This document shows, one piece after another, positions 1 to 64,000 of a DNA stretch of 64,000 nt. The notes beneath the pieces were generated by a model that was given only the letters and a program-made list of their open reading frames with translations, ran no database searches and was not told the DNA's origin. The stretch comes from Lautropia sp. SCN 69-89 (GTDB taxonomy: Bacteria > Pseudomonadota > Gammaproteobacteria > Burkholderiales > Burkholderiaceae_E): contig MEED01000011.1 in the NCBI GenBank assembly GCA_001724855.1, forward strand, positions 1 through 64,000, read 5' to 3'. The position numbers were made by a program, and so were the translations under genes. The first letter of the stretch is position 1, and every line of letters begins with the position of its first letter.

Positions 1-324
1 CTCGCACGGATCGATCCATCTGGATGTCAAAGTTCATCCGGAAAGCTCGCTAAACCGATCGTCGCACTCGCATCGCGGCGAAATTCAACAGCCTGCTAGA
101 GGAACGACAGCAGGGCGGCCCGAGCACCAAGGCCGCAGGCCTCCCGCTGGAGCGTGGCCTCACGCACCGCGGCTCCGCGGAAGCGTTCCACTCGACGCTT
201 CCGCAAACCCCCGCTCGAGCCACGCGCGCACGTCATGTGTTCTCCAGACTCGAGTGCGACCGATTGCCAGCGGGTGCGGGAATCGGCCGGCGGCGACCCA
301 TTTCTGCACTGCGCGGGGCGGCGC
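1..324. other. Gene-free left edge
   Basis: No convincing gene is visible in this stretch on either strand. The short open frames have no ribosome-binding site, no recognisable domain, and overlap one another on both strands. It ends at the left inverted repeat of the IS3-family element. Confidence 0.5.
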
Positions 325-345
325 GCGTCAACGTAGTTGTCGCCT
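325..345. repeat. IS3-family left terminal inverted repeat
   Basis: Matches the reverse complement of 1957-1977 at 18 of 21 positions. The three mismatches are contiguous, just inside the outer GCGTCA. Confidence 0.75.
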
Positions 346-348
346 GAG

Positions 349-1440
349 TCATGCAACCAACTGCGTTTTATCCAACACGAGAGCGGCGGCAGTGACGGTC
401 GGCTCGCGCTCGGGATTCAGCGTGACGACATCAATTCGCGACCAGTCGCGCGTATGGCGTGACCAGCGACGCGGGTTGCGTTCACGGGCCTGGAGATAGA
501 GGTCATGCCGCTGGGCGAGGATGTCGTGATCGCGCCCGTCGTGCCGCTCGGCCGGACTCACGTAGCGGATGCCGCTGTGCCGATGCTCGTGGTTGTACCA
601 GTGAACGAACCGTTGCGCCCACGCTCGTGCAGCCTCGAGATCGACGAACCCTTTCGCCGGGAACTCGGGCCGGTACTTCGCGGTGCGGAACAAGCTCTCG
701 ACGAAGGCGTTGTCGTCGCTCACGCGCGGGCGCGAGTACGAGGGCTTGATGCGCAGCCAGTGCAGCATCGCCAGCACCGTCGTGGCCTTGAACGTCGAGC
801 CGTTATCGCCGTGCAGCACGGGCTTGGCCGTCATCGCGTGAATGCCCTCGGCCAGCGCCGTGCGCTTGACGAGATGCGCGGCGTGCACCGAGTCGTCGGT
901 GTCATGAACTTCGAAGCCCACGATCTTGCGGCTGAACACATCCAGGATCAGGTACAGGTAGAACCAGCGCCCGAGCACTTCGGTGGGCAGGTACGTCATA
1001 TCCCAGGACCACAGCTGGCGCGACGCGGTGGCCACATGCGTGGTCGGCGGGCGGCTTGCGCGCGGCGCTTTCGCACGCCCCCGATGGCGAGTCTGACCGT
1101 GCGCGCGCAGCACGCGCTGGAAGCTCGATTCGCTGGCGAGAAAGACCCCCTCGTCGGCGAGCGCCGGAACGATGCGTGCCGGCGGCATGTCGGCGAATCG
1201 CGGCTCGTTGGCCACATGCAGCACCGCCTCGCGCTCCTGGGCTGTCAGTGCGTGAGCGGGCGTGGGACGAACCGCCGTCGGTCGGCGATCGCCCGCGCTC
1301 AGCCCGCCATGGGCCTTCCAGCGCTGCAGCGTGCGCACGGTGATGCCGGCCTCCGCGCAAGCCAGTTCGAGCCGCGCGCCGGCACGGTGTGCGTTATCGA
1401 TGTCCTGGGCGCGGACAGTGCGGTCTTCGAGGCTGATCAT
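349..1440 (-). CDS. IS3-family transposase OrfB (DDE integrase)
   Basis: This 363-residue protein is the catalytic subunit of an IS3-family transposase. An N-terminal HTH-like segment is followed by an rve-type integrase core. The DDE triad is visible as WDMTYL (first Asp), LHGDNGS (second Asp) and DNAFVESLF (Glu), followed by the usual FVHWYNHEHRHSGI block near the C-terminus. The start ATG overlaps the orfA stop in an ATGA, which suggests translational coupling. No A-rich slippery run of the kind used for programmed frameshifting in many IS3 elements is seen at the junction. The gene appears intact. Confidence 0.88.
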   Translation of the reverse strand: MISLEDRTVRAQDIDNAHRAGARLELACAEAGITVRTLQRWKAHGGLSAGDRRPTAVRPTPAHALTAQEREAVLHVANEPRFADMPPARIVPALADEGVFLASESSFQRVLRAHGQTRHRGRAKAPRASRPPTTHVATASRQLWSWDMTYLPTEVLGRWFYLYLILDVFSRKIVGFEVHDTDDSVHAAHLVKRTALAEGIHAMTAKPVLHGDNGSTFKATTVLAMLHWLRIKPSYSRPRVSDDNAFVESLFRTAKYRPEFPAKGFVDLEAARAWAQRFVHWYNHEHRHSGIRYVSPAERHDGRDHDILAQRHDLYLQARERNPRRWSRHTRDWSRIDVVTLNPEREPTVTAAALVLDKTQLVA

Positions 1441-1913
1441 TCGGCCTCGCCCTTGTTGTTGAAGACCGCCTCGAGCTTTCGGGAGAGCACCAGTAGCGCC
1501 GCCGTCTCGGCCAGCGCACGGTCCTTGCGATGCACCTCGCGTTCGAGCTCCTTGATGCGACGCCGATCGTGCCGGGTCTGCTGCGGGCTCGCGCGCGCCT
1601 CCTCGGGCTGGGCCAACGCCTGGGTCGCACTGTCACGCCATTGCGCCAGTTGCTGCGGATACACACCGTGCTCGCGACACCAGGCGCCTCGTGCAGCCTC
1701 GTCCATGCTCGCCGTTGTGATCACCGCTTCGAGCCGGGCCGGCGCTGTCCAGGCCCGCTCGCGAGCGGGCCTGGACAGCGCATCGCCAAGCCATCGTTGC
1801 AGCGTCTGCGCGCCCACCCCGACTTCCCGCGCAACCTCATCCACCGATGCGCTCTGCGGCGGCAGCAACCTCGCCACCGCTCGATCCTTGAATCCCTGTC
1901 CGTATCGCGCCAC
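1437..1913 (-). CDS. IS3-family OrfA (DNA-binding transposase subunit)
   Basis: A 158-residue protein with two helix-turn-helix-like repeats: one near residues 20-45 (VDEVAREVGVGAQTLQRWL) and a second at about 60-95 (CREHGVYPQQLAQW). A Lys/Arg/Glu-rich helical tail, probably a leucine-zipper-like oligomerisation segment, precedes the stop. This is the usual OrfA layout, binding the terminal repeats. It overlaps orfB by 4 bp. The coding sequence contains a 40-bp perfect palindrome (1742-1781) that would fold into a very stable mRNA hairpin. Confidence 0.82.
   Translation of the reverse strand: MARYGQGFKDRAVARLLPPQSASVDEVAREVGVGAQTLQRWLGDALSRPARERAWTAPARLEAVITTASMDEAARGAWCREHGVYPQQLAQWRDSATQALAQPEEARASPQQTRHDRRRIKELEREVHRKDRALAETAALLVLSRKLEAVFNNKGEAE
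1742..1781. repeat. 40-bp perfect palindrome inside IS3 orfA
   Basis: Every base from 1742 pairs with its partner back from 1781 (GCGCTGTCC ... GGACAGCGC), with no central spacer, and symmetry stops at 1741/1782. It lies in the orfA reading frame and encodes a segment containing SRPARERAW. Perfect palindromes this long are rare in coding DNA. It may act as an mRNA hairpin limiting transposase translation or as a protein-binding site; the function is not known. Confidence 0.85.
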
Positions 1914-1956
1914 GTCCGTCCTTCCATGTTCGCCCCCGAATTATCGGTTCCCATCG

Positions 1957-1977
1957 AGGCGACAACTATTGTGACGC
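1957..1977. repeat. IS3-family right terminal inverted repeat
   Basis: Partner of 325-345. It lies about 45 bp upstream of the orfA start and is followed by a run of eight or more G. Confidence 0.75.
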
Positions 1978-2065
1978 GGGGGGGGGTGTGACATTGAGAG
2001 CCGCAGCGAGCTCGTGAAGCGAGATGACTTCGATGCCGAAGACGGTACCCATCTGTGACTCCGGG

Positions 2066-2698
2066 TCAGTGCAGCGTGATACCTTCATTCACCACGCGGA
2101 TGCGAACGCCCCCCATTTCCGGAGTGCAGACGATGCATCCAAGTACGTGCTCAAGCGTCTGCACGCTCGCGATATCAGAAGTCGCGATTCTCGGAAGTAT
2201 CCCGTCCAAGATGGCGTGACCTGCACGCGATATGAAGTACGCCGTCGCACGGTCTCCCGCGTGCCGAGTCCATTCCCGCAGCGCATTCAACGCCGGTGTG
2301 ATGCTGAATTCCCAGACCAGTAGGGGTCCCGAGCCACCGAAGTGAGCGGATAGAGCCATCTTTCCTGCTGCGTCCCACGCGTCGAGCAGCTTCCAAATCT
2401 GCGCGTCGGCCGGATTCGCCAGCCAGTACGCGATAGTCGGTCCAATCTGCATCCTGAAGGTCAGCAGCGGCATCGCGTCCGTGTCAATGCAACCAAATCC
2501 TACATACCGCGGCTGTGACGCATTCAGGTCGACAGGATGCGACCCGAAATGACCCACCAAGACGGGAAGGCTTCGCATCCCAGAAGGCAGCGTCACGCTG
2601 GGGCTCACCACTTCGTCCAAGGTCGCGACGTAGCCGGGCGACAGGATGGGATGTCCGTCCTGGTCGAGAAGCCACGGCATTGACAGCGCTTTACCCAT
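2066..2698 (-). CDS. Hypothetical protein (210 aa)
   Basis: I do not recognise this family. The frame is long and open. The ATG at 2698 is preceded at good spacing by a strong Shine-Dalgarno (GAGGAGGA), which makes it a likely real gene. The protein looks soluble and mixed alpha/beta, with no signal peptide or clear membrane helix. It lies between two insertion sequences and is divergent from the recombinase gene. The IS5 element is inserted 60-odd bases upstream of its start, with a 6-bp inverted repeat (2721-2726/2732-2737) in between, so its promoter may have been displaced. Confidence 0.6.
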   Translation of the reverse strand: MGKALSMPWLLDQDGHPILSPGYVATLDEVVSPSVTLPSGMRSLPVLVGHFGSHPVDLNASQPRYVGFGCIDTDAMPLLTFRMQIGPTIAYWLANPADAQIWKLLDAWDAAGKMALSAHFGGSGPLLVWEFSITPALNALREWTRHAGDRATAYFISRAGHAILDGILPRIATSDIASVQTLEHVLGCIVCTPEMGGVRIRVVNEGITLH

Positions 2699-2761
2699 GA
2701 TTCCTCCTCGAATCGTGTCGAGCGGACGACCCGCTCAATACGAATAGCGAGTGCGTTTTAT

Positions 2762-2779
2762 GGAAGGTCCGCGCAACCG
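2762..2779. repeat. IS5 left terminal inverted repeat
   Basis: 18-bp end beginning GGAAGGTCCGCG. It matches the reverse complement of 3918-3935 except at about three positions. Confidence 0.8.
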
Positions 2780-2883
2780 GGTGTTTTTCGGCTGACGGTC
2801 TGAAGAAAATGCTGCTTCATCGCGAACTGTTCGATTTCCGAGTCGGTTTCGTCGAAAGGCCGAGCCTTTCCCGCTCCATTTCC

Positions 2884-3855
2884 TTACCGCGGACGGACTG
2901 CTCCCAGCACCGTGTATCGGACGAGAAAAATGTTCGCCAGCGCGGCGGTCACGAACAGCCGGTTGCCGTTCTTGGCCAGGCCGCGGTAGCGCACCTTCCT
3001 GAACCCGAACACCCGCTTGATCACCCCGATCGAGTGCTCGACCCGAGAACGGATGCGCGACTTCGTCCGGTTCTTCGCCTTGATCGCCTCGTCGATGAAG
3101 TGCTTCCACTTGCACTGCCGATTCGTGAAGTCCCTGGCCTTCGGTGCCTTGGCCCGGATCACCCCGCCTTGGCTCTTGTAGGCCTGGTCGCCGTAGACAC
3201 GCGTCTCGTGTCCGAGCAACAGCCGATCCATCACCTTGCAGTCAGCCATGTTCGCCGGCGTCACCACCACCGAGTGGATCACCTTGCTCTGGCTGTCGAC
3301 TCCGACATGAGCCTTCATCCCGAAGTGCCACTCGTTGCCTTTCTTGACCTGATGCATCTCCGGGTCGCGCTCGCCCTCGGCGTTCTTCGTCGAACTCGGT
3401 GCCGCAATGATCGTCGCATCCACGATCGTGCCCTTGGACAGCCGAAGCCCGCGCTGCACCAGCACCCGGCCGACGGTCTCGAAGATCCGCTCGCCCAGCT
3501 TGTGCCGCTCCAGCAGGTGGCGAAACCGCATCACCGTCGTCTCGTCGGGCACCGGCTCGCGCCCCAGGTCGATGCCTGCGAACGAGCGCATCGCCAGCGA
3601 GTCGTACAGCGCCTCTTCCACCGCCGGGTCCGACAGGTCGAACCACAACTGCAGGCAGTGAATCCGAAGCATCCGCTCCAGCCCCACCGGCGGGCGGCCC
3701 CCGGCGCTCGTGGCCTTCGGGTAGTACGGCTCGATCACCGCCCCCAACTCCTTCCACGGCACCACTCGATCCATCTCGGCCAGGAACTTCTCGCGCCGCG
3801 TGGGCTTGCGATACCGCTCGAAGTCGCTGCCCGCCAGCGTCAGCTGCCTCTTCAA
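2884..3855 (-). CDS. IS5-family transposase
   Basis: A 323-residue DDE transposase of normal IS5 length. The N-terminal part carries the DUF772-type DNA-binding domain (GGRPPVGLERMLRIHCLQ). The catalytic core shows GTIVDATII (first Asp), VYGDQAYKS (second Asp) and the family signature RVEHSIGVIK, in which the third acidic residue is followed six residues later by Lys. It is the only gene in the element and is intact. Confidence 0.92.
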   Translation of the reverse strand: MKRQLTLAGSDFERYRKPTRREKFLAEMDRVVPWKELGAVIEPYYPKATSAGGRPPVGLERMLRIHCLQLWFDLSDPAVEEALYDSLAMRSFAGIDLGREPVPDETTVMRFRHLLERHKLGERIFETVGRVLVQRGLRLSKGTIVDATIIAAPSSTKNAEGERDPEMHQVKKGNEWHFGMKAHVGVDSQSKVIHSVVVTPANMADCKVMDRLLLGHETRVYGDQAYKSQGGVIRAKAPKARDFTNRQCKWKHFIDEAIKAKNRTKSRIRSRVEHSIGVIKRVFGFRKVRYRGLAKNGNRLFVTAALANIFLVRYTVLGAVRPR

Positions 3856-3917
3856 CGTTCAACCTCGCAGAGCTTTCGTCCGCTCGCAAGTGTATCGATC
3901 ACTACGGGCTCCAGCGA

Positions 3918-3935
3918 CGGTTTTGCGGAGCTTCC
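3918..3935. repeat. IS5 right terminal inverted repeat
   Basis: Partner of 2762-2779; reads GGAAGCTCCGCA on the minus strand. It is followed directly by the TTAT duplication. Confidence 0.8.
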
Positions 3936-4174
3936 TTATATCGGTATGTAAAAGCGCGATCGCGTGGCGACGACTTGCGTGAGCCGGTGCCAGGGCACGT
4001 ATAAACCGCGCTCCATACACAAGTCATACCCGTGTCGGGGAACCCCGCCCGCGGTCGCGATTTCGCTTTCGCCAATTGAGGCCAATGCAAAGCCCAAGGG
4101 ACGTAACGGGACGGCGCGATGGGTGCCAGTGGCCCATCCGCATCCGTTATGCCGAAATCCTTGGAGAATCAACG

Positions 4175-6121
4175 ATGTCTGAGGACTTCCGTTATTTCCC
4201 GTTAACCACGAATAACGGGAACGGCTGGCAGCAGATCGCGCCCGGACACTATGTCTACAGCAGCGCGATGCAATCGAACTTCACTTATCGCCACCTCATC
4301 GAACAGGTGGAAACCGGGCCGTCCGCCAGCCCGACCGGACAAGTTCACCGCAACCGACTGTCCGCGCTTGCACGCGCAATGGCGATTCTGGGACGTGCTG
4401 ACAGCGACCCGGCGTGCCCTGACCTCTGCACTCACTTTGAAAAGACGCTGACGGCAATCGCCGACTCGGGGCAGTTCAAGCCTCGCCGTCTCGCCGACAT
4501 CATCGGCCACCTACGATGGTGGTCGCGACACGCCGCGTCTGTCCGAGACTCCGGCAAACCACGAGTCCCTCGGCGCCAGGATAGCGACTTCACCCGTGCG
4601 CTCCTGCGGGCCTTCACCGACTCGGGTTTCACAAAGAGCGGACTGGCCGCCGCAGCATCGATGTCCCCGATGACGCTTGGCGATTGGCTGCGCGGTCGTC
4701 AACCTCGGGTGGATACCCGGGCCGCGCTGGAGCGTGTCGAGACGGCGCTCCGGCTCGAACCCGGCGCACTCTCTCGCCTGGTTCGCTGGGCCGATTCAGG
4801 GGGCTCGGCACAGGGACACCTGGGTGCGTATCGCAAGCGAATTGCTGAGCTTCAGCAGGACCCTTACCGTCTCCCCCTTTGGGCGTTCTCCGAAGACCTG
4901 GCCAAGCAGTGGCAGGCGTTCCTTGGGCATCAGACCGGTACAGTCGTTTCCGACCTCCCGATGTCCCGCCAAGCAGGGTGGAGCGTCAAGCGACCTGACC
5001 AAACGCGGGTCAAGGCCACCGTTCTCACGACGATCGCCGGCGGGATTTGTCCGTCGGCCGAGGTCGTAGCGCGCAAGGTGCAAGGCATCCTCGGCTTTCT
5101 CGCTCGCCCGACGTCTCTAGGAGGACGCGGTCTCCCCCTGGCCCAGGTTCAAACCCTCGCGTGGCTTGCGATTCCGGATGCGGTCGACGGGTATTTTCGA
5201 TTCGTCGTGAACCGGTCTGGGAAAGTCAATAACGGCGTGCGCGGAATGACCAGCTTCATCTTGTCGATGCTCGACGACAGAACCGGGTGGCTGCGCCACC
5301 ATCCCGAGCTCGCGGGTAAGCTCCCCGACCCGCTTGCGTCGAACCTGGACTGGCATGCCTCGTGCGAAAGCACCGTGGCAGTCTGCTTGGCTTGGCGCAA
5401 GAGGTATGCCGGGCGCAGCAGGAACCCCAAGGTGGCTATCGCTTGCGTGCTCGACGCCGACGACGCGCTGGCGGCGATGTGGCGCGGAATCGCATCGCTC
5501 GACGCCGAGGCAGAAAGCCTGCCCCGCGGCTCGCTGCGGCGCTCGAGCGTCAAACGCGATGCACTGATACTCGCACTTCTGACGTGCATCCCGCTTCGCA
5601 TCGAGACCGTGGCTGCGCTCAACATCGACGGAAGTCGGGGCGGCGACCACATCTACTGGCAAGGCAACCGGTTTCGCTTGAGCGCGGGCAACCTGAAAAA
5701 CCGCCGCCGCCCCGACGGTGAAGCAGTCGACATTGCGCTGCCGCAAATCCTCAATGAACGCATCACCGACTATCTTCACGAGCACCGCCCGCGCATCGTC
5801 GGCACACAGGACAGCCAGTTCTTCCTGCCGTCGACCCGCAATCCCCGACAGCTTTGGCGAACGATGAATGCGCATTTCATTATCGTGACGCGCCGCCATG
5901 TTCCCGACTGCGCCGGCTTCGGACCACATGCCCTGCGGCACGTCGTGGCAAGCCACTACTTGCGCCTTCATCCCAATGAGCACACGGTCGTGGCCAAACT
6001 GCTGCTTGTCACGCTCGGGACTGTGATGAAGCACTACGACCAGAGCGGGGCCGAACTCGCGATGTCACTTCATGAGCAAGACCTCGAAGAAGCAGCGAGG
6101 AAGGTTGCTCGGAGTCGGTGA
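4175..6121 (+). CDS. Large tyrosine recombinase / integrase-like protein
   Basis: A 648-residue protein ending in a tyrosine-recombinase catalytic domain: R475 (CIPLRIETVAALNI), H585-x-x-R588 (GPHALRHVV) and the nucleophile Y621 (GTVMKHYDQ). The usual LGH box between them reads LLLVTLG, so one conserved His position is changed. The long N-terminal part includes a possible HTH near residues 150-190 (FTKSGLAAAASMSPMTLGDWLRGR). The start at 4175 is chosen because TTGGAGA lies upstream; an in-frame ATG at 4076 would add 33 unconvincing residues. It lies directly before the BREX locus and probably moves, or once moved, the island. Full size and intact triad argue against a pseudogene. Confidence 0.75.
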   Translation: MSEDFRYFPLTTNNGNGWQQIAPGHYVYSSAMQSNFTYRHLIEQVETGPSASPTGQVHRNRLSALARAMAILGRADSDPACPDLCTHFEKTLTAIADSGQFKPRRLADIIGHLRWWSRHAASVRDSGKPRVPRRQDSDFTRALLRAFTDSGFTKSGLAAAASMSPMTLGDWLRGRQPRVDTRAALERVETALRLEPGALSRLVRWADSGGSAQGHLGAYRKRIAELQQDPYRLPLWAFSEDLAKQWQAFLGHQTGTVVSDLPMSRQAGWSVKRPDQTRVKATVLTTIAGGICPSAEVVARKVQGILGFLARPTSLGGRGLPLAQVQTLAWLAIPDAVDGYFRFVVNRSGKVNNGVRGMTSFILSMLDDRTGWLRHHPELAGKLPDPLASNLDWHASCESTVAVCLAWRKRYAGRSRNPKVAIACVLDADDALAAMWRGIASLDAEAESLPRGSLRRSSVKRDALILALLTCIPLRIETVAALNIDGSRGGDHIYWQGNRFRLSAGNLKNRRRPDGEAVDIALPQILNERITDYLHEHRPRIVGTQDSQFFLPSTRNPRQLWRTMNAHFIIVTRRHVPDCAGFGPHALRHVVASHYLRLHPNEHTVVAKLLLVTLGTVMKHYDQSGAELAMSLHEQDLEEAARKVARSR

Positions 6122-6304
6122 ACAGCGCCGCACCGGACGACATGCCGGTTCCTGGAGATCGCCGAACAGCCAGCAAGGTCACCTGCGAGAAAGGGCCACT
6201 TCCGAATGTCTACCGGTCAGGGGAGCTTACGGGGGGACGCCGCCGCTCGATGCGATCCTGGCCACTCAGGGTAGTCCGAGGAACCGGAATGAGGGACGCA
6301 GGGG

Positions 6305-6333
6305 TTGTGCGTTATGCATCCTTTCGCTATTCT
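6305..6333 (+). promoter_or_regulatory. Candidate sigma-70 promoter for the BREX operon
   Basis: TTGTGC (6305-6310) and TATTCT (6328-6333) are separated by 17 bp, about 28 bp upstream of the small HTH gene. The boxes are imperfect, but spacing and position fit a promoter for the regulator and pglW. It lies in a 240-bp gap after the recombinase gene. Confidence 0.35.
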
Positions 6334-6361
6334 GCGCATCACCCCGTCTCATTGGAAGCCC

Positions 6362-6583
6362 ATGATCCGATGCCACCTCTCCACCCTCATGGGCCGCGAC
6401 AAACTTCGCATTGCTGAGGTTTCGCGTCGGACGGGTCTGAACCGCAGCACAATCGCCGCGCTTTACAAGGAGACGGCCACGAGGATCGAGCTCCCAGCCA
6501 TCGAACAGCTGTGCCGGCTCTTCAATTGCCGGATCGGCGACCTGTTCGAGTATGTTCAGGACCGCGAGGAGGAGAAGCGGTGA
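6362..6583 (+). CDS. Small Cro/CI-type (XRE) HTH regulator
   Basis: A 73-residue protein that is almost entirely one helix-turn-helix domain of the HTH_26/YozG-like kind (IAEVSRRTGLNRSTIAALYKE, here cited from residues 17-37, then LPAIEQLCRLFNCRIGDLFEYV). ATG 6362 is preferred for its GGAAG upstream; a TTG at 6305 would read through the promoter. The stop overlaps the pglW GTG start in GTGA, so regulator and kinase are translationally coupled. It is the likely autoregulator of the defence operon; this role is inferred from position. Confidence 0.8.
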   Translation: MIRCHLSTLMGRDKLRIAEVSRRTGLNRSTIAALYKETATRIELPAIEQLCRLFNCRIGDLFEYVQDREEEKR

Positions 6584-9500
6584 CCCTGAGCGCCGCCCGC
6601 TGGCACGTCATCGCCGAGTCCAACTTCGCGTGGGAGCGAGAGGCGCTCGACTGGCTTCGAAGCCAACTGCCCGACCGCGACCCCTGGCACGTCTGGACCA
6701 ACTTCGAGTTCATCGACGACGAGGGCAAGGTCAGCGAGGTCGATGCACTGGTTCTTTCGCCGGCCGGTCTGTCCCTTGTCGAGATCAAGAGCCGCCCGGG
6801 CGTGCTGACCGGCGACGTGCACAGCTGGACCTGGACCACCGATGGCCGATCGACCACGGTCGACAACCCAGTCATCCTCGCCAATCGCAAAGCCAAGCGC
6901 CTGGCCAGCCTGCTCAAGCGGCAGCCGGCCATCACCAAGGCCAAGATCCGCCTGCCCTTCGTCGAGCCGGCGATCTTTCTCTCGTCCACCAGCCTGTCCT
7001 GCCGGCTCGAAGGGCTGGCCAAGTCGGCCACCTTCCAGCGCGGCCGACCCGGTGCCCTGGACGACCCGGGGATCGTCGGGGCGCTGGCCAACGGCGTCAC
7101 GAACCGCTCGGCGACCACCGTCGATTCGCAGCAGGCGCGCGCCATCGCCCGCGGCCTCACTGAGGCCGGCATCCGCCCCTCCAACAAGCACCGCCAGGTG
7201 GGCGACTACCGGCTGGGCAAGCTGCTGTCCGAGGGTGAAGGGTTTCAGGACTGGGAATCGCAGCACGTCAGCATCGACACGGTTCATCGCCGTGTCCGCA
7301 TCTACACCGTCGCTTCCGCCTCCACCCCCGAGGCCCGTGCCACACGCGTGCGCCAGGCGCGCCGCGAATTCGAGATCCTCGAAGGCATCGACCACCCCGG
7401 CATCCTGAAGGTCAAGGACTACAAGGAGACAGAACTCGGCCCGGCGCTGATCTTCGATCACGACCCCAAGGCCATGCGCCTGGATCACCTGCTGCGCGAC
7501 CACGGCAAGGATCTCTCGGTCACGCAACGCCTGCAGCTCGTGCGCGACATCGCCGAGACGCTGAAGTACGCCCACTCAAAGCGCTTGTACCACCGCGCCC
7601 TGGGGCCGCAGAGCATCCTCGTTCATGGCATCGGCAGCGGTGCGTTGCACCTGCGGCTGATGAACTGGCAGACCGCGTCGCGCAACGTCGGTGAGTCCGC
7701 GTCGCCGTACACCGTTCACCGCACGACCGGCACCCAGCACGTCGAGGACTATGTCGAAGACCCGGGGATGATCTACCTCGCCCCGGAGACGACGCGCGCC
7801 GACCCCGCGCATGGTCCGAGCCTGGATGTGTTCTCGCTCGGCTGCATCGCCTACCAGCTCTTCAGCGGCCAGCCACCCGCCGAATCGGTGCTGGACCTGG
7901 CAGAGAAGCTGCGCGTTGGCCAGGGGCTGCGCCTGTCGGACGTGATGGATGGCTGCGGCGCGCGGCAGCAGGAGCTGATCCAGTTCGCCACCTGCCCCGA
8001 CGTGCTCGCCCGCTACGACACGGTTCAGGACTTCCTCGATGACCTGGATCGCGTCGAGGACGAGCTCACCACGCCCGACCCGGAAGCCACTGTCGACCCC
8101 AGCGTCGCCAGCGCGGGGGATCGCCTGGACGGCGGCTTCACCGTCATCAAGCGCATGGGGCGTGGCTCCTCCAGCGACGCGCTGCTGGTGCGGAAGGACG
8201 GCAGCGACGAAGAGCACGTTCTCAAGGTCGCGTGCGACGTCGCGCACAACGACCGCCTGGCCGCAGAAGGCGAGGTCCTCGCGCGGCTGCATCACCAGAA
8301 CATCGTCGCCCACCGCGAGACGCTCACGGTCGCCGGCCGCACGGCGCTGCTGCTCAAGAGCGCTGGCAGCCGCACGATGGCCGAGAAGCTCAAGGAAGAG
8401 GGGCGCCTGTCGCTCGATATGCTGCAGCGCTTCGGAGAAGAGCTGATCGAAGCGGTGAACCACCTCGAAGCCGAAGGTGTGGCCCATCGCGACATCAAGC
8501 CCGAGAACATCGGCATCGCCGAGAACCGCACCGGCAAGCTGCAACTCGTGCTGTTCGACTTCTCTCTGTGCCGCACACCGGCCGACAACATCACGGCCGG
8601 CACCCACCCTTACCTCGACCCGTTCCTGTCCCTGCGCCGCCCGCCGCGCTGGGACCTGTACGCCGAGCGCTTCGCGCTGGCGGTCACGCTCTACGAGATG
8701 GCGGTCGGCCAGCCGCCGGTCTGGGGCGATGGGCAAACCTCGCCGGCCATGCTCGACGTCGAGGCCACCATCGAGAGCGACGTCTTCGACCCGGTCACGC
8801 GCGAGGGCTTCACCGCGTTCTTCTCGAAGGCCTTGAAGGGCGACTACCGCGAGCGCTTCGACAACGCCGAAGACATGCTGCGCGCGTGGCGCGCCATCTT
8901 TGCCGCTCGGCAGACGGTTCATCCGGGTGAGACCGGCGCAGCGGAAGGCCTTGCCGCCATCGCCATGACGGCCACGCCGCTCACCACGATGGCCGAGCTG
9001 GGCTACAGCCTGGAAGCGCAGGACATCCTGGAGCGCATGGGCATCCACAACGCCCGCGAACTGCTGGCCGTCGATCGCATCCGCTTTCGCTATCTGCGCG
9101 GCGTGGGCGACAAGATCCGCAAGGAGATTCGTCTCACCGCCAAGGAACTCGCCCGCCTGCGTCCCGACCTCACACAGGGCCGCAGCACTGCGCACGATGC
9201 GGACGAGGAAGTCGGCGGCGCCGTCAGCGTCAACGAACTGGCCGCGCAGCTGCTGCCGCGCCGCCCCGCCGGCGATGACCGCCCGGAGGAAGCCGCCCTT
9301 GCCCACTACCTCGGGCTGGACGACAGCGTCCAGGCCGGCACCTGGCCCAATCTTGGCGAGTCGGCGCAAGCCAACCAGGTCGACCGGGGCACGCTGACCG
9401 CCGCGCTCATCAAGGCCCGCGAGCGCTGGCTCAAGAACCCTGCGTTCACCGAGCTGCGGCAGCAGCTCGACACCCTGCTGCGCAGCCAGGGCCAGGTGAT

Positions 9501-10830
9501 GAGCGCGCACGAGAGCGCCATGGCCCTGCTCGCACTGCGCGGCTGCGCGGCGCAGGACGACGCGGAGCGGCTGCGCCAGGCCACCGCCGTGCTGCGTGCC
9601 GCGGTCGAAGCGGAGTCGCACCTCGACCAGCCGCGACTCGAGGCGTTTGACCACCAGCCCTGTGCGTTGATTGCCAGCGCCTCGGCCTGGGCCGACTACG
9701 CGCGGCAGCTCGGCGCCGCCGCAGACGCATGCGCCCTGGCCGATCCCCTGCTCCCGCCACCCCGCGTGCTCGAAACGCTGGAAGGCGTTCCCCTGCCCCC
9801 TGCACTGGCCGCTGAAGGCGCGCCCACTGCCGCGCTGACCCCCACCCGGCTACTGCGTCTGGCCGCCTCGGCGTCGCGCAAGGCGGCCTTATCCAGCCGC
9901 CAGGAGATCTACCCCCGCGGCATGGCACCGCTGCAGGCCCTGCGCCACTCCTTGGGCGCGCTGATCGGCGCGCCGCAATTGCGCCTGCGCGAAATCCAGG
10001 ACCGCGTGCGCGGTCGCTATCCCGAGGCCTCAGCCTTGCCCGGCCGCCCCGAGCTGGACCGCCTGCTCGAAGAGGCCGGCGCGCCGCTGAGTTGGGACCC
10101 GTCTGCCGCGGAAGGCGCCGGCGCGTACCGACTCTCGACCTTGGGCAGCGCGCAGACGGCCGGCACCACCACGGTGTTTTCGCGTCACACCACCGAGCTC
10201 ACGCTGCGGGCCGCCGGCGACGGCGCCGGTGCCGAACTGGCCGACGCCACCGCGGTCGAGGAGCGCCTCACCCGAAGCCTTCAACAAGGTGGCCTTCTGG
10301 TGTTGACCGTTCACCCGCGCATCGCGCGCCGGGCCGAAGCTGAACTGCTGCACCGCTTCGGGCAGCCTGGCACCCAGCCCGCTCCCCTGCAGCGCGTGAA
10401 CTTCGACGCGCTGCTGCTGGGCGCGTTGCGTGAGCAGGCAACAGCCGCCCGCGTCGACTGGAACGTGGTCCTCGAGGCTGACGCCGCCGACCGCGGCAGC
10501 CGGCACTGGATCAACCTGCAGCGGTTGGTGCAAAGAACGCTGCCCACCCTGCGCACCGCACTGCTGCAAGGCACAGCGCCCATCCTGCTGGTCAGTGCCG
10601 GCCTGCTCGCCCGGTACGACCTGATGACACTGATCACCGAGGTCGAGGAGCACGCCGGCCGTCCTGGACACACGCCCAGTGTGTGGTTGCTGCTGCCCAC
10701 GACTCACCAGGGCCTACCGGTCATCGATGGCGTCGCGGTGCCGATCGTGAACAACATCCAGAACACCCGCACGTTGGCGCTGGCGCAGGCCTGGGTGGAG
10801 AACAAACACCGGGCGAGCGTCGCCCCGTAG
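6580..10830 (+). CDS. pglW: BREX-2 protein PglW (NERD plus protein kinase)
   Basis: A 1416-residue Ser/Thr kinase of the Pgl/BREX type 2 anti-phage system. An N-terminal NERD (nuclease-related) domain shows D55 and the E68-x-K70 pair (SLVEIKSRPG). A first kinase-like domain (about 210-500) is degenerate: the HRD motif reads H338-R339-A340 and no DFG is seen. A second kinase domain (about 520-780) is complete: glycine loop GRGSSS, VLKVA lysine, catalytic H636-R637-D638 in HRDIKPEN, DFS for DFG, and AGTHPYLDP. A helix-hairpin-like segment (MGIHNARELLAVDRIRF...GVGDKI) and a long C-terminal region follow. The GTG start has a strong GAGGAGGAG upstream and overlaps the HTH gene. Size and order fit PglW. 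Confidence 0.92.
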   Translation: MTLSAARWHVIAESNFAWEREALDWLRSQLPDRDPWHVWTNFEFIDDEGKVSEVDALVLSPAGLSLVEIKSRPGVLTGDVHSWTWTTDGRSTTVDNPVILANRKAKRLASLLKRQPAITKAKIRLPFVEPAIFLSSTSLSCRLEGLAKSATFQRGRPGALDDPGIVGALANGVTNRSATTVDSQQARAIARGLTEAGIRPSNKHRQVGDYRLGKLLSEGEGFQDWESQHVSIDTVHRRVRIYTVASASTPEARATRVRQARREFEILEGIDHPGILKVKDYKETELGPALIFDHDPKAMRLDHLLRDHGKDLSVTQRLQLVRDIAETLKYAHSKRLYHRALGPQSILVHGIGSGALHLRLMNWQTASRNVGESASPYTVHRTTGTQHVEDYVEDPGMIYLAPETTRADPAHGPSLDVFSLGCIAYQLFSGQPPAESVLDLAEKLRVGQGLRLSDVMDGCGARQQELIQFATCPDVLARYDTVQDFLDDLDRVEDELTTPDPEATVDPSVASAGDRLDGGFTVIKRMGRGSSSDALLVRKDGSDEEHVLKVACDVAHNDRLAAEGEVLARLHHQNIVAHRETLTVAGRTALLLKSAGSRTMAEKLKEEGRLSLDMLQRFGEELIEAVNHLEAEGVAHRDIKPENIGIAENRTGKLQLVLFDFSLCRTPADNITAGTHPYLDPFLSLRRPPRWDLYAERFALAVTLYEMAVGQPPVWGDGQTSPAMLDVEATIESDVFDPVTREGFTAFFSKALKGDYRERFDNAEDMLRAWRAIFAARQTVHPGETGAAEGLAAIAMTATPLTTMAELGYSLEAQDILERMGIHNARELLAVDRIRFRYLRGVGDKIRKEIRLTAKELARLRPDLTQGRSTAHDADEEVGGAVSVNELAAQLLPRRPAGDDRPEEAALAHYLGLDDSVQAGTWPNLGESAQANQVDRGTLTAALIKARERWLKNPAFTELRQQLDTLLRSQGQVMSAHESAMALLALRGCAAQDDAERLRQATAVLRAAVEAESHLDQPRLEAFDHQPCALIASASAWADYARQLGAAADACALADPLLPPPRVLETLEGVPLPPALAAEGAPTAALTPTRLLRLAASASRKAALSSRQEIYPRGMAPLQALRHSLGALIGAPQLRLREIQDRVRGRYPEASALPGRPELDRLLEEAGAPLSWDPSAAEGAGAYRLSTLGSAQTAGTTTVFSRHTTELTLRAAGDGAGAELADATAVEERLTRSLQQGGLLVLTVHPRIARRAEAELLHRFGQPGTQPAPLQRVNFDALLLGALREQATAARVDWNVVLEADAADRGSRHWINLQRLVQRTLPTLRTALLQGTAPILLVSAGLLARYDLMTLITEVEEHAGRPGHTPSVWLLLPTTHQGLPVIDGVAVPIVNNIQNTRTLALAQAWVENKHRASVAP

Positions 10831-10877
10831 ATCCGCGCCGCCGCGATGCCGAACGCCACAACGGAAAGAACAGCTCA

Positions 10878-13800
10878 GTGATCAACGCCCCACAACTGCT
10901 CGCGGACCTGACCCGCCTGCTCAAGCGCCTCGAAGACGACCTGCGCCAGCGCATCGCCGACGTAGCCGAGCTGAAAGCCGGCCTGCAGGCAGAGTGGCAG
11001 GCCGCCCGCGACGCCGACCGCACGGCAGAGACTTTCGAGAGCTGGGCCGACCAGGTCATCACGCAGGCAGGTGTGCACTGGCTGCTGAGCTGCGTGTTCC
11101 TGCGCTTCATCGAGGACAACGAACTGGTCGAGCGCCCCTGGCTGGGCGGCACACCGGAGTCCGACCGACTGGCGCTGGCGCGCGACCGGCACGAGGCCTA
11201 CTTCCGCGAAAAGCCGCTGGAGAGCGACCGCGACTACCTGCTCGCGTCCTTCCGCGAAGCCGGCACGCTGCCAGGACTGCATACCTTCTTCGACGAGGCG
11301 CACAACCCGGTCTTTCGCCTCGGCATCAGCGGCGATGCGGCGATGGTCCTGCGCCAGTTCTGGCAACAGGTGGACCCCAACACCGGCACACTCGCGCACG
11401 ACTTCACCGACCCTGAGTGGAACACCCGCTTCCTGGGCGATCTCTACCAAGACCTGTCGGAAGCCACGCGCAAGCGCTACGCGCTGCTTCAGACGCCGGA
11501 GTTCGTTGAGGAGTTCATCCTCGACCGCACCCTGACGCCGGCGATCCGGGAGTTCGGTTTCCGCGAAGTGCGGATGATCGACCCCACCTGCGGCTCGGGG
11601 CACTTTCTGCTGGGAGGCTTTCGCCGGTTGGTCGATGAATGGCTTCGACACGAGCCCGCACGCAACCCGCGTGACATTGCGAAACGCGCGCTGGACGCCG
11701 TTGCCGGTGTGGACCTGAATCCGTTCGCAGTCGCGATCACGCGCTTCCGGCTGCTGGTGGCGGCGCTCGAGGTCAGTGGTGTTGATCGGCTGACCGGAGC
11801 GCCCGACTTCAGGCTCAACGTCGCCATCGGCGACAGCCTGCTGCACGGCGCGCGCTTCGGTCTCACCGCCACCGCCGGCATGTTCGAGGACGCCGGGCAC
11901 TACGCCGGCACAGCCCTGGCGCACGCCTACGCAAGCGAGGACCTGGCCGACCTGAACCGCATCCTCGGCCGCCAGTACCACGCAGTGGTCGGCAACCCGC
12001 CGTACATCGTCGTCAAGGACGCGGCGCTGAACGCAGCCTACCGGCAGCGCTATGCCAGCTGCCACATGAAGTATTCGCTCGGTGCGCCGTTCACCGAGCG
12101 CTTCTTCGAGCTGGCGCTCACCGGCAACGGCCGCCCCGCCGGCTTCGTGGGCCTGATTACCGCCAACAGCTTCATGAAGCGCGAGTTCGGTAGCAAGCTG
12201 ATCGAGCAGGTGCTGCCGCGGCTGGATCTCACGCACGTCATCGATACCTCGGGCGCCTACATCCCCGGCCACGGCACGCCGACCGTCATCCTGTTCGGCC
12301 GCCACCGCGCGCCGGTGGGCGACACGGTGCGCACGGTGATGGGCATCAAGGGCGAGCCGAGCACGCCTGACGATCCGGCGCGGGGGTTGGTGTGGTCGGC
12401 GATCGTCGGACAGGTGGACGTTGCCGGCTCGGAGAGCGAGTTCGTCAGCGTGGGGGATACGCCGAGGGAGACGTTCGCTAAGCATCCTTGGAGCATCGGC
12501 GGCGGGGGGGCTGCCGAGCTTCGGGAGGTAATCGAAGAAGCCGCAGAGAGAAGGCTCCGCGAACAGGCCGAGTCGATCGGGTTTATGGCGATCACGGGCG
12601 AAGACGAAGCATTCTTGGTACCACCGCATATCGCCTCGCGCATTGGCGCGCCGACGCGAGCGTTTGTCCTAGGCGATGCCGTTCGGGACTGGACGGTCCA
12701 CCCCGGAAACCTTGTCGAGTTTCCCTACAGCGAGACGCCCCGCGGCTTCGAGCCAGCTCCGTATGCGGTGGCTTCGACCTATGACCGCTGGTCTTGGCGC
12801 AACCGCGTTTTCCTTCGATCCCGCGTGATGTTCGGCAAGACTGCCGAACAGCACGGTTTTCGTTGGGACCAGTACATGCAGTTCATTGAGAGTCGTGTCT
12901 CGGCCGCATGCCTGATCACCTTTGGCGAAGTCGCAACCCACAACCACTTCGTCCTCGACCGCGGCGGCAAGGTCTTCAAGCAGACGGCGCCGGTGATCAA
13001 ACTGCCGGCAGGCAGCAGCGAGGACGAGCACCTCGGGCTGCTCGGACTGCTCAATTCGTCGGTGGCGTGCTTCTGGTTCCAGCAGGTTTGTCACAACAAG
13101 GGCGGCCCTGGCGGTGGGAGCAGCAAGGACGAGAAGTGGCATGACTTCTACGCCTTCAACTCGACCACGGTCGCCGAGTTCCCGCTTGTGGCCGAGCGCC
13201 CGGTGGTATTGGCGCGCCAGCTTGACGATCTTGCGTTGCGGCTCACCTCCTGTATGCCGTCCGCCCAAGTTTCGACCGCGACCTCACTTGGAACCGTGCC
13301 GAGCCGTGGCGTGCTCGACCGTGCGCGCGCCGAAGCAGTTTCAATCCGCAAGCAGATGGTGGCCTGGCAGGAAGAGCTCGATTGGCACGTCTACGGCTTG
13401 TACGGTGTGCTGCCTGCAGAGATCGACCCAATGGCCGTAAAGCACGCTGACCCGCCCGAGGTGGACCGTGGTGAGCGTGCGTTTGAGATCGTGCTGGCGC
13501 GCAGGGCAGCCGCGGGAAAGCTAGAGACGCGTTGGTTCGAATGGTTGGGCATCGCACCGGTGACCGAGATCCCCGGTCGGTGGCCCGCCGACTACCGAGA
13601 GGTGGTACGGCGTCGGATCGACCTGATCGAGCGCGAGCGCAACATCGGCCTCATCGAGAGCATGGGCTGCAAGCGTCGCTGGGAGTGGGCGGCCTGGGAC
13701 GACCTGGAACACACTGCGCTGCGCGATTGGCTGCTCGATCGACTGGAGGCGCCACACCTGTGGTCCGGCACCGCCGACCGCCCACCTCAGCTCATCACCA

Positions 13801-14483
13801 TCAACCGCTTGGCCGACGCAGTGCGCGTCGACGCCGGCTTCATGCAGATCGCCGAGGTCTACGCCGGCCACGCGGACTTCAACCTGACGCAGGTGATTGC
13901 TGAACTCGTCGCCGGCGAATCGGTGCCGTTTCTGCCCGTGCTGCGCTACACCGACATGGGCCTGCGCAAGCGCGCGCAATGGGAAGACACCTGGGCGCTG
14001 CAGCGACGCGAGGACGCCGGCGAGAACGTCGGCAAGATCCCCGTGCCGCCCAAGTACCAGAACAAGGACTTTCTGAAGGCAGACTTCTGGCGCCTGCGCG
14101 GCGGCCTGGACGTTCCGAAGGAGCGCTGGGTCAGCTACCCCGGCTGCGAACGCGGCGCCGATACCAGCCTGCCCATCGCCTGGGCCGGCTGGAACCATCT
14201 TCAGCAGGCCACCGTCCTTGCCGCCTACTACCTCGAGATGAAGGAGAACGAAGGCTGGGAGCCTGCTCGCCTGCAGCCGCTGCTCGCCGGCCTGCTGGAA
14301 CTGGTGCCTTGGCTGGAGCAATGGCACAACGAGATCGATCCTACCTACGGCGAGCGCATGGGCACGTACTACCGGGGCTTCGTCGTCGAGGAGGCTCGGG
14401 GGCTGGGGTTCACGCTGGAGGACCTCAGGGCCTGGAGGCCCGCGGCAGCGCCGACCCGTCGTGGACGGCGGCTCGCCATCTGA
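10878..14483 (+). CDS. pglX: BREX-2 adenine-specific DNA methyltransferase PglX
   Basis: A 1201-residue class I SAM-dependent N6-adenine methyltransferase, thought to modify host DNA in BREX and help discriminate phage. Motif I is D235PTCGSGHFLL and catalytic motif IV is N373PPY. The N-terminal 200 residues are helical, and the C-terminal half should carry target recognition. The GTG at 10878 is chosen because GGAAAG precedes it and VINAPQLLADLTRLL matches PglX N-termini; the longer frame runs through the pglW tail. It follows pglW by 47 bp. By eye, the stretch around 12430-13350 uses more A/T-ending codons than its flanks, which could mark a swapped recognition domain. Confidence 0.93.
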   Translation: MINAPQLLADLTRLLKRLEDDLRQRIADVAELKAGLQAEWQAARDADRTAETFESWADQVITQAGVHWLLSCVFLRFIEDNELVERPWLGGTPESDRLALARDRHEAYFREKPLESDRDYLLASFREAGTLPGLHTFFDEAHNPVFRLGISGDAAMVLRQFWQQVDPNTGTLAHDFTDPEWNTRFLGDLYQDLSEATRKRYALLQTPEFVEEFILDRTLTPAIREFGFREVRMIDPTCGSGHFLLGGFRRLVDEWLRHEPARNPRDIAKRALDAVAGVDLNPFAVAITRFRLLVAALEVSGVDRLTGAPDFRLNVAIGDSLLHGARFGLTATAGMFEDAGHYAGTALAHAYASEDLADLNRILGRQYHAVVGNPPYIVVKDAALNAAYRQRYASCHMKYSLGAPFTERFFELALTGNGRPAGFVGLITANSFMKREFGSKLIEQVLPRLDLTHVIDTSGAYIPGHGTPTVILFGRHRAPVGDTVRTVMGIKGEPSTPDDPARGLVWSAIVGQVDVAGSESEFVSVGDTPRETFAKHPWSIGGGGAAELREVIEEAAERRLREQAESIGFMAITGEDEAFLVPPHIASRIGAPTRAFVLGDAVRDWTVHPGNLVEFPYSETPRGFEPAPYAVASTYDRWSWRNRVFLRSRVMFGKTAEQHGFRWDQYMQFIESRVSAACLITFGEVATHNHFVLDRGGKVFKQTAPVIKLPAGSSEDEHLGLLGLLNSSVACFWFQQVCHNKGGPGGGSSKDEKWHDFYAFNSTTVAEFPLVAERPVVLARQLDDLALRLTSCMPSAQVSTATSLGTVPSRGVLDRARAEAVSIRKQMVAWQEELDWHVYGLYGVLPAEIDPMAVKHADPPEVDRGERAFEIVLARRAAAGKLETRWFEWLGIAPVTEIPGRWPADYREVVRRRIDLIERERNIGLIESMGCKRRWEWAAWDDLEHTALRDWLLDRLEAPHLWSGTADRPPQLITINRLADAVRVDAGFMQIAEVYAGHADFNLTQVIAELVAGESVPFLPVLRYTDMGLRKRAQWEDTWALQRREDAGENVGKIPVPPKYQNKDFLKADFWRLRGGLDVPKERWVSYPGCERGADTSLPIAWAGWNHLQQATVLAAYYLEMKENEGWEPARLQPLLAGLLELVPWLEQWHNEIDPTYGERMGTYYRGFVVEEARGLGFTLEDLRAWRPAAAPTRRGRRLAI

Positions 14484-14509
14484 CACCTGGTTCGAAGGAA
14501 CGCACGACG

Positions 14510-15748
14510 ATGGAATCAGCTGTAGCGCCACCCACGCCAAAGGCGGAGCCACTCTTCACGCTCGAGTTGGGTGACAACGGCGGGCAATTGGCGCCGACTG
14601 ATTACGCAGTGTTGACACGCTGGATCCAGACGGAACAAGCGAACTGGTCGTGGCTCATGCAACGTACGCGTGGAGACCACGAGAACGCCCTGCGTGAATG
14701 CGTTGATGGGCTAAACCGTGCCGCCAACCACGCTAGTCAAGCGCAACAGCATCTGACTTCGAATCCACAACATGCCGAACAACAGAAAGAGGCATGCAAG
14801 AGCCGAGTGGAAGACGTATTCCTGCGACACCGTCTGCCTCACAGCTCTACGCCACTGGCCAAGCGAATCGAGACCTTCCGGAACGAAGCAGGTGACTTGG
14901 CGGCGAGCAATTTCGCCGCGGTCTTCGTAAGTTCGCAGAGCGGTGAACCACGGTTCCAACCGCAAGAGCTGAACGCATGGCGAGGCTTGATCGAAGGTCT
15001 GATTGAGAGATTCAACCTGCATGCCGCGGTGGCCAAAGGGCGAAAGCAGGCAGCGGAACAATCGTTCGAGCAGCTTCGCACCAAGGCGGAACAGCTGGTT
15101 AACGAGAAAACCGAAACATACGAAGCGCTGCACCGTGACTACGACGCGTTGGCAAGGACGATCCGCGTCGCCGAGTCCGATCAGTCCACGAAGTTCAACG
15201 ATGCGCAGACCTCTCGGCATGATGAGTTCGACAAGCTCAGGGGCAAGCATGCAGAGGACATGGAATCGCTCCGCAAGACGTTCCGGGAGGAAATAGCACT
15301 ACGGGCGCCGGCCGAATACTGGGAGAAGAAGCGCGTTGGACATCGGAATCTGGCATGGGTGACCGGAATCGCGTCATTCGCAGGGATCGCTATCGCCGCA
15401 GCAGTCCTGGGTTCGCAGGTCCACGAACTCCTCCAAGGGACGGCGCCAAACGCTTCGCCTGAAAGCTGGCGCATCGGGATTCTCGTCATCATCGCCATCT
15501 TTCTGGTCTGGGGCGTGAGGCTGTTCGTCCGTATGTTTCTCAGTCACCTGCACCTCCTGACCGACTCCGGCGAGCGAGTCGTGATGGTGCAGACATATCT
15601 GTCCTTGCTCGAAGGCGATCGACTGGCGAGCAAGGAGGATCGGCAATTGATCCTGCAAGCACTCTTTCGCCCGGCGTCAGACGGAATCGTGAAGGACGAA
15701 GGCCTTCCCACTTCATTGGCCGAAGCCTTGACTCGCGCTCCGAGGTGA
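14510..15748 (+). CDS. Coiled-coil membrane protein, resembles DUF6161
   Basis: A 412-residue protein that is not one of the six standard BREX-2 components. The N-terminal half is soluble and helical; residues of about 170-270 are charged heptad-like coiled coil (KGRKQAAEQSFEQLRTKAE); two membrane helices follow (NLAWVTGIASFAGIAIAAAV and WRIGILVIIAIFLVWGV). A conserved-looking tail contains HLHLLTDSGERVVMVQTYL. The tail and layout resemble DUF6161 proteins; this is from memory and should be tested. AAGGA precedes the ATG. It starts 26 bp after pglX and ends 4 bp before fic, so it is part of the same transcript. Base composition looks less GC-extreme than the pgl genes. Its function is unknown. 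Confidence 0.75.
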   Translation: MESAVAPPTPKAEPLFTLELGDNGGQLAPTDYAVLTRWIQTEQANWSWLMQRTRGDHENALRECVDGLNRAANHASQAQQHLTSNPQHAEQQKEACKSRVEDVFLRHRLPHSSTPLAKRIETFRNEAGDLAASNFAAVFVSSQSGEPRFQPQELNAWRGLIEGLIERFNLHAAVAKGRKQAAEQSFEQLRTKAEQLVNEKTETYEALHRDYDALARTIRVAESDQSTKFNDAQTSRHDEFDKLRGKHAEDMESLRKTFREEIALRAPAEYWEKKRVGHRNLAWVTGIASFAGIAIAAAVLGSQVHELLQGTAPNASPESWRIGILVIIAIFLVWGVRLFVRMFLSHLHLLTDSGERVVMVQTYLSLLEGDRLASKEDRQLILQALFRPASDGIVKDEGLPTSLAEALTRAPR

Positions 15749-15752
15749 CGAG

Positions 15753-16826
15753 ATGTTCGATCGCAATCGACCCTACAACGATCTTCCGCCGCTGCCGCCC
15801 GCGGTAACCGTCGAGACGCAAGCGGTATTGAAGAAGGCGATCACGGCCAGTCGAGCACTCGCGGAACTCAAGGGCATGGCTGAACGCATGCCCAACCAGG
15901 CCATGCTGATCGACAGTCTGGTATTGCAGGAAGCGAGGGCATCGTCGGAAATCGAGAACATCCTGACGACCAACGACGAGCTATTCAAGGCCGCATCGGA
16001 TGAAGCGCAACCAGCCAGTCTCGAAGCCAAGGAAGTGCTGAGGTACCGGCAGGCATTGAAGTACGGGTTCGACGGGATCAGGAAGCGGCCGCTGGCGACG
16101 GGTCTGTTCGTCGACATCGCCAGACTCATCAAGCAGGCCGACTTCGGCGTGCGTCGCACACCCGGCACCCGCATCGTCAACAGCCGCGCCGAGACGATCT
16201 ACACGCCGCCCGAAGGCGAAGAGGTCATCCGCGACAAGCTGCGCGACCTCGAGAACTTCATGCATGCCGACGACGGGTTGGACGTCCTGGTGAGGATGGC
16301 GCTCGTGCACTACCAGTTCGAAGCGATCCACCCCTTTCCGGACGGCAACGGACGCACGGGGCGCATCCTGAACATCCTGTACCTGGTAGACCGCGGCCTG
16401 TTGAACCTGCCCGTGCTCTACCTGTCGCGCCACATCATCGATCACAAGTCGGCGTACTACGAGGGTCTGCGGCGCGTAACCGAGGAAGGTGCCTGGGCGG
16501 ACTGGGTGTTGTACATGCTCGACGCGGTGGAGCAGACGTCGCTGCGCACGCGCCAGCAAATCACCGAAATCCTCAAGTTGATGGAAGCGGTGCGCGAACG
16601 GGTGCAGCGCGAAGCGCCGGGCGTCTACAGCAAGGACCTGATCGAGCAGATCTTCCGGCAGCCCTACTGCAAGATCCAATTCCTCGAACGGGCGGGCATG
16701 GGTACCCGGCAGACCTGCGCGAAGTATCTGCGCGAGCTGGAGCGGCTGGGCGTATTGCACGGCCAGAAGATGGGCCGAGAGGTCTATTTCATCAATCGGG
16801 CTCTGTTCGAGCTTCTGACGCGATGA
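15753..16826 (+). CDS. Fic-domain protein (putative AMP transferase)
   Basis: A 357-residue Fic family protein, usually an AMP transferase modifying Tyr, Ser or Thr of target proteins. The Fic core H193PFPDGNGRTGR is complete, including the catalytic His and the Asp. An N-terminal inhibitory helix of the (S/T)xxxE(G/N) type is visible as S64-S-E-I-E68-N69, so it should be self-inhibited (class II). The N-terminal part looks like the Fic_N domain, and a winged-helix segment (GTRQTCAKYLRELERLGVLHGQK) closes the protein. It sits 4 bp after the membrane-protein gene, inside the BREX operon between pglX and pglY, where no Fic gene belongs in the standard set. Confidence 0.9.
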   Translation: MFDRNRPYNDLPPLPPAVTVETQAVLKKAITASRALAELKGMAERMPNQAMLIDSLVLQEARASSEIENILTTNDELFKAASDEAQPASLEAKEVLRYRQALKYGFDGIRKRPLATGLFVDIARLIKQADFGVRRTPGTRIVNSRAETIYTPPEGEEVIRDKLRDLENFMHADDGLDVLVRMALVHYQFEAIHPFPDGNGRTGRILNILYLVDRGLLNLPVLYLSRHIIDHKSAYYEGLRRVTEEGAWADWVLYMLDAVEQTSLRTRQQITEILKLMEAVRERVQREAPGVYSKDLIEQIFRQPYCKIQFLERAGMGTRQTCAKYLRELERLGVLHGQKMGREVYFINRALFELLTR

Positions 16827-16855
16827 ACCGCGCGGACCGTTCGTGGATGCTATAT

Positions 16856-16881
16856 GTTAAAAGAAGTGGCTATTTTTTAAC
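16856..16881. promoter_or_regulatory. AT-rich inverted repeat between fic and pglY
   Basis: GTTAAAA (16856-16862) and TTTTAAC (16875-16881) form a perfect 7-bp inverted repeat with a 12-bp spacer, inside a conspicuously AT-rich patch in an otherwise GC-rich operon. The 127-bp gap from fic to pglY is the longest within the pgl genes. It could be an operator or promoter for pglY-pglZ-brxD-brxHI. A Rho-independent terminator is less likely because the stem is A/T only. Confidence 0.45.
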
Positions 16882-16953
16882 GCGTTCCGACCATACGTTC
16901 ATTTGCACAACATGTCCGCCTCAAAAGGCGGCCGCCAGGGTGGGAGCTTCTTG

Positions 16954-19900
16954 ATGCCGCTTCTGAAAGACCTAATCACTATCCCCGAGCGCGTGCATCA
17001 GGGCGACTTCGTCCTGCAACTCACCAAGGGGGTCACCGAGCCGGAGCAGACGCTGCGCGACTACGTGGTGACGCCGCAGCTGGTCGATGCCTTCAGCAAC
17101 GCCCTGGGCTTCATCCAGCAGGCCGTGCAGACGGCGAGCAGCAAGGCCGCCTATCTGCACGGCAGCTTCGGATCCGGCAAGAGCCACTTCATGGCGGTGC
17201 TCAACCTGCTGCTGGCCGGCAACACGCAGGCACGCTCGATTCCCGAGTTGGCCGATGTCGTGGCATGCCACAGCTGGACGCATGGGCGCAAGTTCCTGCT
17301 CGTGCCGTATCACATGATCGGCGCGCGGGACATGGAGTCGGCCATCCTCGGCCAGTACGCCGAGTTCGTGCGCAAGAAGCACCCTGAGGCGCCGGTGCCC
17401 GGTTTCTACCTGGCCGAGGGCCTGTTCAAGGATGCGCGCGAACTGCGCGAGCGCATGGGCGATGAGCCCTTCTTCGCCCAGTTGAACAAGGGTGCTGGAG
17501 GCGCAGGGGGCGGCGGTGGCGGTTGGGGCGAGTTCGAGAGCGGCTGGGACGCCGCCAGCTTTGAAGCGGCCATGCTGGAGCCGCCCAATGGCGAGGAGCG
17601 TTCGCGCCTCGTTGGCGACCTGATCACGCAGTACTTCTCGGCGTACCGCAGCCTGGCTGGCAGCGGCGAGTCGTTCGTCTCGCTCGACGATGGGCTCAGC
17701 ATCATGAGTCGTCACGCCCAGGCGCTGGGCTACGACGCGGTCATCCTGTTCCTGGACGAGCTGGTGCTCTGGCTCGCGAGCCACGCTGCCGACGTCAACT
17801 TCGTCAGCCGCGAGGGCACGAAGCTGGTGAAGCTGGTGGAGGCCACCAATGCCGAGCGGCCCGTGCCCCTGATCAGTTTCGTGGCCCGGCAGCGCGACTT
17901 GCGCGACCTGGTAGGCGAGAACCTGGCCGGCTCGGTGCAGTTGCAGTTCAGCGATGTGCTGAAGCACTGGGAAGCGCGCTTCCACCGCATCACGCTGGAA
18001 GACCGCAACCTGCCGGCCATCGCCGAGAAGCGCGTGCTGCGCCCTGTGGACGAAGCCGCACGCCAGACGCTGCAGACCACGTTCGACGACGTGATGAAGA
18101 TGCGCAAGGACGTGCTCGACACCTTGCTCACCACCACGGCCGACCGGGAGATGTTCCGAAAGGTCTATCCGTTCAGCCCGGCGCTGGTGCAGACGCTGAT
18201 CGCTGTCTCGGCGGCGCTGCAGCGCGAGCGCACCGCGCTGAAGCTGATGCTGCAGTTGCTGGTGGACCGTCGGGCAGACTTGGAGCTCGGGCAGCTGATT
18301 CCGGTCGGCGACCTGTACGACGCCATCGCCGAAGGCGACGAACCGTTCTCGGAAGGCATGCGCCTCCACTTCGACAACGCGAAGCGCCTGTACAACCAGC
18401 GGCTGCTGCCCATGCTTGAGCGCCACCACGGCGTCACCTGGGAGGCCATCAAGCTCGGCCAGGCGGACCCGACGGCGGCCAAGAACCTGCGCAACGACGC
18501 GCGCCTGCTCAAGACACTGCTGCTCGGCGCACTGGTGCCCGAGGTGGAATCGCTCAAGGGCCTGACTGCGCAGCGCCTGGCCGCGCTGAACCACGGCACC
18601 TTCCGCTCGCCCATCCCCGGGCGCGAGGCGCAGGATGTGCTGCGCAAGTGCCGCGACTGGGCCAGCGAGATCGGCGAGATCAAGATCACCGAGGACCAGA
18701 ACCCGGTGATCTCGATCCAGGTCACCGGCGTCGACATCGAGCCCATCCTGCGTGCCGCCGAGGCCAACGACAACGCCGGCAATCGGCGAAAGAAGATCCG
18801 CGAGACCTTGTTCGAGCAGCTGGGCATTCAGGACGCCGGCGGGTTGTTCACGACCTACGAGTTCGTCTGGCGCGGCACGCGGCGTGAGGTCGAGCTGCTG
18901 TACGAGAACGTCCGTGAGATGACCGACGACCGCCTGCGTGGCCGCTCGGGCGCCTGGTCGGTGGTGATTGACTTTCCGTTCGACGACGCGAACTTCGGCC
19001 CGGCGGATGACCTGGCACGTCTGGGCGCGTACCGCGGCGGCGACACGCGGACGCTCGTGTGGCTGCCCTCCTTCCTCAGCAACAAGGCGCTGGCCGACCT
19101 CGGCCGCCTGGTCGTGCTCGACTACATCCTGCAAGGCGACCGCTTCGACAACTACGCTGCGCACCTGTCGTTCGTCGACCGTGTGCAGGCCAAGGCGCTG
19201 GCAAGGAATCAGCTCGACCAGCTGCGGATCAAGCTCCGGTCGCAACTCGAAGTGGCTTACGGGATCAGCACCGAGCCGCGTGACGCGGTGAGCAATCCGC
19301 TCACGGCAGACCAGCAGTTCCAGTCGCTGGACCCGACACTGTCGCCGCGCCCTCCTGTGGGCGCCGACTTCCGCAGTGCCTTCGAGAGCCTGCTGGGCCA
19401 GCTGTTTGCCCACCAGTACCCGGCGCATCCCGAGTTCGACACCGAGATCAAGGTCAGCGTCATCAAGAAGGTCTGGCCCGAAGTGCAGAAGGCCGTCGAA
19501 TCGCCTGGCCAGCGCGGGCTGGTGCAAGACAGCTCGACGCGCAAGCTGGTACGCGCTGTCGTGAACCCCTGCCAGCTTGGCCAGATGGGCGAGACCCATC
19601 TGCTGATCGAGCCGCACTGGCAGTCGCGATTCGGGCAGAGCCATGCGCGCGATGGCGGCGGGGCGATCACGGTGGCCAAGCTACGCGGCTGGATCGACAC
19701 CCCGGTGCCGATGGGACTGCCGATCGAGCTGCAGAACCTGATCATCCTGGCGTACGCCGCGTCCACCAACCGCCGCTTCACGCTGCGCGGCGGGCCAGTC
19801 GAGCCCACCATCGACAGCCTGTCCGACGACCTGGAGTTGAAGGAACAGGCGCTGCCCAACGCCGCCGACTGGCAGACGGCGCTGCAGCGCGCCTCCAGCC

Positions 19901-20652
19901 TCTTCGGCCTGACGCTCGCGCAGACGCTCAATGCGGCCAACGTCGGCCGCTTGGTCGATGACGTGAAGCAAGTGGCCAGCGGCAAGCGCGAAGCAGTGGG
20001 CCGGCTAGTCGCACAGGTCCGTGACCGGTCGAACCGCTATGCAGCGGGCGCCACCGGTGCCCGCCAGCAATCGGCGGAATCTGCGCAAGCGCTGCTGGCC
20101 ACGCTCACGCAGGCCGCGGAAGGCGATGTCGTGACATCGCTGGCCACCGCGACCCTGAATACCTCGGAGGCGGCGGTGAGCCGCACCCTCGGCCAAGCGC
20201 AGGCGTGCGCCGATGCCCTCACCAACGGCAACTGGCAGTTGTTCGACGTGGTCCGCGATCTCGGGGACCATCGACGCGATGCAGCGGCCGGCATCATGAC
20301 TCGCCTCGCCGAGGTGCTGACCGCCGACGAGCATGTCGTCCCGCTCAAGTCGCGGCTGGCGGAGCTCGAGCGAGACGCCATGCAGTTGCTCGCGGCCGCT
20401 GCGCCCGCGCAGCCACCTGCACCTGCACCGGTGCCTCCTGGCGGGAGTGCTGCACCCACGCCACTGCCCCCGGTGCTGCCACCCGCGCCGGGCTTCAACG
20501 GCCCGGAGGTGGTGGAAGAGAAGCAGGCGCTTCATCTGACCGGCGCCGCCGCGGTGGCGGAGCTGGATGACTTGAAAGCGCGCATCGCCCGCGACCGCGA
20601 TCTGGAACTCACCCTCAGCTGGCGCCTGGAGCGCAAGGGCACGAAGCTATGA
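16954..20652 (+). CDS. pglY: BREX-2 large P-loop ATPase PglY
   Basis: A 1232-residue P-loop protein of the PglY/BrxC class, the large ATPase of BREX. Walker A is G70SFGSGKS (K76) and the Walker B-like acidic pair is D268-E269 (VILFLDEL). A glycine-rich run at about residues 180-195 and a Pro/Ala-rich linker near 1150-1190 separate domains. ATG 16954 is chosen for the GGGAG at 16941-16945 and because MPLLKDLITIPERVHQGDF matches PglY N-termini; ATG 16912 and TTG 16903 are alternatives. It overlaps pglZ by 4 bp. In other BREX systems this ATPase works with PglX and PglZ; here that is inferred from family. Confidence 0.93.
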   Translation: MPLLKDLITIPERVHQGDFVLQLTKGVTEPEQTLRDYVVTPQLVDAFSNALGFIQQAVQTASSKAAYLHGSFGSGKSHFMAVLNLLLAGNTQARSIPELADVVACHSWTHGRKFLLVPYHMIGARDMESAILGQYAEFVRKKHPEAPVPGFYLAEGLFKDARELRERMGDEPFFAQLNKGAGGAGGGGGGWGEFESGWDAASFEAAMLEPPNGEERSRLVGDLITQYFSAYRSLAGSGESFVSLDDGLSIMSRHAQALGYDAVILFLDELVLWLASHAADVNFVSREGTKLVKLVEATNAERPVPLISFVARQRDLRDLVGENLAGSVQLQFSDVLKHWEARFHRITLEDRNLPAIAEKRVLRPVDEAARQTLQTTFDDVMKMRKDVLDTLLTTTADREMFRKVYPFSPALVQTLIAVSAALQRERTALKLMLQLLVDRRADLELGQLIPVGDLYDAIAEGDEPFSEGMRLHFDNAKRLYNQRLLPMLERHHGVTWEAIKLGQADPTAAKNLRNDARLLKTLLLGALVPEVESLKGLTAQRLAALNHGTFRSPIPGREAQDVLRKCRDWASEIGEIKITEDQNPVISIQVTGVDIEPILRAAEANDNAGNRRKKIRETLFEQLGIQDAGGLFTTYEFVWRGTRREVELLYENVREMTDDRLRGRSGAWSVVIDFPFDDANFGPADDLARLGAYRGGDTRTLVWLPSFLSNKALADLGRLVVLDYILQGDRFDNYAAHLSFVDRVQAKALARNQLDQLRIKLRSQLEVAYGISTEPRDAVSNPLTADQQFQSLDPTLSPRPPVGADFRSAFESLLGQLFAHQYPAHPEFDTEIKVSVIKKVWPEVQKAVESPGQRGLVQDSSTRKLVRAVVNPCQLGQMGETHLLIEPHWQSRFGQSHARDGGGAITVAKLRGWIDTPVPMGLPIELQNLIILAYAASTNRRFTLRGGPVEPTIDSLSDDLELKEQALPNAADWQTALQRASSLFGLTLAQTLNAANVGRLVDDVKQVASGKREAVGRLVAQVRDRSNRYAAGATGARQQSAESAQALLATLTQAAEGDVVTSLATATLNTSEAAVSRTLGQAQACADALTNGNWQLFDVVRDLGDHRRDAAAGIMTRLAEVLTADEHVVPLKSRLAELERDAMQLLAAAAPAQPPAPAPVPPGGSAAPTPLPPVLPPAPGFNGPEVVEEKQALHLTGAAAVAELDDLKARIARDRDLELTLSWRLERKGTKL

Positions 20653-23348
20653 GCTTGTCCACCCCGCAGATCGCGGCGCAGCTCGAGCGGGTGCTGGCGA
20701 GCGATCCATCCACCGTGGCCTTGGCAATTCGGGCGAAAGCTCGTCAGCCGTGGCCCGAGACGCTGAACCAGCGTGGCCGGCAGTTCGCGCTGCGGTGGTG
20801 CGAGTCGTCCTTGGCCATCCGCGAGGCGCTGTGCGATGTGGAGCAGCATGACCCCGCAACGGCGGGGCTGGTGGTCCTCACACCGTTGGCGACGCATGAG
20901 ATCGCCGAGGACATCGCGGCGCGCCTGGCGCGCGCGCGAGTGTTTCAGCCCGAGGGCTGGGACATCGTCCGTCAACTGTTCCAGGCCAAGGAGACCGACG
21001 CCCGGCTGGGGCGCTTCGCCTGGATGCCGCAGTGCCTGATCGACGGCGCGGCACAGGGCCCCTACCCGCCCGTGGCCAATGGCTTTCTCGGCCTGGAGAC
21101 GGCGTGGCAGGAAGTGCTGCAACGGTTTCTGCGGATTCCGGCAGCACGCCCGGATGCGGTCGCCCTGCTGAACTGGTCGATGACTGCCGGCGCCGAAGCC
21201 ACACTGGATCAATTGCCCGCAGCAGCCAGAGCGGACGTCATGCGCTGGCTCGCTGAGACGGCCGGCAGCGCAGGGGAAATGGTCCTAGGCTGCGTTGAAG
21301 CCGGCCGCACGGCCGACGCTTTGCCGCTGGGGCTGGTTTGCGGCGCGGTCTTTGCGCCGGAGGGCGAAGGACTGGCGCCGTTGGGCCAAGCGGCGATCCG
21401 CCTGGAGCGGTACGTCAACGACAAACACATCGGCGTGCCGGAAGGCCGCGCGTGGGCTCGCGCCGCGGAGCAAGTCGTGCGGTCAGCCGGGCTGGAGGCA
21501 GCGCGCGTGGCACTCGAGCGCGCGGATGCCTTGCTGCGTGACCTACGCGTCGCCGAATTCGCTCACTTGAGCGACCTGCTTCCGGCGGCACTGGACCAGC
21601 GGATGCAGGACTTCGCGCTGGCCTTGTCAGCACACGTCGCCGAACCCAAGGAGGCCAACCTGGCCCAGGTGGAACTGCAGGCCGACCGAGTCCTGAGGCA
21701 CACGCTAATGGCATCGCAAGCGCCACGCGCGGAGCGCGTCGGCATGGCGCGCCGGCTGGCGCGATGGCTACTGAACGCCCCCAAGGCGGCCACATCGCTA
21801 CCAAGCGCTGTGGCGTGGCAGGCGGACGAAGGTGCGTTCGTGGATTGGGCGCGCTTCCGTCTGCTCGGCGGCGACGAGATCGCGGAACTCTCGCAAGCCT
21901 ACGGCGCGTGTCGCGAGGCTCTGATCGCGCGGCGGAACACGTTCGCCAAGCCGTTTGCCCAGACGTTGATCGAGTGGAACGCGAACAAGCCATCCCTCGA
22001 CGGGCGCCTGGTACCGGTCGAATGCGTGCTCGAGCATGTCGTGGCGCCGATCGCGGCAGCCCACCCCACGTTGTTGCTGGTGATGGATGGGTTGAGCATC
22101 AGCATCTTTCGGGAGCTGTTCACGCGCAGCGCAAGCCATGGCTGGGCCGAGATGGTGCCAGCCGAGCTCGGGCAGCCTCTCGTCGGCGTGGCGGCACTGC
22201 CCACCGTCACCGAGGTGAGCCGCACCAGCCTGCTTTGTGGACGACTCACGCTCGGAGCTGCCGCCCAGGAGCGCTCGGGGTTTTCGACGCATGCAGCGCT
22301 TCTGGCGCACAGCCGCGCCGGAGTACCGCCCCGGTTGTTCCACAAGGGCGATCTGGCCGACGCGACCAACTTGGCACCCGAGGTGCGCGCGGCGATTGCT
22401 GACCCTCATCAACGCGTGATCGGCGTGGTCTACAACGCGGTTGACGATCACCTGAGCGGGCCTGATCAGCTGCATCAGCGCTGGACGCTCGAAGACCTCC
22501 GGCTGCTACTGCCTCTGTTGCGTGAAGCGCGGGAAGCCAGGCGCGTGGTGGTGATCACCGCCGACCATGGGCACCTGCTGGAAGACGGCACCGCGCAGGT
22601 GAGTAACGGCGGTGAGAGCGACCGCTGGCGCCCAGGCACTGACAACCGCGGGCCACACGAATTAGCGGTGAGCGGAGGACGCGTGGTGACGAGCGATGGC
22701 TCGAACACGGTCGTGTGCCTCTGGGGAGAAAGCACTCGGTACGGCGGGCGCAAGAACGGCTACCACGGTGGGCTGTCGCCCCAGGAGGTGACAGTGCCCC
22801 TCGCGGTGATGGTTCCCCTGGGACTCAACCTTCCGGGATGGAGGCCGGCGCCGCCGGCTCAACCCGAGTGGTGGGAGCTGCCTCCGATCCCGAAACCGAA
22901 GGAAGCCAAGCCCGCCGTCGCACAACCGGTGCGAGCCGCTGCCCGCAAGCCGAGCGTGCAAGCCGGTCAGCCCCAGCTGTTCGAGGAGACCGAGCTGCCG
23001 CCAGCGCCGGCGCCAACAGCGCCGGACTGGATCAGCGCCTTGTTGAGCGGTCCCATCTACGCATCGCAGAGGCAACTGGCTGCGCGGGTTGCGCTGCCCG
23101 ACGAGAAGATGCGAGCGCTTCTGAGCGCGTTGTCCGAGCGCGGCGGCAAGCTCTCGCGCGCTGCGTTGGCCCAGCGGCTCGCACTGCCTGAGATCCGCCT
23201 GGGCGGAATGCTGAGCGCGGTCAGGCGGATGTTGAACGTCGACCAGGCGCCGGTGCTGGTCATCGATGAGGCAGCCGGAACCGTGGAGTTGAACATCGCG
23301 CTGTTGCACCAGCAGTTTCGCGTCAGTGGCCCAGGGGGGCAACGATGA
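20649..23348 (+). CDS. pglZ: BREX-2 phosphatase-superfamily protein PglZ
   Basis: An 899-residue PglZ, the signature protein of all BREX types. The central PglZ domain belongs to the alkaline phosphatase superfamily. Visible metal-site features are D480 in LLVMDGLS, the VSRTSLLCG nucleophile-like segment, VYNAVDDHLSG, and D639-H640-G-H642 in ITADHGH. The C-terminal 150 residues follow a Pro/Ala-rich linker and look like a winged-helix segment. The start overlaps the pglY stop in ATGA and the end overlaps brxD in ATGA, so translation is coupled through the second half of the operon. Length fits PglZ of type 2. Confidence 0.93.
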   Translation: MSLSTPQIAAQLERVLASDPSTVALAIRAKARQPWPETLNQRGRQFALRWCESSLAIREALCDVEQHDPATAGLVVLTPLATHEIAEDIAARLARARVFQPEGWDIVRQLFQAKETDARLGRFAWMPQCLIDGAAQGPYPPVANGFLGLETAWQEVLQRFLRIPAARPDAVALLNWSMTAGAEATLDQLPAAARADVMRWLAETAGSAGEMVLGCVEAGRTADALPLGLVCGAVFAPEGEGLAPLGQAAIRLERYVNDKHIGVPEGRAWARAAEQVVRSAGLEAARVALERADALLRDLRVAEFAHLSDLLPAALDQRMQDFALALSAHVAEPKEANLAQVELQADRVLRHTLMASQAPRAERVGMARRLARWLLNAPKAATSLPSAVAWQADEGAFVDWARFRLLGGDEIAELSQAYGACREALIARRNTFAKPFAQTLIEWNANKPSLDGRLVPVECVLEHVVAPIAAAHPTLLLVMDGLSISIFRELFTRSASHGWAEMVPAELGQPLVGVAALPTVTEVSRTSLLCGRLTLGAAAQERSGFSTHAALLAHSRAGVPPRLFHKGDLADATNLAPEVRAAIADPHQRVIGVVYNAVDDHLSGPDQLHQRWTLEDLRLLLPLLREAREARRVVVITADHGHLLEDGTAQVSNGGESDRWRPGTDNRGPHELAVSGGRVVTSDGSNTVVCLWGESTRYGGRKNGYHGGLSPQEVTVPLAVMVPLGLNLPGWRPAPPAQPEWWELPPIPKPKEAKPAVAQPVRAAARKPSVQAGQPQLFEETELPPAPAPTAPDWISALLSGPIYASQRQLAARVALPDEKMRALLSALSERGGKLSRAALAQRLALPEIRLGGMLSAVRRMLNVDQAPVLVIDEAAGTVELNIALLHQQFRVSGPGGQR

Positions 23349-24658
23349 TCAGCGCCGCACGGCGAGAAGACATCGTCGGGGCGCTGCGGCGCGGCACCGT
23401 GCCCAGCAGCGGCCTCGATGCGCTTGCGGTGGGCATCGAATCGTTCGCACCCACTCTCGACGAGGAGCTGGCGGCGGTCGCCGCCGGCCGCGGTGGGTTC
23501 AAGGCTGTACGCGGTGAGTACGGGACGGGCAAGACGTTCTTCGGGCGTTGGCTGCAGGAGCGCGCGCGCGCCCGCGGCTTTGCCGCGACGGAAGTCCAGA
23601 TAAATGAGACTGAAACGCCGCTGCATCGCCTGGAGACGGTGTACCGCCGACTCGTAGAACACCTAGGCACGGCAGACTCCGCGAGCGGGGCCTTTCGCGG
23701 TGTCATCGATGGCTGGTTCTATGCGCTGGAGCAGGATGTTCTAGCCGACGCTTCTGTCGATCCCAACGACGCCGGGGAACTGCTGTCGCGCACCGACGCA
23801 CTGATGGAGGCACGCCTGTCCACCATCAGCAAGACCGCGCCGGCCTTCTCCGCCGTGCTGCGCACTTACCGTCGCGCGCTGGCGGCCGGCGATGGCATGT
23901 TGGCCGAGGGGCTGATCAGCTGGCTGGCGGGCCAGCCGAACGTGGCGGCCAGCGTGAAGCGCGCCGCGGGGATCAAGGGCGACCTCGATCATTTCGGCGC
24001 CACGAATTTCCTGGTGGGCCTGCTCACCATCCTTCGCGACAGCGGCTACTCCGGTCTGGTCATGGTGCTGGACGAGGTGGAAACGCTGCAGCGCATGCGC
24101 ACCGACACCCGCGAGAAGGGACTGAACGCTCTCAGGCAATGGATCGACGAGATCGATGCGGGGCGGTATCCCGGCCTCTACCTGGTCGTCACGGGCACAC
24201 CGGCATTCTTCGACGGCCCCCAGGGCGTGCAGCGCCTCGCGCCGCTGGCCCAACGTCTGCACGTCGACTTCGGCACCGATCGTCGCTTCGACAACCCCCG
24301 CGCGGTCCAGATCCGCCTGGCACCCTTCGACCATACAGCCCTGCTGGCCGTGGGACGACGCGTCCGAGACATCTATGCTGAAGGCCGCCCCCATAAGCAG
24401 CGCCTGCGCAGCGTCGTGGACGACAGCTACCTCGACACGCTGGCCCGCGCTGTGGCCGGCGGCTTGGGCGGCAAGATCGGCGTGGCGCCGCGGTTGTTCT
24501 TAAAGAAACTCGTCGCCGACATTCTGGATCGTGTCGATCTACACGAGGACTTCGATCCACGCCGGCACTACACCCTGACGCTGGCCGAGAGCGAGATGTC
24601 GGTGGTCGAACGGGCGGCCGCAAGCGCCACTTCGGTGGACGACATCGAGCTGCCGTGA
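23345..24658 (+). CDS. brxD: BREX-2 ATP-binding protein BrxD
   Basis: A 437-residue P-loop ATPase. Walker A is G57EYGTGKT (K63) and Walker B is MVLDE with D243-E244. The N-terminus (ARREDIVGALRRGTVPSSG) matches the start of BrxD proteins of type 2 BREX. It overlaps pglZ upstream (ATGA) and brxHI downstream (GTGA), a fixed order in type 2 loci. BrxD is thought to work with the partner helicase BrxHI; the exact reaction is not established. Confidence 0.92.
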   Translation: MISAARREDIVGALRRGTVPSSGLDALAVGIESFAPTLDEELAAVAAGRGGFKAVRGEYGTGKTFFGRWLQERARARGFAATEVQINETETPLHRLETVYRRLVEHLGTADSASGAFRGVIDGWFYALEQDVLADASVDPNDAGELLSRTDALMEARLSTISKTAPAFSAVLRTYRRALAAGDGMLAEGLISWLAGQPNVAASVKRAAGIKGDLDHFGATNFLVGLLTILRDSGYSGLVMVLDEVETLQRMRTDTREKGLNALRQWIDEIDAGRYPGLYLVVTGTPAFFDGPQGVQRLAPLAQRLHVDFGTDRRFDNPRAVQIRLAPFDHTALLAVGRRVRDIYAEGRPHKQRLRSVVDDSYLDTLARAVAGGLGGKIGVAPRLFLKKLVADILDRVDLHEDFDPRRHYTLTLAESEMSVVERAAASATSVDDIELP

Positions 24659-26667
24659 GCGAATTCGAGCAACTGCACCCTTCCCTGCAGTACCACGTCG
24701 TCAACACGCTGGGCTGGAGCACGCTGCGCCCGACCCAGCTGGCGGCGATCGCGCCGATTCACGCGGGAACTCATTGCCTGCTGCTCGCGCCGACCGCCGG
24801 CGGCAAGACGGAGGCGGCGGCGATCCCGATCCTGTCGAGGATGCTCGTCGAGGCGTGGCCTGGGACGAGCGTTCTCTATGTCTGCCCGATCAAGGCACTG
24901 CTGAACAACCTGGAGCCCAGGCTCTCGCACTACGCCGGCCTGGTGGGACGCCGCGTCGAGGTCTGGCACGGGGACATCTCCCAGTCGCGCAAGAACCGGG
25001 CGCTCAAGGATGCGCCGGACATCCTGCTCACGACGCCCGAATCTGTCGAGGCCATGCTGATCTCTGCAAGGGTCGATCGGCCTGCATGGTTCGGCAACCT
25101 GCAGGCGGTGATCGTCGACGAGCTACACGCGTTCGCCGGCGACGACCGCGGCTGGCACCTGCGATCGGTGCTGCACCGGCTGGACCAGTATTTGGAGCGA
25201 CCGCTTCAACGCATCGGCCTGTCTGCAACGGTGAGCAACCCGAGCGAGCTGCTGGCCTGGTTGGCGCCCACCGGAAGCAGGAGCGTCGTCGGCACTGCGA
25301 GCGTCAGCACGGACGCCGACGTGACCATCGACCACGTCGGCTCGCTCGAGAACGCTGCCACCGTGATCGCGCGGCTGCATCGCGGTGAGAAGCGGCTGGT
25401 CTTCTGCGACTCCCGCAGCAGCGCGGAGCAACTGAGCAGCATGTTGCGGACCCATGCGATCCGGACTTTCGTCAGCCATGCCTCGCTCAGCTTGTCCGAA
25501 CGGCGACAGGCCGAAGCGGCCTTCTCCGAGGAGCGGGACTGCGTCATCGTCGCCACGTCGACGCTGGAGCTCGGCGTCGACGTAGGCGATCTCGATCGCG
25601 TGGTCCAGATCGACTCGCCATCGAGCGTCTCATCGTTCCTCCAGCGAATGGGCCGCACGGGCCGGCGGACCGGTGACCGTCGCAACTGCCTCTTCCTGAC
25701 CACGAACGACAACGCCCTCCTCCTGGCCCTAGGAGTGACGCAGAAGTGGTCCGAGGCCTGGGTCGAGGCGGCTGTGCCGCCTGCAGAGCCATGGCACATC
25801 GTCGCGCAACAGGCGTTGGTTCTGAGCCTCGAGCGAGGCGAGCTCCCCACGCAGGAGTTGGTCGATCTGCTCCACGGGTCGTTCCCCGAACTGCACATCA
25901 CGGACATTGAAGTGCTCGTCGAGCACCTGGTGGGACAGCAGTTCCTCGATCGCTCCGAGGGCGTGGTGCGGGTGGGTCCGCATACCGAGAGCAGCTACGC
26001 GCGCGGTCACTACCGCGATCTGCTTGCGTCCTTCAGCGGTTCCCAACTGCTGACCGGCCGGCACGGCGCCGCCGAAGTCGGCTACATCGACCCGATGGTG
26101 TTGACCGGCGAGCGCGATGAACGTCTGCTCTTGCTGGCTGGCAGAAGTTGGCGGGTCACCGACGTCGACTGGTCGAAGCGGATCGTGTGGCTGGAGCCGG
26201 CTGCCGGCGGAGGCAAAGCGCGCTGGATGGGTGGCGCACGCAGTCTGGGCCGCGAGGTGTGTCAGGGCATCCGCACGGTGCTAGCGAACGGCGCCGCGCC
26301 CACCGTTACTTTGTCTCGGCGTGCACGAACAGCATTGGAGGCGCTGGCCGAGGAGATCCCGATGTCCTCGGGAACGAACTTCGTGACGTCTCGGTCCGAC
26401 GGCGCGCCCGCGCAAACCTGGACTTTCGCCGGCACGCGAGCGAACCGTACCTTGGCTCGCCAGGCGTCGATCGGCGGCACAAAGACTCGCTTCGATGCGT
26501 TGAGCGTACAGGCGCCTATTGCAGCCCTGCCGGCCAGGCTGCCTGACCGCATCGAGCTGGCACGAGACGAGATCGCAGCCTTCCACGAGTCCATCAAGTT
26601 CGCCGACTGCGTTCCGAGGCTGTTGATTTCTAGAACGATCGTGGCAAGGAATTTCGAGGTGTGCTGA
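24655..26667 (+). CDS. brxHI: BREX-2 Lhr-like helicase BrxHI
   Basis: A 670-residue superfamily 2 helicase. Motif I is APTAGGKT with K51, motif II D155ELH, motif III LSAT, and motifs V/VI read ELGVDVGDLDRVVQ and QRMGRTGR. The layout is Lhr-like. The GTG start overlaps brxD. The C-terminus (IKFADCVPRLLISRTIVARNFEVC) aligns by eye with the last conserved block of Lhr-like helicases but seems to stop a little early. The downstream DNA has no relation to the operon, so a small truncation at an island junction is possible. The core motifs are intact, so activity is expected. Confidence 0.9.
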   Translation: MSEFEQLHPSLQYHVVNTLGWSTLRPTQLAAIAPIHAGTHCLLLAPTAGGKTEAAAIPILSRMLVEAWPGTSVLYVCPIKALLNNLEPRLSHYAGLVGRRVEVWHGDISQSRKNRALKDAPDILLTTPESVEAMLISARVDRPAWFGNLQAVIVDELHAFAGDDRGWHLRSVLHRLDQYLERPLQRIGLSATVSNPSELLAWLAPTGSRSVVGTASVSTDADVTIDHVGSLENAATVIARLHRGEKRLVFCDSRSSAEQLSSMLRTHAIRTFVSHASLSLSERRQAEAAFSEERDCVIVATSTLELGVDVGDLDRVVQIDSPSSVSSFLQRMGRTGRRTGDRRNCLFLTTNDNALLLALGVTQKWSEAWVEAAVPPAEPWHIVAQQALVLSLERGELPTQELVDLLHGSFPELHITDIEVLVEHLVGQQFLDRSEGVVRVGPHTESSYARGHYRDLLASFSGSQLLTGRHGAAEVGYIDPMVLTGERDERLLLLAGRSWRVTDVDWSKRIVWLEPAAGGGKARWMGGARSLGREVCQGIRTVLANGAAPTVTLSRRARTALEALAEEIPMSSGTNFVTSRSDGAPAQTWTFAGTRANRTLARQASIGGTKTRFDALSVQAPIAALPARLPDRIELARDEIAAFHESIKFADCVPRLLISRTIVARNFEVC

Positions 26668-26767
26668 TGCCGAGAATACGCAAAGTGGACTGAACACATG
26701 TTGCCATCTAATGTGTCCGGAGAAACGGGGGTAGCCCACGCTGCTGGTCCTGCTGCCCGACGGACTG

Positions 26768-27556
26768 TCAACGCCCGGGCATCCGCTTCGCGACGAAAGC
26801 TGAAATCGCCTCGTCGTGCTCGGGAGTCTTGTGCGCCATCGACTGGAACGCAGCCGACAGTTCAAGCAGCGTATCCAGGCCGACACGCTGCCCTTCGCGT
26901 AGCAGTCGCTTGGTGAGCCTGAGCGTCGCACCAGGGTGACATGCGATCCGCCGCGCCAAGTCTTTCGCCGCATTCATCAACTCTCCCGATGACACAACGC
27001 GACTCACGAGCCCGCAAGCTAGCGCCTCGTTCGCATTGATCGCCTCGCCGGTGAACGACATTTCGGCGGCTTTCGACATCCCGACGATGCGCGGGAGAAA
27101 CCACGCTCCTCCGTCGCCTGGAATGATGCCAACCTTCACGAAGCTCTCTGCAAACTTCGCCGTGTCGGCCGCGATCCGTATGTCGCACATGCAGGCGAGA
27201 TCACAGCCGGCGCCCATCGCCGCGCCATTGACCGCTGCAATCGTCGGCACCTCGAGGTTGTAGAGCGCAGGCGGCAAGCGCTGGATCCCGTGACGGTACT
27301 CGTCGCGGATCTGCATTGCCGGTATCTCGTCGCGCGAGTAGCGAAGCATGTCCTTGAGGTTTCCCCCCGAGCAGAATGCAGTGCCCGCGCCCGTCAGAAT
27401 CACGGCCTTGACCGTCCGATCGGAATTGATCCGCTCGCAGGCCTCGACGAATTCGGGCACGGCGGTATTGCCGGTCAATGGATTGCGCATTTCCGGCTGG
27501 TTCATCGTCAGCGTGACGATGTCACCGTCTTGTTCGTACAGGAGAAATTCGGGCAT
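26768..27556 (-). CDS. Enoyl-CoA hydratase/isomerase family protein
   Basis: A 262-residue crotonase-fold protein. The oxyanion-hole segments CSGGNLKDM and NGAAMGAGCDL are present. The two catalytic Glu of classic enoyl-CoA hydratases are not obvious: the first position reads Asp (GCDL) and the second lies in FAESFVKVG. The reaction may therefore be an isomerisation or a variant hydration. ATG 27556 (MPEFLLYEQDG) fits family length. An ATG at 27649 overlaps the upstream dehydrogenase stop in ATGA and would add 31 residues, so either start is possible. It is the last gene of the minus-strand catabolic series and converges on brxHI. Confidence 0.85.
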   Translation of the reverse strand: MPEFLLYEQDGDIVTLTMNQPEMRNPLTGNTAVPEFVEACERINSDRTVKAVILTGAGTAFCSGGNLKDMLRYSRDEIPAMQIRDEYRHGIQRLPPALYNLEVPTIAAVNGAAMGAGCDLACMCDIRIAADTAKFAESFVKVGIIPGDGGAWFLPRIVGMSKAAEMSFTGEAINANEALACGLVSRVVSSGELMNAAKDLARRIACHPGATLRLTKRLLREGQRVGLDTLLELSAAFQSMAHKTPEHDEAISAFVAKRMPGR

Positions 27557-27645
27557 GGTCGAGCACACTCCGGTATGTTCGATCAATGACGTGAAGGGTG
27601 AAGCTCTCAGAGACATCGTCGCGCCGTCTGAATGCGGCGCATCGG

Positions 27646-28806
27646 TCATTCCCTGCGCATTAGCTCCCGCCCGATGATCAATTGCTGAATCTGCGTAGTG
27701 CCTTCGTAGAGTCGCATCAGGCGCACGTCGCGGTAGAAGCGCTCCACCTTCGATTCGTGCATGTAACCAGCGCCACCATGGATCTGGACGCTTCGATCGG
27801 CAACCCTGTTGACCATTTCGGTACTGAACATCTTCGCGCAGGCCGCCCGCATGCTCACATCCGGCTCACTTTGCGAGACAGGTTTCGCGTCGTATCGCAT
27901 CGCGCAGTCCTGAACCATCGACCACGCCGCATACGATTCAGCCTGACTGTCGGCCAGCATCGCCTGAATCAGCTGGAAATCGCCAATCCTCTGGCCGAAC
28001 TGGCGGCGATCGCGCGCATAGCGGAGCGACTCGCCGAGCAGACGCTCGGCCATTCCGCAAGCCAACGCCGACAGATGAAGTCTGCCGCGGTCCAGAACCT
28101 TCATTGCGGTCTTGAAGCCACGTCCGGAGATGTTGCCGATGATCATCCGGGCCGGCACGCGCACGTCCTGCAGAGTCACGTCACAAGTCTTGGTCCCACG
28201 CTGGCCCATCTTTCGATCAGGCTTTCCCAGGCTGATCCCCGGTAGGTTGGACGGCACGATGAACGCGCTGATTCCGGCCGCCCCCGGCCCATCGGTTCTG
28301 GCCATCAGCGTGAACGCCCCGGCGCGCGGCGCATTTGTGATGAAGCGCTTCGAGCCGTTCAGCACGTAGTGGTCGCCGTCACGTTGGCCTCGCGTCCGGA
28401 TCGCGGCCGCATCCGAACCCGCATCCGGCTCCGTCAGGGCGAACGAAATGATCAGATCCCCGGTGGCAATCCGCGGAAGGTACTCGCGGCGCTGTTCTTC
28501 CGTGCCGTCCATGAGGATTCCCTGGGAACCGATGCCCACGTTGGTGCCGAACACCGAACGAAACGCCAGAGCCGTATGCCCGAACTCGTATGCGACCCGG
28601 CACTCCTGGCTCATCGACAAGCCGACGCCACCGTACTCCTCCGGAATCGACAACCCGAACAGACCCATCTCCTTCATGTCCGAAACGATGTCGGCCGGCA
28701 CATCGTCGTCATTTTCGAGATCATCCTCGTGTGGCATCAGCCGATCACGAATGAAGCGCTGCACGGAACTCAGCAGCAGGTCGAATGATTCCGCGTCGAG
28801 CGCCAT
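27646..28806 (-). CDS. Acyl-CoA dehydrogenase
   Basis: A 386-residue FAD-dependent acyl-CoA dehydrogenase that introduces an alpha,beta double bond into an acyl-CoA. Domain order is normal: N-terminal helices, the beta domain with FALTEPDAGSDAAA, the FAD segment RDRRQFGQ, and the catalytic-base region YEGTTQIQ, whose Glu is in the usual place. It precedes the crotonase directly, so the two would catalyse successive beta-oxidation-like steps. A 175-bp gap separates it from the MBL-fold gene upstream. Confidence 0.92.
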   Translation of the reverse strand: MALDAESFDLLLSSVQRFIRDRLMPHEDDLENDDDVPADIVSDMKEMGLFGLSIPEEYGGVGLSMSQECRVAYEFGHTALAFRSVFGTNVGIGSQGILMDGTEEQRREYLPRIATGDLIISFALTEPDAGSDAAAIRTRGQRDGDHYVLNGSKRFITNAPRAGAFTLMARTDGPGAAGISAFIVPSNLPGISLGKPDRKMGQRGTKTCDVTLQDVRVPARMIIGNISGRGFKTAMKVLDRGRLHLSALACGMAERLLGESLRYARDRRQFGQRIGDFQLIQAMLADSQAESYAAWSMVQDCAMRYDAKPVSQSEPDVSMRAACAKMFSTEMVNRVADRSVQIHGGAGYMHESKVERFYRDVRLMRLYEGTTQIQQLIIGRELMRRE

Positions 28807-28981
28807 GGCTCAATCTCCACAGTTGTCGTAAAGGTCTCCGGCCTTGACAGTGGCCCGCCTTGGCTCACGCAACAGCGACGTGACTACTTCTCCATCTGCA
28901 GGGAGCAGGCGTCGTAGGGCGTCCGCTCCACCGGGCACCGGCTCGACCCAGTGCAAAAGATGCAGGCAACGTCCCTCGCGA

Positions 28982-29779
28982 TCACCGTGCCGGAGGAAGG
29001 TGCAGGCAGCTGATGCCGATCTCGTCGCCAGGGAACGCCGGGTAAATCTGTCGCACCAGCGGATCGTGCCCGGGAATCACGTGTTCTGCCGAATCCGCGG
29101 CGCCCAACAGACGGTGATGGCCTTCGAGCATCGCCGGGACACTGTCGACCAGAGGAAACGCACGGCCAGCATGCAGATTCTCATAGTAATGACTGGCATC
29201 CGATGCCACCACTACCCAGCCGCGCGCGGTGTGTACCCGCACCGCCTGCAGACCACGCGTGTGCCCTCCGATCAGCATCAGTTCTATGCCAGGCGCAAGC
29301 AACTCATCGCCGTCGTGGAACACGACCCGGTCCGCGTAGACCTTTCGCACGAGTTCGGTGACATCGTCGACCGAATAGGTATGTCGGATCGACACGTGGC
29401 ACATGCAACGCCCTGTGGCAAATGCGAGTTCCGAGTCCTGTACGTGGAACCTTGCGGCAGGAAGCTTCGGCAGGTTCCCGGCATGGTCGTAGTGCAGATG
29501 AGTCAGTACCACATCTTCGATCTGCGAGGCGCTCACGCCAAGCACCTGTAACGCGTCGATCGGGCATCGCAGCAGCTTGCGGTCGCGGGTCCGCGCAGTT
29601 GCTGAATTGAACCCCGTGTCGATCAGCACGATCCGCTCGGGCGAGCGGATCAACCACACGAAGAAGTCCATCGGCATCGCGCTGTCGTGCGGATCACCGG
29701 ATATGAAGTTGTCCCGGCGCCGACGCGGCATCTCCGCATAGCGAATCGCATACACTTCGTACTCGGGCAGTACGTTCAT
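28982..29779 (-). CDS. Metallo-beta-lactamase-fold hydrolase (lactonase-like)
   Basis: A 265-residue MBL-fold metalloenzyme. The zinc motif H94-L-H96-Y-D98-H99 is complete, and IDTG, GHTRG and VIPGHDP supply the other metal ligands. General layout and length resemble N-acyl-homoserine-lactone lactonases, but in this catabolic setting a lactone or ester intermediate is as likely a substrate as a signal. ATG 29779 is chosen for the GGAG six bases upstream; the longer frame reads through the IclR gene. It overlaps the IclR gene by 4 bp (ATGA), so it is co-expressed with that regulator. Confidence 0.85.
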   Translation of the reverse strand: MNVLPEYEVYAIRYAEMPRRRRDNFISGDPHDSAMPMDFFVWLIRSPERIVLIDTGFNSATARTRDRKLLRCPIDALQVLGVSASQIEDVVLTHLHYDHAGNLPKLPAARFHVQDSELAFATGRCMCHVSIRHTYSVDDVTELVRKVYADRVVFHDGDELLAPGIELMLIGGHTRGLQAVRVHTARGWVVVASDASHYYENLHAGRAFPLVDSVPAMLEGHHRLLGAADSAEHVIPGHDPLVRQIYPAFPGDEIGISCLHLPPAR

Positions 29780-30558
29780 GGCTGCTCCATCATCTTTCCG
29801 GCTCGCGCTTGAATTCTGCCGGCCCCGCGTCGGCTGGTCGATGGCCAGGGTCCTCCGAGAGCGCGCGATGCTGTTTCGGCCGCAGCAAGCAGCAGTCGCG
29901 ACATCTCGTCGATCCGTGCGCCAGTGAAGCGCTCGAGCGGACCCGACAGAGAGATCGCCCCAAGGAGTTCGCCACCCGGACCGAATACAGGGCACGAAAG
30001 CGCTCCGCACGCCGGATCTCGCTCGCCTATCGATCTCGACATCAATTGCACGTTCGGGTGGCCGCCCCATCCAGCACGAAACGTGCGAAGCACCCTGCCC
30101 GGCGCCCCTCTGTCCATGGGCAGCAGGTCGCCGGCACGCACCCGATCGAGCGTCGCGTGTGGCGAATCGACGCGGAAAAGACACAGCCGCGCGTCGTCGC
30201 CGTGCCTGACGTGGAACGACGAGCTCTCGGTTCCGTTCGCGACAAGCCATTCGAGCACTGGAACAACGCACTCTCTCAAGTGATAGTTTGTCTCGAAAGC
30301 GCGCCCGAGCCTGAAAGCCAATGGCCCCAGACCATAGCGCTGGTCCGGACGCCGTACAACCAAGCCGCCTCGCTCGAGCGACGCGATCAGCCTCAGCAAC
30401 GTACTCTTGTAGAGACCGGTGGCGCGCGCCAGGTCAGCCAGACTCAGCGGCCCGCTGGCCTTCTCGATCGCGTAGACGATCTTCAGCGCACGATCCACGG
30501 CGGCAACGCCGTCGACCGGTGTCGCGGCTCCTGCCCCTGGCTTCGACTCGAGCGCCAT
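29776..30558 (-). CDS. IclR-family transcriptional regulator
   Basis: A 260-residue IclR regulator. The N-terminal winged HTH (LSLADLARATGLYKSTLLRLI) is followed by the effector domain (about 90-250) with the CPVFGPGGELLGAISLSGP block. ATG 30558 is used; a TTG three codons earlier is also in frame. It overlaps the MBL-fold gene and lies 22 bp after the HIBADH-type gene, within a run of same-strand catabolic genes, so it probably senses a pathway intermediate and controls this segment. Confidence 0.9.
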   Translation of the reverse strand: MALESKPGAGAATPVDGVAAVDRALKIVYAIEKASGPLSLADLARATGLYKSTLLRLIASLERGGLVVRRPDQRYGLGPLAFRLGRAFETNYHLRECVVPVLEWLVANGTESSSFHVRHGDDARLCLFRVDSPHATLDRVRAGDLLPMDRGAPGRVLRTFRAGWGGHPNVQLMSRSIGERDPACGALSCPVFGPGGELLGAISLSGPLERFTGARIDEMSRLLLAAAETASRALGGPWPSTSRRGAGRIQARAGKMMEQP

Positions 30559-30580
30559 GTCGTGCAAGCGATTCGAGGTT

Positions 30581-31465
30581 TCAGGCGCCGATCAGGCGAC
30601 TGACCACCGGGTGGTACTGCTCGCCCAACCCGCTCTCGATCGCCTTGCGGAACCACTGGTCGACGTTGGCAGCCCCGCGCGCGTCGATCCCCGTCTGCTC
30701 TGCGAGCCTCAAGGCATACGCCAGATCCTTGCGTGCGTAGGCGACCGAAAACGCACGCTCGGGGAACTGGTTTGGCAGCATCGACTTCATACCGTGATTG
30801 CGCAGCGCGAAGCTGTCGGCAGAACCCTTCGACAGCGCGTCGAATAGCAGTACCGGGTCAACGCCAGAACGCTCACCGATTGCCTTGGCCTCGGCAAGTG
30901 CAACGACGGTCTCGAACAGGACCATGTTGTTGAGAATCTTCACGACCTGCCCGCACCCTACCGGCCCGCAATGAATGATGTCGCTTGCGAACGTGGCCAG
31001 CAGCGGCTTGATGCGCTCGAACCCGTCGAGCTCGGCGCCAACCATGATCGCCAAGGTGCCGGCCTCCGCTGCCGCGCGGGTGCGTGCCACGGGCGCATCG
31101 ATGAAGTCGGCGCCACGTTCGGCGAATCGGGCGGCCAGGTCGCGCGTGACATCTACCGGCGAAGTACTGAGGTCGACGACGGTCTGCCCGGCGCGAATGA
31201 CGCCAAGGAGGCCGCCGGGACCCTCGCAAACCTGGCGGACGACCTCCCCCGACGGCAGGGACAGGAAGATGGTCGACGCATGCTCTGCTGCCTCCCGCAC
31301 CGACGTCGCACTGACGACACCTTGCTCGGCAAGGCGTTGCAGCGGCGCGGGATCGCGGTCGTAGCCGCGCACCGCAAGGCCGCCTCTGGACGCCAGATTC
31401 CGACACATGGGCTCGCCCATGACGCCCAGGCCGATGAATCCGACGATCATGCTGGATGTACTCAC
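30581..31465 (-). CDS. NAD(P)-dependent beta-hydroxyacid dehydrogenase (HIBADH family)
   Basis: A 294-residue dehydrogenase of the 3-hydroxyisobutyrate/tartronate-semialdehyde reductase family. The Rossmann motif GFIGLGVMGEPM is at residues 9-20, DLSTSPVD at 98-105, and the catalytic K176 lies in GCGQVVKILNN. It oxidises or reduces a 3-hydroxy acid or semialdehyde using NAD(P). The GTG at 31465 has GGAGGGAGGG upstream; the ATG at codon 6 is an alternative. Next to an aldehyde dehydrogenase, it could form an alcohol-to-acid pair. Confidence 0.88.
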   Translation of the reverse strand: MSTSSMIVGFIGLGVMGEPMCRNLASRGGLAVRGYDRDPAPLQRLAEQGVVSATSVREAAEHASTIFLSLPSGEVVRQVCEGPGGLLGVIRAGQTVVDLSTSPVDVTRDLAARFAERGADFIDAPVARTRAAAEAGTLAIMVGAELDGFERIKPLLATFASDIIHCGPVGCGQVVKILNNMVLFETVVALAEAKAIGERSGVDPVLLFDALSKGSADSFALRNHGMKSMLPNQFPERAFSVAYARKDLAYALRLAEQTGIDARGAANVDQWFRKAIESGLGEQYHPVVSRLIGA

Positions 31466-31491
31466 GCGACCCTCCCTCCGTTCACGGAACT

Positions 31492-32949
31492 CTATTGAGC
31501 CGGGAGGCCGAAATAGATGCCCTTCGCCTGCTGGTAAAGACGCATGCCACTGACGCCCTTCTCACGCCCGATCCCGCTTTCCTTGAAACCGCCAAACGGC
31601 GTCGCAATGGACAGCTGCTTGTAAGTATTGACCCATACGGTTCCGGCCTCGAGCCGCCGTGCCACGCGCCAGGCCCTTCGATAGTCGGCTGTCCAGACTC
31701 CGGCGGCGAGCCCGTAAACCGAATCATTGGCCTGCGCGATCAGATCGTCCTCCGAATCGAACGGAAGTACGCAAAGCACCGGACCGAATATCTCTTCCCG
31801 CGCAATCGCCGCACGGTTGTCGATGCCGTCGACTACTGTGGGCAGGTAGAAAGACCCCTTCGCGAGATCCGGCGCTTGCGGCGGCCCACCTCCGGTCAGG
31901 ATTCTCGCCCCCTCGCTGCGCGCGCGTTCGACCATTGACGCGACCCGATCGCGGTGCGCAAACGTCGCAATCGGCCCCATCTGCGCGCCCGGTCGATCGG
32001 GAAGGTCGACGCGCAGCGTCCGCGCTGCCGCGACGACCGCCTGGACGACCCGATCGTAGATCGGGCGCTGCACGAACATGCGCGACCCCGCGACACAGGA
32101 CTGCCCGGTGCCTTCGAAGATTCCGCCGATGATCGCCGCAACCGCCGCGTCTAGATCAGCATCCTCGAACACGATATGCGGCGACTTGCCGCCCAGTTCG
32201 AGCGCGACTGGCATGAGTTTCGCTGCAGCGATCTCGGCGATCCGACGGCCACTTGCGGTACCTCCGGTGAACGACACCATTCTGACGCCCGGGTGCGCAA
32301 CCAGCGCCCCACCGGCTGCGATTCCGGTGCCGGGCAGCACGTTCAGGATCCCCGGCGGAAGACCCGCTTCCAGGGCAATCCGACCAAGCTCGAGCGCGGG
32401 CGACGGCGTCACCTCCGATGGCTTCAGGATGACCGCGTTGCCGGCGGCGAGGGCCGGTGCGACCTTCTGCGCCTCCATCGTCATCGGTGAATTCCACGGC
32501 GTTATCGCCGCCACCACTCCGAACGGTTCATGGATCGACATGGAGAGGTACTCGCCGCGCGACGGCGTCAGCTCCGACGACACCGTTTCGCATACCGACG
32601 CGTAGTAGCGGAAAGTCGCGGCCGCGCTCCTTACCTGCGCGACGCACTCGGACCAGACCTTGCCGTTCTCGAGCATTTGAAGACGCGCAAACGTCTCGAT
32701 GTTCGCCAGCATCGCGTCGCCGATGCGGTGCAGGATCGCGGCCCGCTGATGCGGAAGCAGACGCGCCCAGACCGGATCAACCACCGCTCGTGCCGCCGCC
32801 TTCACGGCGACATCGACCTGACGGGGACCCGCGGCGCTGACCCGGTGGTTATCCTCGCCGTTGGCAGGGTTGACGGAGGTGAGCGCGTCGGACGTTGACA
32901 GCCACTCGCCGTCAATCAGGAGTGGCCTCGCGGGTTGGGCTGCCGACAT
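31492..32949 (-). CDS. NAD(P)-dependent aldehyde dehydrogenase
   Basis: A 485-residue aldehyde dehydrogenase of normal length. Catalytic residues are all present: N153 (PWNSP), E251 (LELGGKSPH) and the nucleophile C285 (GQSCVAGS), with the coenzyme loop FTGGTASG. It converts an aldehyde to an acid, most like the broad betaine/4-hydroxymuconic-semialdehyde group, but the substrate cannot be read from sequence. It lies between the hydrolase and the HIBADH-type gene on the same strand. Confidence 0.92.
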   Translation of the reverse strand: MSAAQPARPLLIDGEWLSTSDALTSVNPANGEDNHRVSAAGPRQVDVAVKAAARAVVDPVWARLLPHQRAAILHRIGDAMLANIETFARLQMLENGKVWSECVAQVRSAAATFRYYASVCETVSSELTPSRGEYLSMSIHEPFGVVAAITPWNSPMTMEAQKVAPALAAGNAVILKPSEVTPSPALELGRIALEAGLPPGILNVLPGTGIAAGGALVAHPGVRMVSFTGGTASGRRIAEIAAAKLMPVALELGGKSPHIVFEDADLDAAVAAIIGGIFEGTGQSCVAGSRMFVQRPIYDRVVQAVVAAARTLRVDLPDRPGAQMGPIATFAHRDRVASMVERARSEGARILTGGGPPQAPDLAKGSFYLPTVVDGIDNRAAIAREEIFGPVLCVLPFDSEDDLIAQANDSVYGLAAGVWTADYRRAWRVARRLEAGTVWVNTYKQLSIATPFGGFKESGIGREKGVSGMRLYQQAKGIYFGLPAQ

Positions 32950-33008
32950 CGATGATGCGTCCAGGGTGGAGGGTGCGGAAGAGCGAACGCGCCGATCGTG
33001 GATCAGGG

Positions 33009-33860
33009 CTACGACGAGCGGATCTCTTCGAGGACGGGTAGCAGGTATTCACGGAAGCGCGCCGGGTTCTCGCTCATCGGAAAGTGCCCCACCTCCTTCA
33101 TGATCGTGACCTTCGCGCCCTCGATCGCTTCCGCAGTGCGCAGCGTGTCTTCCGGCGTGCACGAGAAGTCGTATTCGCCCGTGAGAAGGTAAAGTGGACA
33201 AACGCCAGTGTCGATTCCGCCCAGCCTGCCGCGCAGGTCCGCATCGACACGGTAGAAGTAAAGGTCACCGCGGAATACGCCTGGTCCGCCCTGCATGTAC
33301 TGCCAAAGGGTCTCGTTGCGATACTGCGATGGACTCTGCGGGGCAAGCAGACCCGATACGAGCGCCGCGCAGACTTCACCTCCGTGAACGTCGGGTCGAT
33401 GAAGCCAACTCGTGTCGTACCAGGGCTGCTGGAAGTCTGCCGCCTCGAGTCCGATCAGTGCGCGAAACTCGGCTCCGTGCGCGTGCGCTAGCTGCAGCAC
33501 GATGCGTCCCCCGATCGAGCAACCCATCACGACAGGTCGTTCCAGCCCGAGTGCCCGGCTGAACGCCCTGATCGTCTCCACATAGCGCTCGGTCGTCAGC
33601 CGATATTCCTGCATCTGCCAGCCCACCGGGGGGTACGACTTGCCGTGCCAGGGCATGTCGAACGCAATAATCCGATAGTGCGCAGTGATCGCCTCGTCGC
33701 ACATCAGATGCCTGAACTGCCTGCTGTCCGCACCGGCGGTATGCAGGCACACCAGCGGAATTCCGCTACCGGCTTCCTCGACATGGATGCGACACGATTC
33801 GCCGAAAACGTCCACATTGAGATAACGCCCGATGATCGGCTCATACACCGGCGCAGTCAT
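33009..33860 (-). CDS. Alpha/beta hydrolase
   Basis: A 283-residue alpha/beta-fold hydrolase. The nucleophile elbow is G-C-S115-I-G-G, the acid is D231 (TGEYDFS) and the base H259 (EVGHFP); the HTAG segment supplies the oxyanion hole. No signal peptide is seen, so it is cytoplasmic. It may open a lactone or ester, or cleave a C-C bond, in the pathway. It overlaps the SCP2-like gene by 4 bp (ATGA). Confidence 0.88.
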   Translation of the reverse strand: MTAPVYEPIIGRYLNVDVFGESCRIHVEEAGSGIPLVCLHTAGADSRQFRHLMCDEAITAHYRIIAFDMPWHGKSYPPVGWQMQEYRLTTERYVETIRAFSRALGLERPVVMGCSIGGRIVLQLAHAHGAEFRALIGLEAADFQQPWYDTSWLHRPDVHGGEVCAALVSGLLAPQSPSQYRNETLWQYMQGGPGVFRGDLYFYRVDADLRGRLGGIDTGVCPLYLLTGEYDFSCTPEDTLRTAEAIEGAKVTIMKEVGHFPMSENPARFREYLLPVLEEIRSS

Positions 33861-34276
33861 ACGAGCACCTCGCGCGGCATCACAAGCAGGTCCTTGAAAT
33901 ACTGAAGGCTAGCCATGAACGGCTGCAGGTTGCCCTCGACCCGAAGGTCGCCATGCTTCGTCAGGGCGAACAAATCGTGGCACCCTGGCTCAGGGGTAGT
34001 GCGCCAGAGCGACGCCCACGCGTGTGCGAGACCGCGCACGCCGAAATCCCATGAGCACAGCAAAGGCATTTCCGCATGCAACTTCGGGACACCTTGGCGA
34101 ACGTCCACAAGGATCTGTGCATCGCCGATGCCGACTAGCATCCGCGCGGACGTCCATCGGCCGCGGCGAGTCAGGTCGCGCAGTGCCGAGGAGTCGCATT
34201 CGAGCGAACTGCGAAACAGTGCCACCAGTGCTTCGTCAGTGGCCGGCCCTTGCGGCCTCGCCTCGGAAGTTGTCAT
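33857..34276 (-). CDS. Small hypothetical protein, SCP2-like
   Basis: A 139-residue soluble protein. The strand-turn pattern GDAQILVDVRQGVPKL and the end block LRVEGNLQPFMASLQYFKDL recall SCP2 sterol/lipid-binding domains, which carry hydrophobic acyl-CoA or sterol ligands. The similarity is weak and by eye. It is the first gene after a good candidate promoter and overlaps the hydrolase by 4 bp, so it may hand a hydrophobic substrate to that enzyme; this is inference. Confidence 0.6.
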   Translation of the reverse strand: MTTSEARPQGPATDEALVALFRSSLECDSSALRDLTRRGRWTSARMLVGIGDAQILVDVRQGVPKLHAEMPLLCSWDFGVRGLAHAWASLWRTTPEPGCHDLFALTKHGDLRVEGNLQPFMASLQYFKDLLVMPREVLV

Positions 34277-34332
34277 GGCTGATGTCTCATCGCGTTCTCT
34301 CCAGCAGAACAGTGGTTCTCTTTTTCTCGGGA

Positions 34333-34363
34333 ATTATACGACCCGTGTCGTTCGCTGCGTCAA
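34333..34363 (-). promoter_or_regulatory. Candidate sigma-70 promoter within the catabolic cluster
   Basis: On the minus strand TTGACG (34363-34358) and a perfect TATAAT (34338-34333) are separated by 19 bp, about 57 bp upstream of the SCP2-like gene start. The spacer is longer than ideal, but both boxes are near consensus in a GC-rich genome. It would give the genes from 34276 leftwards their own transcript, separate from the carboxylase operon. Confidence 0.5.
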
Positions 34364-34383
34364 CGTCTGCGCATCGCCTTGTC

Positions 34384-36369
34384 TCATCGGACTTCGAGCA
34401 CTACCAAGGCCTGCCCGCCGCTCACGCTGTCGCCCACATCCACCATCACCTGTTCGACGATGCCGTCGCATAGAGCGACCACCGGGTTCTCCATCTTCAT
34501 CGCCTCCACGACGGCAAGCACCGCGCCGCGCTCGACCTTGTCTCCCGGGCCGACGTTGATCAGCGCGACGCTCCCGGCCATCGGCGCGGTCGCCACGCGT
34601 TCAATATCAGTCGGCACCGACTCGTCGAGGTTGGTCTCCAACCGGACTCGCTGACCCGCAATGACCAACTCGACGCCACCCGGCACTTCCAGCGCCGACC
34701 AGGGCATTGCGTCGACCGTTCCTCCCCACACCCCGTCACGGACCTCGACCGTCACGTCGCAGATCGGTCCATCCTCTTCGTCGACCGCAATGCGCGCCGA
34801 CGAGCGGCCGATCGCCAACAACCTCGCGCTAGCCCAATGTTCGCCCCGCCGGAGGGCGATTCGCCCGTACGGCGCCCCGGGGTCGAGTTGTACACGGTCC
34901 AGGATCCCGGTCGGATCGGTCGACTCCCAGGGCGAGCACCCCGTCGTTCCGGTCACCGTCGGCGCCCTGCCAACGGACCACAGCGCCGCCACGCAGGCAA
35001 TTGCCTTTGAACCGTACCCGGAGTCGTCGAGGAATCGGTCGAGATTCGCGTCGATGTAGCGAGTATTGACCTGTCCGTCGACGACTCCGCGATCCGCCAG
35101 CAATTTGTCGAGGAAGCCGACATTCGTCGTCAGGCCGAATAACCCGGTGTGCTGCAATCCGTTTCGCATCGCCTGCAAGGCTTGCTGCCGATCAGGTGCC
35201 CGGGCGATTATCTTGGCGACCATCGGGTCATAGTGAGGCGATACGTCCTCCCCGTCGCGCAGCGCGGATTCGATGCGCAAATGCGCGGGCCACATCACGC
35301 GCCGCACCCGACCCGGGGTCGGTCGAAAATTCTTCGAGGGATCCTCCGCGTAGACCCTGCACTCGACCGCATGTCCGCTCGCAAGTATCTCGTGCTGCCT
35401 CAGCGGAAGCGGCTCACCATCGGCCACGCGCAGTTGCCACTCGACCAGATCGATGCCGGTGATCTCTTCGGTGACCGGGTGTTCGACCTGCAAGCGTGTA
35501 TTGACTTCGAGGAAGTAGAACGAACCGTCGACGCCGACGATGAACTCGAACGTCCCGGCATTGCGGTATCCGATCGCGCGCGCGCCGCGCACCGCCGCCG
35601 ACAATAGCTCCTCGCGGATTCGCTGGTCCAGGTTCGCGGCGGGAGCCTCTTCGACGATCTTCTGGTGGCGCCGCTGCAGCGAGCATTCGCGCTCGAACAC
35701 GTGTACCACGTTGCCGTGCGAATCACCGAAGACCTGCACCTCGATGTGTCGGGGGTCCTGCACCAGGCGCTCGACGAGCAGGCGGCCGTCCGCGAACGAA
35801 GAACGAGCCAATCGGATCGCCGATTCCGCTGCCGTCGAGATTTCGTCCCAGGCAGTGACAACCTGCATTCCCTTGCCACCCCCGCCGGCCGCCGGTTTCA
35901 ACAACGCCGGCAGCCCAACCGAGTGCGCCATCTCCACAACGCGCAGTGGATCGTCGCTGGATTCGGTCGAGCCTGGAATGACCGGCACGCCCGCCTCGGT
36001 CATGAGTGCCTTGGCCCGCCCTTTGTCCCCCATCGCCGCAATCGTCTGCGCGTCGGGGCCGACGAAGATCATGCCTGCATCGACGACCGCGGCAGCGAAG
36101 GCCGGATTCTCCGACAGAAATCCGTAGCCGGGATGCACCGCATCGCAGCCAGTCTTCCTTGCCGCATCGAGCAACCGCTCGATGTTCAGGTAGCTCTCGC
36201 TCGCCGCAGTCGGCCCTACGCAGACGCTGGTGACCGCCCCTTCAAGGTAGCTCGCCCCGGCGTCCGCTTCCGAATGGACCGTGACGTACTCAATACCCAT
36301 CCGACGGCAGGTCCGCGCAATTCGTCGTGCGATCTCCCCTCGGTTCGCTATCAACAGCCGGGCGATCAT
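34384..36369 (-). CDS. Acyl-CoA carboxylase alpha subunit (biotin carboxylase + BCCP)
   Basis: A 661-residue biotin-dependent carboxylase alpha subunit. The N-terminal biotin carboxylase/ATP-grasp part (about 1-445) shows LLIANRGEIA, HPGYGFLSEN and the glycine loop KPAAGGGGKGM. The C-terminal biotinyl domain carries EAMKMENPV with the biotinylated K625. Length and split-subunit layout fit methylcrotonyl-CoA or geranyl-CoA carboxylase. With the adjacent beta subunit it carboxylates a branched unsaturated acyl-CoA. The AtuA genes nearby favour a terpenoid-like substrate, but 3-methylcrotonyl-CoA cannot be excluded. Confidence 0.92.
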   Translation of the reverse strand: MIARLLIANRGEIARRIARTCRRMGIEYVTVHSEADAGASYLEGAVTSVCVGPTAASESYLNIERLLDAARKTGCDAVHPGYGFLSENPAFAAAVVDAGMIFVGPDAQTIAAMGDKGRAKALMTEAGVPVIPGSTESSDDPLRVVEMAHSVGLPALLKPAAGGGGKGMQVVTAWDEISTAAESAIRLARSSFADGRLLVERLVQDPRHIEVQVFGDSHGNVVHVFERECSLQRRHQKIVEEAPAANLDQRIREELLSAAVRGARAIGYRNAGTFEFIVGVDGSFYFLEVNTRLQVEHPVTEEITGIDLVEWQLRVADGEPLPLRQHEILASGHAVECRVYAEDPSKNFRPTPGRVRRVMWPAHLRIESALRDGEDVSPHYDPMVAKIIARAPDRQQALQAMRNGLQHTGLFGLTTNVGFLDKLLADRGVVDGQVNTRYIDANLDRFLDDSGYGSKAIACVAALWSVGRAPTVTGTTGCSPWESTDPTGILDRVQLDPGAPYGRIALRRGEHWASARLLAIGRSSARIAVDEEDGPICDVTVEVRDGVWGGTVDAMPWSALEVPGGVELVIAGQRVRLETNLDESVPTDIERVATAPMAGSVALINVGPGDKVERGAVLAVVEAMKMENPVVALCDGIVEQVMVDVGDSVSGGQALVVLEVR

Positions 36370-36372
36370 CTG

Positions 36373-37980
36373 CTACATCCTGAATACGCCAAAGCGCGTG
36401 TCCTCGTGTGGAGCACCCGCCGCCAGCGCCAGGCCAAGCGTCAACCAGTTGCGCGTCTCGGCAGGCTCGATTACGGCGTCGATCCATAGCCGCGAGGCCG
36501 CGTGGACCGGATTGCTGGCACGCTCGTAGGTCTCGCGAACCGGCTGCTTGAACGCTTCGATCTCTTCCGGGCTCATCGTCAGACCCCTGCGCTCCATCTG
36601 CGCTTGCCGAACGAGCGCCAGCACCGTGGCAGCCTGCTCGCCACCCATCACCGACGTGCGCGCGTTGGGCCACATCGCCATCAGACGCGGGCCGAAAGCG
36701 CGGCCGCACATCGCAAAGTTTCCTGCGCCATAGCTGCCGCCGATGATGACGCTGAACTTGGGCACGCGTGCGCATGACACAGCGGCGACCATCTTCGCCC
36801 CATGCCGCGCAATGCCCCCGGCCTCATAGGCCTCGCCGACCATGAACCCACTGATGTTGTGCAGGAACAGCAGTGGTATGCGGCGCTGCGCACAAATCTC
36901 GATGAAGTTGGCTGCTTTCTGCGCGCTCTCCGAGAACAATACGCCGTCGTTCATCACCACACCGACCGGCCAGCCATTGATTGCGCCGGTACCACAGATA
37001 GCGGTCGGTCCGTAACGCTCTCGGAACTCGACCATGCGGCTGCCATCCAGCAAGCGGGCGAGTATCTCGCGTGCCGGAAGCGGCTCGCGCGGATTGGCGC
37101 TGATGATGCCCGGGATCTCCGCTGGGTCATACAGTGGCGACTGCGGTGGCAACGGCGGCGCCGGCAACGGATGCGTCGCCGTTCGCGCAACGATTTCACG
37201 CACCAGCGCCAGCGCGTGATAGTCGTCGTGAGCGAAATGGTCGGCCACCGCGCTCGAGCGGGTATGAACGTCCGCCCCGCCAAGCCTCTGGGCATCGACC
37301 ACCTCGCCGGTTGCCGCCTGCACAAGTTGTGGCCCGCCGAGATAGATGGTGCCGGTATCGCGAACGATGACCGTCTCGTCGCTCATGGCCGGGATGTACG
37401 CACCGCCTGCAGTGCACTGGCCCATGACGGCCGAGATCTGCGGCAAACCCATCGCGGACAGTTCGGCGATATTGCGGAAGATCCGTCCGAAGTGGTGCTC
37501 ATCGGGGAACAAGTCCTCCTGCAACGGCAGGAACGCGCCGCCCGAGTCCACGAGGTAAATGCATGGCAGACCGTTCTCGCGCGCCACCTGCTGGACACGG
37601 ACGTGCTTCTTCACAGTCAGGGGATAGTAGGTCCCCCCCTTCACGGTCGCGTCGTTGGCGACGATCGCACAAGCGCGTCCCTCGACCATACCGATGCCGG
37701 TGACGATACCTGCCGAAGCGACCGCATCTTCCTTTCGCGATTCGTATCCGGCCAACTGGCCGATTTCGAGAAACGGTGTCGCAGGATCGAGCAGGTGCGA
37801 AATGCGCTCGCGCGCGGGTAGCTTGCCTCGGGATCGGTGCAGCTTCAGCGCCTCGGTTCCGCCCCCCGCAAGCGTGGCTGCGCGCGCCGCCTCGACCGCA
37901 GCGCGGTGGACCGCAAATGCCTCGAGGTTCCGCCTGAAGGCGGCGCCGTTGGCGTCGATACGGGACGTAAAGACGGTCAT
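36373..37980 (-). CDS. Acyl-CoA carboxylase beta subunit (carboxyltransferase)
   Basis: A 535-residue carboxyltransferase of the MCC/GCC beta type; the length is typical. The two crotonase-like halves are visible: DSGGAFLPLQ and CTAGGAYIPAMSDE in the N half, and HNISGFMVG, GGSYGAGNFAMCGRAF and PNARTSVMGGEQAA in the C half. It transfers CO2 from biotin of the alpha subunit to the acyl-CoA. It ends 3 bp before the alpha gene, so the two subunits are made together. Confidence 0.93.
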   Translation of the reverse strand: MTVFTSRIDANGAAFRRNLEAFAVHRAAVEAARAATLAGGGTEALKLHRSRGKLPARERISHLLDPATPFLEIGQLAGYESRKEDAVASAGIVTGIGMVEGRACAIVANDATVKGGTYYPLTVKKHVRVQQVARENGLPCIYLVDSGGAFLPLQEDLFPDEHHFGRIFRNIAELSAMGLPQISAVMGQCTAGGAYIPAMSDETVIVRDTGTIYLGGPQLVQAATGEVVDAQRLGGADVHTRSSAVADHFAHDDYHALALVREIVARTATHPLPAPPLPPQSPLYDPAEIPGIISANPREPLPAREILARLLDGSRMVEFRERYGPTAICGTGAINGWPVGVVMNDGVLFSESAQKAANFIEICAQRRIPLLFLHNISGFMVGEAYEAGGIARHGAKMVAAVSCARVPKFSVIIGGSYGAGNFAMCGRAFGPRLMAMWPNARTSVMGGEQAATVLALVRQAQMERRGLTMSPEEIEAFKQPVRETYERASNPVHAASRLWIDAVIEPAETRNWLTLGLALAAGAPHEDTRFGVFRM

Positions 37981-37993
37981 CGCCTCGATCGCC

Positions 37994-38308
37994 TCAGACA
38001 GCAGCCTTTACGGACAGGCGCAAGATTGCGTTACCGAGCGACTTACCAGTCTGGTCCAGACGCAGTGTTCGCGTCGCCCCCCCGCCGAGGCCATGGTTCA
38101 GAACCACGACCACCGCATGAATGTTGTCCATCCTGTAGATGTCCACGCGCCCCTTGAGCCAATCCCCGAACAGTTCCTGGACCGCCTGCTCGTCGACACT
38201 GTCCACGATTGACCGATAGTCACCCGGAGTGCGGGCAATGACGCCTATGGTCACCGTATCACCTTTGTCGCCAGACCGAACGTATGCGACATCGCGGAGC
38301 AGGCGCAT
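37994..38308 (-). CDS. AtuA C-terminal-domain-like small protein
   Basis: A 104-residue protein whose start (VRSGDKGDTVTIGVIAR) matches the C-terminal ferredoxin-fold-like domain of AtuA proteins. In AtuA of Pseudomonas this domain is fused to the DUF1446 domain, whereas here the two are separate neighbouring genes 2 bp apart. This may be a natural split. Its role is unknown beyond its constant link to acyl-CoA carboxylase gene sets. Confidence 0.75.
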   Translation of the reverse strand: MRLLRDVAYVRSGDKGDTVTIGVIARTPGDYRSIVDSVDEQAVQELFGDWLKGRVDIYRMDNIHAVVVVLNHGLGGGATRTLRLDQTGKSLGNAILRLSVKAAV

Positions 38309-38310
38309 GC

Positions 38311-39675
38311 TCAGACCTCCAGGATTTCGACGTTTTGCGAGATCAGCTCACGCGGCACGAGCGTTGGCCAGACTGCCACCACGGGTCTCGCCTTCATCGG
38401 TGTACCGAATGACGTGCCGCCCGGTCCCATGATCCACAGGTGGGAACACGCCCTGCGCACCTTGTCCGCTTCCTCGCGGCTGGCAGTGTGGACTGCTACT
38501 CGCAGACCCACTTCGTTCGGATCCCCGGTGAGCTCTGGCGCGGCCGGCCCATGGAGCATGTTCACGCCGACGAAATCGAACTGGATCGCATCGGCACGCA
38601 GACCCATTCGCTCGAAGCGTTCGCCGAGCGTCTCCTTTGCCTTACGAGCCCTCGCAAGCGCATCAGGCCACGGAAAGAACAGCATCCCTTCACCGATCCA
38701 GCCGTCCTGGTATCCGATCACGAGCTTCAGGGTGTCCGGCCGCCGGCGCCCCCCCATTCGATCAACCCGAACACGGTCCGGTCCGACCTCCTCGAGCCGA
38801 AGGCGCGTGAAATCCGCGATGCCGTCCGGCATGAGGTAATTCGCGGGGTCGTGGATCTCGTAGACCAGGTGCTCCTTGACCGTAAAAGGATCGACGCGCC
38901 CGCCTGTTCCTCGCAGCTTGGTGATCACCGCAGTCGCGTCGCGCCCAAACTCGACGATCGGGAAACCCACGCGCCCCATATGAGGCATTTCGGCGAATCG
39001 CGATGACATGCCGCCGGTGCAGGCTGCAGCGCACTCGACGATATGCCCGACCGTGATCGCCGCGGCAATGCTGTCCGGATCGGTGCCATAGTGCGTCCAA
39101 CCGAACTCATGCATGATCGGCCCGACGTAGAGCGCGTTGTCCGAGACGCGTCCGGCAATCACCACATGGGCATCGCACCGCAGCGCTTCGATGATTCCGG
39201 TACTGTCCGTGTACGCATTCGCGGCGACGACACGTTTGCGTATCGCCGCGAAGTCGGTTTCACCGGTCTCCATGTTCGCGAGCGGAACGCCGTCAGCGAC
39301 GAATCGATCGAGTCGGTCGAGAACGTCGTCGCCTTCGACGAGGGCCACCCTCGTTCCCGTGAGCCCGAGCTCTCGCGCCAGATCGCGAATTCGCGCAGCA
39401 CCCGCACGCGGATTCGCACCCCCGCCGTTGCAGATCAGGCGTGTGCCATGCTTGCGCGCCAGCGGAAGCAGCGCGTTCATGTGCGGCACCAAGTCCGGCA
39501 CAAAGCCTTCATCGGGAGCCTTGAGCCTCTGTCGCTGCAGCAGCGCCATCGTGAGTTCGGCGAGATAGTCCATGCACAGGTAGTCGAGATCGCCTTCCCT
39601 GAGCAGTTCCTCGGCCGGATCGAGCGCATCGCCCCAGAACCCCGAGCCGGAGCCAAGTCGAACAATGGATTTCAT
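38311..39675 (-). CDS. atuA: AtuA-family protein (DUF1446)
   Basis: A 454-residue DUF1446 protein related to AtuA of acyclic terpene utilisation. Characteristic blocks are GSGSGFWGD at the start, ICNGGGANP, and AGRVSDNALYVGP. The family has no settled biochemical role. The start at 39675 is chosen for the AGGAA just upstream; a start nine codons earlier is possible. It lacks the usual C-terminal domain, which is encoded by the next gene. It sits between a crotonase and the carboxylase, as in terpene and related acyl-CoA clusters. Confidence 0.82.
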   Translation of the reverse strand: MKSIVRLGSGSGFWGDALDPAEELLREGDLDYLCMDYLAELTMALLQRQRLKAPDEGFVPDLVPHMNALLPLARKHGTRLICNGGGANPRAGAARIRDLARELGLTGTRVALVEGDDVLDRLDRFVADGVPLANMETGETDFAAIRKRVVAANAYTDSTGIIEALRCDAHVVIAGRVSDNALYVGPIMHEFGWTHYGTDPDSIAAAITVGHIVECAAACTGGMSSRFAEMPHMGRVGFPIVEFGRDATAVITKLRGTGGRVDPFTVKEHLVYEIHDPANYLMPDGIADFTRLRLEEVGPDRVRVDRMGGRRRPDTLKLVIGYQDGWIGEGMLFFPWPDALARARKAKETLGERFERMGLRADAIQFDFVGVNMLHGPAAPELTGDPNEVGLRVAVHTASREEADKVRRACSHLWIMGPGGTSFGTPMKARPVVAVWPTLVPRELISQNVEILEV

Positions 39676-39713
39676 CTGCGATTCCTGCGTCACCCGTGAC
39701 ATCCCCCAAAGGC

Positions 39714-40493
39714 TCAGTTCTTGCCCCGTGGCGCCAGGAAGGCCGCCAGCCGCTGCTTGTGTCCTTCCGAACGGAACGCGAAACTCTGCAAGTAGGCCTC
39801 GTATTCGAGGCTCGCCGCGAGACCAGCCTCCGGAGATCGGCGCAGCGCCATCTTCGTGATTGTGGTCGCCCGCCGCGATTGGGCTGCGATCGAGCGTGCA
39901 ATGCTCATCGCCTCTTCGCGAAGCCGGTCAGCAGGCACCGCCGCAACGAACAGACCGAGTTCGACACCTCGACGGGCATCGATCTGCGCGCCGGTGAACA
40001 TCAGGTGATTCGCCCGTGCGGCACCGACGTGGCGCTGCAGCAAGTACGGAGCCCCCATGTCGGCGCCCGACAAACCGATTCGACCGAACGCGAAGTGATA
40101 AGCGCCATGCTCGGAGGCCAGCGCGAAATCGCAGGCCATCGCAAGGCAGGCACCCCCTCCGATCGCCGGACCATTAACCGCCGCGATAATTGGTCGCTCG
40201 AAGTAGTAGAGCCGCGAGATGAGCGTGTTGTACCCGCGAATCAACTCGAACTCCCACTCCGGGTCCGACTGCTCCACGTTCATGATCTCTTTCAGGTCGC
40301 CACCACCACCGAAGACTGGCCCGGCACCGGTGAGTATCGCAACCGACACGTCCGGGTCGCGCTCGACCCGGTCGAGCGCCGAGAGCAAACTCGCCGTGAA
40401 GGTCACGCCTTGCGCGTTGCGCTTCTCTGGGCGATTCAAGACGATCCAGGCGACCTGACCGTCCCTTTCGACTGCGACTTCGTCGTTTGCCAT
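39714..40493 (-). CDS. Enoyl-CoA hydratase/isomerase family protein
   Basis: A 259-residue crotonase-fold enzyme. FGGGGDLKEI and NGPAIGGGACLAMACDF form the oxyanion hole. The usual Glu positions read A (GGACL) and G (FAFGRIGLSG), so it may not be a classic hydratase. The ATG at 40493 has AGGA at good spacing; the ATG three codons earlier is too close to it. It follows the acyl-CoA dehydrogenase by 12 bp and precedes AtuA, so it probably acts after the dehydrogenation step. Confidence 0.88.
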   Translation of the reverse strand: MANDEVAVERDGQVAWIVLNRPEKRNAQGVTFTASLLSALDRVERDPDVSVAILTGAGPVFGGGGDLKEIMNVEQSDPEWEFELIRGYNTLISRLYYFERPIIAAVNGPAIGGGACLAMACDFALASEHGAYHFAFGRIGLSGADMGAPYLLQRHVGAARANHLMFTGAQIDARRGVELGLFVAAVPADRLREEAMSIARSIAAQSRRATTITKMALRRSPEAGLAASLEYEAYLQSFAFRSEGHKQRLAAFLAPRGKN

Positions 40494-40505
40494 GGTGAAC
40501 ATTTC

Positions 40506-41693
40506 CTAGAAGTCGTAGCGACCGAGAAGTTCACGAGCGATGATCATGCGTTGAATCTGGCTCGTGCCCTCCCCGATCTGGTACATCTTCGCATCGCGGT
40601 AGAAGCGCTCGACCGGGAAATCGCGCATATAGCCGTATCCGCCATGGATCTCGATCGCAGCGCTGCAGGCTCTGAGAGAAGCCTCGGCAGCGAAGTACTT
40701 CGCCATTGCTCCTTCTTTCTTGATCGACAGTCCGGTCTCGTACATACGGGCAGCGTTCAGGGTCAAGAGGCGCGCGGCCTCGATGTCGGTCGCCATCTCG
40801 GCGATCGGCCACTGAATCCCCTGGAACGCTGCGATCGGGCGTCCGAACTGATTGCGCACCTTCGCGTATTCGACCGCGGCGTCCATGGCCGCCTGGGCCA
40901 GCCCGACCGAGAGCGCCGCGACGTTGATCCGGCCACGGTCCAGCGTCTGCGCGAACTGCCTGAACCCCTTTCCCTCGTCGCCAACGAGGTTCTCACGGGG
41001 AACCTCCACATCTTCAAAAAAAAGCTGCGCGGTCGGCGATCCATTCATGCCCATCTTCCGATCGTCCTTGCCGATCGAGAAGCCCTTCATGCCACGCTCG
41101 AGAATGAACGCCGACACGCCCTGCGATCCGGAGCCTTCGGCAGTCCTTGCAGTCACCACGAAGATATCGGCGACGGTGCTATTGGTGATGAATGCCTTCG
41201 CACCGTTCAGAACATATCGATCGCCGCGGCGAACAGCCTTGGTCCGGCACGCAGCGGCATTCGAGCCGCCCGACGGCTCTGTCAACCCGAAGGCACCGAT
41301 CTTTCGGCCCGACGTGAGCTCGACCAGATACTTGTGTCGCTGCTCCGCGGTGCCGTGGCCGGCAATGACGGATGAAGCGAGACTGATGTGGGCATTGAGC
41401 GAACTGCCGACGGCGCCCGAGGCGCGTGAGACTTCCTCGAGCAGCAGACACACCATGACCGCATCGCAAGCAGCCCCGCCCCACTCCTCCGGATACGGCG
41501 CGCCCATGAAGCCGACCGCGGCCATCTCCTTGAACAGATCGATCGGAAACTCGGAGGTGGCATCGATATCGGCCGCGCGCGGCTCGATGCGCTCCCGGCA
41601 AAACCGCCTGACGCTGTCGAGGAACGCGAGCTGATCGTCGTTCAGCTGGTACTTGTTGGCGGAATTCGATCCGGCGACGGGTGCTTCGCTCAT
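40506..41693 (-). CDS. Acyl-CoA dehydrogenase
   Basis: A 395-residue acyl-CoA dehydrogenase. The catalytic Glu is in the expected GEGTSQIQ, and the FAD segment [11 protein letters not shown] is normal. The beta-domain signature reads [13 protein letters not shown] rather than the common TEPxAGSDxxA, a small but noticeable change near the flavin. It overlaps the CoA ligase gene in ATGA, so the ligase product is its likely substrate. Confidence 0.92.
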
Positions 41694-43243
41694 TTTTTCT
41701 TCCCGCTCATGTGTTCACTCGCGAGCAGCTCGCGCAGCGCGACGCGCCTGATCTTGCCGGACCCGGTTAGCGGCATGGCGTCGACGAAGGTCACGCGCTT
41801 CGGGCGCTTGAAACTCGCCAGCGCCCGGGTGCAATGCCGCAGCACCTCCTCTTCGTTCAACCGGACATCCGGGCTGGCGACCACGAACGCGTGAATCAAC
41901 TCGCCGCTGATCTCGTGCGGAACACCGACAACAGCGACCGACTGCACTCCGGGCAGCTCGGCGATGACGTTCTCGACCTCTTTCGGATAGACATTGAAGC
42001 CATTGCTGATGATCATGTCCTTCGTGCGGTCGAGAATATGGATGTGTCCGCGCTCGTCGAGTTTTCCGACATCGCCGGAGCGCAGCCAACCGTCGCGCAG
42101 CGCCGCAGCGGTCGCCTCCGGCTGATTCCAGTACCCGATCATCAAGGTCGGCGAGCGGAACTGAAGCTCGCCCGCTTCCCCTGTCGATGCCGGAGTACCG
42201 TCCAATGCAATCACCCGCACCTCGATTCCGGGAAGCGGTGCCCCGCACGAGCCGATGGCATTGTCCCCACCGGGAGGCTGCACGCTCGCAACGGGTGAGA
42301 TCTCGGTGAGCCCGTAGCTCTCGACGACCTCGAGGCCGTAGTCGTCGTGCAGCAACTGCTTGAGCCGCGGCGCCACCGGCCCGCCCCCGACGTCTATCAG
42401 TCGAAGGCTCGAAATGTCGCGGCCCGCAATGTTCGCCGGATCGAACATCCGCGCAAACATGGTTGGAACTCCCGCAATGAACGTGACGCGCAGGCGTTCA
42501 ACGCAATCAACGGCCACGCGCTCATCGAACTGCTCCATGATCACGGTCGATGCGCGCACCAGCCCGGCCTGGAGAAAATCGAACGCGTGTCCGAAACTGC
42601 TGAACATCGGCAAGATCGCGAGGTAGCGATCGGTGCTGCCGGTACCGAGTACGCCCGAGGTCATTCGGGCATTGAGCACCAACGCCGAGTGCCGCAGCAG
42701 GATTCCCTTTGGCGCACCGGTGGTGCCCGAACTGTAGATCATCATGGCCGGATCGTCCGGGGACGTGCCGTCGCGCCGCTCGATCGGTTTCGACCGGGCG
42801 ATCCATGCGTCGTAGGCTTCCCAGCCAAGAGGTACCCTTTCCTGTCGCGTGACGATTCTCAACCCCATCCCGGCGACTTGCGGGCAGGACACAACACGCT
42901 CGAGCAGTCGCGCCTCGACCATGATCGCCGAGGCACCGCAGTCGGCGAGGATTCGATCGACCTCCCGTTCGGTGCTCATGGCGTTGATAGCGACGCCGAT
43001 CACACCGGCCAGGCCACAAGCTATATAGAACTCGACGATCTCGCGCGAATTGCGCATCAGACCGGCGACGCGGTCGTCCTTGCGCACCCCTGCCGAGACC
43101 AGTGCCCCGGCGAGCCGGGCAGCCCGTTCGTAGGTCTGCGCATAGGTGATCTCGGTGCCGTCCGCCAGAAGCAACTGGACAGCGTCGCCCGCTTCGCGCG
43201 CGGCACTGCGAAAGACGTCGTCCACCCGCATCGGGACGTTCAT
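41690..43243 (-). CDS. AMP-dependent acyl-CoA synthetase/ligase
   Basis: A 517-residue ANL-superfamily ligase that activates a carboxylic acid to its CoA thioester using ATP. The P-loop [11 protein letters not shown] lies at residues 170-180, with [19 protein letters not shown] and the catalytic Lys in TGSGKIRR near the C-terminus. The ATG at 43243 has GGAGAGA upstream; the longer frame adds 82 residues of low-quality sequence. It is the entry enzyme of the pathway, coupled by ATGA overlap to the acyl-CoA dehydrogenase. Confidence 0.92.
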
Positions 43244-43259
43244 GATCTCTCCAACCCCG

Positions 43260-44003
43260 TCAAATCGACATCCTCTGGCCGCCGTCGACGACGATTGTCT
43301 CGCCCGTAATAAAGGCGGCCCTCTCGGAAACCAGAAACGCCACCAGTTCACCGATCTCCCTGGGCTGACCGACCCGCCGAAGCGGAATGCGCGACACGAT
43401 CCGCCTCGACAGATCAGGATCGTCGAGTACATCCCGGGAGATCTCGCTGAGGATATAGCCGGGCGCAACGCATACGACGCGGATGCCATCGCGCGCCCAC
43501 TCGGCTGCGAGCGCCCTGGTCAGGCCTTCGACCGCAGCCTTGGACGCACAGTAGGCCGCCGCGCCGGGCACGCCCATGGCGCCGAACATCGAGCCGATGT
43601 TGATGACCACGCCACCGCCGCGCGCCCGCATTGATGGATGCGCCGCGCGGGCAAGCGCGTACTGCGCGACCAGGTTGACCTCGATCGCCTGGCGAAACCG
43701 CTGTACGCTCAATTCGGCGGTGCGTGCCTCCGGCATGATGCCGGCGTTGTTGACCACCACGTCGACTCCACCGTGTGCCCTGGACGCTTCGGCAACGAAG
43801 TCGTTCAGCGCTTCTTCATCGCTTACGTCGCCGACGTGGACTGAGACGGACGCCCCTAAATCGCGCACCAATGCCGCTGTCTTTTCGAGTGCCGCCGCAT
43901 CGCGGGCGAGGCATGCGATCGCATAGCCCTCGCCCGCAAGCGAAAGCGCGATCGCTCGCCCGATGTTGCGGCTTGCGCCCGTGATCAGCGCAACCCGACT
44001 CAT
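43260..44003 (-). CDS. Short-chain dehydrogenase/reductase
   Basis: A 247-residue classical SDR. The cofactor motif TGASRNIG is near the N-terminus, NNAG at about 88, catalytic Ser in NIGSM and the YCASK active-site motif are all present. It oxidises or reduces a hydroxyl/keto group, perhaps a 3-hydroxyacyl-CoA. It overlaps the second SDR by 4 bp and lies 16 bp before the CoA ligase. Confidence 0.9.
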   Translation of the reverse strand: MSRVALITGASRNIGRAIALSLAGEGYAIACLARDAAALEKTAALVRDLGASVSVHVGDVSDEEALNDFVAEASRAHGGVDVVVNNAGIMPEARTAELSVQRFRQAIEVNLVAQYALARAAHPSMRARGGGVVINIGSMFGAMGVPGAAAYCASKAAVEGLTRALAAEWARDGIRVVCVAPGYILSEISRDVLDDPDLSRRIVSRIPLRRVGQPREIGELVAFLVSERAAFITGETIVVDGGQRMSI

Positions 44004-44815
44004 GTCTGGCCATCCTCGAGGTCGGGCAGGACGAAGGCACCCTTATTGAGCCATTCGCCTCCGTCGATCGTGAACACCTCACCGTTGACGTAGTTCGCAG
44101 CAGATGAACAGAGGTAGACGCCGGCCTCTACCGTTTCTTCGACCGTCCCGAACCGTCCGGCCGGGATGCGGTCGATAATGCGCTGCTGGCCCTCCGGTGT
44201 CGGCCACAGCACCGCGTGTGACTGCTCTGTGTCGACAAAGCCTGGGCACAGACAGTTGACCTGCACGTTCCTCCCACCCCATTCAACCGCCAACGTCTTC
44301 GACATCGCAATGAGGCCCGCTTTGGCGGCGGCTGAATGGACGGTGCCGGGTCCACCGACCCACGCGTAGCTCGCGGTAACGCTCAGAATCTTGCCGCCTC
44401 CCTGCACGAGCATGCGCCGTCCGGCAGCCATGGTGCAGTATGCCGACCCATTCAGCACGATGTTGACGACCGAGTTCCAGCCGTTGGGCGTGATCTTCTC
44501 GGCCCGACAGATGAAGTTCCCGGCAGCGTTGTTGACGAGCACATCGAACCGACCGGTCGTCTTGGCCACGCTATCGACGGTTGCTTCGACCGCCTGGGGG
44601 TCGCGGATGTCCAGGGGACAGACCAGCGCCTTGCCGCCGCGTTCCCGAATCGTCTCGGCGGTCGCTTCCAGTCGATCGACCTGTCGCGCCGCGAGCGCCA
44701 CGGTGGCCCCGAGCTCGGCAAATCGCAATGCGAACGCGCGCCCGAGCCCGGTGCCCGCACCGGTGATGAATACGGTCTTGCTGCCGAACGAGTCGAACCC
44801 CTTCATCGTCGTCAC
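44000..44815 (-). CDS. SDR-family 2,4-dienoyl-CoA reductase-like protein
   Basis: A 271-residue SDR. TGAGTGLG and NNAAGNF are present, and the usual YxxxK motif is replaced by VHSAAAKAG. NNAAGNF together with a His-Ser-x-x-x-Lys active site is the pattern of the SDR 2,4-dienoyl-CoA reductases, which remove conjugated double bonds before beta-oxidation. It is the first gene of the CoA-ligase operon. A 144-bp gap with a dyad separates it from the IclR gene upstream. Confidence 0.85.
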   Translation of the reverse strand: MTTMKGFDSFGSKTVFITGAGTGLGRAFALRFAELGATVALAARQVDRLEATAETIRERGGKALVCPLDIRDPQAVEATVDSVAKTTGRFDVLVNNAAGNFICRAEKITPNGWNSVVNIVLNGSAYCTMAAGRRMLVQGGGKILSVTASYAWVGGPGTVHSAAAKAGLIAMSKTLAVEWGGRNVQVNCLCPGFVDTEQSHAVLWPTPEGQQRIIDRIPAGRFGTVEETVEAGVYLCSSAANYVNGEVFTIDGGEWLNKGAFVLPDLEDGQT

Positions 44816-44874
44816 CCTTTGACTGATGGATGCGCCGAGTATGTGCGACCGCAGAACGCCCCGTCAAGTGATTA

Positions 44875-44892
44875 TGGAATTGCGTTCCGCAC
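44875..44892 (-). promoter_or_regulatory. Candidate IclR-type operator upstream of the SDR/ligase operon
   Basis: On the minus strand this reads GTGCGGAAC then GCAATTCCA, containing the dyad GGAA-N5-TTCC. The same 9-mer GTGCGGAAC occurs at 47532 and 53190, in the other two long intergenic regions of the pathway. It lies about 60 bp upstream of the 44815 start. Confidence 0.4.
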
Positions 44893-44959
44893 AATGGACA
44901 TTATGTGAGGTCTACTCGACGACCGCCAAGAGCGTCCGACCCTTGTCCGTCAATGTCGA

Positions 44960-45847
44960 TCAGTCACGCACAATCGGATATGCATCGGCAGCACTGGCCC
45001 CATGGGCACCGGTCTGCGCGCAGACCGCGTCTCTCACTGCGATCAGACGCCTGCCGATCTCGTCCATCGTACGACGTGGCAGGTGACGCGCTGGCGCTCC
45101 ACATGAGAGCACCAGGGGCGGTCCCTCGACGCACGTGAGCGGCACAGCCACACCGTTGATATCGAGCCGCCAGCTCGCGACCGACCAGGTATATCCGCGC
45201 TCCCCGAACTGGCGCACCCCTTCGTCAATCTTGGCCGAGATGTCGACCCAATGCTTTACGTGACGGAGCCGCAGATGTTCCATCAGGAGGCGTCGCTCGG
45301 ACTCCGGAAGGACCGCCAACAGCGCATGCCCAGTCGCGGTGCCGGCCAGCGGAATACGGGATCCAACGTCAAGGCGCAGCGTCATGAGCGTCTTCTTGCT
45401 GTGACAGACCTCCATGTGGATGACATCGAGTCGGTCGCGCCCCCCGAGCGCGGCGTGAACGCCGAACTCGTCAGCAAGTTGTTCAAGGTGCGGCCGCACG
45501 AGATCGCCGATGCTGTAGCTATCACGCGCGGCAAAGCCGAGGGCGAGTACTGCGATGCCCAGCCGATACTGACGCCTGCGCGGCGAGTAGTGCAGGTAAC
45601 CCATCGCCGCAAGGCCCTGCAGTAGGCGCGATGCGGTTGGCTTCGGCAGGCGCACGGCGTTCGCGACTTCAGTACTGCTTTGCCATACCGATCGATCGGC
45701 GAAGCTCTCGAGCACCATCAGACCCCTACCGAGCGCGGTCACGAAGTTCCGGTCGGCCGATACCGCGCCGCGCGTGCGCCGCCGCGCCAAGCGCTCACGC
45801 ACCGGGGCGAGCGTCGCACCCTCCAGTTCCATGTCATCCGTCCCCAC
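44960..45847 (-). CDS. IclR-family transcriptional regulator
   Basis: A 295-residue IclR regulator. The winged HTH is at about 50-85 (SSTEVANAVRLPKPTASRLL), and the effector domain carries VGSRIPLAGTATGHALLA and the Cys-containing VLSCGAPA block. The GTG at 45847 has GAGGAG upstream. It lies 13 bp after a second IclR gene. The pair probably respond to different pathway compounds or form mixed control of the divergent operons. Confidence 0.9.
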   Translation of the reverse strand: MGTDDMELEGATLAPVRERLARRRTRGAVSADRNFVTALGRGLMVLESFADRSVWQSSTEVANAVRLPKPTASRLLQGLAAMGYLHYSPRRRQYRLGIAVLALGFAARDSYSIGDLVRPHLEQLADEFGVHAALGGRDRLDVIHMEVCHSKKTLMTLRLDVGSRIPLAGTATGHALLAVLPESERRLLMEHLRLRHVKHWVDISAKIDEGVRQFGERGYTWSVASWRLDINGVAVPLTCVEGPPLVLSCGAPARHLPRRTMDEIGRRLIAVRDAVCAQTGAHGASAADAYPIVRD

Positions 45848-45860
45848 GGCAGAGATCTCC

Positions 45861-46688
45861 TCATTCGTTCCAGAACGTCATGCCAAGGCTCGCAACCGTG
45901 CTCGCAATGTCGCCAGCGAGGTCGATCAGCGCAGGCCCCAGTACACGCCGGAACTTCTCTTCGGTATGGTGAGGACGCCTGGCACCACAGTTCAACGCCA
46001 GAATGGTGGCACCCTGGTCAAGCACCAGAGGCACTCCAACGGCGACTATCTCCGGCTTCCACTCACCAAAGGAGACCGCGTAGCCATCGCGCGCAACCTG
46101 CCGCATGGCCACGTGAATCCGCTCCAGGACCTGCGATGCCTGTTCGCCTGCCTGCTCTTCGATCAACCGCAATCGCGCTTCGCGATCGACGGCCGACAAT
46201 GCGTGTAAATAGGCACGCCCCATTGCTGTCGAGCTCATCGGGATCGCCGTGCCCACACGCAGGCGCATCGCAACAGTCTTGGGGCCCACACACGTATCGA
46301 GATAGACCATCCATGTGCCATCCCCGGCACCTAGGCCCACCGGCATCTCGTGGCGCTGGGCGAACTCGGCCATCAACGGATGGGCGATCTGACGCACCGG
46401 AAGGCCACGCAACAGGGCGTGGCCTAGCGTGCTCACCTTGTCGCCGAGGTGATACTGACCTGCAGGCCCGGTCTTGCGAAGGTAGTCCATGCGGACAAGT
46501 GTGTACGTAAGCCGTGCAACGGTCGCCTTCGGCAACCCCGTGCGCTCGGCAATCTCCTTGTTCCCCAACGGACCATCGACGGATCGGAAGGTCCGAAGAA
46601 TCTCGAGCCCGCGGCGCAGCGAGGTCGCCCCCACGTCGCCACCATTGGAGGCTCCCAAGACCGGGGTCGGCTTCTGGGGCACCGGCAT
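45861..46688 (-). CDS. IclR-family transcriptional regulator
   Basis: A 275-residue IclR regulator. The HTH (NKEIAERTGLPKATVARL) is near residue 45, and the effector domain shows VGTAIPMSSTAMGRAYL and ALNCGAR. The start at 46688 is one base after the stop of the crotonase gene (TGAGATG), which fits coupling; the longer frame would run deep into that gene. The two adjacent IclR proteins are clearly different in sequence, not a recent duplication. Confidence 0.9.
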   Translation of the reverse strand: MPVPQKPTPVLGASNGGDVGATSLRRGLEILRTFRSVDGPLGNKEIAERTGLPKATVARLTYTLVRMDYLRKTGPAGQYHLGDKVSTLGHALLRGLPVRQIAHPLMAEFAQRHEMPVGLGAGDGTWMVYLDTCVGPKTVAMRLRVGTAIPMSSTAMGRAYLHALSAVDREARLRLIEEQAGEQASQVLERIHVAMRQVARDGYAVSFGEWKPEIVAVGVPLVLDQGATILALNCGARRPHHTEEKFRRVLGPALIDLAGDIASTVASLGMTFWNE

Positions 46689-46689
46689 C

Positions 46690-47475
46690 TCAGCGGCCAA
46701 CCCAGACGGGCTTGCGCTTCTCGGCGAAGGCGCGTGGCCCTTCCTGAGCATCTTCGCTCGCGTAAACCTTTTTGTAGATGGTTTTCGCATGGTCGAAGCC
46801 AGCGGCGCAGCCCAGATCCATGGCCCCCATAATCGCCTCCTTACCCGCCGCGACCGTCAGGGGAGCATTGTCGCGAATGCTCCGCGCAAGACCCATCGCG
46901 CGTTCTCGAACTGCTTCGGGGCTCGGCTCGACGTAGTTGACGAAGCCGAGCGCGTGCAGGCGCTCGACTGGCATCATGACCCCGGTCAGCAGCATCTCGG
47001 CAACGATCGACTGCGGAAGCATCCAGAGCAGCGGCACGGCCCACGGTGAGCCGCGGCCGATTTTCGCCTCGGTGACCCCGCCGCGCGTGCCGGCAAGCCC
47101 CACCCTGATGTCCGAGTTCAGGCACAACATCATGCCGCCGGCCGCGAAGTGCCCGGTCATCGCCGCGATGATCGGCTTGCTGACCACGCGCATCCGCTCG
47201 TAGAAGGGGTCGGCGAGGACGTCGAGGATGTCGACGCCGCGCTCGCGCCGGATCTCGGCCGCTTCCTTCAAGTCCATGCCGGCGCAGAAGGTGCCGCAAT
47301 CGGCCGATGTCAGCACAGCGGCTCGGACCTCCGGATCGCGATCGAGCTCGTGCCACAAGGCGTGCAGACGCTCGGCGGCGGCAATCGAGAGCGCATTGCG
47401 CCGTTCCGGTCGATTGAGATTGATCACTGCAATGCCGTCATCGACCGCGTACTGGACGATCTCGTTCTCGCTCAT
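46690..47475 (-). CDS. Enoyl-CoA hydratase/isomerase family protein
   Basis: A 261-residue crotonase-fold protein. CAGMDLKEA and GHFAAGGMMLCLNSDI form the oxyanion hole; the segment TEAKIGRGSPWAVPL retains a Glu near the second catalytic position. It is the first gene of the minus strand series and is divergent from the acyl-CoA dehydrogenase at 47617. It is followed by two IclR genes, so regulators and enzyme share a transcript. Confidence 0.88.
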   Translation of the reverse strand: MSENEIVQYAVDDGIAVINLNRPERRNALSIAAAERLHALWHELDRDPEVRAAVLTSADCGTFCAGMDLKEAAEIRRERGVDILDVLADPFYERMRVVSKPIIAAMTGHFAAGGMMLCLNSDIRVGLAGTRGGVTEAKIGRGSPWAVPLLWMLPQSIVAEMLLTGVMMPVERLHALGFVNYVEPSPEAVRERAMGLARSIRDNAPLTVAAGKEAIMGAMDLGCAAGFDHAKTIYKKVYASEDAQEGPRAFAEKRKPVWVGR

Positions 47476-47531
47476 GCCCGGACTTCCGAATTCGTGAATG
47501 TGACCCTAGATAATAGCGCTCCAAGACCACT

Positions 47532-47540
47532 GTGCGGAAC
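47532..47540 (+). promoter_or_regulatory. Candidate IclR-type operator half-site in divergent promoter region
   Basis: GTGCGGAAC followed by CTTTTTTCAA, giving GGAA-N5-TTTC. It lies in the 141-bp gap between divergent genes starting at 47475 and 47617, and matches sites at 44884-44892 (reverse) and 53190-53198. Confidence 0.4.
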
Positions 47541-47616
47541 CTTTTTTCAATATTTGTTGCGCCAGTCCCCATCGCTTGGCATCATCGCCTGGACAAACCG
47601 TGGCAGGAGTGCGTGC

Positions 47617-48780
47617 GTGAACACTGGATCGACCCCATACCTCGACTTCGGGCTCGAACCCGAGCACTTGACCTTTCGCGAGCAGTTCCGGCGCTTCGTA
47701 CAGGAACAACTCGAGCCGATCGCCATCGAGGCCGAGGCGAAGGGCGAATTCCCAAAGGAGGTATACCGGAAGCTCTCTGAACATGGCTACCTCGGCGTCA
47801 ATTTTCCCGAGGAGATCGGCGGCGGTGGCGGTGACCTGCTGATGGGCTGCATCTTCTACGAAGAGCTGACGAGAGCGTCGGCTGGCATCTCGGCGGGCGT
47901 CTTTGCCCACCAGCACCTTGCAACCGGCCCGGTATTGAAGTTCGGCACCGAGGCGCAGAAGTCCGAGTTCGCGTACCCGGCCGCACGTGGCGAGCGAATC
48001 GGGGCGTTCGGCCTGACAGAGCCTGACGCCGGAAGCGACATCCGGGGCATCAGAAGCCGAGCCCGGGAAGTCGGCGGCAACTGGGTCATCAACGGCAGCA
48101 AGCTCTACATCACCAACGGCGGGATTGCCGACTTCATCGTGGTCGCGGCGCGAACCGGGGATGACCGCCGTTCGGACAGTCTGACCCTATTCTTGGTGGA
48201 TACACGTAACAAAGGCGTAAACGCATCGGAACTTCGGAAGGTCGGCAACCATTCGTCCTCGACCGCTTTCATAAGCTTCGAGGACGTAGAAATCGCACCA
48301 GACTACGTGCTGGGAAGTGTCGGCCAGGGTTTGCATCAACTCAAAGCTACCCTGACCGAGGGCCGAATCCTCGTCGCCAACCGCGGCCTCGGCATCGGTC
48401 AGGAAGCGTGCGAATGCATCCTGCGTTACGCACGCGAGCGAAGTGCATTCGGCCAGCCAATCGCCAAGTTCCAGGCGATCGCATTCAAGGTCGCAGAGAT
48501 GGCGACACGATGTGATGCCGCGCGGCTGATGATCTATCGGGCCGCTCGCCTGAAGATGGCAGGCGAGGATTGCATCCGCGAAGCCTCAATGGCCAAGTTC
48601 ATGGCGAGCGAGCTCGCCGTACAGGCAGCAACGTCATCCCTACTGCTGCACGGCGGCGCCGGCTACATGGAAGAGATGAAAGTCGCACGGCTCTTTCGTG
48701 ACGCACCCGAAGCGTGGATCGGCGAAGGGACCAACGAGATCCAGTTGTTGGTCATCTCGAAGGCGCTGGGCCTACTTTGA
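47617..48780 (+). CDS. Acyl-CoA dehydrogenase
   Basis: A 387-residue acyl-CoA dehydrogenase. GLTEPDAGSDIRG, the FAD segment RSAFGQPIAKFQ and catalytic Glu in GEGTNEIQ are all normal. The GTG at 47617 is chosen for the CAGGAG eight bases upstream; the open frame extends far upstream only through the antisense of another gene. It heads a + strand operon with the dienoyl-CoA-reductase-like flavoprotein 14 bp downstream. Confidence 0.92.
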   Translation: MNTGSTPYLDFGLEPEHLTFREQFRRFVQEQLEPIAIEAEAKGEFPKEVYRKLSEHGYLGVNFPEEIGGGGGDLLMGCIFYEELTRASAGISAGVFAHQHLATGPVLKFGTEAQKSEFAYPAARGERIGAFGLTEPDAGSDIRGIRSRAREVGGNWVINGSKLYITNGGIADFIVVAARTGDDRRSDSLTLFLVDTRNKGVNASELRKVGNHSSSTAFISFEDVEIAPDYVLGSVGQGLHQLKATLTEGRILVANRGLGIGQEACECILRYARERSAFGQPIAKFQAIAFKVAEMATRCDAARLMIYRAARLKMAGEDCIREASMAKFMASELAVQAATSSLLLHGGAGYMEEMKVARLFRDAPEAWIGEGTNEIQLLVISKALGLL

Positions 48781-48794
48781 CGGAGCCGGCCGCG

Positions 48795-50759
48795 ATGTCA
48801 ACACAACTGCCAACGGTCGAGCCGGCGCCGCACGTCGGCAACCACCCCTATCCGTCACTGTTATCGCCGTTCCAGTTGGGCCGCCTGCACTTGTGCAACA
48901 GGGCAATGGTGCCGGCGATGACCACGAACTTCGCGCAGGCCGACGGTTCTGTCGGCGATGCCCTGATCGGCTATCTCGTGGAACGGGCGCGCGGTGGCTT
49001 TGGGTCAATCGTCACCGAGAATATCGGCGTGCACCCCGGGGGTCGCGTGATGCCCCGGATGGTGATGGCCGACGATGACCGCTACGTTCCCGGATTGCGC
49101 CGCCTTGCGTCGGCTGTGCATGTCGCGGGAGGTGTCCTGATCGGACAGATCAGCCATGCAGGCCGCCAGACACGCAGCCGTATTACGGGCCAGCAACTGG
49201 TCGCGCCGTCCGCGATTCCGTGTCCACTGAACCGCGAGCTGCCGCGCGAGCTGTCGACTCTAGAGATCGAAAGGCTCGAGACAGCGTTCATCGACAGTGC
49301 ACAGCGGCTCGCTGACGCAGGATTCGACGGAGTGGAGATCCACGGCGCGCACGGCTATCTAGTCGGCTCGTTCTTGTCCGCCTACTCCAACCACCGCGAC
49401 GATGCATACGGTGGCACCCTAGCAAACCGCATGCGCTTCTTGCGCCGAATTGTCTCGGGAATACAAACCCGACTCGGCAATGGGTTCCCCCTGATTGTCC
49501 GAATCAGCGCGTGCGAGTTCGTTCCGGATGGCCTCGACGTCGAACAAGCCGTCGCCATCGCCAACCAGCTCCATGCCGACGGAGTTCACGCGCTCTCGGT
49601 CTCGGTCGGCGTCTACGAATCGTTCAATAAGCTTTCGATGATCACTGGGGAGCCGGAAGGACAGTGGCTGTCCCTTGCGGGGCAGATCAAGAGCCGCACG
49701 ACGATGCCGGTAGTCGGCGTCGGGCGGATCAAGCGCGCCTCGGTCGCCGAAGCAGCAATCGCGACTGGACAGATCGACATCGCGGCCTTTGGGCGCGCGT
49801 CAATTGCAGACCCGCAGATTCCGGCGAAGATTCTGGCCAACCGAGAGCGAGACACAGTCTGGTGCCTCGGCTGCAATATCTGCCTCGGTCGCTCGGCTCG
49901 ACCCGAAACAATCTGCCCGGTAAATCCCCTGGTCGGACGCGAAAGTTCAATCCGGTTGCGGCCCGCTCGTCACACGCGTGCGCTCGCGATTCATGGCACC
50001 TCAATCGCCGCCTTGACCGCCGCTTGGATCGCGGCGGCTCGCGGCCACCACGTCACAATCGTCGCCCACCCCGACGAACCGGTCGGCGGAATGCAGGCAT
50101 GGCGTGCAAAGGTTCCGGGTCAGCAGGAGCACAACGAAGTCGTTGAAGCCGTGCTGCGGCGCGCGATCAATGCCGGCGCACGCGTTAGCGATTCGCTCAC
50201 TTTCGACGAGGACACGCAGATCTGGCGCACGCGGCGGTACCAACCAATCGACCAGGACCGGCTTGATGCGCTGCCCGGTTCGGTATCGAGTTACGCACTG
50301 CTGTCGCACTCAGTTGACGTCTCTCCTGGCCGCCGTGTGGTGGTGATCGGCGATGACCTTTCCGCCGCCGAAGCGGCGCTTCTGGCCGCGTCGCAAGGTG
50401 CGCGGGTCGTTCTTCACTCGTCCACATCAGCCATCGCGGTCGATGCCCATCCAGGCTACCGTGAGATCTCATTGCGCCAGATCCTTGCCCATGGTGGCCA
50501 GGTCACGCAGGATGCGCCAAGATCCAATCCCGGAGACCTCGTCGTCGTCGGGCACGCCCGGAACGTGTCCTATGACGATGCAGACAATTGGTTGTTGCCG
50601 CTCGAGCCGGCCGACCGCCTGCTTTCGGATGCCTACGAGCCCGGGGCTATGACCAAGGGAATATACGAGGCGTTCGGGACAGCGCTGGACTTCGACGGGC
50701 CGGACGCTGACGAGCCGTCGTCCGGCGACGGAGCGTTGGCGCGACGAGCAGGCCTTTGA
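48795..50759 (+). CDS. Old Yellow Enzyme family 2,4-dienoyl-CoA reductase-like flavoprotein
   Basis: A 654-residue protein of the FadH / trimethylamine-dehydrogenase type: an FMN-binding TIM barrel (about 20-360), an iron-sulfur segment, then FAD/NAD-binding domains. Barrel motifs include IGQISHAGRQ, GFDGVEIHGAHGYL and VGVGRI. The 4Fe-4S cluster Cys read CxxCxxC then C (CLGCNICLG...CPVNP), one residue shorter than the common CxxCxxxC. Both dinucleotide-binding glycine motifs are eroded (HGTSIAAL and IGDDLSAA instead of GxGxxG). The NAD(P)H route may therefore be altered. The ATG has GGAG upstream. Confidence 0.88.
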   Translation: MSTQLPTVEPAPHVGNHPYPSLLSPFQLGRLHLCNRAMVPAMTTNFAQADGSVGDALIGYLVERARGGFGSIVTENIGVHPGGRVMPRMVMADDDRYVPGLRRLASAVHVAGGVLIGQISHAGRQTRSRITGQQLVAPSAIPCPLNRELPRELSTLEIERLETAFIDSAQRLADAGFDGVEIHGAHGYLVGSFLSAYSNHRDDAYGGTLANRMRFLRRIVSGIQTRLGNGFPLIVRISACEFVPDGLDVEQAVAIANQLHADGVHALSVSVGVYESFNKLSMITGEPEGQWLSLAGQIKSRTTMPVVGVGRIKRASVAEAAIATGQIDIAAFGRASIADPQIPAKILANRERDTVWCLGCNICLGRSARPETICPVNPLVGRESSIRLRPARHTRALAIHGTSIAALTAAWIAAARGHHVTIVAHPDEPVGGMQAWRAKVPGQQEHNEVVEAVLRRAINAGARVSDSLTFDEDTQIWRTRRYQPIDQDRLDALPGSVSSYALLSHSVDVSPGRRVVVIGDDLSAAEAALLAASQGARVVLHSSTSAIAVDAHPGYREISLRQILAHGGQVTQDAPRSNPGDLVVVGHARNVSYDDADNWLLPLEPADRLLSDAYEPGAMTKGIYEAFGTALDFDGPDADEPSSGDGALARRAGL

Positions 50760-50775
50760 CGACGTCGATCCCACC

Positions 50776-51915
50776 ATGACGCGACCGCTGCTCTTCACTC
50801 CCATCAGGCTGCGTGCAGTCGAACTGCGCAACCGTTTGGCGATTTCGCCGATGTGCCAATATTCAGCCCGCGACGGGCTTGCCAACGATTTCCATCTGGT
50901 GCACCTTGGAAAGTTTGCGATGGGCGGCGCAGGTCTGTTGTTCGCGGAGGCGATCGCCGTACACGAACGTGGCCGGATCACGCACGGCGACCTCGGCCTG
51001 TGGCACGACGGCCAGATTGCGCCGCTCGAGCGCATCACCGATTTCATTCGGCAATTAGGCGCCGTGCCGGCAATCCAACTTGCGCACGCGGGACGCAAGG
51101 CGAGCATGCAACGCCCGTGGAACGGCAATGGCCCCCTCGACGAACGCGATATTGCCGCTGGCGAGATCCCGTGGCCCGTCGTCGCCCCGAGCGCTTTGCC
51201 ACTCGCCGAAGGCTGGCTGGTGCCGCACGAACTGTCGATTGCCGAACTTCGTGCGCTTAAGGAAGCTTGGCGAGCCGCCGCATTACGCGCACTGGATGCC
51301 GGCTTTGAAGTCGCGGAGGTGCACGGCGCCCACGGATACCTGCTGCATGAGTTCTTGTCACCACTTTCGAATCGCCGCAACGACGCCTACGGAGGTAGCC
51401 TGGCCGCTCGGATGCGCTTTCCGCTCGAGATCGTCGAAACGGTGCGAGCGGTCTGGCCCACAGATAAGCCTCTCTTCTTCCGGATCTCCGCCATCGATGG
51501 GATCGACGGCGGGTGGACACTGGGCGACAGCGTGATCTTCGCCCGAGCGCTCCGGGAGCGTGGCGTCGACGTTGTCGACTGCTCGTCCGGAGGTCTGACA
51601 GGATCGGCGACTGCAGCCCGCAGACCGCGAAACCCCGGCTTCCAGGTTCCGTTCGCGGAGACGATACGACGCGAGGCATCAATCGCGACGATGGCAGTCG
51701 GTCTGATCCTCGACGCCTTACAGGCCGAGCAGGTACTGCAGAGCGGCGCCGCTGATCTAGTCGCCATCGGCCGCGAAGCACTGTACAACCCGAACTGGCC
51801 GCTTCATGCCGAGGGGGCGCTCGGCACCGCCAGTCACTTCCATTCCTGGCCGAGCCAATACGGCTGGTGGCTCGAGCGGCGCGCCCGCGAGCTGGGGGAA
51901 TGCAGAGCGAACTAG
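50776..51915 (+). CDS. Old Yellow Enzyme family NADH:flavin oxidoreductase (YqjM/XenA-like)
   Basis: A 379-residue FMN-dependent ene-reductase. SPMCQYSA near residue 25, QLAHAGRKAS, EVHGAHGYLLHEFLSP and YGGSLAARMRF are the usual YqjM/XenA-type motifs, with a Cys in the first. It would reduce an activated C=C bond, for example of an enone or unsaturated lactone. It starts 16 bp after the larger flavoprotein, so two different OYE enzymes are co-transcribed. Confidence 0.92.
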   Translation: MTRPLLFTPIRLRAVELRNRLAISPMCQYSARDGLANDFHLVHLGKFAMGGAGLLFAEAIAVHERGRITHGDLGLWHDGQIAPLERITDFIRQLGAVPAIQLAHAGRKASMQRPWNGNGPLDERDIAAGEIPWPVVAPSALPLAEGWLVPHELSIAELRALKEAWRAAALRALDAGFEVAEVHGAHGYLLHEFLSPLSNRRNDAYGGSLAARMRFPLEIVETVRAVWPTDKPLFFRISAIDGIDGGWTLGDSVIFARALRERGVDVVDCSSGGLTGSATAARRPRNPGFQVPFAETIRREASIATMAVGLILDALQAEQVLQSGAADLVAIGREALYNPNWPLHAEGALGTASHFHSWPSQYGWWLERRARELGECRAN

Positions 51916-51950
51916 CCAACGATCGGCACGTCAATCCAGTTAAGAGTGGC

Positions 51951-51967
51951 GGCGTTCACGGAACGCC
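51951..51967 (+). terminator. Weak stem-loop after the flavoprotein operon
   Basis: GGCGTT-CACGG-AACGCC forms a perfect 6-bp stem with a 5-nt loop, 36 bp after the stop at 51915. It has no T-run, so it is not a classical Rho-independent terminator. Confidence 0.25.
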
Positions 51968-52099
51968 TTGACAGCGCTCGCAGAACGACAACACGGTGCA
52001 CTCAGTTCACTATCTCAGAATCCAGCGCGTTCCATACAGCATTCCCTCCGAGACTGATCAACCAACGCCCTATGAACTGAGTCGGCGCGAGGCGCGCCA

Positions 52100-52129
52100 T
52101 TGACACTGATGTAGATTCGGCCCGTATGC
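52100..52129 (+). promoter_or_regulatory. Candidate promoter for the creatininase-family gene
   Basis: A perfect TTGACA (52100-52105) is followed after 18 bp by GTATGC (52124-52129), a poor -10. The position fits a transcript starting before ATG 52171 and argues against the upstream ATG at 52126. Confidence 0.3.
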
Positions 52130-52170
52130 CCTGTATTGACCTGCAGCCCTCTGATCTGGAAGTCACCATC

Positions 52171-52926
52171 ATGCAGAAAGCGATCCGCTACGAAGAACTG
52201 AACACGGACAGCCTCAAGGCCGGAGCGTATCGACGCGCCATCGTTCCACTAGGCTCGTGCGAGAGCCACGGCGGACACCTTCCATTCGGGACGGATGCGA
52301 TGATCGCACGTGACCTCGCACTCGCCGTTGGCGAACGCCTCCAACGCACCTTCGTGTTGCCGCCGACCTGGTTCGGGATGAGCGAACACTATCGGCACCT
52401 CCCGATGTCGATCTCGCTCTCGACCGACACGGCGACGCGTTTATTCAGCGACATTTTCCGCTCGCTCGCGCATTGGGGAATCGAGGAGGTGATCGTCATC
52501 AACGGTCATGACGGGAATCTTCCCTGCCTCGAGATTGCAGCGCGAAACTCACGACAGTCCAATCCGAAAATGCGGATCGCGGCGCTCGCGACGTGGTGGA
52601 GCACGGTGACGAAACTGCTCCCGCGCGAAACATTCGGCTCGATTCGTGGGATGGGACATGGAGGCGAGGGAGAGACGTCGCTCGCACTTGCGTTGTTTCC
52701 CAATCTGGTGGATGTGCGGAAGGGACGGCGAGCGATTCCGCACACCGATCGCCACATCATCGAGTACTGGACATTCGAGGAGTTAACCGATTGCGGTTCG
52801 ACGGGAGACCCCACCGCTGCAACGGTTGAAAAGGGTCGCGCAATGCGCGATGCGCTGGTGAAGTGCGTAATCGACTTCGTCGAAAAGGTTGACCGCAATG
52901 GCTGGGACCATCGCGGACCGGCGTGA
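52171..52926 (+). CDS. Creatininase-family amidohydrolase
   Basis: A 251-residue metal-dependent hydrolase of the creatininase/formamide hydrolase fold. Metal ligands are visible in GSCESHGGHLPFGTDAMIA (Glu, His, Asp), INGHDGN (His) and GHGGEGETS (Glu). The family opens cyclic amides or hydrolyses N-formyl compounds; the actual substrate here is unknown. ATG 52171 (MQKAIRYEEL) has GGAAG upstream and is preferred to the ATG at 52126. It stands alone, with long gaps on both sides. Confidence 0.88.
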   Translation: MQKAIRYEELNTDSLKAGAYRRAIVPLGSCESHGGHLPFGTDAMIARDLALAVGERLQRTFVLPPTWFGMSEHYRHLPMSISLSTDTATRLFSDIFRSLAHWGIEEVIVINGHDGNLPCLEIAARNSRQSNPKMRIAALATWWSTVTKLLPRETFGSIRGMGHGGEGETSLALALFPNLVDVRKGRRAIPHTDRHIIEYWTFEELTDCGSTGDPTAATVEKGRAMRDALVKCVIDFVEKVDRNGWDHRGPA

Positions 52927-53059
52927 TCAGGACTCAGGTCGCGCCGAGCCGTCGTGACCATTGCCGTGTCCGGGTTGTGAAGTGGCGCGGCCGAGTCGCC
53001 GCGGCACGCGCGGTCCGTCTTGACGCCCAAGGATTCGGCAAAGATACTCGACGCGTGAC

Positions 53060-53086
53060 AGAACAGCCGTTCTGTTCAATAGAACG
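53060..53086. promoter_or_regulatory. Triple AGAAC/GTTCT dyad
   Basis: AGAAC-N4-GTTCT (53060-53073) followed after 7 bp by AGAAC (53081-53085); CGTTCT/AGAACG (53068-53073/53081-53086) also pair. Three half-sites at regular spacing suggest a dimeric regulator site such as an IclR or LysR protein. Confidence 0.4.
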
Positions 53087-53189
53087 CGAACCACAATATA
53101 TCGATTGATCTGTGCCGGATGCGAACCTAGCTGCGTAGGCTTGACAAGCCCCCGCTCAAGTCCGATTGCAGCAAGGCTTGTGGTCCGTA

Positions 53190-53237
53190 GTGCGGAACTT
53201 GATTTTAAAATTGCTTGGTCTTCTGGTCGAGTTCCGC
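53190..53237 (+). promoter_or_regulatory. GTGCGGAAC site with distant inverted half-site
   Basis: GTGCGGAAC (53190-53198) and GTTCCGC (53231-53237) are inverted copies flanking an AT-rich patch (TTGATTTTAAAATTG). The 9-mer is shared with 44884-44892 and 47532-47540, linking the ABC operon to the catabolic genes. Confidence 0.4.
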
Positions 53238-53973
53238 TAGCATGGCCCGTGTCGCAGTTGCGTATTCAGGCCTCCAGATCGAGAGGCCATTGCGGGAGGC
53301 GGGCGCTTGCGGGCAAGAAGCCGCCGTGCCCTGCGGTGTGCGCGGATCGTGCGCTCTGCGGGCACTGAAAGAATCCGAATGACTCAGTACTGCAGTGATG
53401 ACCTAGGGAGACGGGACAGTGTCGATCAGATCGGTAGTAGGCCCCGCTACTAAATATCGGCGCCGTGCGTTTCCGCAGGCGCCCGGTGTCCGGGGGGGGG
53501 GCCTCCCGGTCGACACCTTCGGATCGCAACACGTCCTCGATTCATTGCTGATGGACTCGGACGCAGGACCGCTCGGGATGGAGGCAATCTCGGTGGCGCC
53601 AGGGCCCCGATGTGCCTGGCAGGAATCCAACGGTGCCGACGGCAGCTCGCTGGTTCTGTGCGGCGTCGGTGGCTTGCGCGCCGGGGATCGCGCAGTCGCG
53701 GCACAGTCGAACCCCTTCGACCCGGCAGAGTCCATGAAATCTCGTCGAGATGGTGGATTCCGTGCGAGGGTCACTCTATCTAATCGAGTGCAGTCGCGCG
53801 TCGCATACCCTGGCTCAAACAAGTACAACATGCGCGGCCAGGACCGTTTGGTGCGCAGGCAGTCCGGCGAAGGAAGGCAGGCGGCATCGCTAGGTGGTAG
53901 GGGCAACGGCCAGGAAACGGCCGAGGCGTCTACCGAGTGGAGTAGGACGGCTACTACTTGAAGGAGGATGAAG

Positions 53974-55146
53974 ATGAACAGTATCCGGGCGATGAGAGCG
54001 GCAGGCGCTCTAGCCTTGGCGGCGGGCCTGGCATGGACGAACTCCGCCATGGCCCAGACCGAGGTCCTGAAGATGGGGGTCGTGAGTGCACTAACCGGAC
54101 CGGGGTCGGAATGGGGCCTGGCGCAGGACGGGGCCCTCAAGATTGCAGCGGCGGAGGCGAATGCCAAAGGCGGTCTGAAGGTCGGTGACAAGACATACAA
54201 GATCGAGGTGATCTCGTACGATGACCAGTACAAGGCGGCCCTGTCCGTATCGGGCGCGACGCGCCTGATCGAGCAAGACAAGGTCAAGTTTGTCTTCGGT
54301 CCGATGGGGTCGGCTGCTCTCCTGGCTGTCAAGCCCCTGTACGAGAAGAACAAGATCCTCGCCGTCATCGGCGCCTACACCGAAAAGGCTCTCGACAAGG
54401 ACACCAAATATTCGTATCGGGGATTCCCGACGCAGACCGAATTCGCGGGCCCTATCGCAAAGTGGGTGAAGAGCAACCGCCCGAATCTGAAGACAGTGGC
54501 ACAGCTCGAGCCGAACGACGAAACCGGCTGGGCGTCCCAGCGTTTGCTCAAGGCCGACTATCAGACCGCGGGCTTCGAAATCGTGTCCTCCGAGCTGGTC
54601 GAGCGCAGCGTAAAGGACTTCCAGCCCGTGCTTACGCGCATCCTTGCCTTGAAGCCGGACATCATCGAGCTCGGCACGACCCCGCCCGGCACATCCGGCC
54701 TGATCGTGCGGCAAGCACGTGAAATGGGCTTCAAGGGACAGTTCGTCAAACTCGGCGGACCCGGCGTGCCGCAGATCGTGGCGGCTGCCGGAAAGGAGTT
54801 CGCAGAAGGCCTCATCTGCTATGCCGCAGCCGACACGACCACCAAGGCCTACAAAGACCTGGAGGCGAAGTACGCGCAAGTGCTTAAGCCGCCGATGAAC
54901 GAGTTCACTGTGTACTTTTACGACATGGCTCGCATGCTGCTGGAAGCGATCCAGCGGGCCGGCACCGTCGACGACACCGAAAGAGTCCGAGCTGAGTTCG
55001 CGAAGTTGAGCCCCTTCCCCGGCATCCAGGGCGCGGTGCGATGGGGTGGCATCAATAGCTACGGATCCAACCACCAGATCATCACCCCGGTGTTTGTCGG
55101 AATGATCAAGAACGGCGAGCAAGTGATCGCCGGAAAGATCGACTAG
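53974..55146 (+). CDS. Liv-type ABC transporter substrate-binding protein
   Basis: A 390-residue periplasmic binding protein of the branched-chain amino acid (LivJ/LivK-like) class. An N-terminal signal peptide (residues 1-27, cleavage after SAMA) is followed by the two-lobe domain beginning KMGVVSALTGPGSEWG. ATG 53974 has AAGGAGG at ideal spacing; ATG 53968 is two codons earlier. Many such proteins in betaproteobacteria bind aromatic or aliphatic acids rather than amino acids. With the catabolic neighbours, the ligand may be the pathway substrate; this is inference. Confidence 0.92.
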   Translation: MNSIRAMRAAGALALAAGLAWTNSAMAQTEVLKMGVVSALTGPGSEWGLAQDGALKIAAAEANAKGGLKVGDKTYKIEVISYDDQYKAALSVSGATRLIEQDKVKFVFGPMGSAALLAVKPLYEKNKILAVIGAYTEKALDKDTKYSYRGFPTQTEFAGPIAKWVKSNRPNLKTVAQLEPNDETGWASQRLLKADYQTAGFEIVSSELVERSVKDFQPVLTRILALKPDIIELGTTPPGTSGLIVRQAREMGFKGQFVKLGGPGVPQIVAAAGKEFAEGLICYAAADTTTKAYKDLEAKYAQVLKPPMNEFTVYFYDMARMLLEAIQRAGTVDDTERVRAEFAKLSPFPGIQGAVRWGGINSYGSNHQIITPVFVGMIKNGEQVIAGKID

Positions 55147-55162
55147 CGTAAAACCAAGGCCT

Positions 55163-55197
55163 CCGCCGCGGCCGGACCTGCCGCGGCGGCCCCTTTT
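55163..55197 (+). terminator. Intercistronic stem-loop between binding protein and LivH
   Basis: A perfect 10-bp GC stem (CCGCCGCGGC 55163-55172 with 55180-55189) with a 7-nt loop is followed by CCCC and TTTT (55194-55197). In binding-protein operons such a hairpin commonly attenuates the permease genes or protects the upstream mRNA, giving excess binding protein. Confidence 0.65.
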
Positions 55198-55215
55198 GCT
55201 GACAGGGCGACCATC

Positions 55216-56067
55216 TTGCAACTCGCATTACAGATTGTAGTGAACGGCCTCATGTCGTCACTAATCTACATCTTGATGGCCCTGGGCTTTACGCTCATCT
55301 TCGGCATCATGCGCGTGGTCAATTTCGCACACGGCGAGATGTACATGATCGCTGCGTTTCTGGTGTACGCGTTGGTCGGCTCACTTGGCTGGAACTACTA
55401 CGCGGTGGTCATTCTGTCCGCGCTCGCGTTGGGCCTCTTCGGCGCGACGCTCGAGCGCGTACTATTCCGGCCATTCGTCGGCCGCGAGCTGCAGGGGATG
55501 ATCATGGCGCTGGCCGTCTCGATCACGCTCCAGGCAGCGGCGTTCATCCTCTTTGGTGCGAACGATCTGTCGGTGCCGCGGCCGATCTCCGGCGTATTCG
55601 ACCTCGGCGCAATGGTGATACCGCGTGATCGCTTAGCCGTGGGCGGAAGCGCATTGGTCGTGCTCTTCGCGTTCTACGTCTTCATGCGCTACACGAAGAC
55701 CGGACTCGCGATGCGGGCCGTGGTGCAGGACGAAGACATCGCTTCGATCCACGGCGTGCGCCCGAAGATCATCCATCCACTCGCGTTCGGCATCGGTGCC
55801 ATGCTCGCAGGCTTTGCCGGCGCACTGATGGCTCCGATCTACACCATCCACCCCTATATGGGCGCGCAGCCCATGCTGAAGGCTTTCATCGTCGTGATCC
55901 TCGGCGGCCTGGGTAGCGTTCCAGGCGCTGTGCTCGGCGGCATCGTCCTGGGTCTGCTGGAGTCGGTGTTCGCCACCCTGATCAACACGACGGTTGCCAC
56001 GATGGTCTCTTTCGGGATCGTCGTGCTGATCCTGCTCTTCAAGCCGACAGGACTCCTGGGGCGCTGA
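55216..56067 (+). CDS. livH: Liv-type ABC transporter permease LivH
   Basis: A 283-residue inner-membrane permease with about eight hydrophobic helices. NGLMSSLIYILMALGFTLIF and VNFAHGEMYM are the LivH signature, and the coupling region EDIASIHGVRPKIIHPL is intact. Translation seems to start at TTG 55216, with AGGGCGA upstream; no better ATG precedes the first helix. It follows the stem-loop and is 2 bp before livM. Confidence 0.9.
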   Translation: MQLALQIVVNGLMSSLIYILMALGFTLIFGIMRVVNFAHGEMYMIAAFLVYALVGSLGWNYYAVVILSALALGLFGATLERVLFRPFVGRELQGMIMALAVSITLQAAAFILFGANDLSVPRPISGVFDLGAMVIPRDRLAVGGSALVVLFAFYVFMRYTKTGLAMRAVVQDEDIASIHGVRPKIIHPLAFGIGAMLAGFAGALMAPIYTIHPYMGAQPMLKAFIVVILGGLGSVPGAVLGGIVLGLLESVFATLINTTVATMVSFGIVVLILLFKPTGLLGR

Positions 56068-56069
56068 CG

Positions 56070-57014
56070 ATGAATTTTCTTTCGAAGTACCTTGTACTTC
56101 TTGCGCTTCTGGCTGCGGCGCCCTTCGCCGTGCTGTCGCCCTTCGTCACGCACATCGGGGTAATGATCGGGATCTACACGACGCTTGCGTTGAGCATGAA
56201 CCTGATGCTGCGAATCGGACAGATCTCCTTTGCACATGGAGCGTTCATGGGGCTGGGTGCCTATGGCTCGGCGCTCATGATGATGCGTCTGGACTTGCCG
56301 TTCGCGGTCGCATTCTTCGCTGCGGCGCTCGGCGTCACCCTGCTGGCCTGGCTCGTCGGCATTCTCTTTCTGCGCATCCGCGGCGTTTACTTTGTCCTGC
56401 TGACCTTCGCGTTCGGCGAGATCATCGTTCTGACTTTCGTCGAGTGGGTGAGCCTCTTCGGCGGTAGCGGCGGCCTTCCTGGGGTACCTTCTCCCACCTT
56501 GTTCGGCTACGCCATCTCTGGCCGCGAAGCCTTTTACCTGCTGTCGCTCGCACTGGCCGCGTTCGCCTATGCGTCGGTGCGGGCGATTTACAGGACGGAA
56601 CTTGGCGGCGTGATCACTTCACTTGACGAGAACGAGGCGCTCACGCGCTCACTGGGCATAGACTCGCGTCGCTACCGGCTTCTGACGTTTTGCTACAGCG
56701 CATTTCTGGCCGGCATGGCCGGCGCACTTTACGGCCACTACCTGACGCTGGTGACGCCGGAAGACTACGGCTTCTGGGTACCGGTGAACCTGGTGATGAT
56801 GAACGTGATCGGCGGAATTGCTAGTCCGATCGGTTCGGTCCTCGGGGCGTTGCTGTTGGTGCCTCTGCCTGAATTGCTGCGCGACGCGAAGCAGTACCAG
56901 ATGCTGCTGTACGGCATCGTGCTGATCTTCTTCCTCTTGTTCATGCCCGACGGCGTCCACGGGCTGATCAACAAGCTCAAGGGGCGTCTGACGGGAAGGG
57001 AGATCTCGCGGTGA
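56070..57014 (+). CDS. livM: Liv-type ABC transporter permease LivM
   Basis: A 314-residue integral membrane permease, partner of LivH. LRIGQISFAHGAFMGLGAYGSALM and RIRGVYFVLLTFAFGE are cited as blocks near residues 47-70 and 100-116; the coupling segment ENEALTRSLGIDSRRYR binds the ATPases. Overlap with livG is 4 bp (GTGA). Confidence 0.92.
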   Translation: MNFLSKYLVLLALLAAAPFAVLSPFVTHIGVMIGIYTTLALSMNLMLRIGQISFAHGAFMGLGAYGSALMMMRLDLPFAVAFFAAALGVTLLAWLVGILFLRIRGVYFVLLTFAFGEIIVLTFVEWVSLFGGSGGLPGVPSPTLFGYAISGREAFYLLSLALAAFAYASVRAIYRTELGGVITSLDENEALTRSLGIDSRRYRLLTFCYSAFLAGMAGALYGHYLTLVTPEDYGFWVPVNLVMMNVIGGIASPIGSVLGALLLVPLPELLRDAKQYQMLLYGIVLIFFLLFMPDGVHGLINKLKGRLTGREISR

Positions 57015-57781
57015 ACGATGTGGTTCTCGAGGTCGCAGGCCTGAGCAAGGCGTTCGGCGGCGTACACGCGATCAACGACCTGTCCTTCACCACGAGACGC
57101 GGAGAGATCCTCGGCGTCATCGGACCGAACGGATCGGGCAAGACAACGCTATTCAATGTGATCACCGGCGTGATGCCAGCTACCGCTGGCAGTGTGCGCT
57201 TTCGCGGCGAAGCGATCACCGGGTTGCCCACCGATGCGATCTCCCGACGCGGCCTTATTCGCACCTTTCAGTCGGCCACTGTCTTCAAGAACGAGACCGT
57301 ATACGAGAACATTCGCCGTAGCAGCATCTTTGGCTGTATCGGGAAGCCGAGCTGGTTTTTTCGGCCCGGCGTCGTGGCCAACGGGCAGCGCAGGGCGAAG
57401 GAAACCGTGGCCGAATTGCTGGAGTTCTCCGGCCTTTCGGATGTGGCGACGACGGTTGCGGGCACCCTGCCCTACGGGAAGCAGAAGATTCTGGGGGTAG
57501 TGATCGCACTTGCGCAGCAGCCGACGCAGCTACTGATGGATGAACCCGCCGCAGGCCTGAATCCGACCGAGACTTTGGCCATGGGCCAACTCGTCGCTCA
57601 GATCCGTGACAAGCGCAGCATCGATGTGGTCCTGGTCGAACACGACATAAAGATGGTCACCAGCGTTTGCGATCGTATTCTCGCCTTGAACTACGGAAAG
57701 GCGATCGCCATCGACGTGCCGGCGAAGATCGTGCGCCATCCTGAAGTGATCGATGCCTACCTGGGTGTGGACCATGAGTAG
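57011..57781 (+). CDS. livG: Liv-type ABC transporter ATPase LivG
   Basis: A 256-residue ABC ATPase. Walker A GPNGSGKTTL is at about residues 38-47 and Walker B LLMDEP near 175. The signature motif region reads LPYGKQKIL, the degenerate form usual in LivG (in place of LSGGQ). The GTG at 57011 overlaps livM, and the end overlaps livF by 8 bp. Confidence 0.92.
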   Translation: MNDVVLEVAGLSKAFGGVHAINDLSFTTRRGEILGVIGPNGSGKTTLFNVITGVMPATAGSVRFRGEAITGLPTDAISRRGLIRTFQSATVFKNETVYENIRRSSIFGCIGKPSWFFRPGVVANGQRRAKETVAELLEFSGLSDVATTVAGTLPYGKQKILGVVIALAQQPTQLLMDEPAAGLNPTETLAMGQLVAQIRDKRSIDVVLVEHDIKMVTSVCDRILALNYGKAIAIDVPAKIVRHPEVIDAYLGVDHE

Positions 57782-58562
57782 TCTGGAAACGCATGGCCTG
57801 ACTGTCGCCTACGGAAGTGCAGTGGCGCTGGAAAGCATGAACGTATCCGTGAAGGCGGGTACGGTCGCGTGCATCTTGGGCGCCAATGGCGCGGGGAAAT
57901 CCTCGTTCCTCAAGTGCCTGGTAGGACTTGCTCGTGCCCAGTCAGGCAAAGTGCTCCTGGATGGACAGGACGTTACAAACATTAACGCCTACGAAGCTGC
58001 GCCACGGGGCATAGCCCTGTCCCCGGAGGGCCGACGGCTCTTTCCCGACCTGACCGTCTATGAAAACCTGTGCGTTGGAGCCTACCTCCGACGCCGAGAC
58101 GCGAGCTTCAGGAGCGACATCGACAAGGTGTTTGGCTACTTCCCACGTCTGCAGCCGAAGGTCCAGCAGCTCGCAGGCAGCCTGTCCGGCGGAGAACAGC
58201 AGATGGTCGCTATCGGTCGGGCGCTCATGTCGCGGCCGCGCCTCCTGCTGCTGGACGAACCCTCGCTTGGCCTCGCGCCGCTGATCGTGTCGCAGCTCGC
58301 CTCCATCATCACTGCAATCAACCGCGAAGGCCTGACGATCGTGCTGGTCGAACAGAACGCACGGCTCGCGCTACGCCTGTCTCAGTATGGCTACGTATTC
58401 GAAACAGGTCGGCTTGCGCTGGAAGGTCCGAGTTCCGAGCTACTGCAAGACCCTTATGTTGCCGAACTCTATCTCGGTGGCAGGTCGCGATCCGATTCGA
58501 ACAAGGGCGGCGCCGCACCCGTCGGGTCATCGCTGAATGTCGAGCCTCGCGATCCGGTGTAG
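57774..58562 (+). CDS. livF: Liv-type ABC transporter ATPase LivF
   Basis: A 262-residue ABC ATPase. Walker A GANGAGKSS, signature LSGGEQQMVAIGRAL and Walker B LLLLDEPSLGLAP are complete. ATG 57774 within the livG end is used. The C-terminal 25 residues after YLGGRSR are a Ser/Gly/Pro-rich tail longer than in typical LivF. The stop is 5 bp from the convergent tcuB stop, leaving no room for a terminator. Confidence 0.92.
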   Translation: MSSLETHGLTVAYGSAVALESMNVSVKAGTVACILGANGAGKSSFLKCLVGLARAQSGKVLLDGQDVTNINAYEAAPRGIALSPEGRRLFPDLTVYENLCVGAYLRRRDASFRSDIDKVFGYFPRLQPKVQQLAGSLSGGEQQMVAIGRALMSRPRLLLLDEPSLGLAPLIVSQLASIITAINREGLTIVLVEQNARLALRLSQYGYVFETGRLALEGPSSELLQDPYVAELYLGGRSRSDSNKGGAAPVGSSLNVEPRDPV

Positions 58563-58567
58563 TCCGG

Positions 58568-59680
58568 TCACTCGCTGGTCAGTTTGAGGTCACTACGGCG
58601 GCGCTTCTCGACAGCCCAACGCAGCAAGGCCGCACCCCTATAGATGCCGTGGGCAAACTTGCTGTACGGCATCGTTGCGAAGAGCGCCATGACGGCCCCC
58701 AGGTGCAACGCGAGCAGTAGCGGAAGCGCTGTCTGGCGGCCCAGAATCGCGAGCGCCAAACCGGTCGCCGCCGTCAGCCCCAGTAACGCAATGAACCCGA
58801 GGTCCATCGACATTCGTTCGGGAGCACCCTGCAACGGATGCCGCGTCAGGTTCAGCCAGAACAACCCGACTGTACCGACGACGAGCAGCACGCCACCACT
58901 CAAGCCCAGGATCTTCGGCAGACTGGTGAAGCCATAGGGCGCCGGCATACCGCCAACGTAGTGATAAAGCGTTGCGACCGAAGTGGCCGCGAAACACAGC
59001 ATGAACCCGTAGAACGTTGCATGGTGAAACCGGCGTCGCGCCAGGCTGAACGCATCGTCGCTGTTGTTGCACCCGTCGCCATGTCCGCCGCCGAGGTACT
59101 TCAGGCTCAGCACGTCCCCGGCGGTCTCCCGCATCGCGGCCACCGACGATGGTCCCGCCGGATTACTCCGCCAGAATCGCGTAACGCCGATGGTGAGCGC
59201 AGCAACGGCCCAGCCGAACACCGGAGCGAACAAGCCGACCATTAGTTCATGCGACACCAGCGCGTAGAAGCCCCCATCGGGGACCGCCCAGAGCGAACTC
59301 GTCGAGGTCATCACCAAGGCGAGGAACGCCGCGATCGTCACAGCCAGCGCCAGCGACAGCACGAGACCGTTGCGGTGATAGAGACCGCCCAAGGCTTGAG
59401 GCCAGGCGTATCCGGACCAGGTCTTCACGCGCACGCGGGCCATCGCCTGCGGAACGTTGAGGGCGAACTCGTGCGGGGGTGCGTACTGACAGGCGTGCAG
59501 GCAGGCTCCGCATTGGTGGCAGAGGTTTGCGAGATAGTGCACGTCCCTCGGGCCGAACTCGAGTCGGCGGAACGTCGCCGGGAATACCGCGCAGAAACCC
59601 TCGCAGTAACGGCACGCGTTGCAGATGCCCAGCACCCGCGCCACCTCGGCCTCCTCGACCAGCGCGTCAAGCGGCGACAT
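58568..59680 (-). CDS. tcuB: Tricarballylate utilisation 4Fe-4S membrane protein TcuB
   Basis: A 370-residue electron-transfer partner of TcuA. The N-terminus carries two cysteine clusters, [11 protein letters not shown] and [11 protein letters not shown], for iron-sulfur centres. The rest has about six membrane helices with several His that may bind haem. TcuB is known to reoxidise the flavin of TcuA and pass electrons to the respiratory chain. It overlaps tcuA by 14 bp. Confidence 0.9.
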
Positions 59681-61094
59681 CGCCGTGCTCCTTCTTCATC
59701 CCTCTCCCCAGTGCGGCAGCCGCCGCCCGCGCGCCGGCGATACGGCCGAATGCGGTCCCGATCGTCATGCCCACGCCTGCGGTATATCCCTTGCCGAGTA
59801 CGTTGCCGGCCATCATTTCTCCCCCGACGAACAGGTTGTCGCTCGGAACGCCACCGAAGCGGACCGCGGAGTCCTCGCCGGTCTTCAGCCCCAGGTAAGT
59901 GAACGTCACGCCGGGGCGAACCGTGTAGCCGAAGAACGGCGGCGTGTCGATCGGCCGGGCCCAATGCGTTTTCGGCGGAGAAAGGCCTTCGGTGCGGCAG
60001 TCGTCCAGCATCGTATGGTTGAATGTCCCGGTCCGACACGCGGCGTTGAACTGCTCGACCGCGTCGACCAACCGCGCCTCGTCGAGGCCCAGTCCGCGGG
60101 CCAGGTCGGGAAGCGTGTCGGCCCTGACGCCGGGGAATACCGGCGGCATGAACTTTCCGACTGCCTTCGCGTCGATGATCGAGTGCGCGATCTGACCTCG
60201 CTGCGCGGCCACCAATCGACCCCAGATCGCGTAACGCTTGGGCCAGAAATCCTCGCCTTCGTCGTAGAACCGTTCGGCGTCGCGATTGACGACGATGCCG
60301 AGCGAGACACAATCGATGCGCGTGCAGATGCCGCCGTCGTACAAAGGCGCGCGCGCATCGATGGCCACCATGTGCGATTGCGACGGGTCGCCAACGCGAT
60401 CGGCCCCGATGTCGAGCATGAACGCGAGCAACGCTCCCGTGTTGAATCGGGTGCCGCGGATAAGGAAGTTGTCGGCCGGGTATTCGCCCCATTGGTTGCG
60501 GCCCCAAGCCTCTCGAAGCCACTCCCGGTTCGACTCGAAGCCGCCGGCCGCGAGCACGCAGGCGCGCGCGGCGATGCGCTCATCGCGCACCCACGCGGCC
60601 ACGAATCGCCCCTCCTGCATTTCGATGCGTTCGACCGGCGCCTCATAACGTACCCTGACGCCGAGATGCTGCGCGCTGCGGTAATAGGCGTTCAGCATCG
60701 CCTTTCCGCCACCGAGGAAGAACGCGTTCGTGCGGGCCGTGTGCAGCGCACCGGTCAGCGACGGCTGGAAACGCGCGCCGTGCCTGGCCAGCCAAGGCCG
60801 GCAAGTGGCCGACGCGCGAATTGCGATCCGCGCCAATTTCTCGTCGGTGAGCCCACCGGTCACCTTCAGCAGGTCCTGCCAGAACTCCTCTTCGGGATAG
60901 GCCTCGACCAGCACATCCTGCGGGGCGTCGTGCATGCAGCGAATGTTGCGGATGTGCGCGGAGTTACCGCCCCGCCATGCACGCGGCGCTGCCTCCAGCA
61001 GCAGGACGTTGGCGCCGGCCTCGCGCGCCGACAGGGCGGCACACAGCGCTGCGTTTCCGCCCCCGATCACCAGTACGTCGACCGTCTCTTCCAA
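59667..61094 (-). CDS. tcuA: FAD-dependent tricarballylate dehydrogenase TcuA
   Basis: A 475-residue flavoprotein of the succinate dehydrogenase/fumarate reductase family. The FAD motif [14 protein letters not shown] is at residues 7-20; [20 protein letters not shown] and the C-terminal [10 protein letters not shown] and [13 protein letters not shown] complete the FAD fold. In Salmonella TcuA oxidises tricarballylate to cis-aconitate; a related tricarboxylate is possible here. The apparent start is TTG 61094 with GAAGG upstream. It follows the LysR gene by 83 bp in a tcuR-tcuA-tcuB order, but no tcuC transporter is present. Confidence 0.9.
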
Positions 61095-61177
61095 GGCATC
61101 GGCCTTCGAAATCCACCACGGCCGAGAGTATGACCCCGACGAGGTGGAGCTGGAAGCCGCCTGCGGTCAAAGGCCTT

Positions 61178-62104
61178 TCACAATTCGTGAATGTACCCGC
61201 CGGCCCACAGCTGCTCGCGAACCAGCCTCCGGGCGACCTCGGCCATCACCGCACGGGTCGCGCGGCCCGCCGGCGAAAGCTCGTCGTCGCTGAGGCTCGC
61301 CAGCAGGATCGTCCGCCTCGCATTGGCGTCGGCCACGGGCACGGCCACGAGTTCGCCTGGAGCCAGTCTCGCGATCGCTGCCCCGGGCTGGATCGATGCC
61401 GCGAATCCGCTGGTGACAAGGTCCATCAGGATCGACAGGCCATCGATCTCGGCAACGACGTTTGGTGCCACTCGCGCGCGCACGAAGGCTTGGTCAAGCA
61501 TCGATCGCAGGTCATGCGGCGCACTCGGCAGCACGAGTGGGAGCGATCCTAGGGCGGCGAGGCGCACACTTCGCCTGGATGGCATGCCGGACAGCAACGG
61601 CCGACCGATGACAAACAGCCGCTCCTCGAGCAGCGGCATCACGCTGAAGCGTCGTGCAAGATCGGTGCGGAACAGGATAGCGAGGTCCAGCGCGCGCGCA
61701 GTCAGCATGTCGGCGAGGTGACCCGACAAGGTCTCAACGAAATGCACGCGTACGCCGGGATGGCGATCGCGCATCGCAAGGATCAACGGCATGCCCAGCA
61801 CGCTGGCGGTCGTCGGCGACATTCCGATGCTGACGTGCCCCGACAAGCGCGCGCTTCGCGCCGCGCTGGCAGCCGCGTCGACGTGGCGCAGGGCGAGTTG
61901 GGCCTGGTGCAGGAAGGCCAGACCCGCCTCGGTAGGCTGGACCCCTGCGCTGCTCCGTTTCAGCAGCCGCGTAGCCAATTCGCTCTCGAGGCGCGAGACT
62001 TGCTGGCTCAGTGCTGAGGTGACGACGCCCAACGCCGCAGCAGCTTGGCTGAAGCTGCCGAGTTCGACAATGCGCACGAAGTAACGGAGCTGGCGAAGTT
62101 CCAT
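61178..62104 (-). CDS. LysR-family transcriptional regulator
   Basis: A 308-residue LysR regulator. The N-terminal winged HTH (FSQAAAALGVVTSALSQQVSRL) is followed by the LysR effector domain. Position directly upstream of tcuA on the same strand corresponds to tcuR of Salmonella, so it probably activates tcuAB in response to a tricarboxylate. Same-strand rather than divergent arrangement is slightly unusual for LysR genes but normal for tcu loci. Confidence 0.9.
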   Translation of the reverse strand: MELRQLRYFVRIVELGSFSQAAAALGVVTSALSQQVSRLESELATRLLKRSSAGVQPTEAGLAFLHQAQLALRHVDAAASAARSARLSGHVSIGMSPTTASVLGMPLILAMRDRHPGVRVHFVETLSGHLADMLTARALDLAILFRTDLARRFSVMPLLEERLFVIGRPLLSGMPSRRSVRLAALGSLPLVLPSAPHDLRSMLDQAFVRARVAPNVVAEIDGLSILMDLVTSGFAASIQPGAAIARLAPGELVAVPVADANARRTILLASLSDDELSPAGRATRAVMAEVARRLVREQLWAGGYIHEL

Positions 62105-62658
62105 TCGAGACCCTTTCGTGTCGGTCCGAGAGCGGGGATGCGGTCTCGTCGCTCTGTATTCGGAAGAGCGAACGGCACACTTACTGGAAGCAGCAGCCCG
62201 CCTTGAGGAATTCAGCCGGGGCCGCCTTGTGGGCAGTGTTAGGACTCCGCCTCTTGTCTAGTGGGCGCAGGCCGGTGTCGCGACCACGGACAGGCTTGCC
62301 CCTCACCGTGGCATTTATCGACCCCGCGCATCCCATTACAGCAGATTATCGGGGACACAGTCGCACCGACGAGTGCTCGCTCCCCTTCTCTCAGACAATC
62401 TTCCAGCCCCCTCGATTGCAGTTGGATACCCAGGAGGCGGAGGAGTCCATCACTGTACCGAATCGACCCTCTCGTCACAATGCAGTACACCTGTCTTACG
62501 ACCCGAATGCAGAATCGCTCCTCTACCAGCGCTTCGCGTCGCTCCTACGCGAATGACGTATAGTCCCTTCACAGTCGGGCTCTCGCTTACGTTGACGCAT
62601 GGCGGCAAGACGACTGTGCACGACGCGCCACGCGCAAATGAATCACAGGTACTCGCAT
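62105..62658. other. Gene-free gap between LysR and DUF169 genes
   Basis: No supported gene. Short frames on both strands lack ribosome-binding sites and domains. It should contain the promoters of the divergent LysR and DUF169 genes, but I cannot assign boxes with confidence. Confidence 0.45.
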
Positions 62659-63471
62659 ATGGATACTTTCCCCGGAAAGCTCAGCCATGCTTGGAGTGAG
62701 CAGGTCGAGACGCTCATGTCGCTGCTTCGCCTGAAGACGACGATCACAGGCATGAAACTGTTCGAGCGGGTCGAGGACATGGAAGCGATACCGAACATCC
62801 GGCGTCCTGATGCGATCCACACCGCAGACCAAATCGTGGGTATGGCCGCGCGACTGAACTGGACGGTGGGTATCACGGCGGACGATCTGGTCGGCGATCA
62901 GTGCCGGGCGATCATCGGCTTGGCGCCGCGAAGCCCAGAGTGGCTTGGTGGCAATCGATACGTCGGCATCTGGCACGCGACGCCGGAAGATGCGGCGGCG
63001 CGTCAGAATGCTCTGGTGACGGTGCCGCACGGAAAGTACCAAGCAATGGCGGTGGCACCGCTCGCGTCCGGACGCCTCGACCCACCCGACATCTGCTTGA
63101 TCTACGCAACCCCCGGGCAGATGATCATCCTGATCAACGGACTGCAGTGGCGTGGCTATCGGCGCTTCGACTGGAGCGTGGTCGGTGAGAGCGCATGCGC
63201 CGACTCGTGGGGACGCGCCTTGGCTACCGGCGAACCGAGCCTGTCGCTGCCATGCTATGCGGAGCGGCGCTATGGGGGCGTTCCTGATGAGGAGATGCTC
63301 ATGGCTCTGCCGCCGCGCTTCCTGCAACCAGCGATCGACGGATTGCGCGCCCTCGCCGCGAACGGACTGCGCTACCCAATCCCCCCTTATGGCATCCAGA
63401 GCGACGCCCGCTCGGGTATGGGCGCTAGCTATTCCCCCACCAAAAAGGGTGGAGTCTCCGGGCGCCAGTGA
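62659..63471 (+). CDS. DUF169 family protein
   Basis: A 270-residue soluble protein matching DUF169 by its start (ETLMSLLRLKTTITGMKLF) and the DDLVGDQCRAIIGL Cys-containing block, then LASGRLDPPDICLIY and a short CYAERRYGGVPDEEM segment. The family is found in bacteria and archaea without a known reaction. ATG 62659 has AGGT upstream; ATG 62638 is an alternative. It is alone on the + strand, the last gene before the tRNA fragment. Confidence 0.75.
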   Translation: MDTFPGKLSHAWSEQVETLMSLLRLKTTITGMKLFERVEDMEAIPNIRRPDAIHTADQIVGMAARLNWTVGITADDLVGDQCRAIIGLAPRSPEWLGGNRYVGIWHATPEDAAARQNALVTVPHGKYQAMAVAPLASGRLDPPDICLIYATPGQMIILINGLQWRGYRRFDWSVVGESACADSWGRALATGEPSLSLPCYAERRYGGVPDEEMLMALPPRFLQPAIDGLRALAANGLRYPIPPYGIQSDARSGMGASYSPTKKGGVSGRQ

Positions 63472-63644
63472 GAAACACAATTCGCTACTCACCGACCTCA
63501 AGGTGCCGATGAGTGTTCGCGCCGGTTCGCCCAGATTCGCCCTCGTCCCCTCACGACCCGTTGACTTGCCTCCCCGTTCTGCTAACGTCCTGAATCACAA
63601 GCACATTTCGCTTGGGTTCCAGCTGCTCGAGCCATTCACACGGC

Positions 63645-63679
63645 AGGGGTCACAGGTTCGAACCCTGTGCCGCCCACCA
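63645..63679 (+). pseudogene. 3' tRNA fragment, probable attachment site
   Basis: A T-arm (ACAGG stem 63652-63656, loop TTCGAAC, CCTGT 63664-63668), a 7-nt acceptor 3' strand GCCGCCC (63669-63675), discriminator A and CCA (63677-63679) are seen. The upstream 75 bases show no matching 5' acceptor strand, D-arm or anticodon arm, so this is not a whole tRNA. The sequence looks most like the 3' end of a tRNA-Lys. Such fragments are left at att sites when an island integrates in a tRNA gene. Confidence 0.7.
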
Positions 63680-64000
63680 GCAAGATCAAGCATTGGCGCG
63701 GGTCTCCGGCCATTCCACCCGATCAAGACAGGCTTAGGCAGAGGCTGTACGGCACTGCGTACGGCGAACGGGGCCGGCTCTGCACGACGATCGGACTCGC
63801 GCCTCAAGGCACGGCGGCAGCTACCAGCCAATCCCGAACCGGCTAATAGTCGCGTCCGCGATCAGCGCGTCGACGTAGCTGCTCAGGTCGACCCATCGCT
63901 CATGCAGGCGTTCAAACCGAGGCCTTGATTCGGGCCGTCAGGCACGCTGGGCTCGTCTTGAACCCGCAATCTCCACGACGAGTCGAACTGGGTCAGGCTG
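63680..64000. other. Right edge, no supported gene
   Basis: No complete gene. On the minus strand a frame ending at a stop at 63821-63823 encodes about 38 protein-like residues (FERLHERWVDLSSYVDALI), but it is closed upstream by a stop and lacks a start, so at most it is a C-terminal remnant of an unknown gene. Confidence 0.35.

Follow-up and report, generated by a model that had tools for sequence, protein, structure and literature searches.

Why does a type 2 BREX (Pgl) operon with all of its core genes also carry a predicted AMPylating enzyme and a probable membrane protein between pglX and pglY? In BREX, self DNA is marked by PglX, and DNA that lacks the mark is restricted by the remaining proteins. 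The locus lies in a window of 64,000 nucleotides from Lautropia sp. SCN 69-89 (contig MEED01000011.1, forward strand); the window starts at base 1 of the contig. It is a type 2 BREX operon of nine genes, and its six core genes are intact. The features of the locus and its left neighbour are listed below.

4076..6121, + strand: tyrosine-recombinase-like neighbour, outside the system (NF001399, weak, E 4e-4, far under the cut-off)
6362..6583, + strand: small HTH_26 (Cro/C1-type) regulator gene (Pfam HTH_26, 8.7e-19)
6580..10830, + strand: pglW, with a NERD domain, a degenerate kinase domain and a kinase domain (NCBIfam NF033442, 1641.6 bits, cut-off 990)
10878..14483, + strand: pglX, BREX-2 adenine methyltransferase with a variable middle region at about residues 500-1000 (NCBIfam NF033451, 1733.5 bits, cut-off 400)
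14510..15748, + strand: DUF6161/AbiZ-like protein of 412 aa, 26 bp after pglX (Pfam DUF6161, PF19658, 82.1 bits, gathering cut-off 27)
15753..16826, + strand: SoFic-like class II Fic, predicted AMPylase (Pfam Fic_N, Fic and SoFic-like_C; PADLOC SoFic, 2e-116)
16836..16951, no strand: inverted-repeat array with half-sites like AYRYGTTAA, possible operator (nhmmer and pattern scan)
16954..20652, + strand: pglY, BrxC-like ATPase (PADLOC BrxC/PglY, 1620.1 bits, nearly full length)
20649..23348, + strand: pglZ (NF033446, 898.8 bits, cut-off 200)
23345..24658, + strand: brxD (NF033438, 658 bits, cut-off 350)
24655..26667, + strand: brxHI, helicase (PADLOC BrxHI, 895.3 bits)

Core genes of the operon

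The genes pglW, pglX, pglY, pglZ, brxD and brxHI are co-located, ordered and intact within 6362-26667, as a first-pass annotation of this DNA had claimed. The order of the core is canonical, yet the operon has nine genes because an HTH gene and two genes between pglX and pglY have been added. The annotation was thus right about the type of the system, but it missed the regulator and both embedded genes, and the start that it gave for the locus, 6362, belongs to the small HTH gene. The stop of this gene at 6583 overlaps the GTG start of pglW at 6580, an overlap of 4 bp. An overlapping gene is annotated in the same place 5' of pglW in two plasmid loci.

PglW, PglX, PglZ and BrxD score above their NCBIfam cut-offs, while PglY and BrxHI match PADLOC models. 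PglY, whose start was set by alignment with relatives, reaches 1071.4 bits against NF047891, under the equivalog cut-off of 1700, and BrxHI has no NCBIfam match above cut-off among the best 25 of the 36 families listed. The catalytic motifs named in the annotation were all found, in the kinase, the methyltransferase, the ATPases, PglZ and the helicase. The second kinase domain of PglW contains HRDIKPEN with DFS replacing DFG, and the HRD of the first is degenerate. PglX has NPPY at residue 373, and its variable region was delimited by an identity profile against 11 close loci. Walker A motifs (P-loops) are present in PglY and BrxD, DELH is present in the helicase, and PglZ has MDGLS and TADHGH, which we take to be its metal site. 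The coupled translation that had been claimed for the second half of the locus is borne out by 4-bp overlaps at pglY/pglZ, pglZ/brxD and brxD/brxHI.

Host range and flanking DNA

Is it the host that makes this locus notable? The first-pass annotation regarded the non-actinobacterial setting as noteworthy. The setting is ordinary, however; in the accessible part of a published survey, 1,309 taxa have type 2 BREX, of which 1,039 are actinomycetes and 270 are not (PMC12839542). A PglX search of genome contigs gave 21 loci, none of which is named as an actinobacterium. Judging from their titles, 16 of these 21 are betaproteobacterial. The guess that the window comes from a betaproteobacterium is consistent with locus G164, from the window's order, which appears to be the same contig as L020, titled as a betaproteobacterium; their pglX coordinates nearly coincide. 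Type 2 BREX is rare in the window's order (3 of 399 genomes) and phylum (6 of 398), the window's own genome being included in both counts (E <= 1e-100). That this is an ordinary six-gene type 2 BREX with only its host to remark on is highly improbable. The six genes are intact, as that explanation expects, but the operon contains two extra intact genes, and its occurrence in such hosts has already been published.

The recombinase that had been placed next to the locus is real in so far as a tyrosine-recombinase-like gene adjoins it, but the match is weak. The gene is left out of the system because no match to it above 60 bits was found in 25 of 25 other loci, for which the available upstream flank varied. 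The right-flank genes that were scanned are ordinary catabolic genes. From window position 26773 on, the right flank is shared with G409 at about 91% DNA identity; no BREX match was found in the 35 kb of G409 compared, and it is a candidate empty site for the right side of the locus.

The pglX-pglY junction

The junctions of the operon were surveyed in 33 loci, consisting of the window, 21 loci from the PglX contig search and 11 added loci, and both gene ends were required for a junction to be counted. Gaps of more than 400 bp occur at 19 of 29 pglX-pglY junctions and at 6 of 29 pglW-pglX junctions, compared with none of 61 downstream (pglY-pglZ 0/24, pglZ-brxD 0/20, brxD-brxHI 0/17). Fisher tests of pglX-pglY against pglW-pglX (0.0012) and against the three downstream junctions (1.4e-12) overstate independence because the surveyed loci are related. 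A first run on 26 of the same loci had given 14/21, 4/23 and 0/39, respectively. Four loci that stop before pglY (L004, L006, L008, L017) were counted at most for pglW-pglX, and two were excluded from the junction counts, L114 (a pglX match without a match to any further core gene in the available stretch) and L117 (a pglX fragment at a contig end). The gap in L012 is 1,656 when a stray pglX tail is merged or 6,539 otherwise, and both values exceed 400. Cargo ORFs are present in 15 of the 19 loaded junctions. In L113 and L115 the ORFs at this junction are short (186 and 139 aa), L125 has no gene annotated there, and L123 is outside the tally of cargo ORFs.

The cargo consists of modules that recur in an order that differs between loci. 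SoFic is found in the window, L005, L009, L012 and L019, and DUF6161 in the window, L006, L014 and L021. They are not a fixed pair, since only the window has both out of the eight loci holding either. A three-gene M28 module (PDC-M28A/B/C in L002) is present in eight loci (L002, L012, L017, L018, L019, L020, L035, L036), and a Streptomyces plasmid (L125) carries relatives of M28B/C, there on the opposite flank of pglX. A PDC-M25A/B pair occurs in L002 and L019, a larger, S24-type Fic (PDC-S24 in L021) in L003, L012 and L021, a MqsA-like gene in L005, L009 and L019, a PDC-M61A/B pair in L006 and a TIR protein in L013. For L006 and L017, where the contig stops before pglY, cargo was counted after pglX. 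The PDC names are those of PADLOC, which was run on ten cargo proteins (from L002, L005, L006 and L021) and on the window's own; the rest were assigned by similarity. Eight of the ten representatives match PADLOC candidate models, and the other two, the MqsA-like protein and its neighbour, gave no PADLOC match.

Some loci retain traces of loss or of repeated gain. L016 is close to the window in pglW (about 95% DNA identity) and in pglY and the start of pglZ (about 94%), whereas identity in the central part of pglX is about 40-65%. Its pglX is followed by pglY without an intervening gene, and an OLD-type ATPase gene lies 5' of pglX instead. The junction of L011 seems empty, but the first ~50 bases of M25A are fused there to the final part of M25B. 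In L012 two slots are stacked one behind the other, separated by a truncated pglY and a pglX tail. The pglX-pglY junction is an exchangeable slot for secondary genes, with recurrence, loss scars and stacking.

Does the cargo travel with the specificity of PglX? Hitch-hiking of this kind was rejected, as cargo sharing did not follow the variable region of PglX (p 0.09) in a Mantel-type comparison of 24 loci. Among the five tests the links to PglY and to the PglX C-terminus were weak (raw p ~0.03 each), and the values for the PglX N-terminus and PglW were 0.06 and 0.29. L010 and L022 are a clear case of exchange without cargo, since their variable regions are 54% identical while PglW and PglY are 99% identical.

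Another possibility is that the cargo is passive, that pglX-pglY is simply the least constrained gap because of the 4-bp overlaps further downstream, and that unrelated genes, selfish or defensive, land there by chance, the two embedded ones having no functional link to BREX. Insertions further downstream would be costly, as those junctions are coupled in the window and have gaps of mostly about 0 in the relatives. The wide differences in cargo among loci and the unpaired occurrence of DUF6161 and SoFic also fit chance arrival, as does a GC content of 0.585 for the DUF6161 gene and 0.616 for fic, which is under the 0.66-0.69 of the core BREX genes. Composition does not flag the cargo as foreign to the host, because these values are near the 0.61 of two flanking host genes. 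However, pglW-pglX is uncoupled too in most loci and is loaded less often. The set of cassettes is limited and recurs, most of the representatives match candidate models for defence, and the SoFic copies form one clade, with no copy above 74% found outside it. An array of inverted repeats, described below, is retained after all five slot fic genes. On this evidence purely passive cargo is unlikely.

The two embedded genes

The first embedded gene encodes a DUF6161 protein with two hydrophobic segments at about residues 280-308 and 315-350 (hydropathy). A PADLOC AbiZ match (1.2e-15) spans positions 172-383 of the 398 in the profile and involves only the C-terminal half of the protein, so that full-length similarity to AbiZ was not found. 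It has been reported that cells with AbiZ lyse prematurely when infected, as far as the accessible text goes (PMC6356687). Models of the DUF6161 protein were poor, with a mean pLDDT of 48 from a single sequence and 56 from four sequences, and Foldseek gave no fold match at E <= 0.001. Weak sequence matches to interferon gamma look like coiled-coil similarity and were disregarded. Homologues were found in two others among 399 genomes of the order (39% and 27%), and there were two partial plasmid matches. DUF6161 is scarcer than SoFic among the genomes searched.

The fic gene starts 4 bp after the DUF6161 gene. Its product combines the domains Fic_N, Fic and SoFic-like_C, and the HPFPDGNGR and SSEIEN motifs are intact. 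The catalytic HPFxxGNGR and the N-terminal inhibitory [ST]xxxE[GN] are present in all five slot copies. The protein is referred to as SoFic-like and not as a SoFic equivalog because it scores 471.2 bits against NF046030, which is under the cut-off of 550. SoFic has been reported to be toxic to E. coli, and abortive infection through AMPylation has been proposed as its mode of action; the antitoxin reported for it, AS1, has 47 residues and is encoded 3' of SoFic (PMC12249575). A three-frame search of ~140 bp 3' of fic gave no AS1-like open frame with a start common to the five slot loci. One short frame there is open in the window and closed in L005 and L012.

The other four slot SoFic copies share 83-87% identity with that of the window, and the five form one clade with support of 100/99 in a tree of 63 rows. 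Copies outside the slot are more distant. In the class there are homologues in 41 other genomes out of 369, all at or below 52%, and in the order in 46 others out of 399, the best at 74% (L102) and the next at 62% and 60%. All homologues in 252 plasmid records are below 60%, and the best in seven viral contigs, from a pattern-based scan, is 57%. In its 20 kb, L102 gave no further match to BREX or cargo queries.

The inverted-repeat array between fic and pglY

What is the array that separates fic from pglY? It is AT-rich, contains the inverted repeat GTTAAAA-N-TTTTTAAC and, after it, another repeat that is less strict, and it is found directly 3' of fic in all five slot SoFic loci. A model trained on the elements of the window, L005, L012, L018 and L034 recovered the untrained elements of L019 (1.5e-12) and L009 (1.2e-7), and the remaining matches have E >= 0.012. 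In the 1.19 Mb scanned, matches to the strict pattern GTTAAAA-N6-18-TTTT[TG]AAC are confined to the DNA after the five slot fic genes. L018 and L034 have the array with no fic beside it, and no array match was obtained in the remaining SoFic-free loci, whether loaded or empty. The element is not conserved as a reading frame among the slot loci, and the RNA folding of six array elements is unremarkable except in L009. There was no Rfam match in the window, and a sigma-70 scan of 5900-17100, array included, found no promoter.

Similar arrays are found near SoFic genes outside BREX. L103 and L104 have downstream arrays with TGTCGA half-sites, and a weak match after the L102 gene, the nearest non-BREX relative, is seen in the alignment (E 0.016). 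Half-site patterns were written from the downstream regions of L102-L104 and the slot elements, and SoFic copies ending before residue 350 and flanks of fewer than 200 bases were left out of the counts. Upstream of 62 non-BREX SoFic genes, where the counts are independent of the sequences from which the patterns came, there are 80 half-sites compared with 6.5 (sd 2.4) in shuffles, and 16 of the 62 genes have at least two compared with 0.4. The rule is not universal because the other 46 have fewer than two. Downstream of 61 such genes there are 18 half-sites compared with 4.2 in shuffles, and at least two are found in 5 of 61; these downstream figures include L102-L104, which are among the pattern sources. 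The BREX copies differ in that at least two half-sites occur upstream in 0 of 5 and downstream in 4 of 5. In several of the non-BREX loci the upstream array overlaps -35/-10-like sequences, as judged by eye. A further pattern, PAIR, was written after the upstream sequences had been viewed, and reliance is placed on the earlier half-site patterns instead. A covariation between winged-helix residues and half-sites is suggestive but confounded by clade, and it was not used.

A related class II Fic protein, CccR, represses its own promoter and binds palindromes there; the same source states that, as of 2023, SoFic was yet to be shown to bind DNA (PMC10628234). The array looks like a candidate autoregulatory operator that in the BREX clade lies 3' of fic, ahead of pglY or of other genes in the slot. 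An attachment-site reading, in which the array would mark a cassette, was not retained, given the enrichment of such half-sites 5' of SoFic genes elsewhere. Alternatively, the array could belong to pglY as an internal promoter or operator for the second half of the operon, used by the HTH regulator or another factor, with its place next to fic being incidental. It adjoins pglY upstream in the window, L005, L018 and L034, and a truncated pglY in L012, and it may be pglY's own or a relic because L018 and L034 carry it without an adjoining fic. The arrays of L009 and L019, however, follow fic and are separated from pglY by other genes, and both the half-sites around SoFic genes outside BREX and the weak match in L102 argue against a tie to pglY. 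Ownership by pglY is therefore doubtful.

Possible roles of the embedded genes

The reading that we prefer, and regard as fairly probable, is that the slot is an exchangeable site for secondary anti-phage genes, that the DUF6161 and SoFic-like proteins form a back-up abortive layer, and that the array is the SoFic operator. The pair may serve as a back-up abortive-infection cassette, and a bolder suggestion is that SoFic may also control pglY-pglZ-brxD-brxHI. Both suggestions come from the toxicity of SoFic, the autorepression of CccR and the position of the array. For the core it has been reported from Streptomyces, in the accessible part of the paper, that PglX is toxic without PglZ and that the kinase of PglW and the ATPase of PglY are required (PMC4365076). 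In the window, PglX would methylate host DNA, its variable middle region determining the site, and PglW, PglY, PglZ, BrxD and BrxHI would block phage DNA that lacks methylation. The Fic and DUF6161 proteins would act upon failure or inhibition of BREX. Fic would AMPylate a target in the host, and the DUF6161 protein would presumably work at the membrane. The winged-helix domain of SoFic would bind the array, most likely as its operator judging from position and motif, and may thereby influence transcription of pglY-pglZ-brxD-brxHI.

Has SoFic been rewired as a controller of restriction? The methyltransferase half of the operon would then be constitutive, and the restricting half would be expressed only once SoFic leaves the array, either on infection or after the host genome has been methylated. 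A parallel arrangement is found in L104, with the order hsdM-hsdS-SoFic-array-hsdR (domains checked), and by eye in L096, with a type I methylase-like gene, SoFic, the array and an hsdS-like gene. The link between arrays and restriction genes is suggestive only, because the downstream arrays of L102 and L063 precede unrelated genes (named by eye), that of L103 is followed by a convergent gene, and no same-strand ORF above 120 aa was seen after that of L126. A controller of this kind is possible, and is put forward tentatively from gene order.

The back-up cassette with its operator would link a candidate AMPylating suicide enzyme to transcription of the effector half of BREX, a concrete and testable connection. 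The timing and back-up of BREX and the DNA binding of SoFic would both be open to direct tests. The locus also points to a single position in type 2 BREX operons, next to the gene for the specificity methyltransferase, for the gain, stacking and loss of secondary defence genes.

Comparison with known systems

That extra defence genes can be embedded in BREX is already known, from brxU (PMC8565348) and from nucleases (PMC12839542), as far as the available parts of these sources go. No report combining BREX, pglX, pglY and Fic was found in the literature searched, nor one for DUF6161 or for four of the PDC names; neither search extended to preprints or to most of the subscription literature. Among the 13 listed papers that mention both SoFic and BREX, no title or abstract opening describes such an embedding. 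The auxiliary nuclease effectors of BREX are, like the genes in the window, secondary effectors flanked by BREX core genes; in the accessible text the section on embedded effectors deals with nucleases, and the terms Fic and DUF6161 are absent from the main text (PMC12839542). The type I BREX of pEFER likewise has an extra, separately active defence gene beside pglX. Its brxU gene encodes a type IV restriction enzyme and is placed between brxC and pglX, whereas the operon in the window is type 2 and its cargo is a predicted AMPylase and a probable membrane protein (PMC8565348).

SoFic as described in the accessible text has the same Fic_N, Fic and SoFic-like_C domains and the same HPFxDGNGR and inhibitory SxxxEN motifs as the protein in the window. 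The window copy differs in being embedded in BREX, in having an array downstream and in that the five loci share no small ORF comparable to AS1 just 3' of the gene (PMC12249575). CccR, in the portion of the paper available, shares a C-terminal winged helix and palindromic binding sites with the domain type and palindromes of the window. However, CccR acts at its own promoter and is described as a secreted effector, whereas the array in the window fronts another set of genes and is a putative site (PMC10628234). The Pgl system of Streptomyces coelicolor has the same ordered pglW, pglX, pglY, pglZ, brxD and brxHI, with the same kinase, NPPY, P-loop and PglZ motifs. Compared with it, the window adds the SoFic-like and DUF6161 genes at pglX-pglY and the HTH gene that overlaps pglW.

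Surroundings of the BREX locus

The type 2 BREX locus has transposase genes on its left and metabolic genes downstream. The features, in window coordinates, are as follows:

349-1440 and 2884-3855, genes for IS3/IS481-type and DDE_Tnp_1 transposases, in the leftmost part of the contig
34384-39702, genes of acyclic terpene utilisation (biotin carboxylase, carboxyl transferase and AtuA-type), 3' of the BREX locus
38084-38168, a tRNA-Cys prediction whose anticodon, ACA, is unusual

The tRNA-Cys prediction is possibly a false positive.

Variation among related loci

Interrupted or isolated copies of pglX are also observed. In two related type 2 BREX loci, L012 (3164-3834) and L035 (22415-22964), pglX is split near residue 800 by an interruption of about 0.55-0.67 kb. 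Genome G791 carries a C-terminal fragment of pglX at the end of a contig (L117, 9688-10449) and, in L114 (7022-10573), a pglX with no other core-gene matches in the 20 kb stretch covered.

The inverted-repeat array lies 5' of pglY with no adjoining fic gene in two further BREX loci, L018 (14952-15070) and L034 (23348-23473). The half-sites in L018 are decayed and may be the trace of a lost SoFic cassette. In L009 and L019 the stretch that separates the array from the MqsA-like gene contains a palindrome with TTATCATGGTGATAA, 5' of that gene in both, and this palindrome may be the operator of the MqsA-like gene itself.

Outside BREX, the SoFic gene and the array occur together in type I restriction operons. 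Each operon encloses the SoFic gene, with the array immediately 3' of it, followed by hsdR in L104 (6481-13890) and by an hsdS-like gene, named by eye, in L096 (42-4031).
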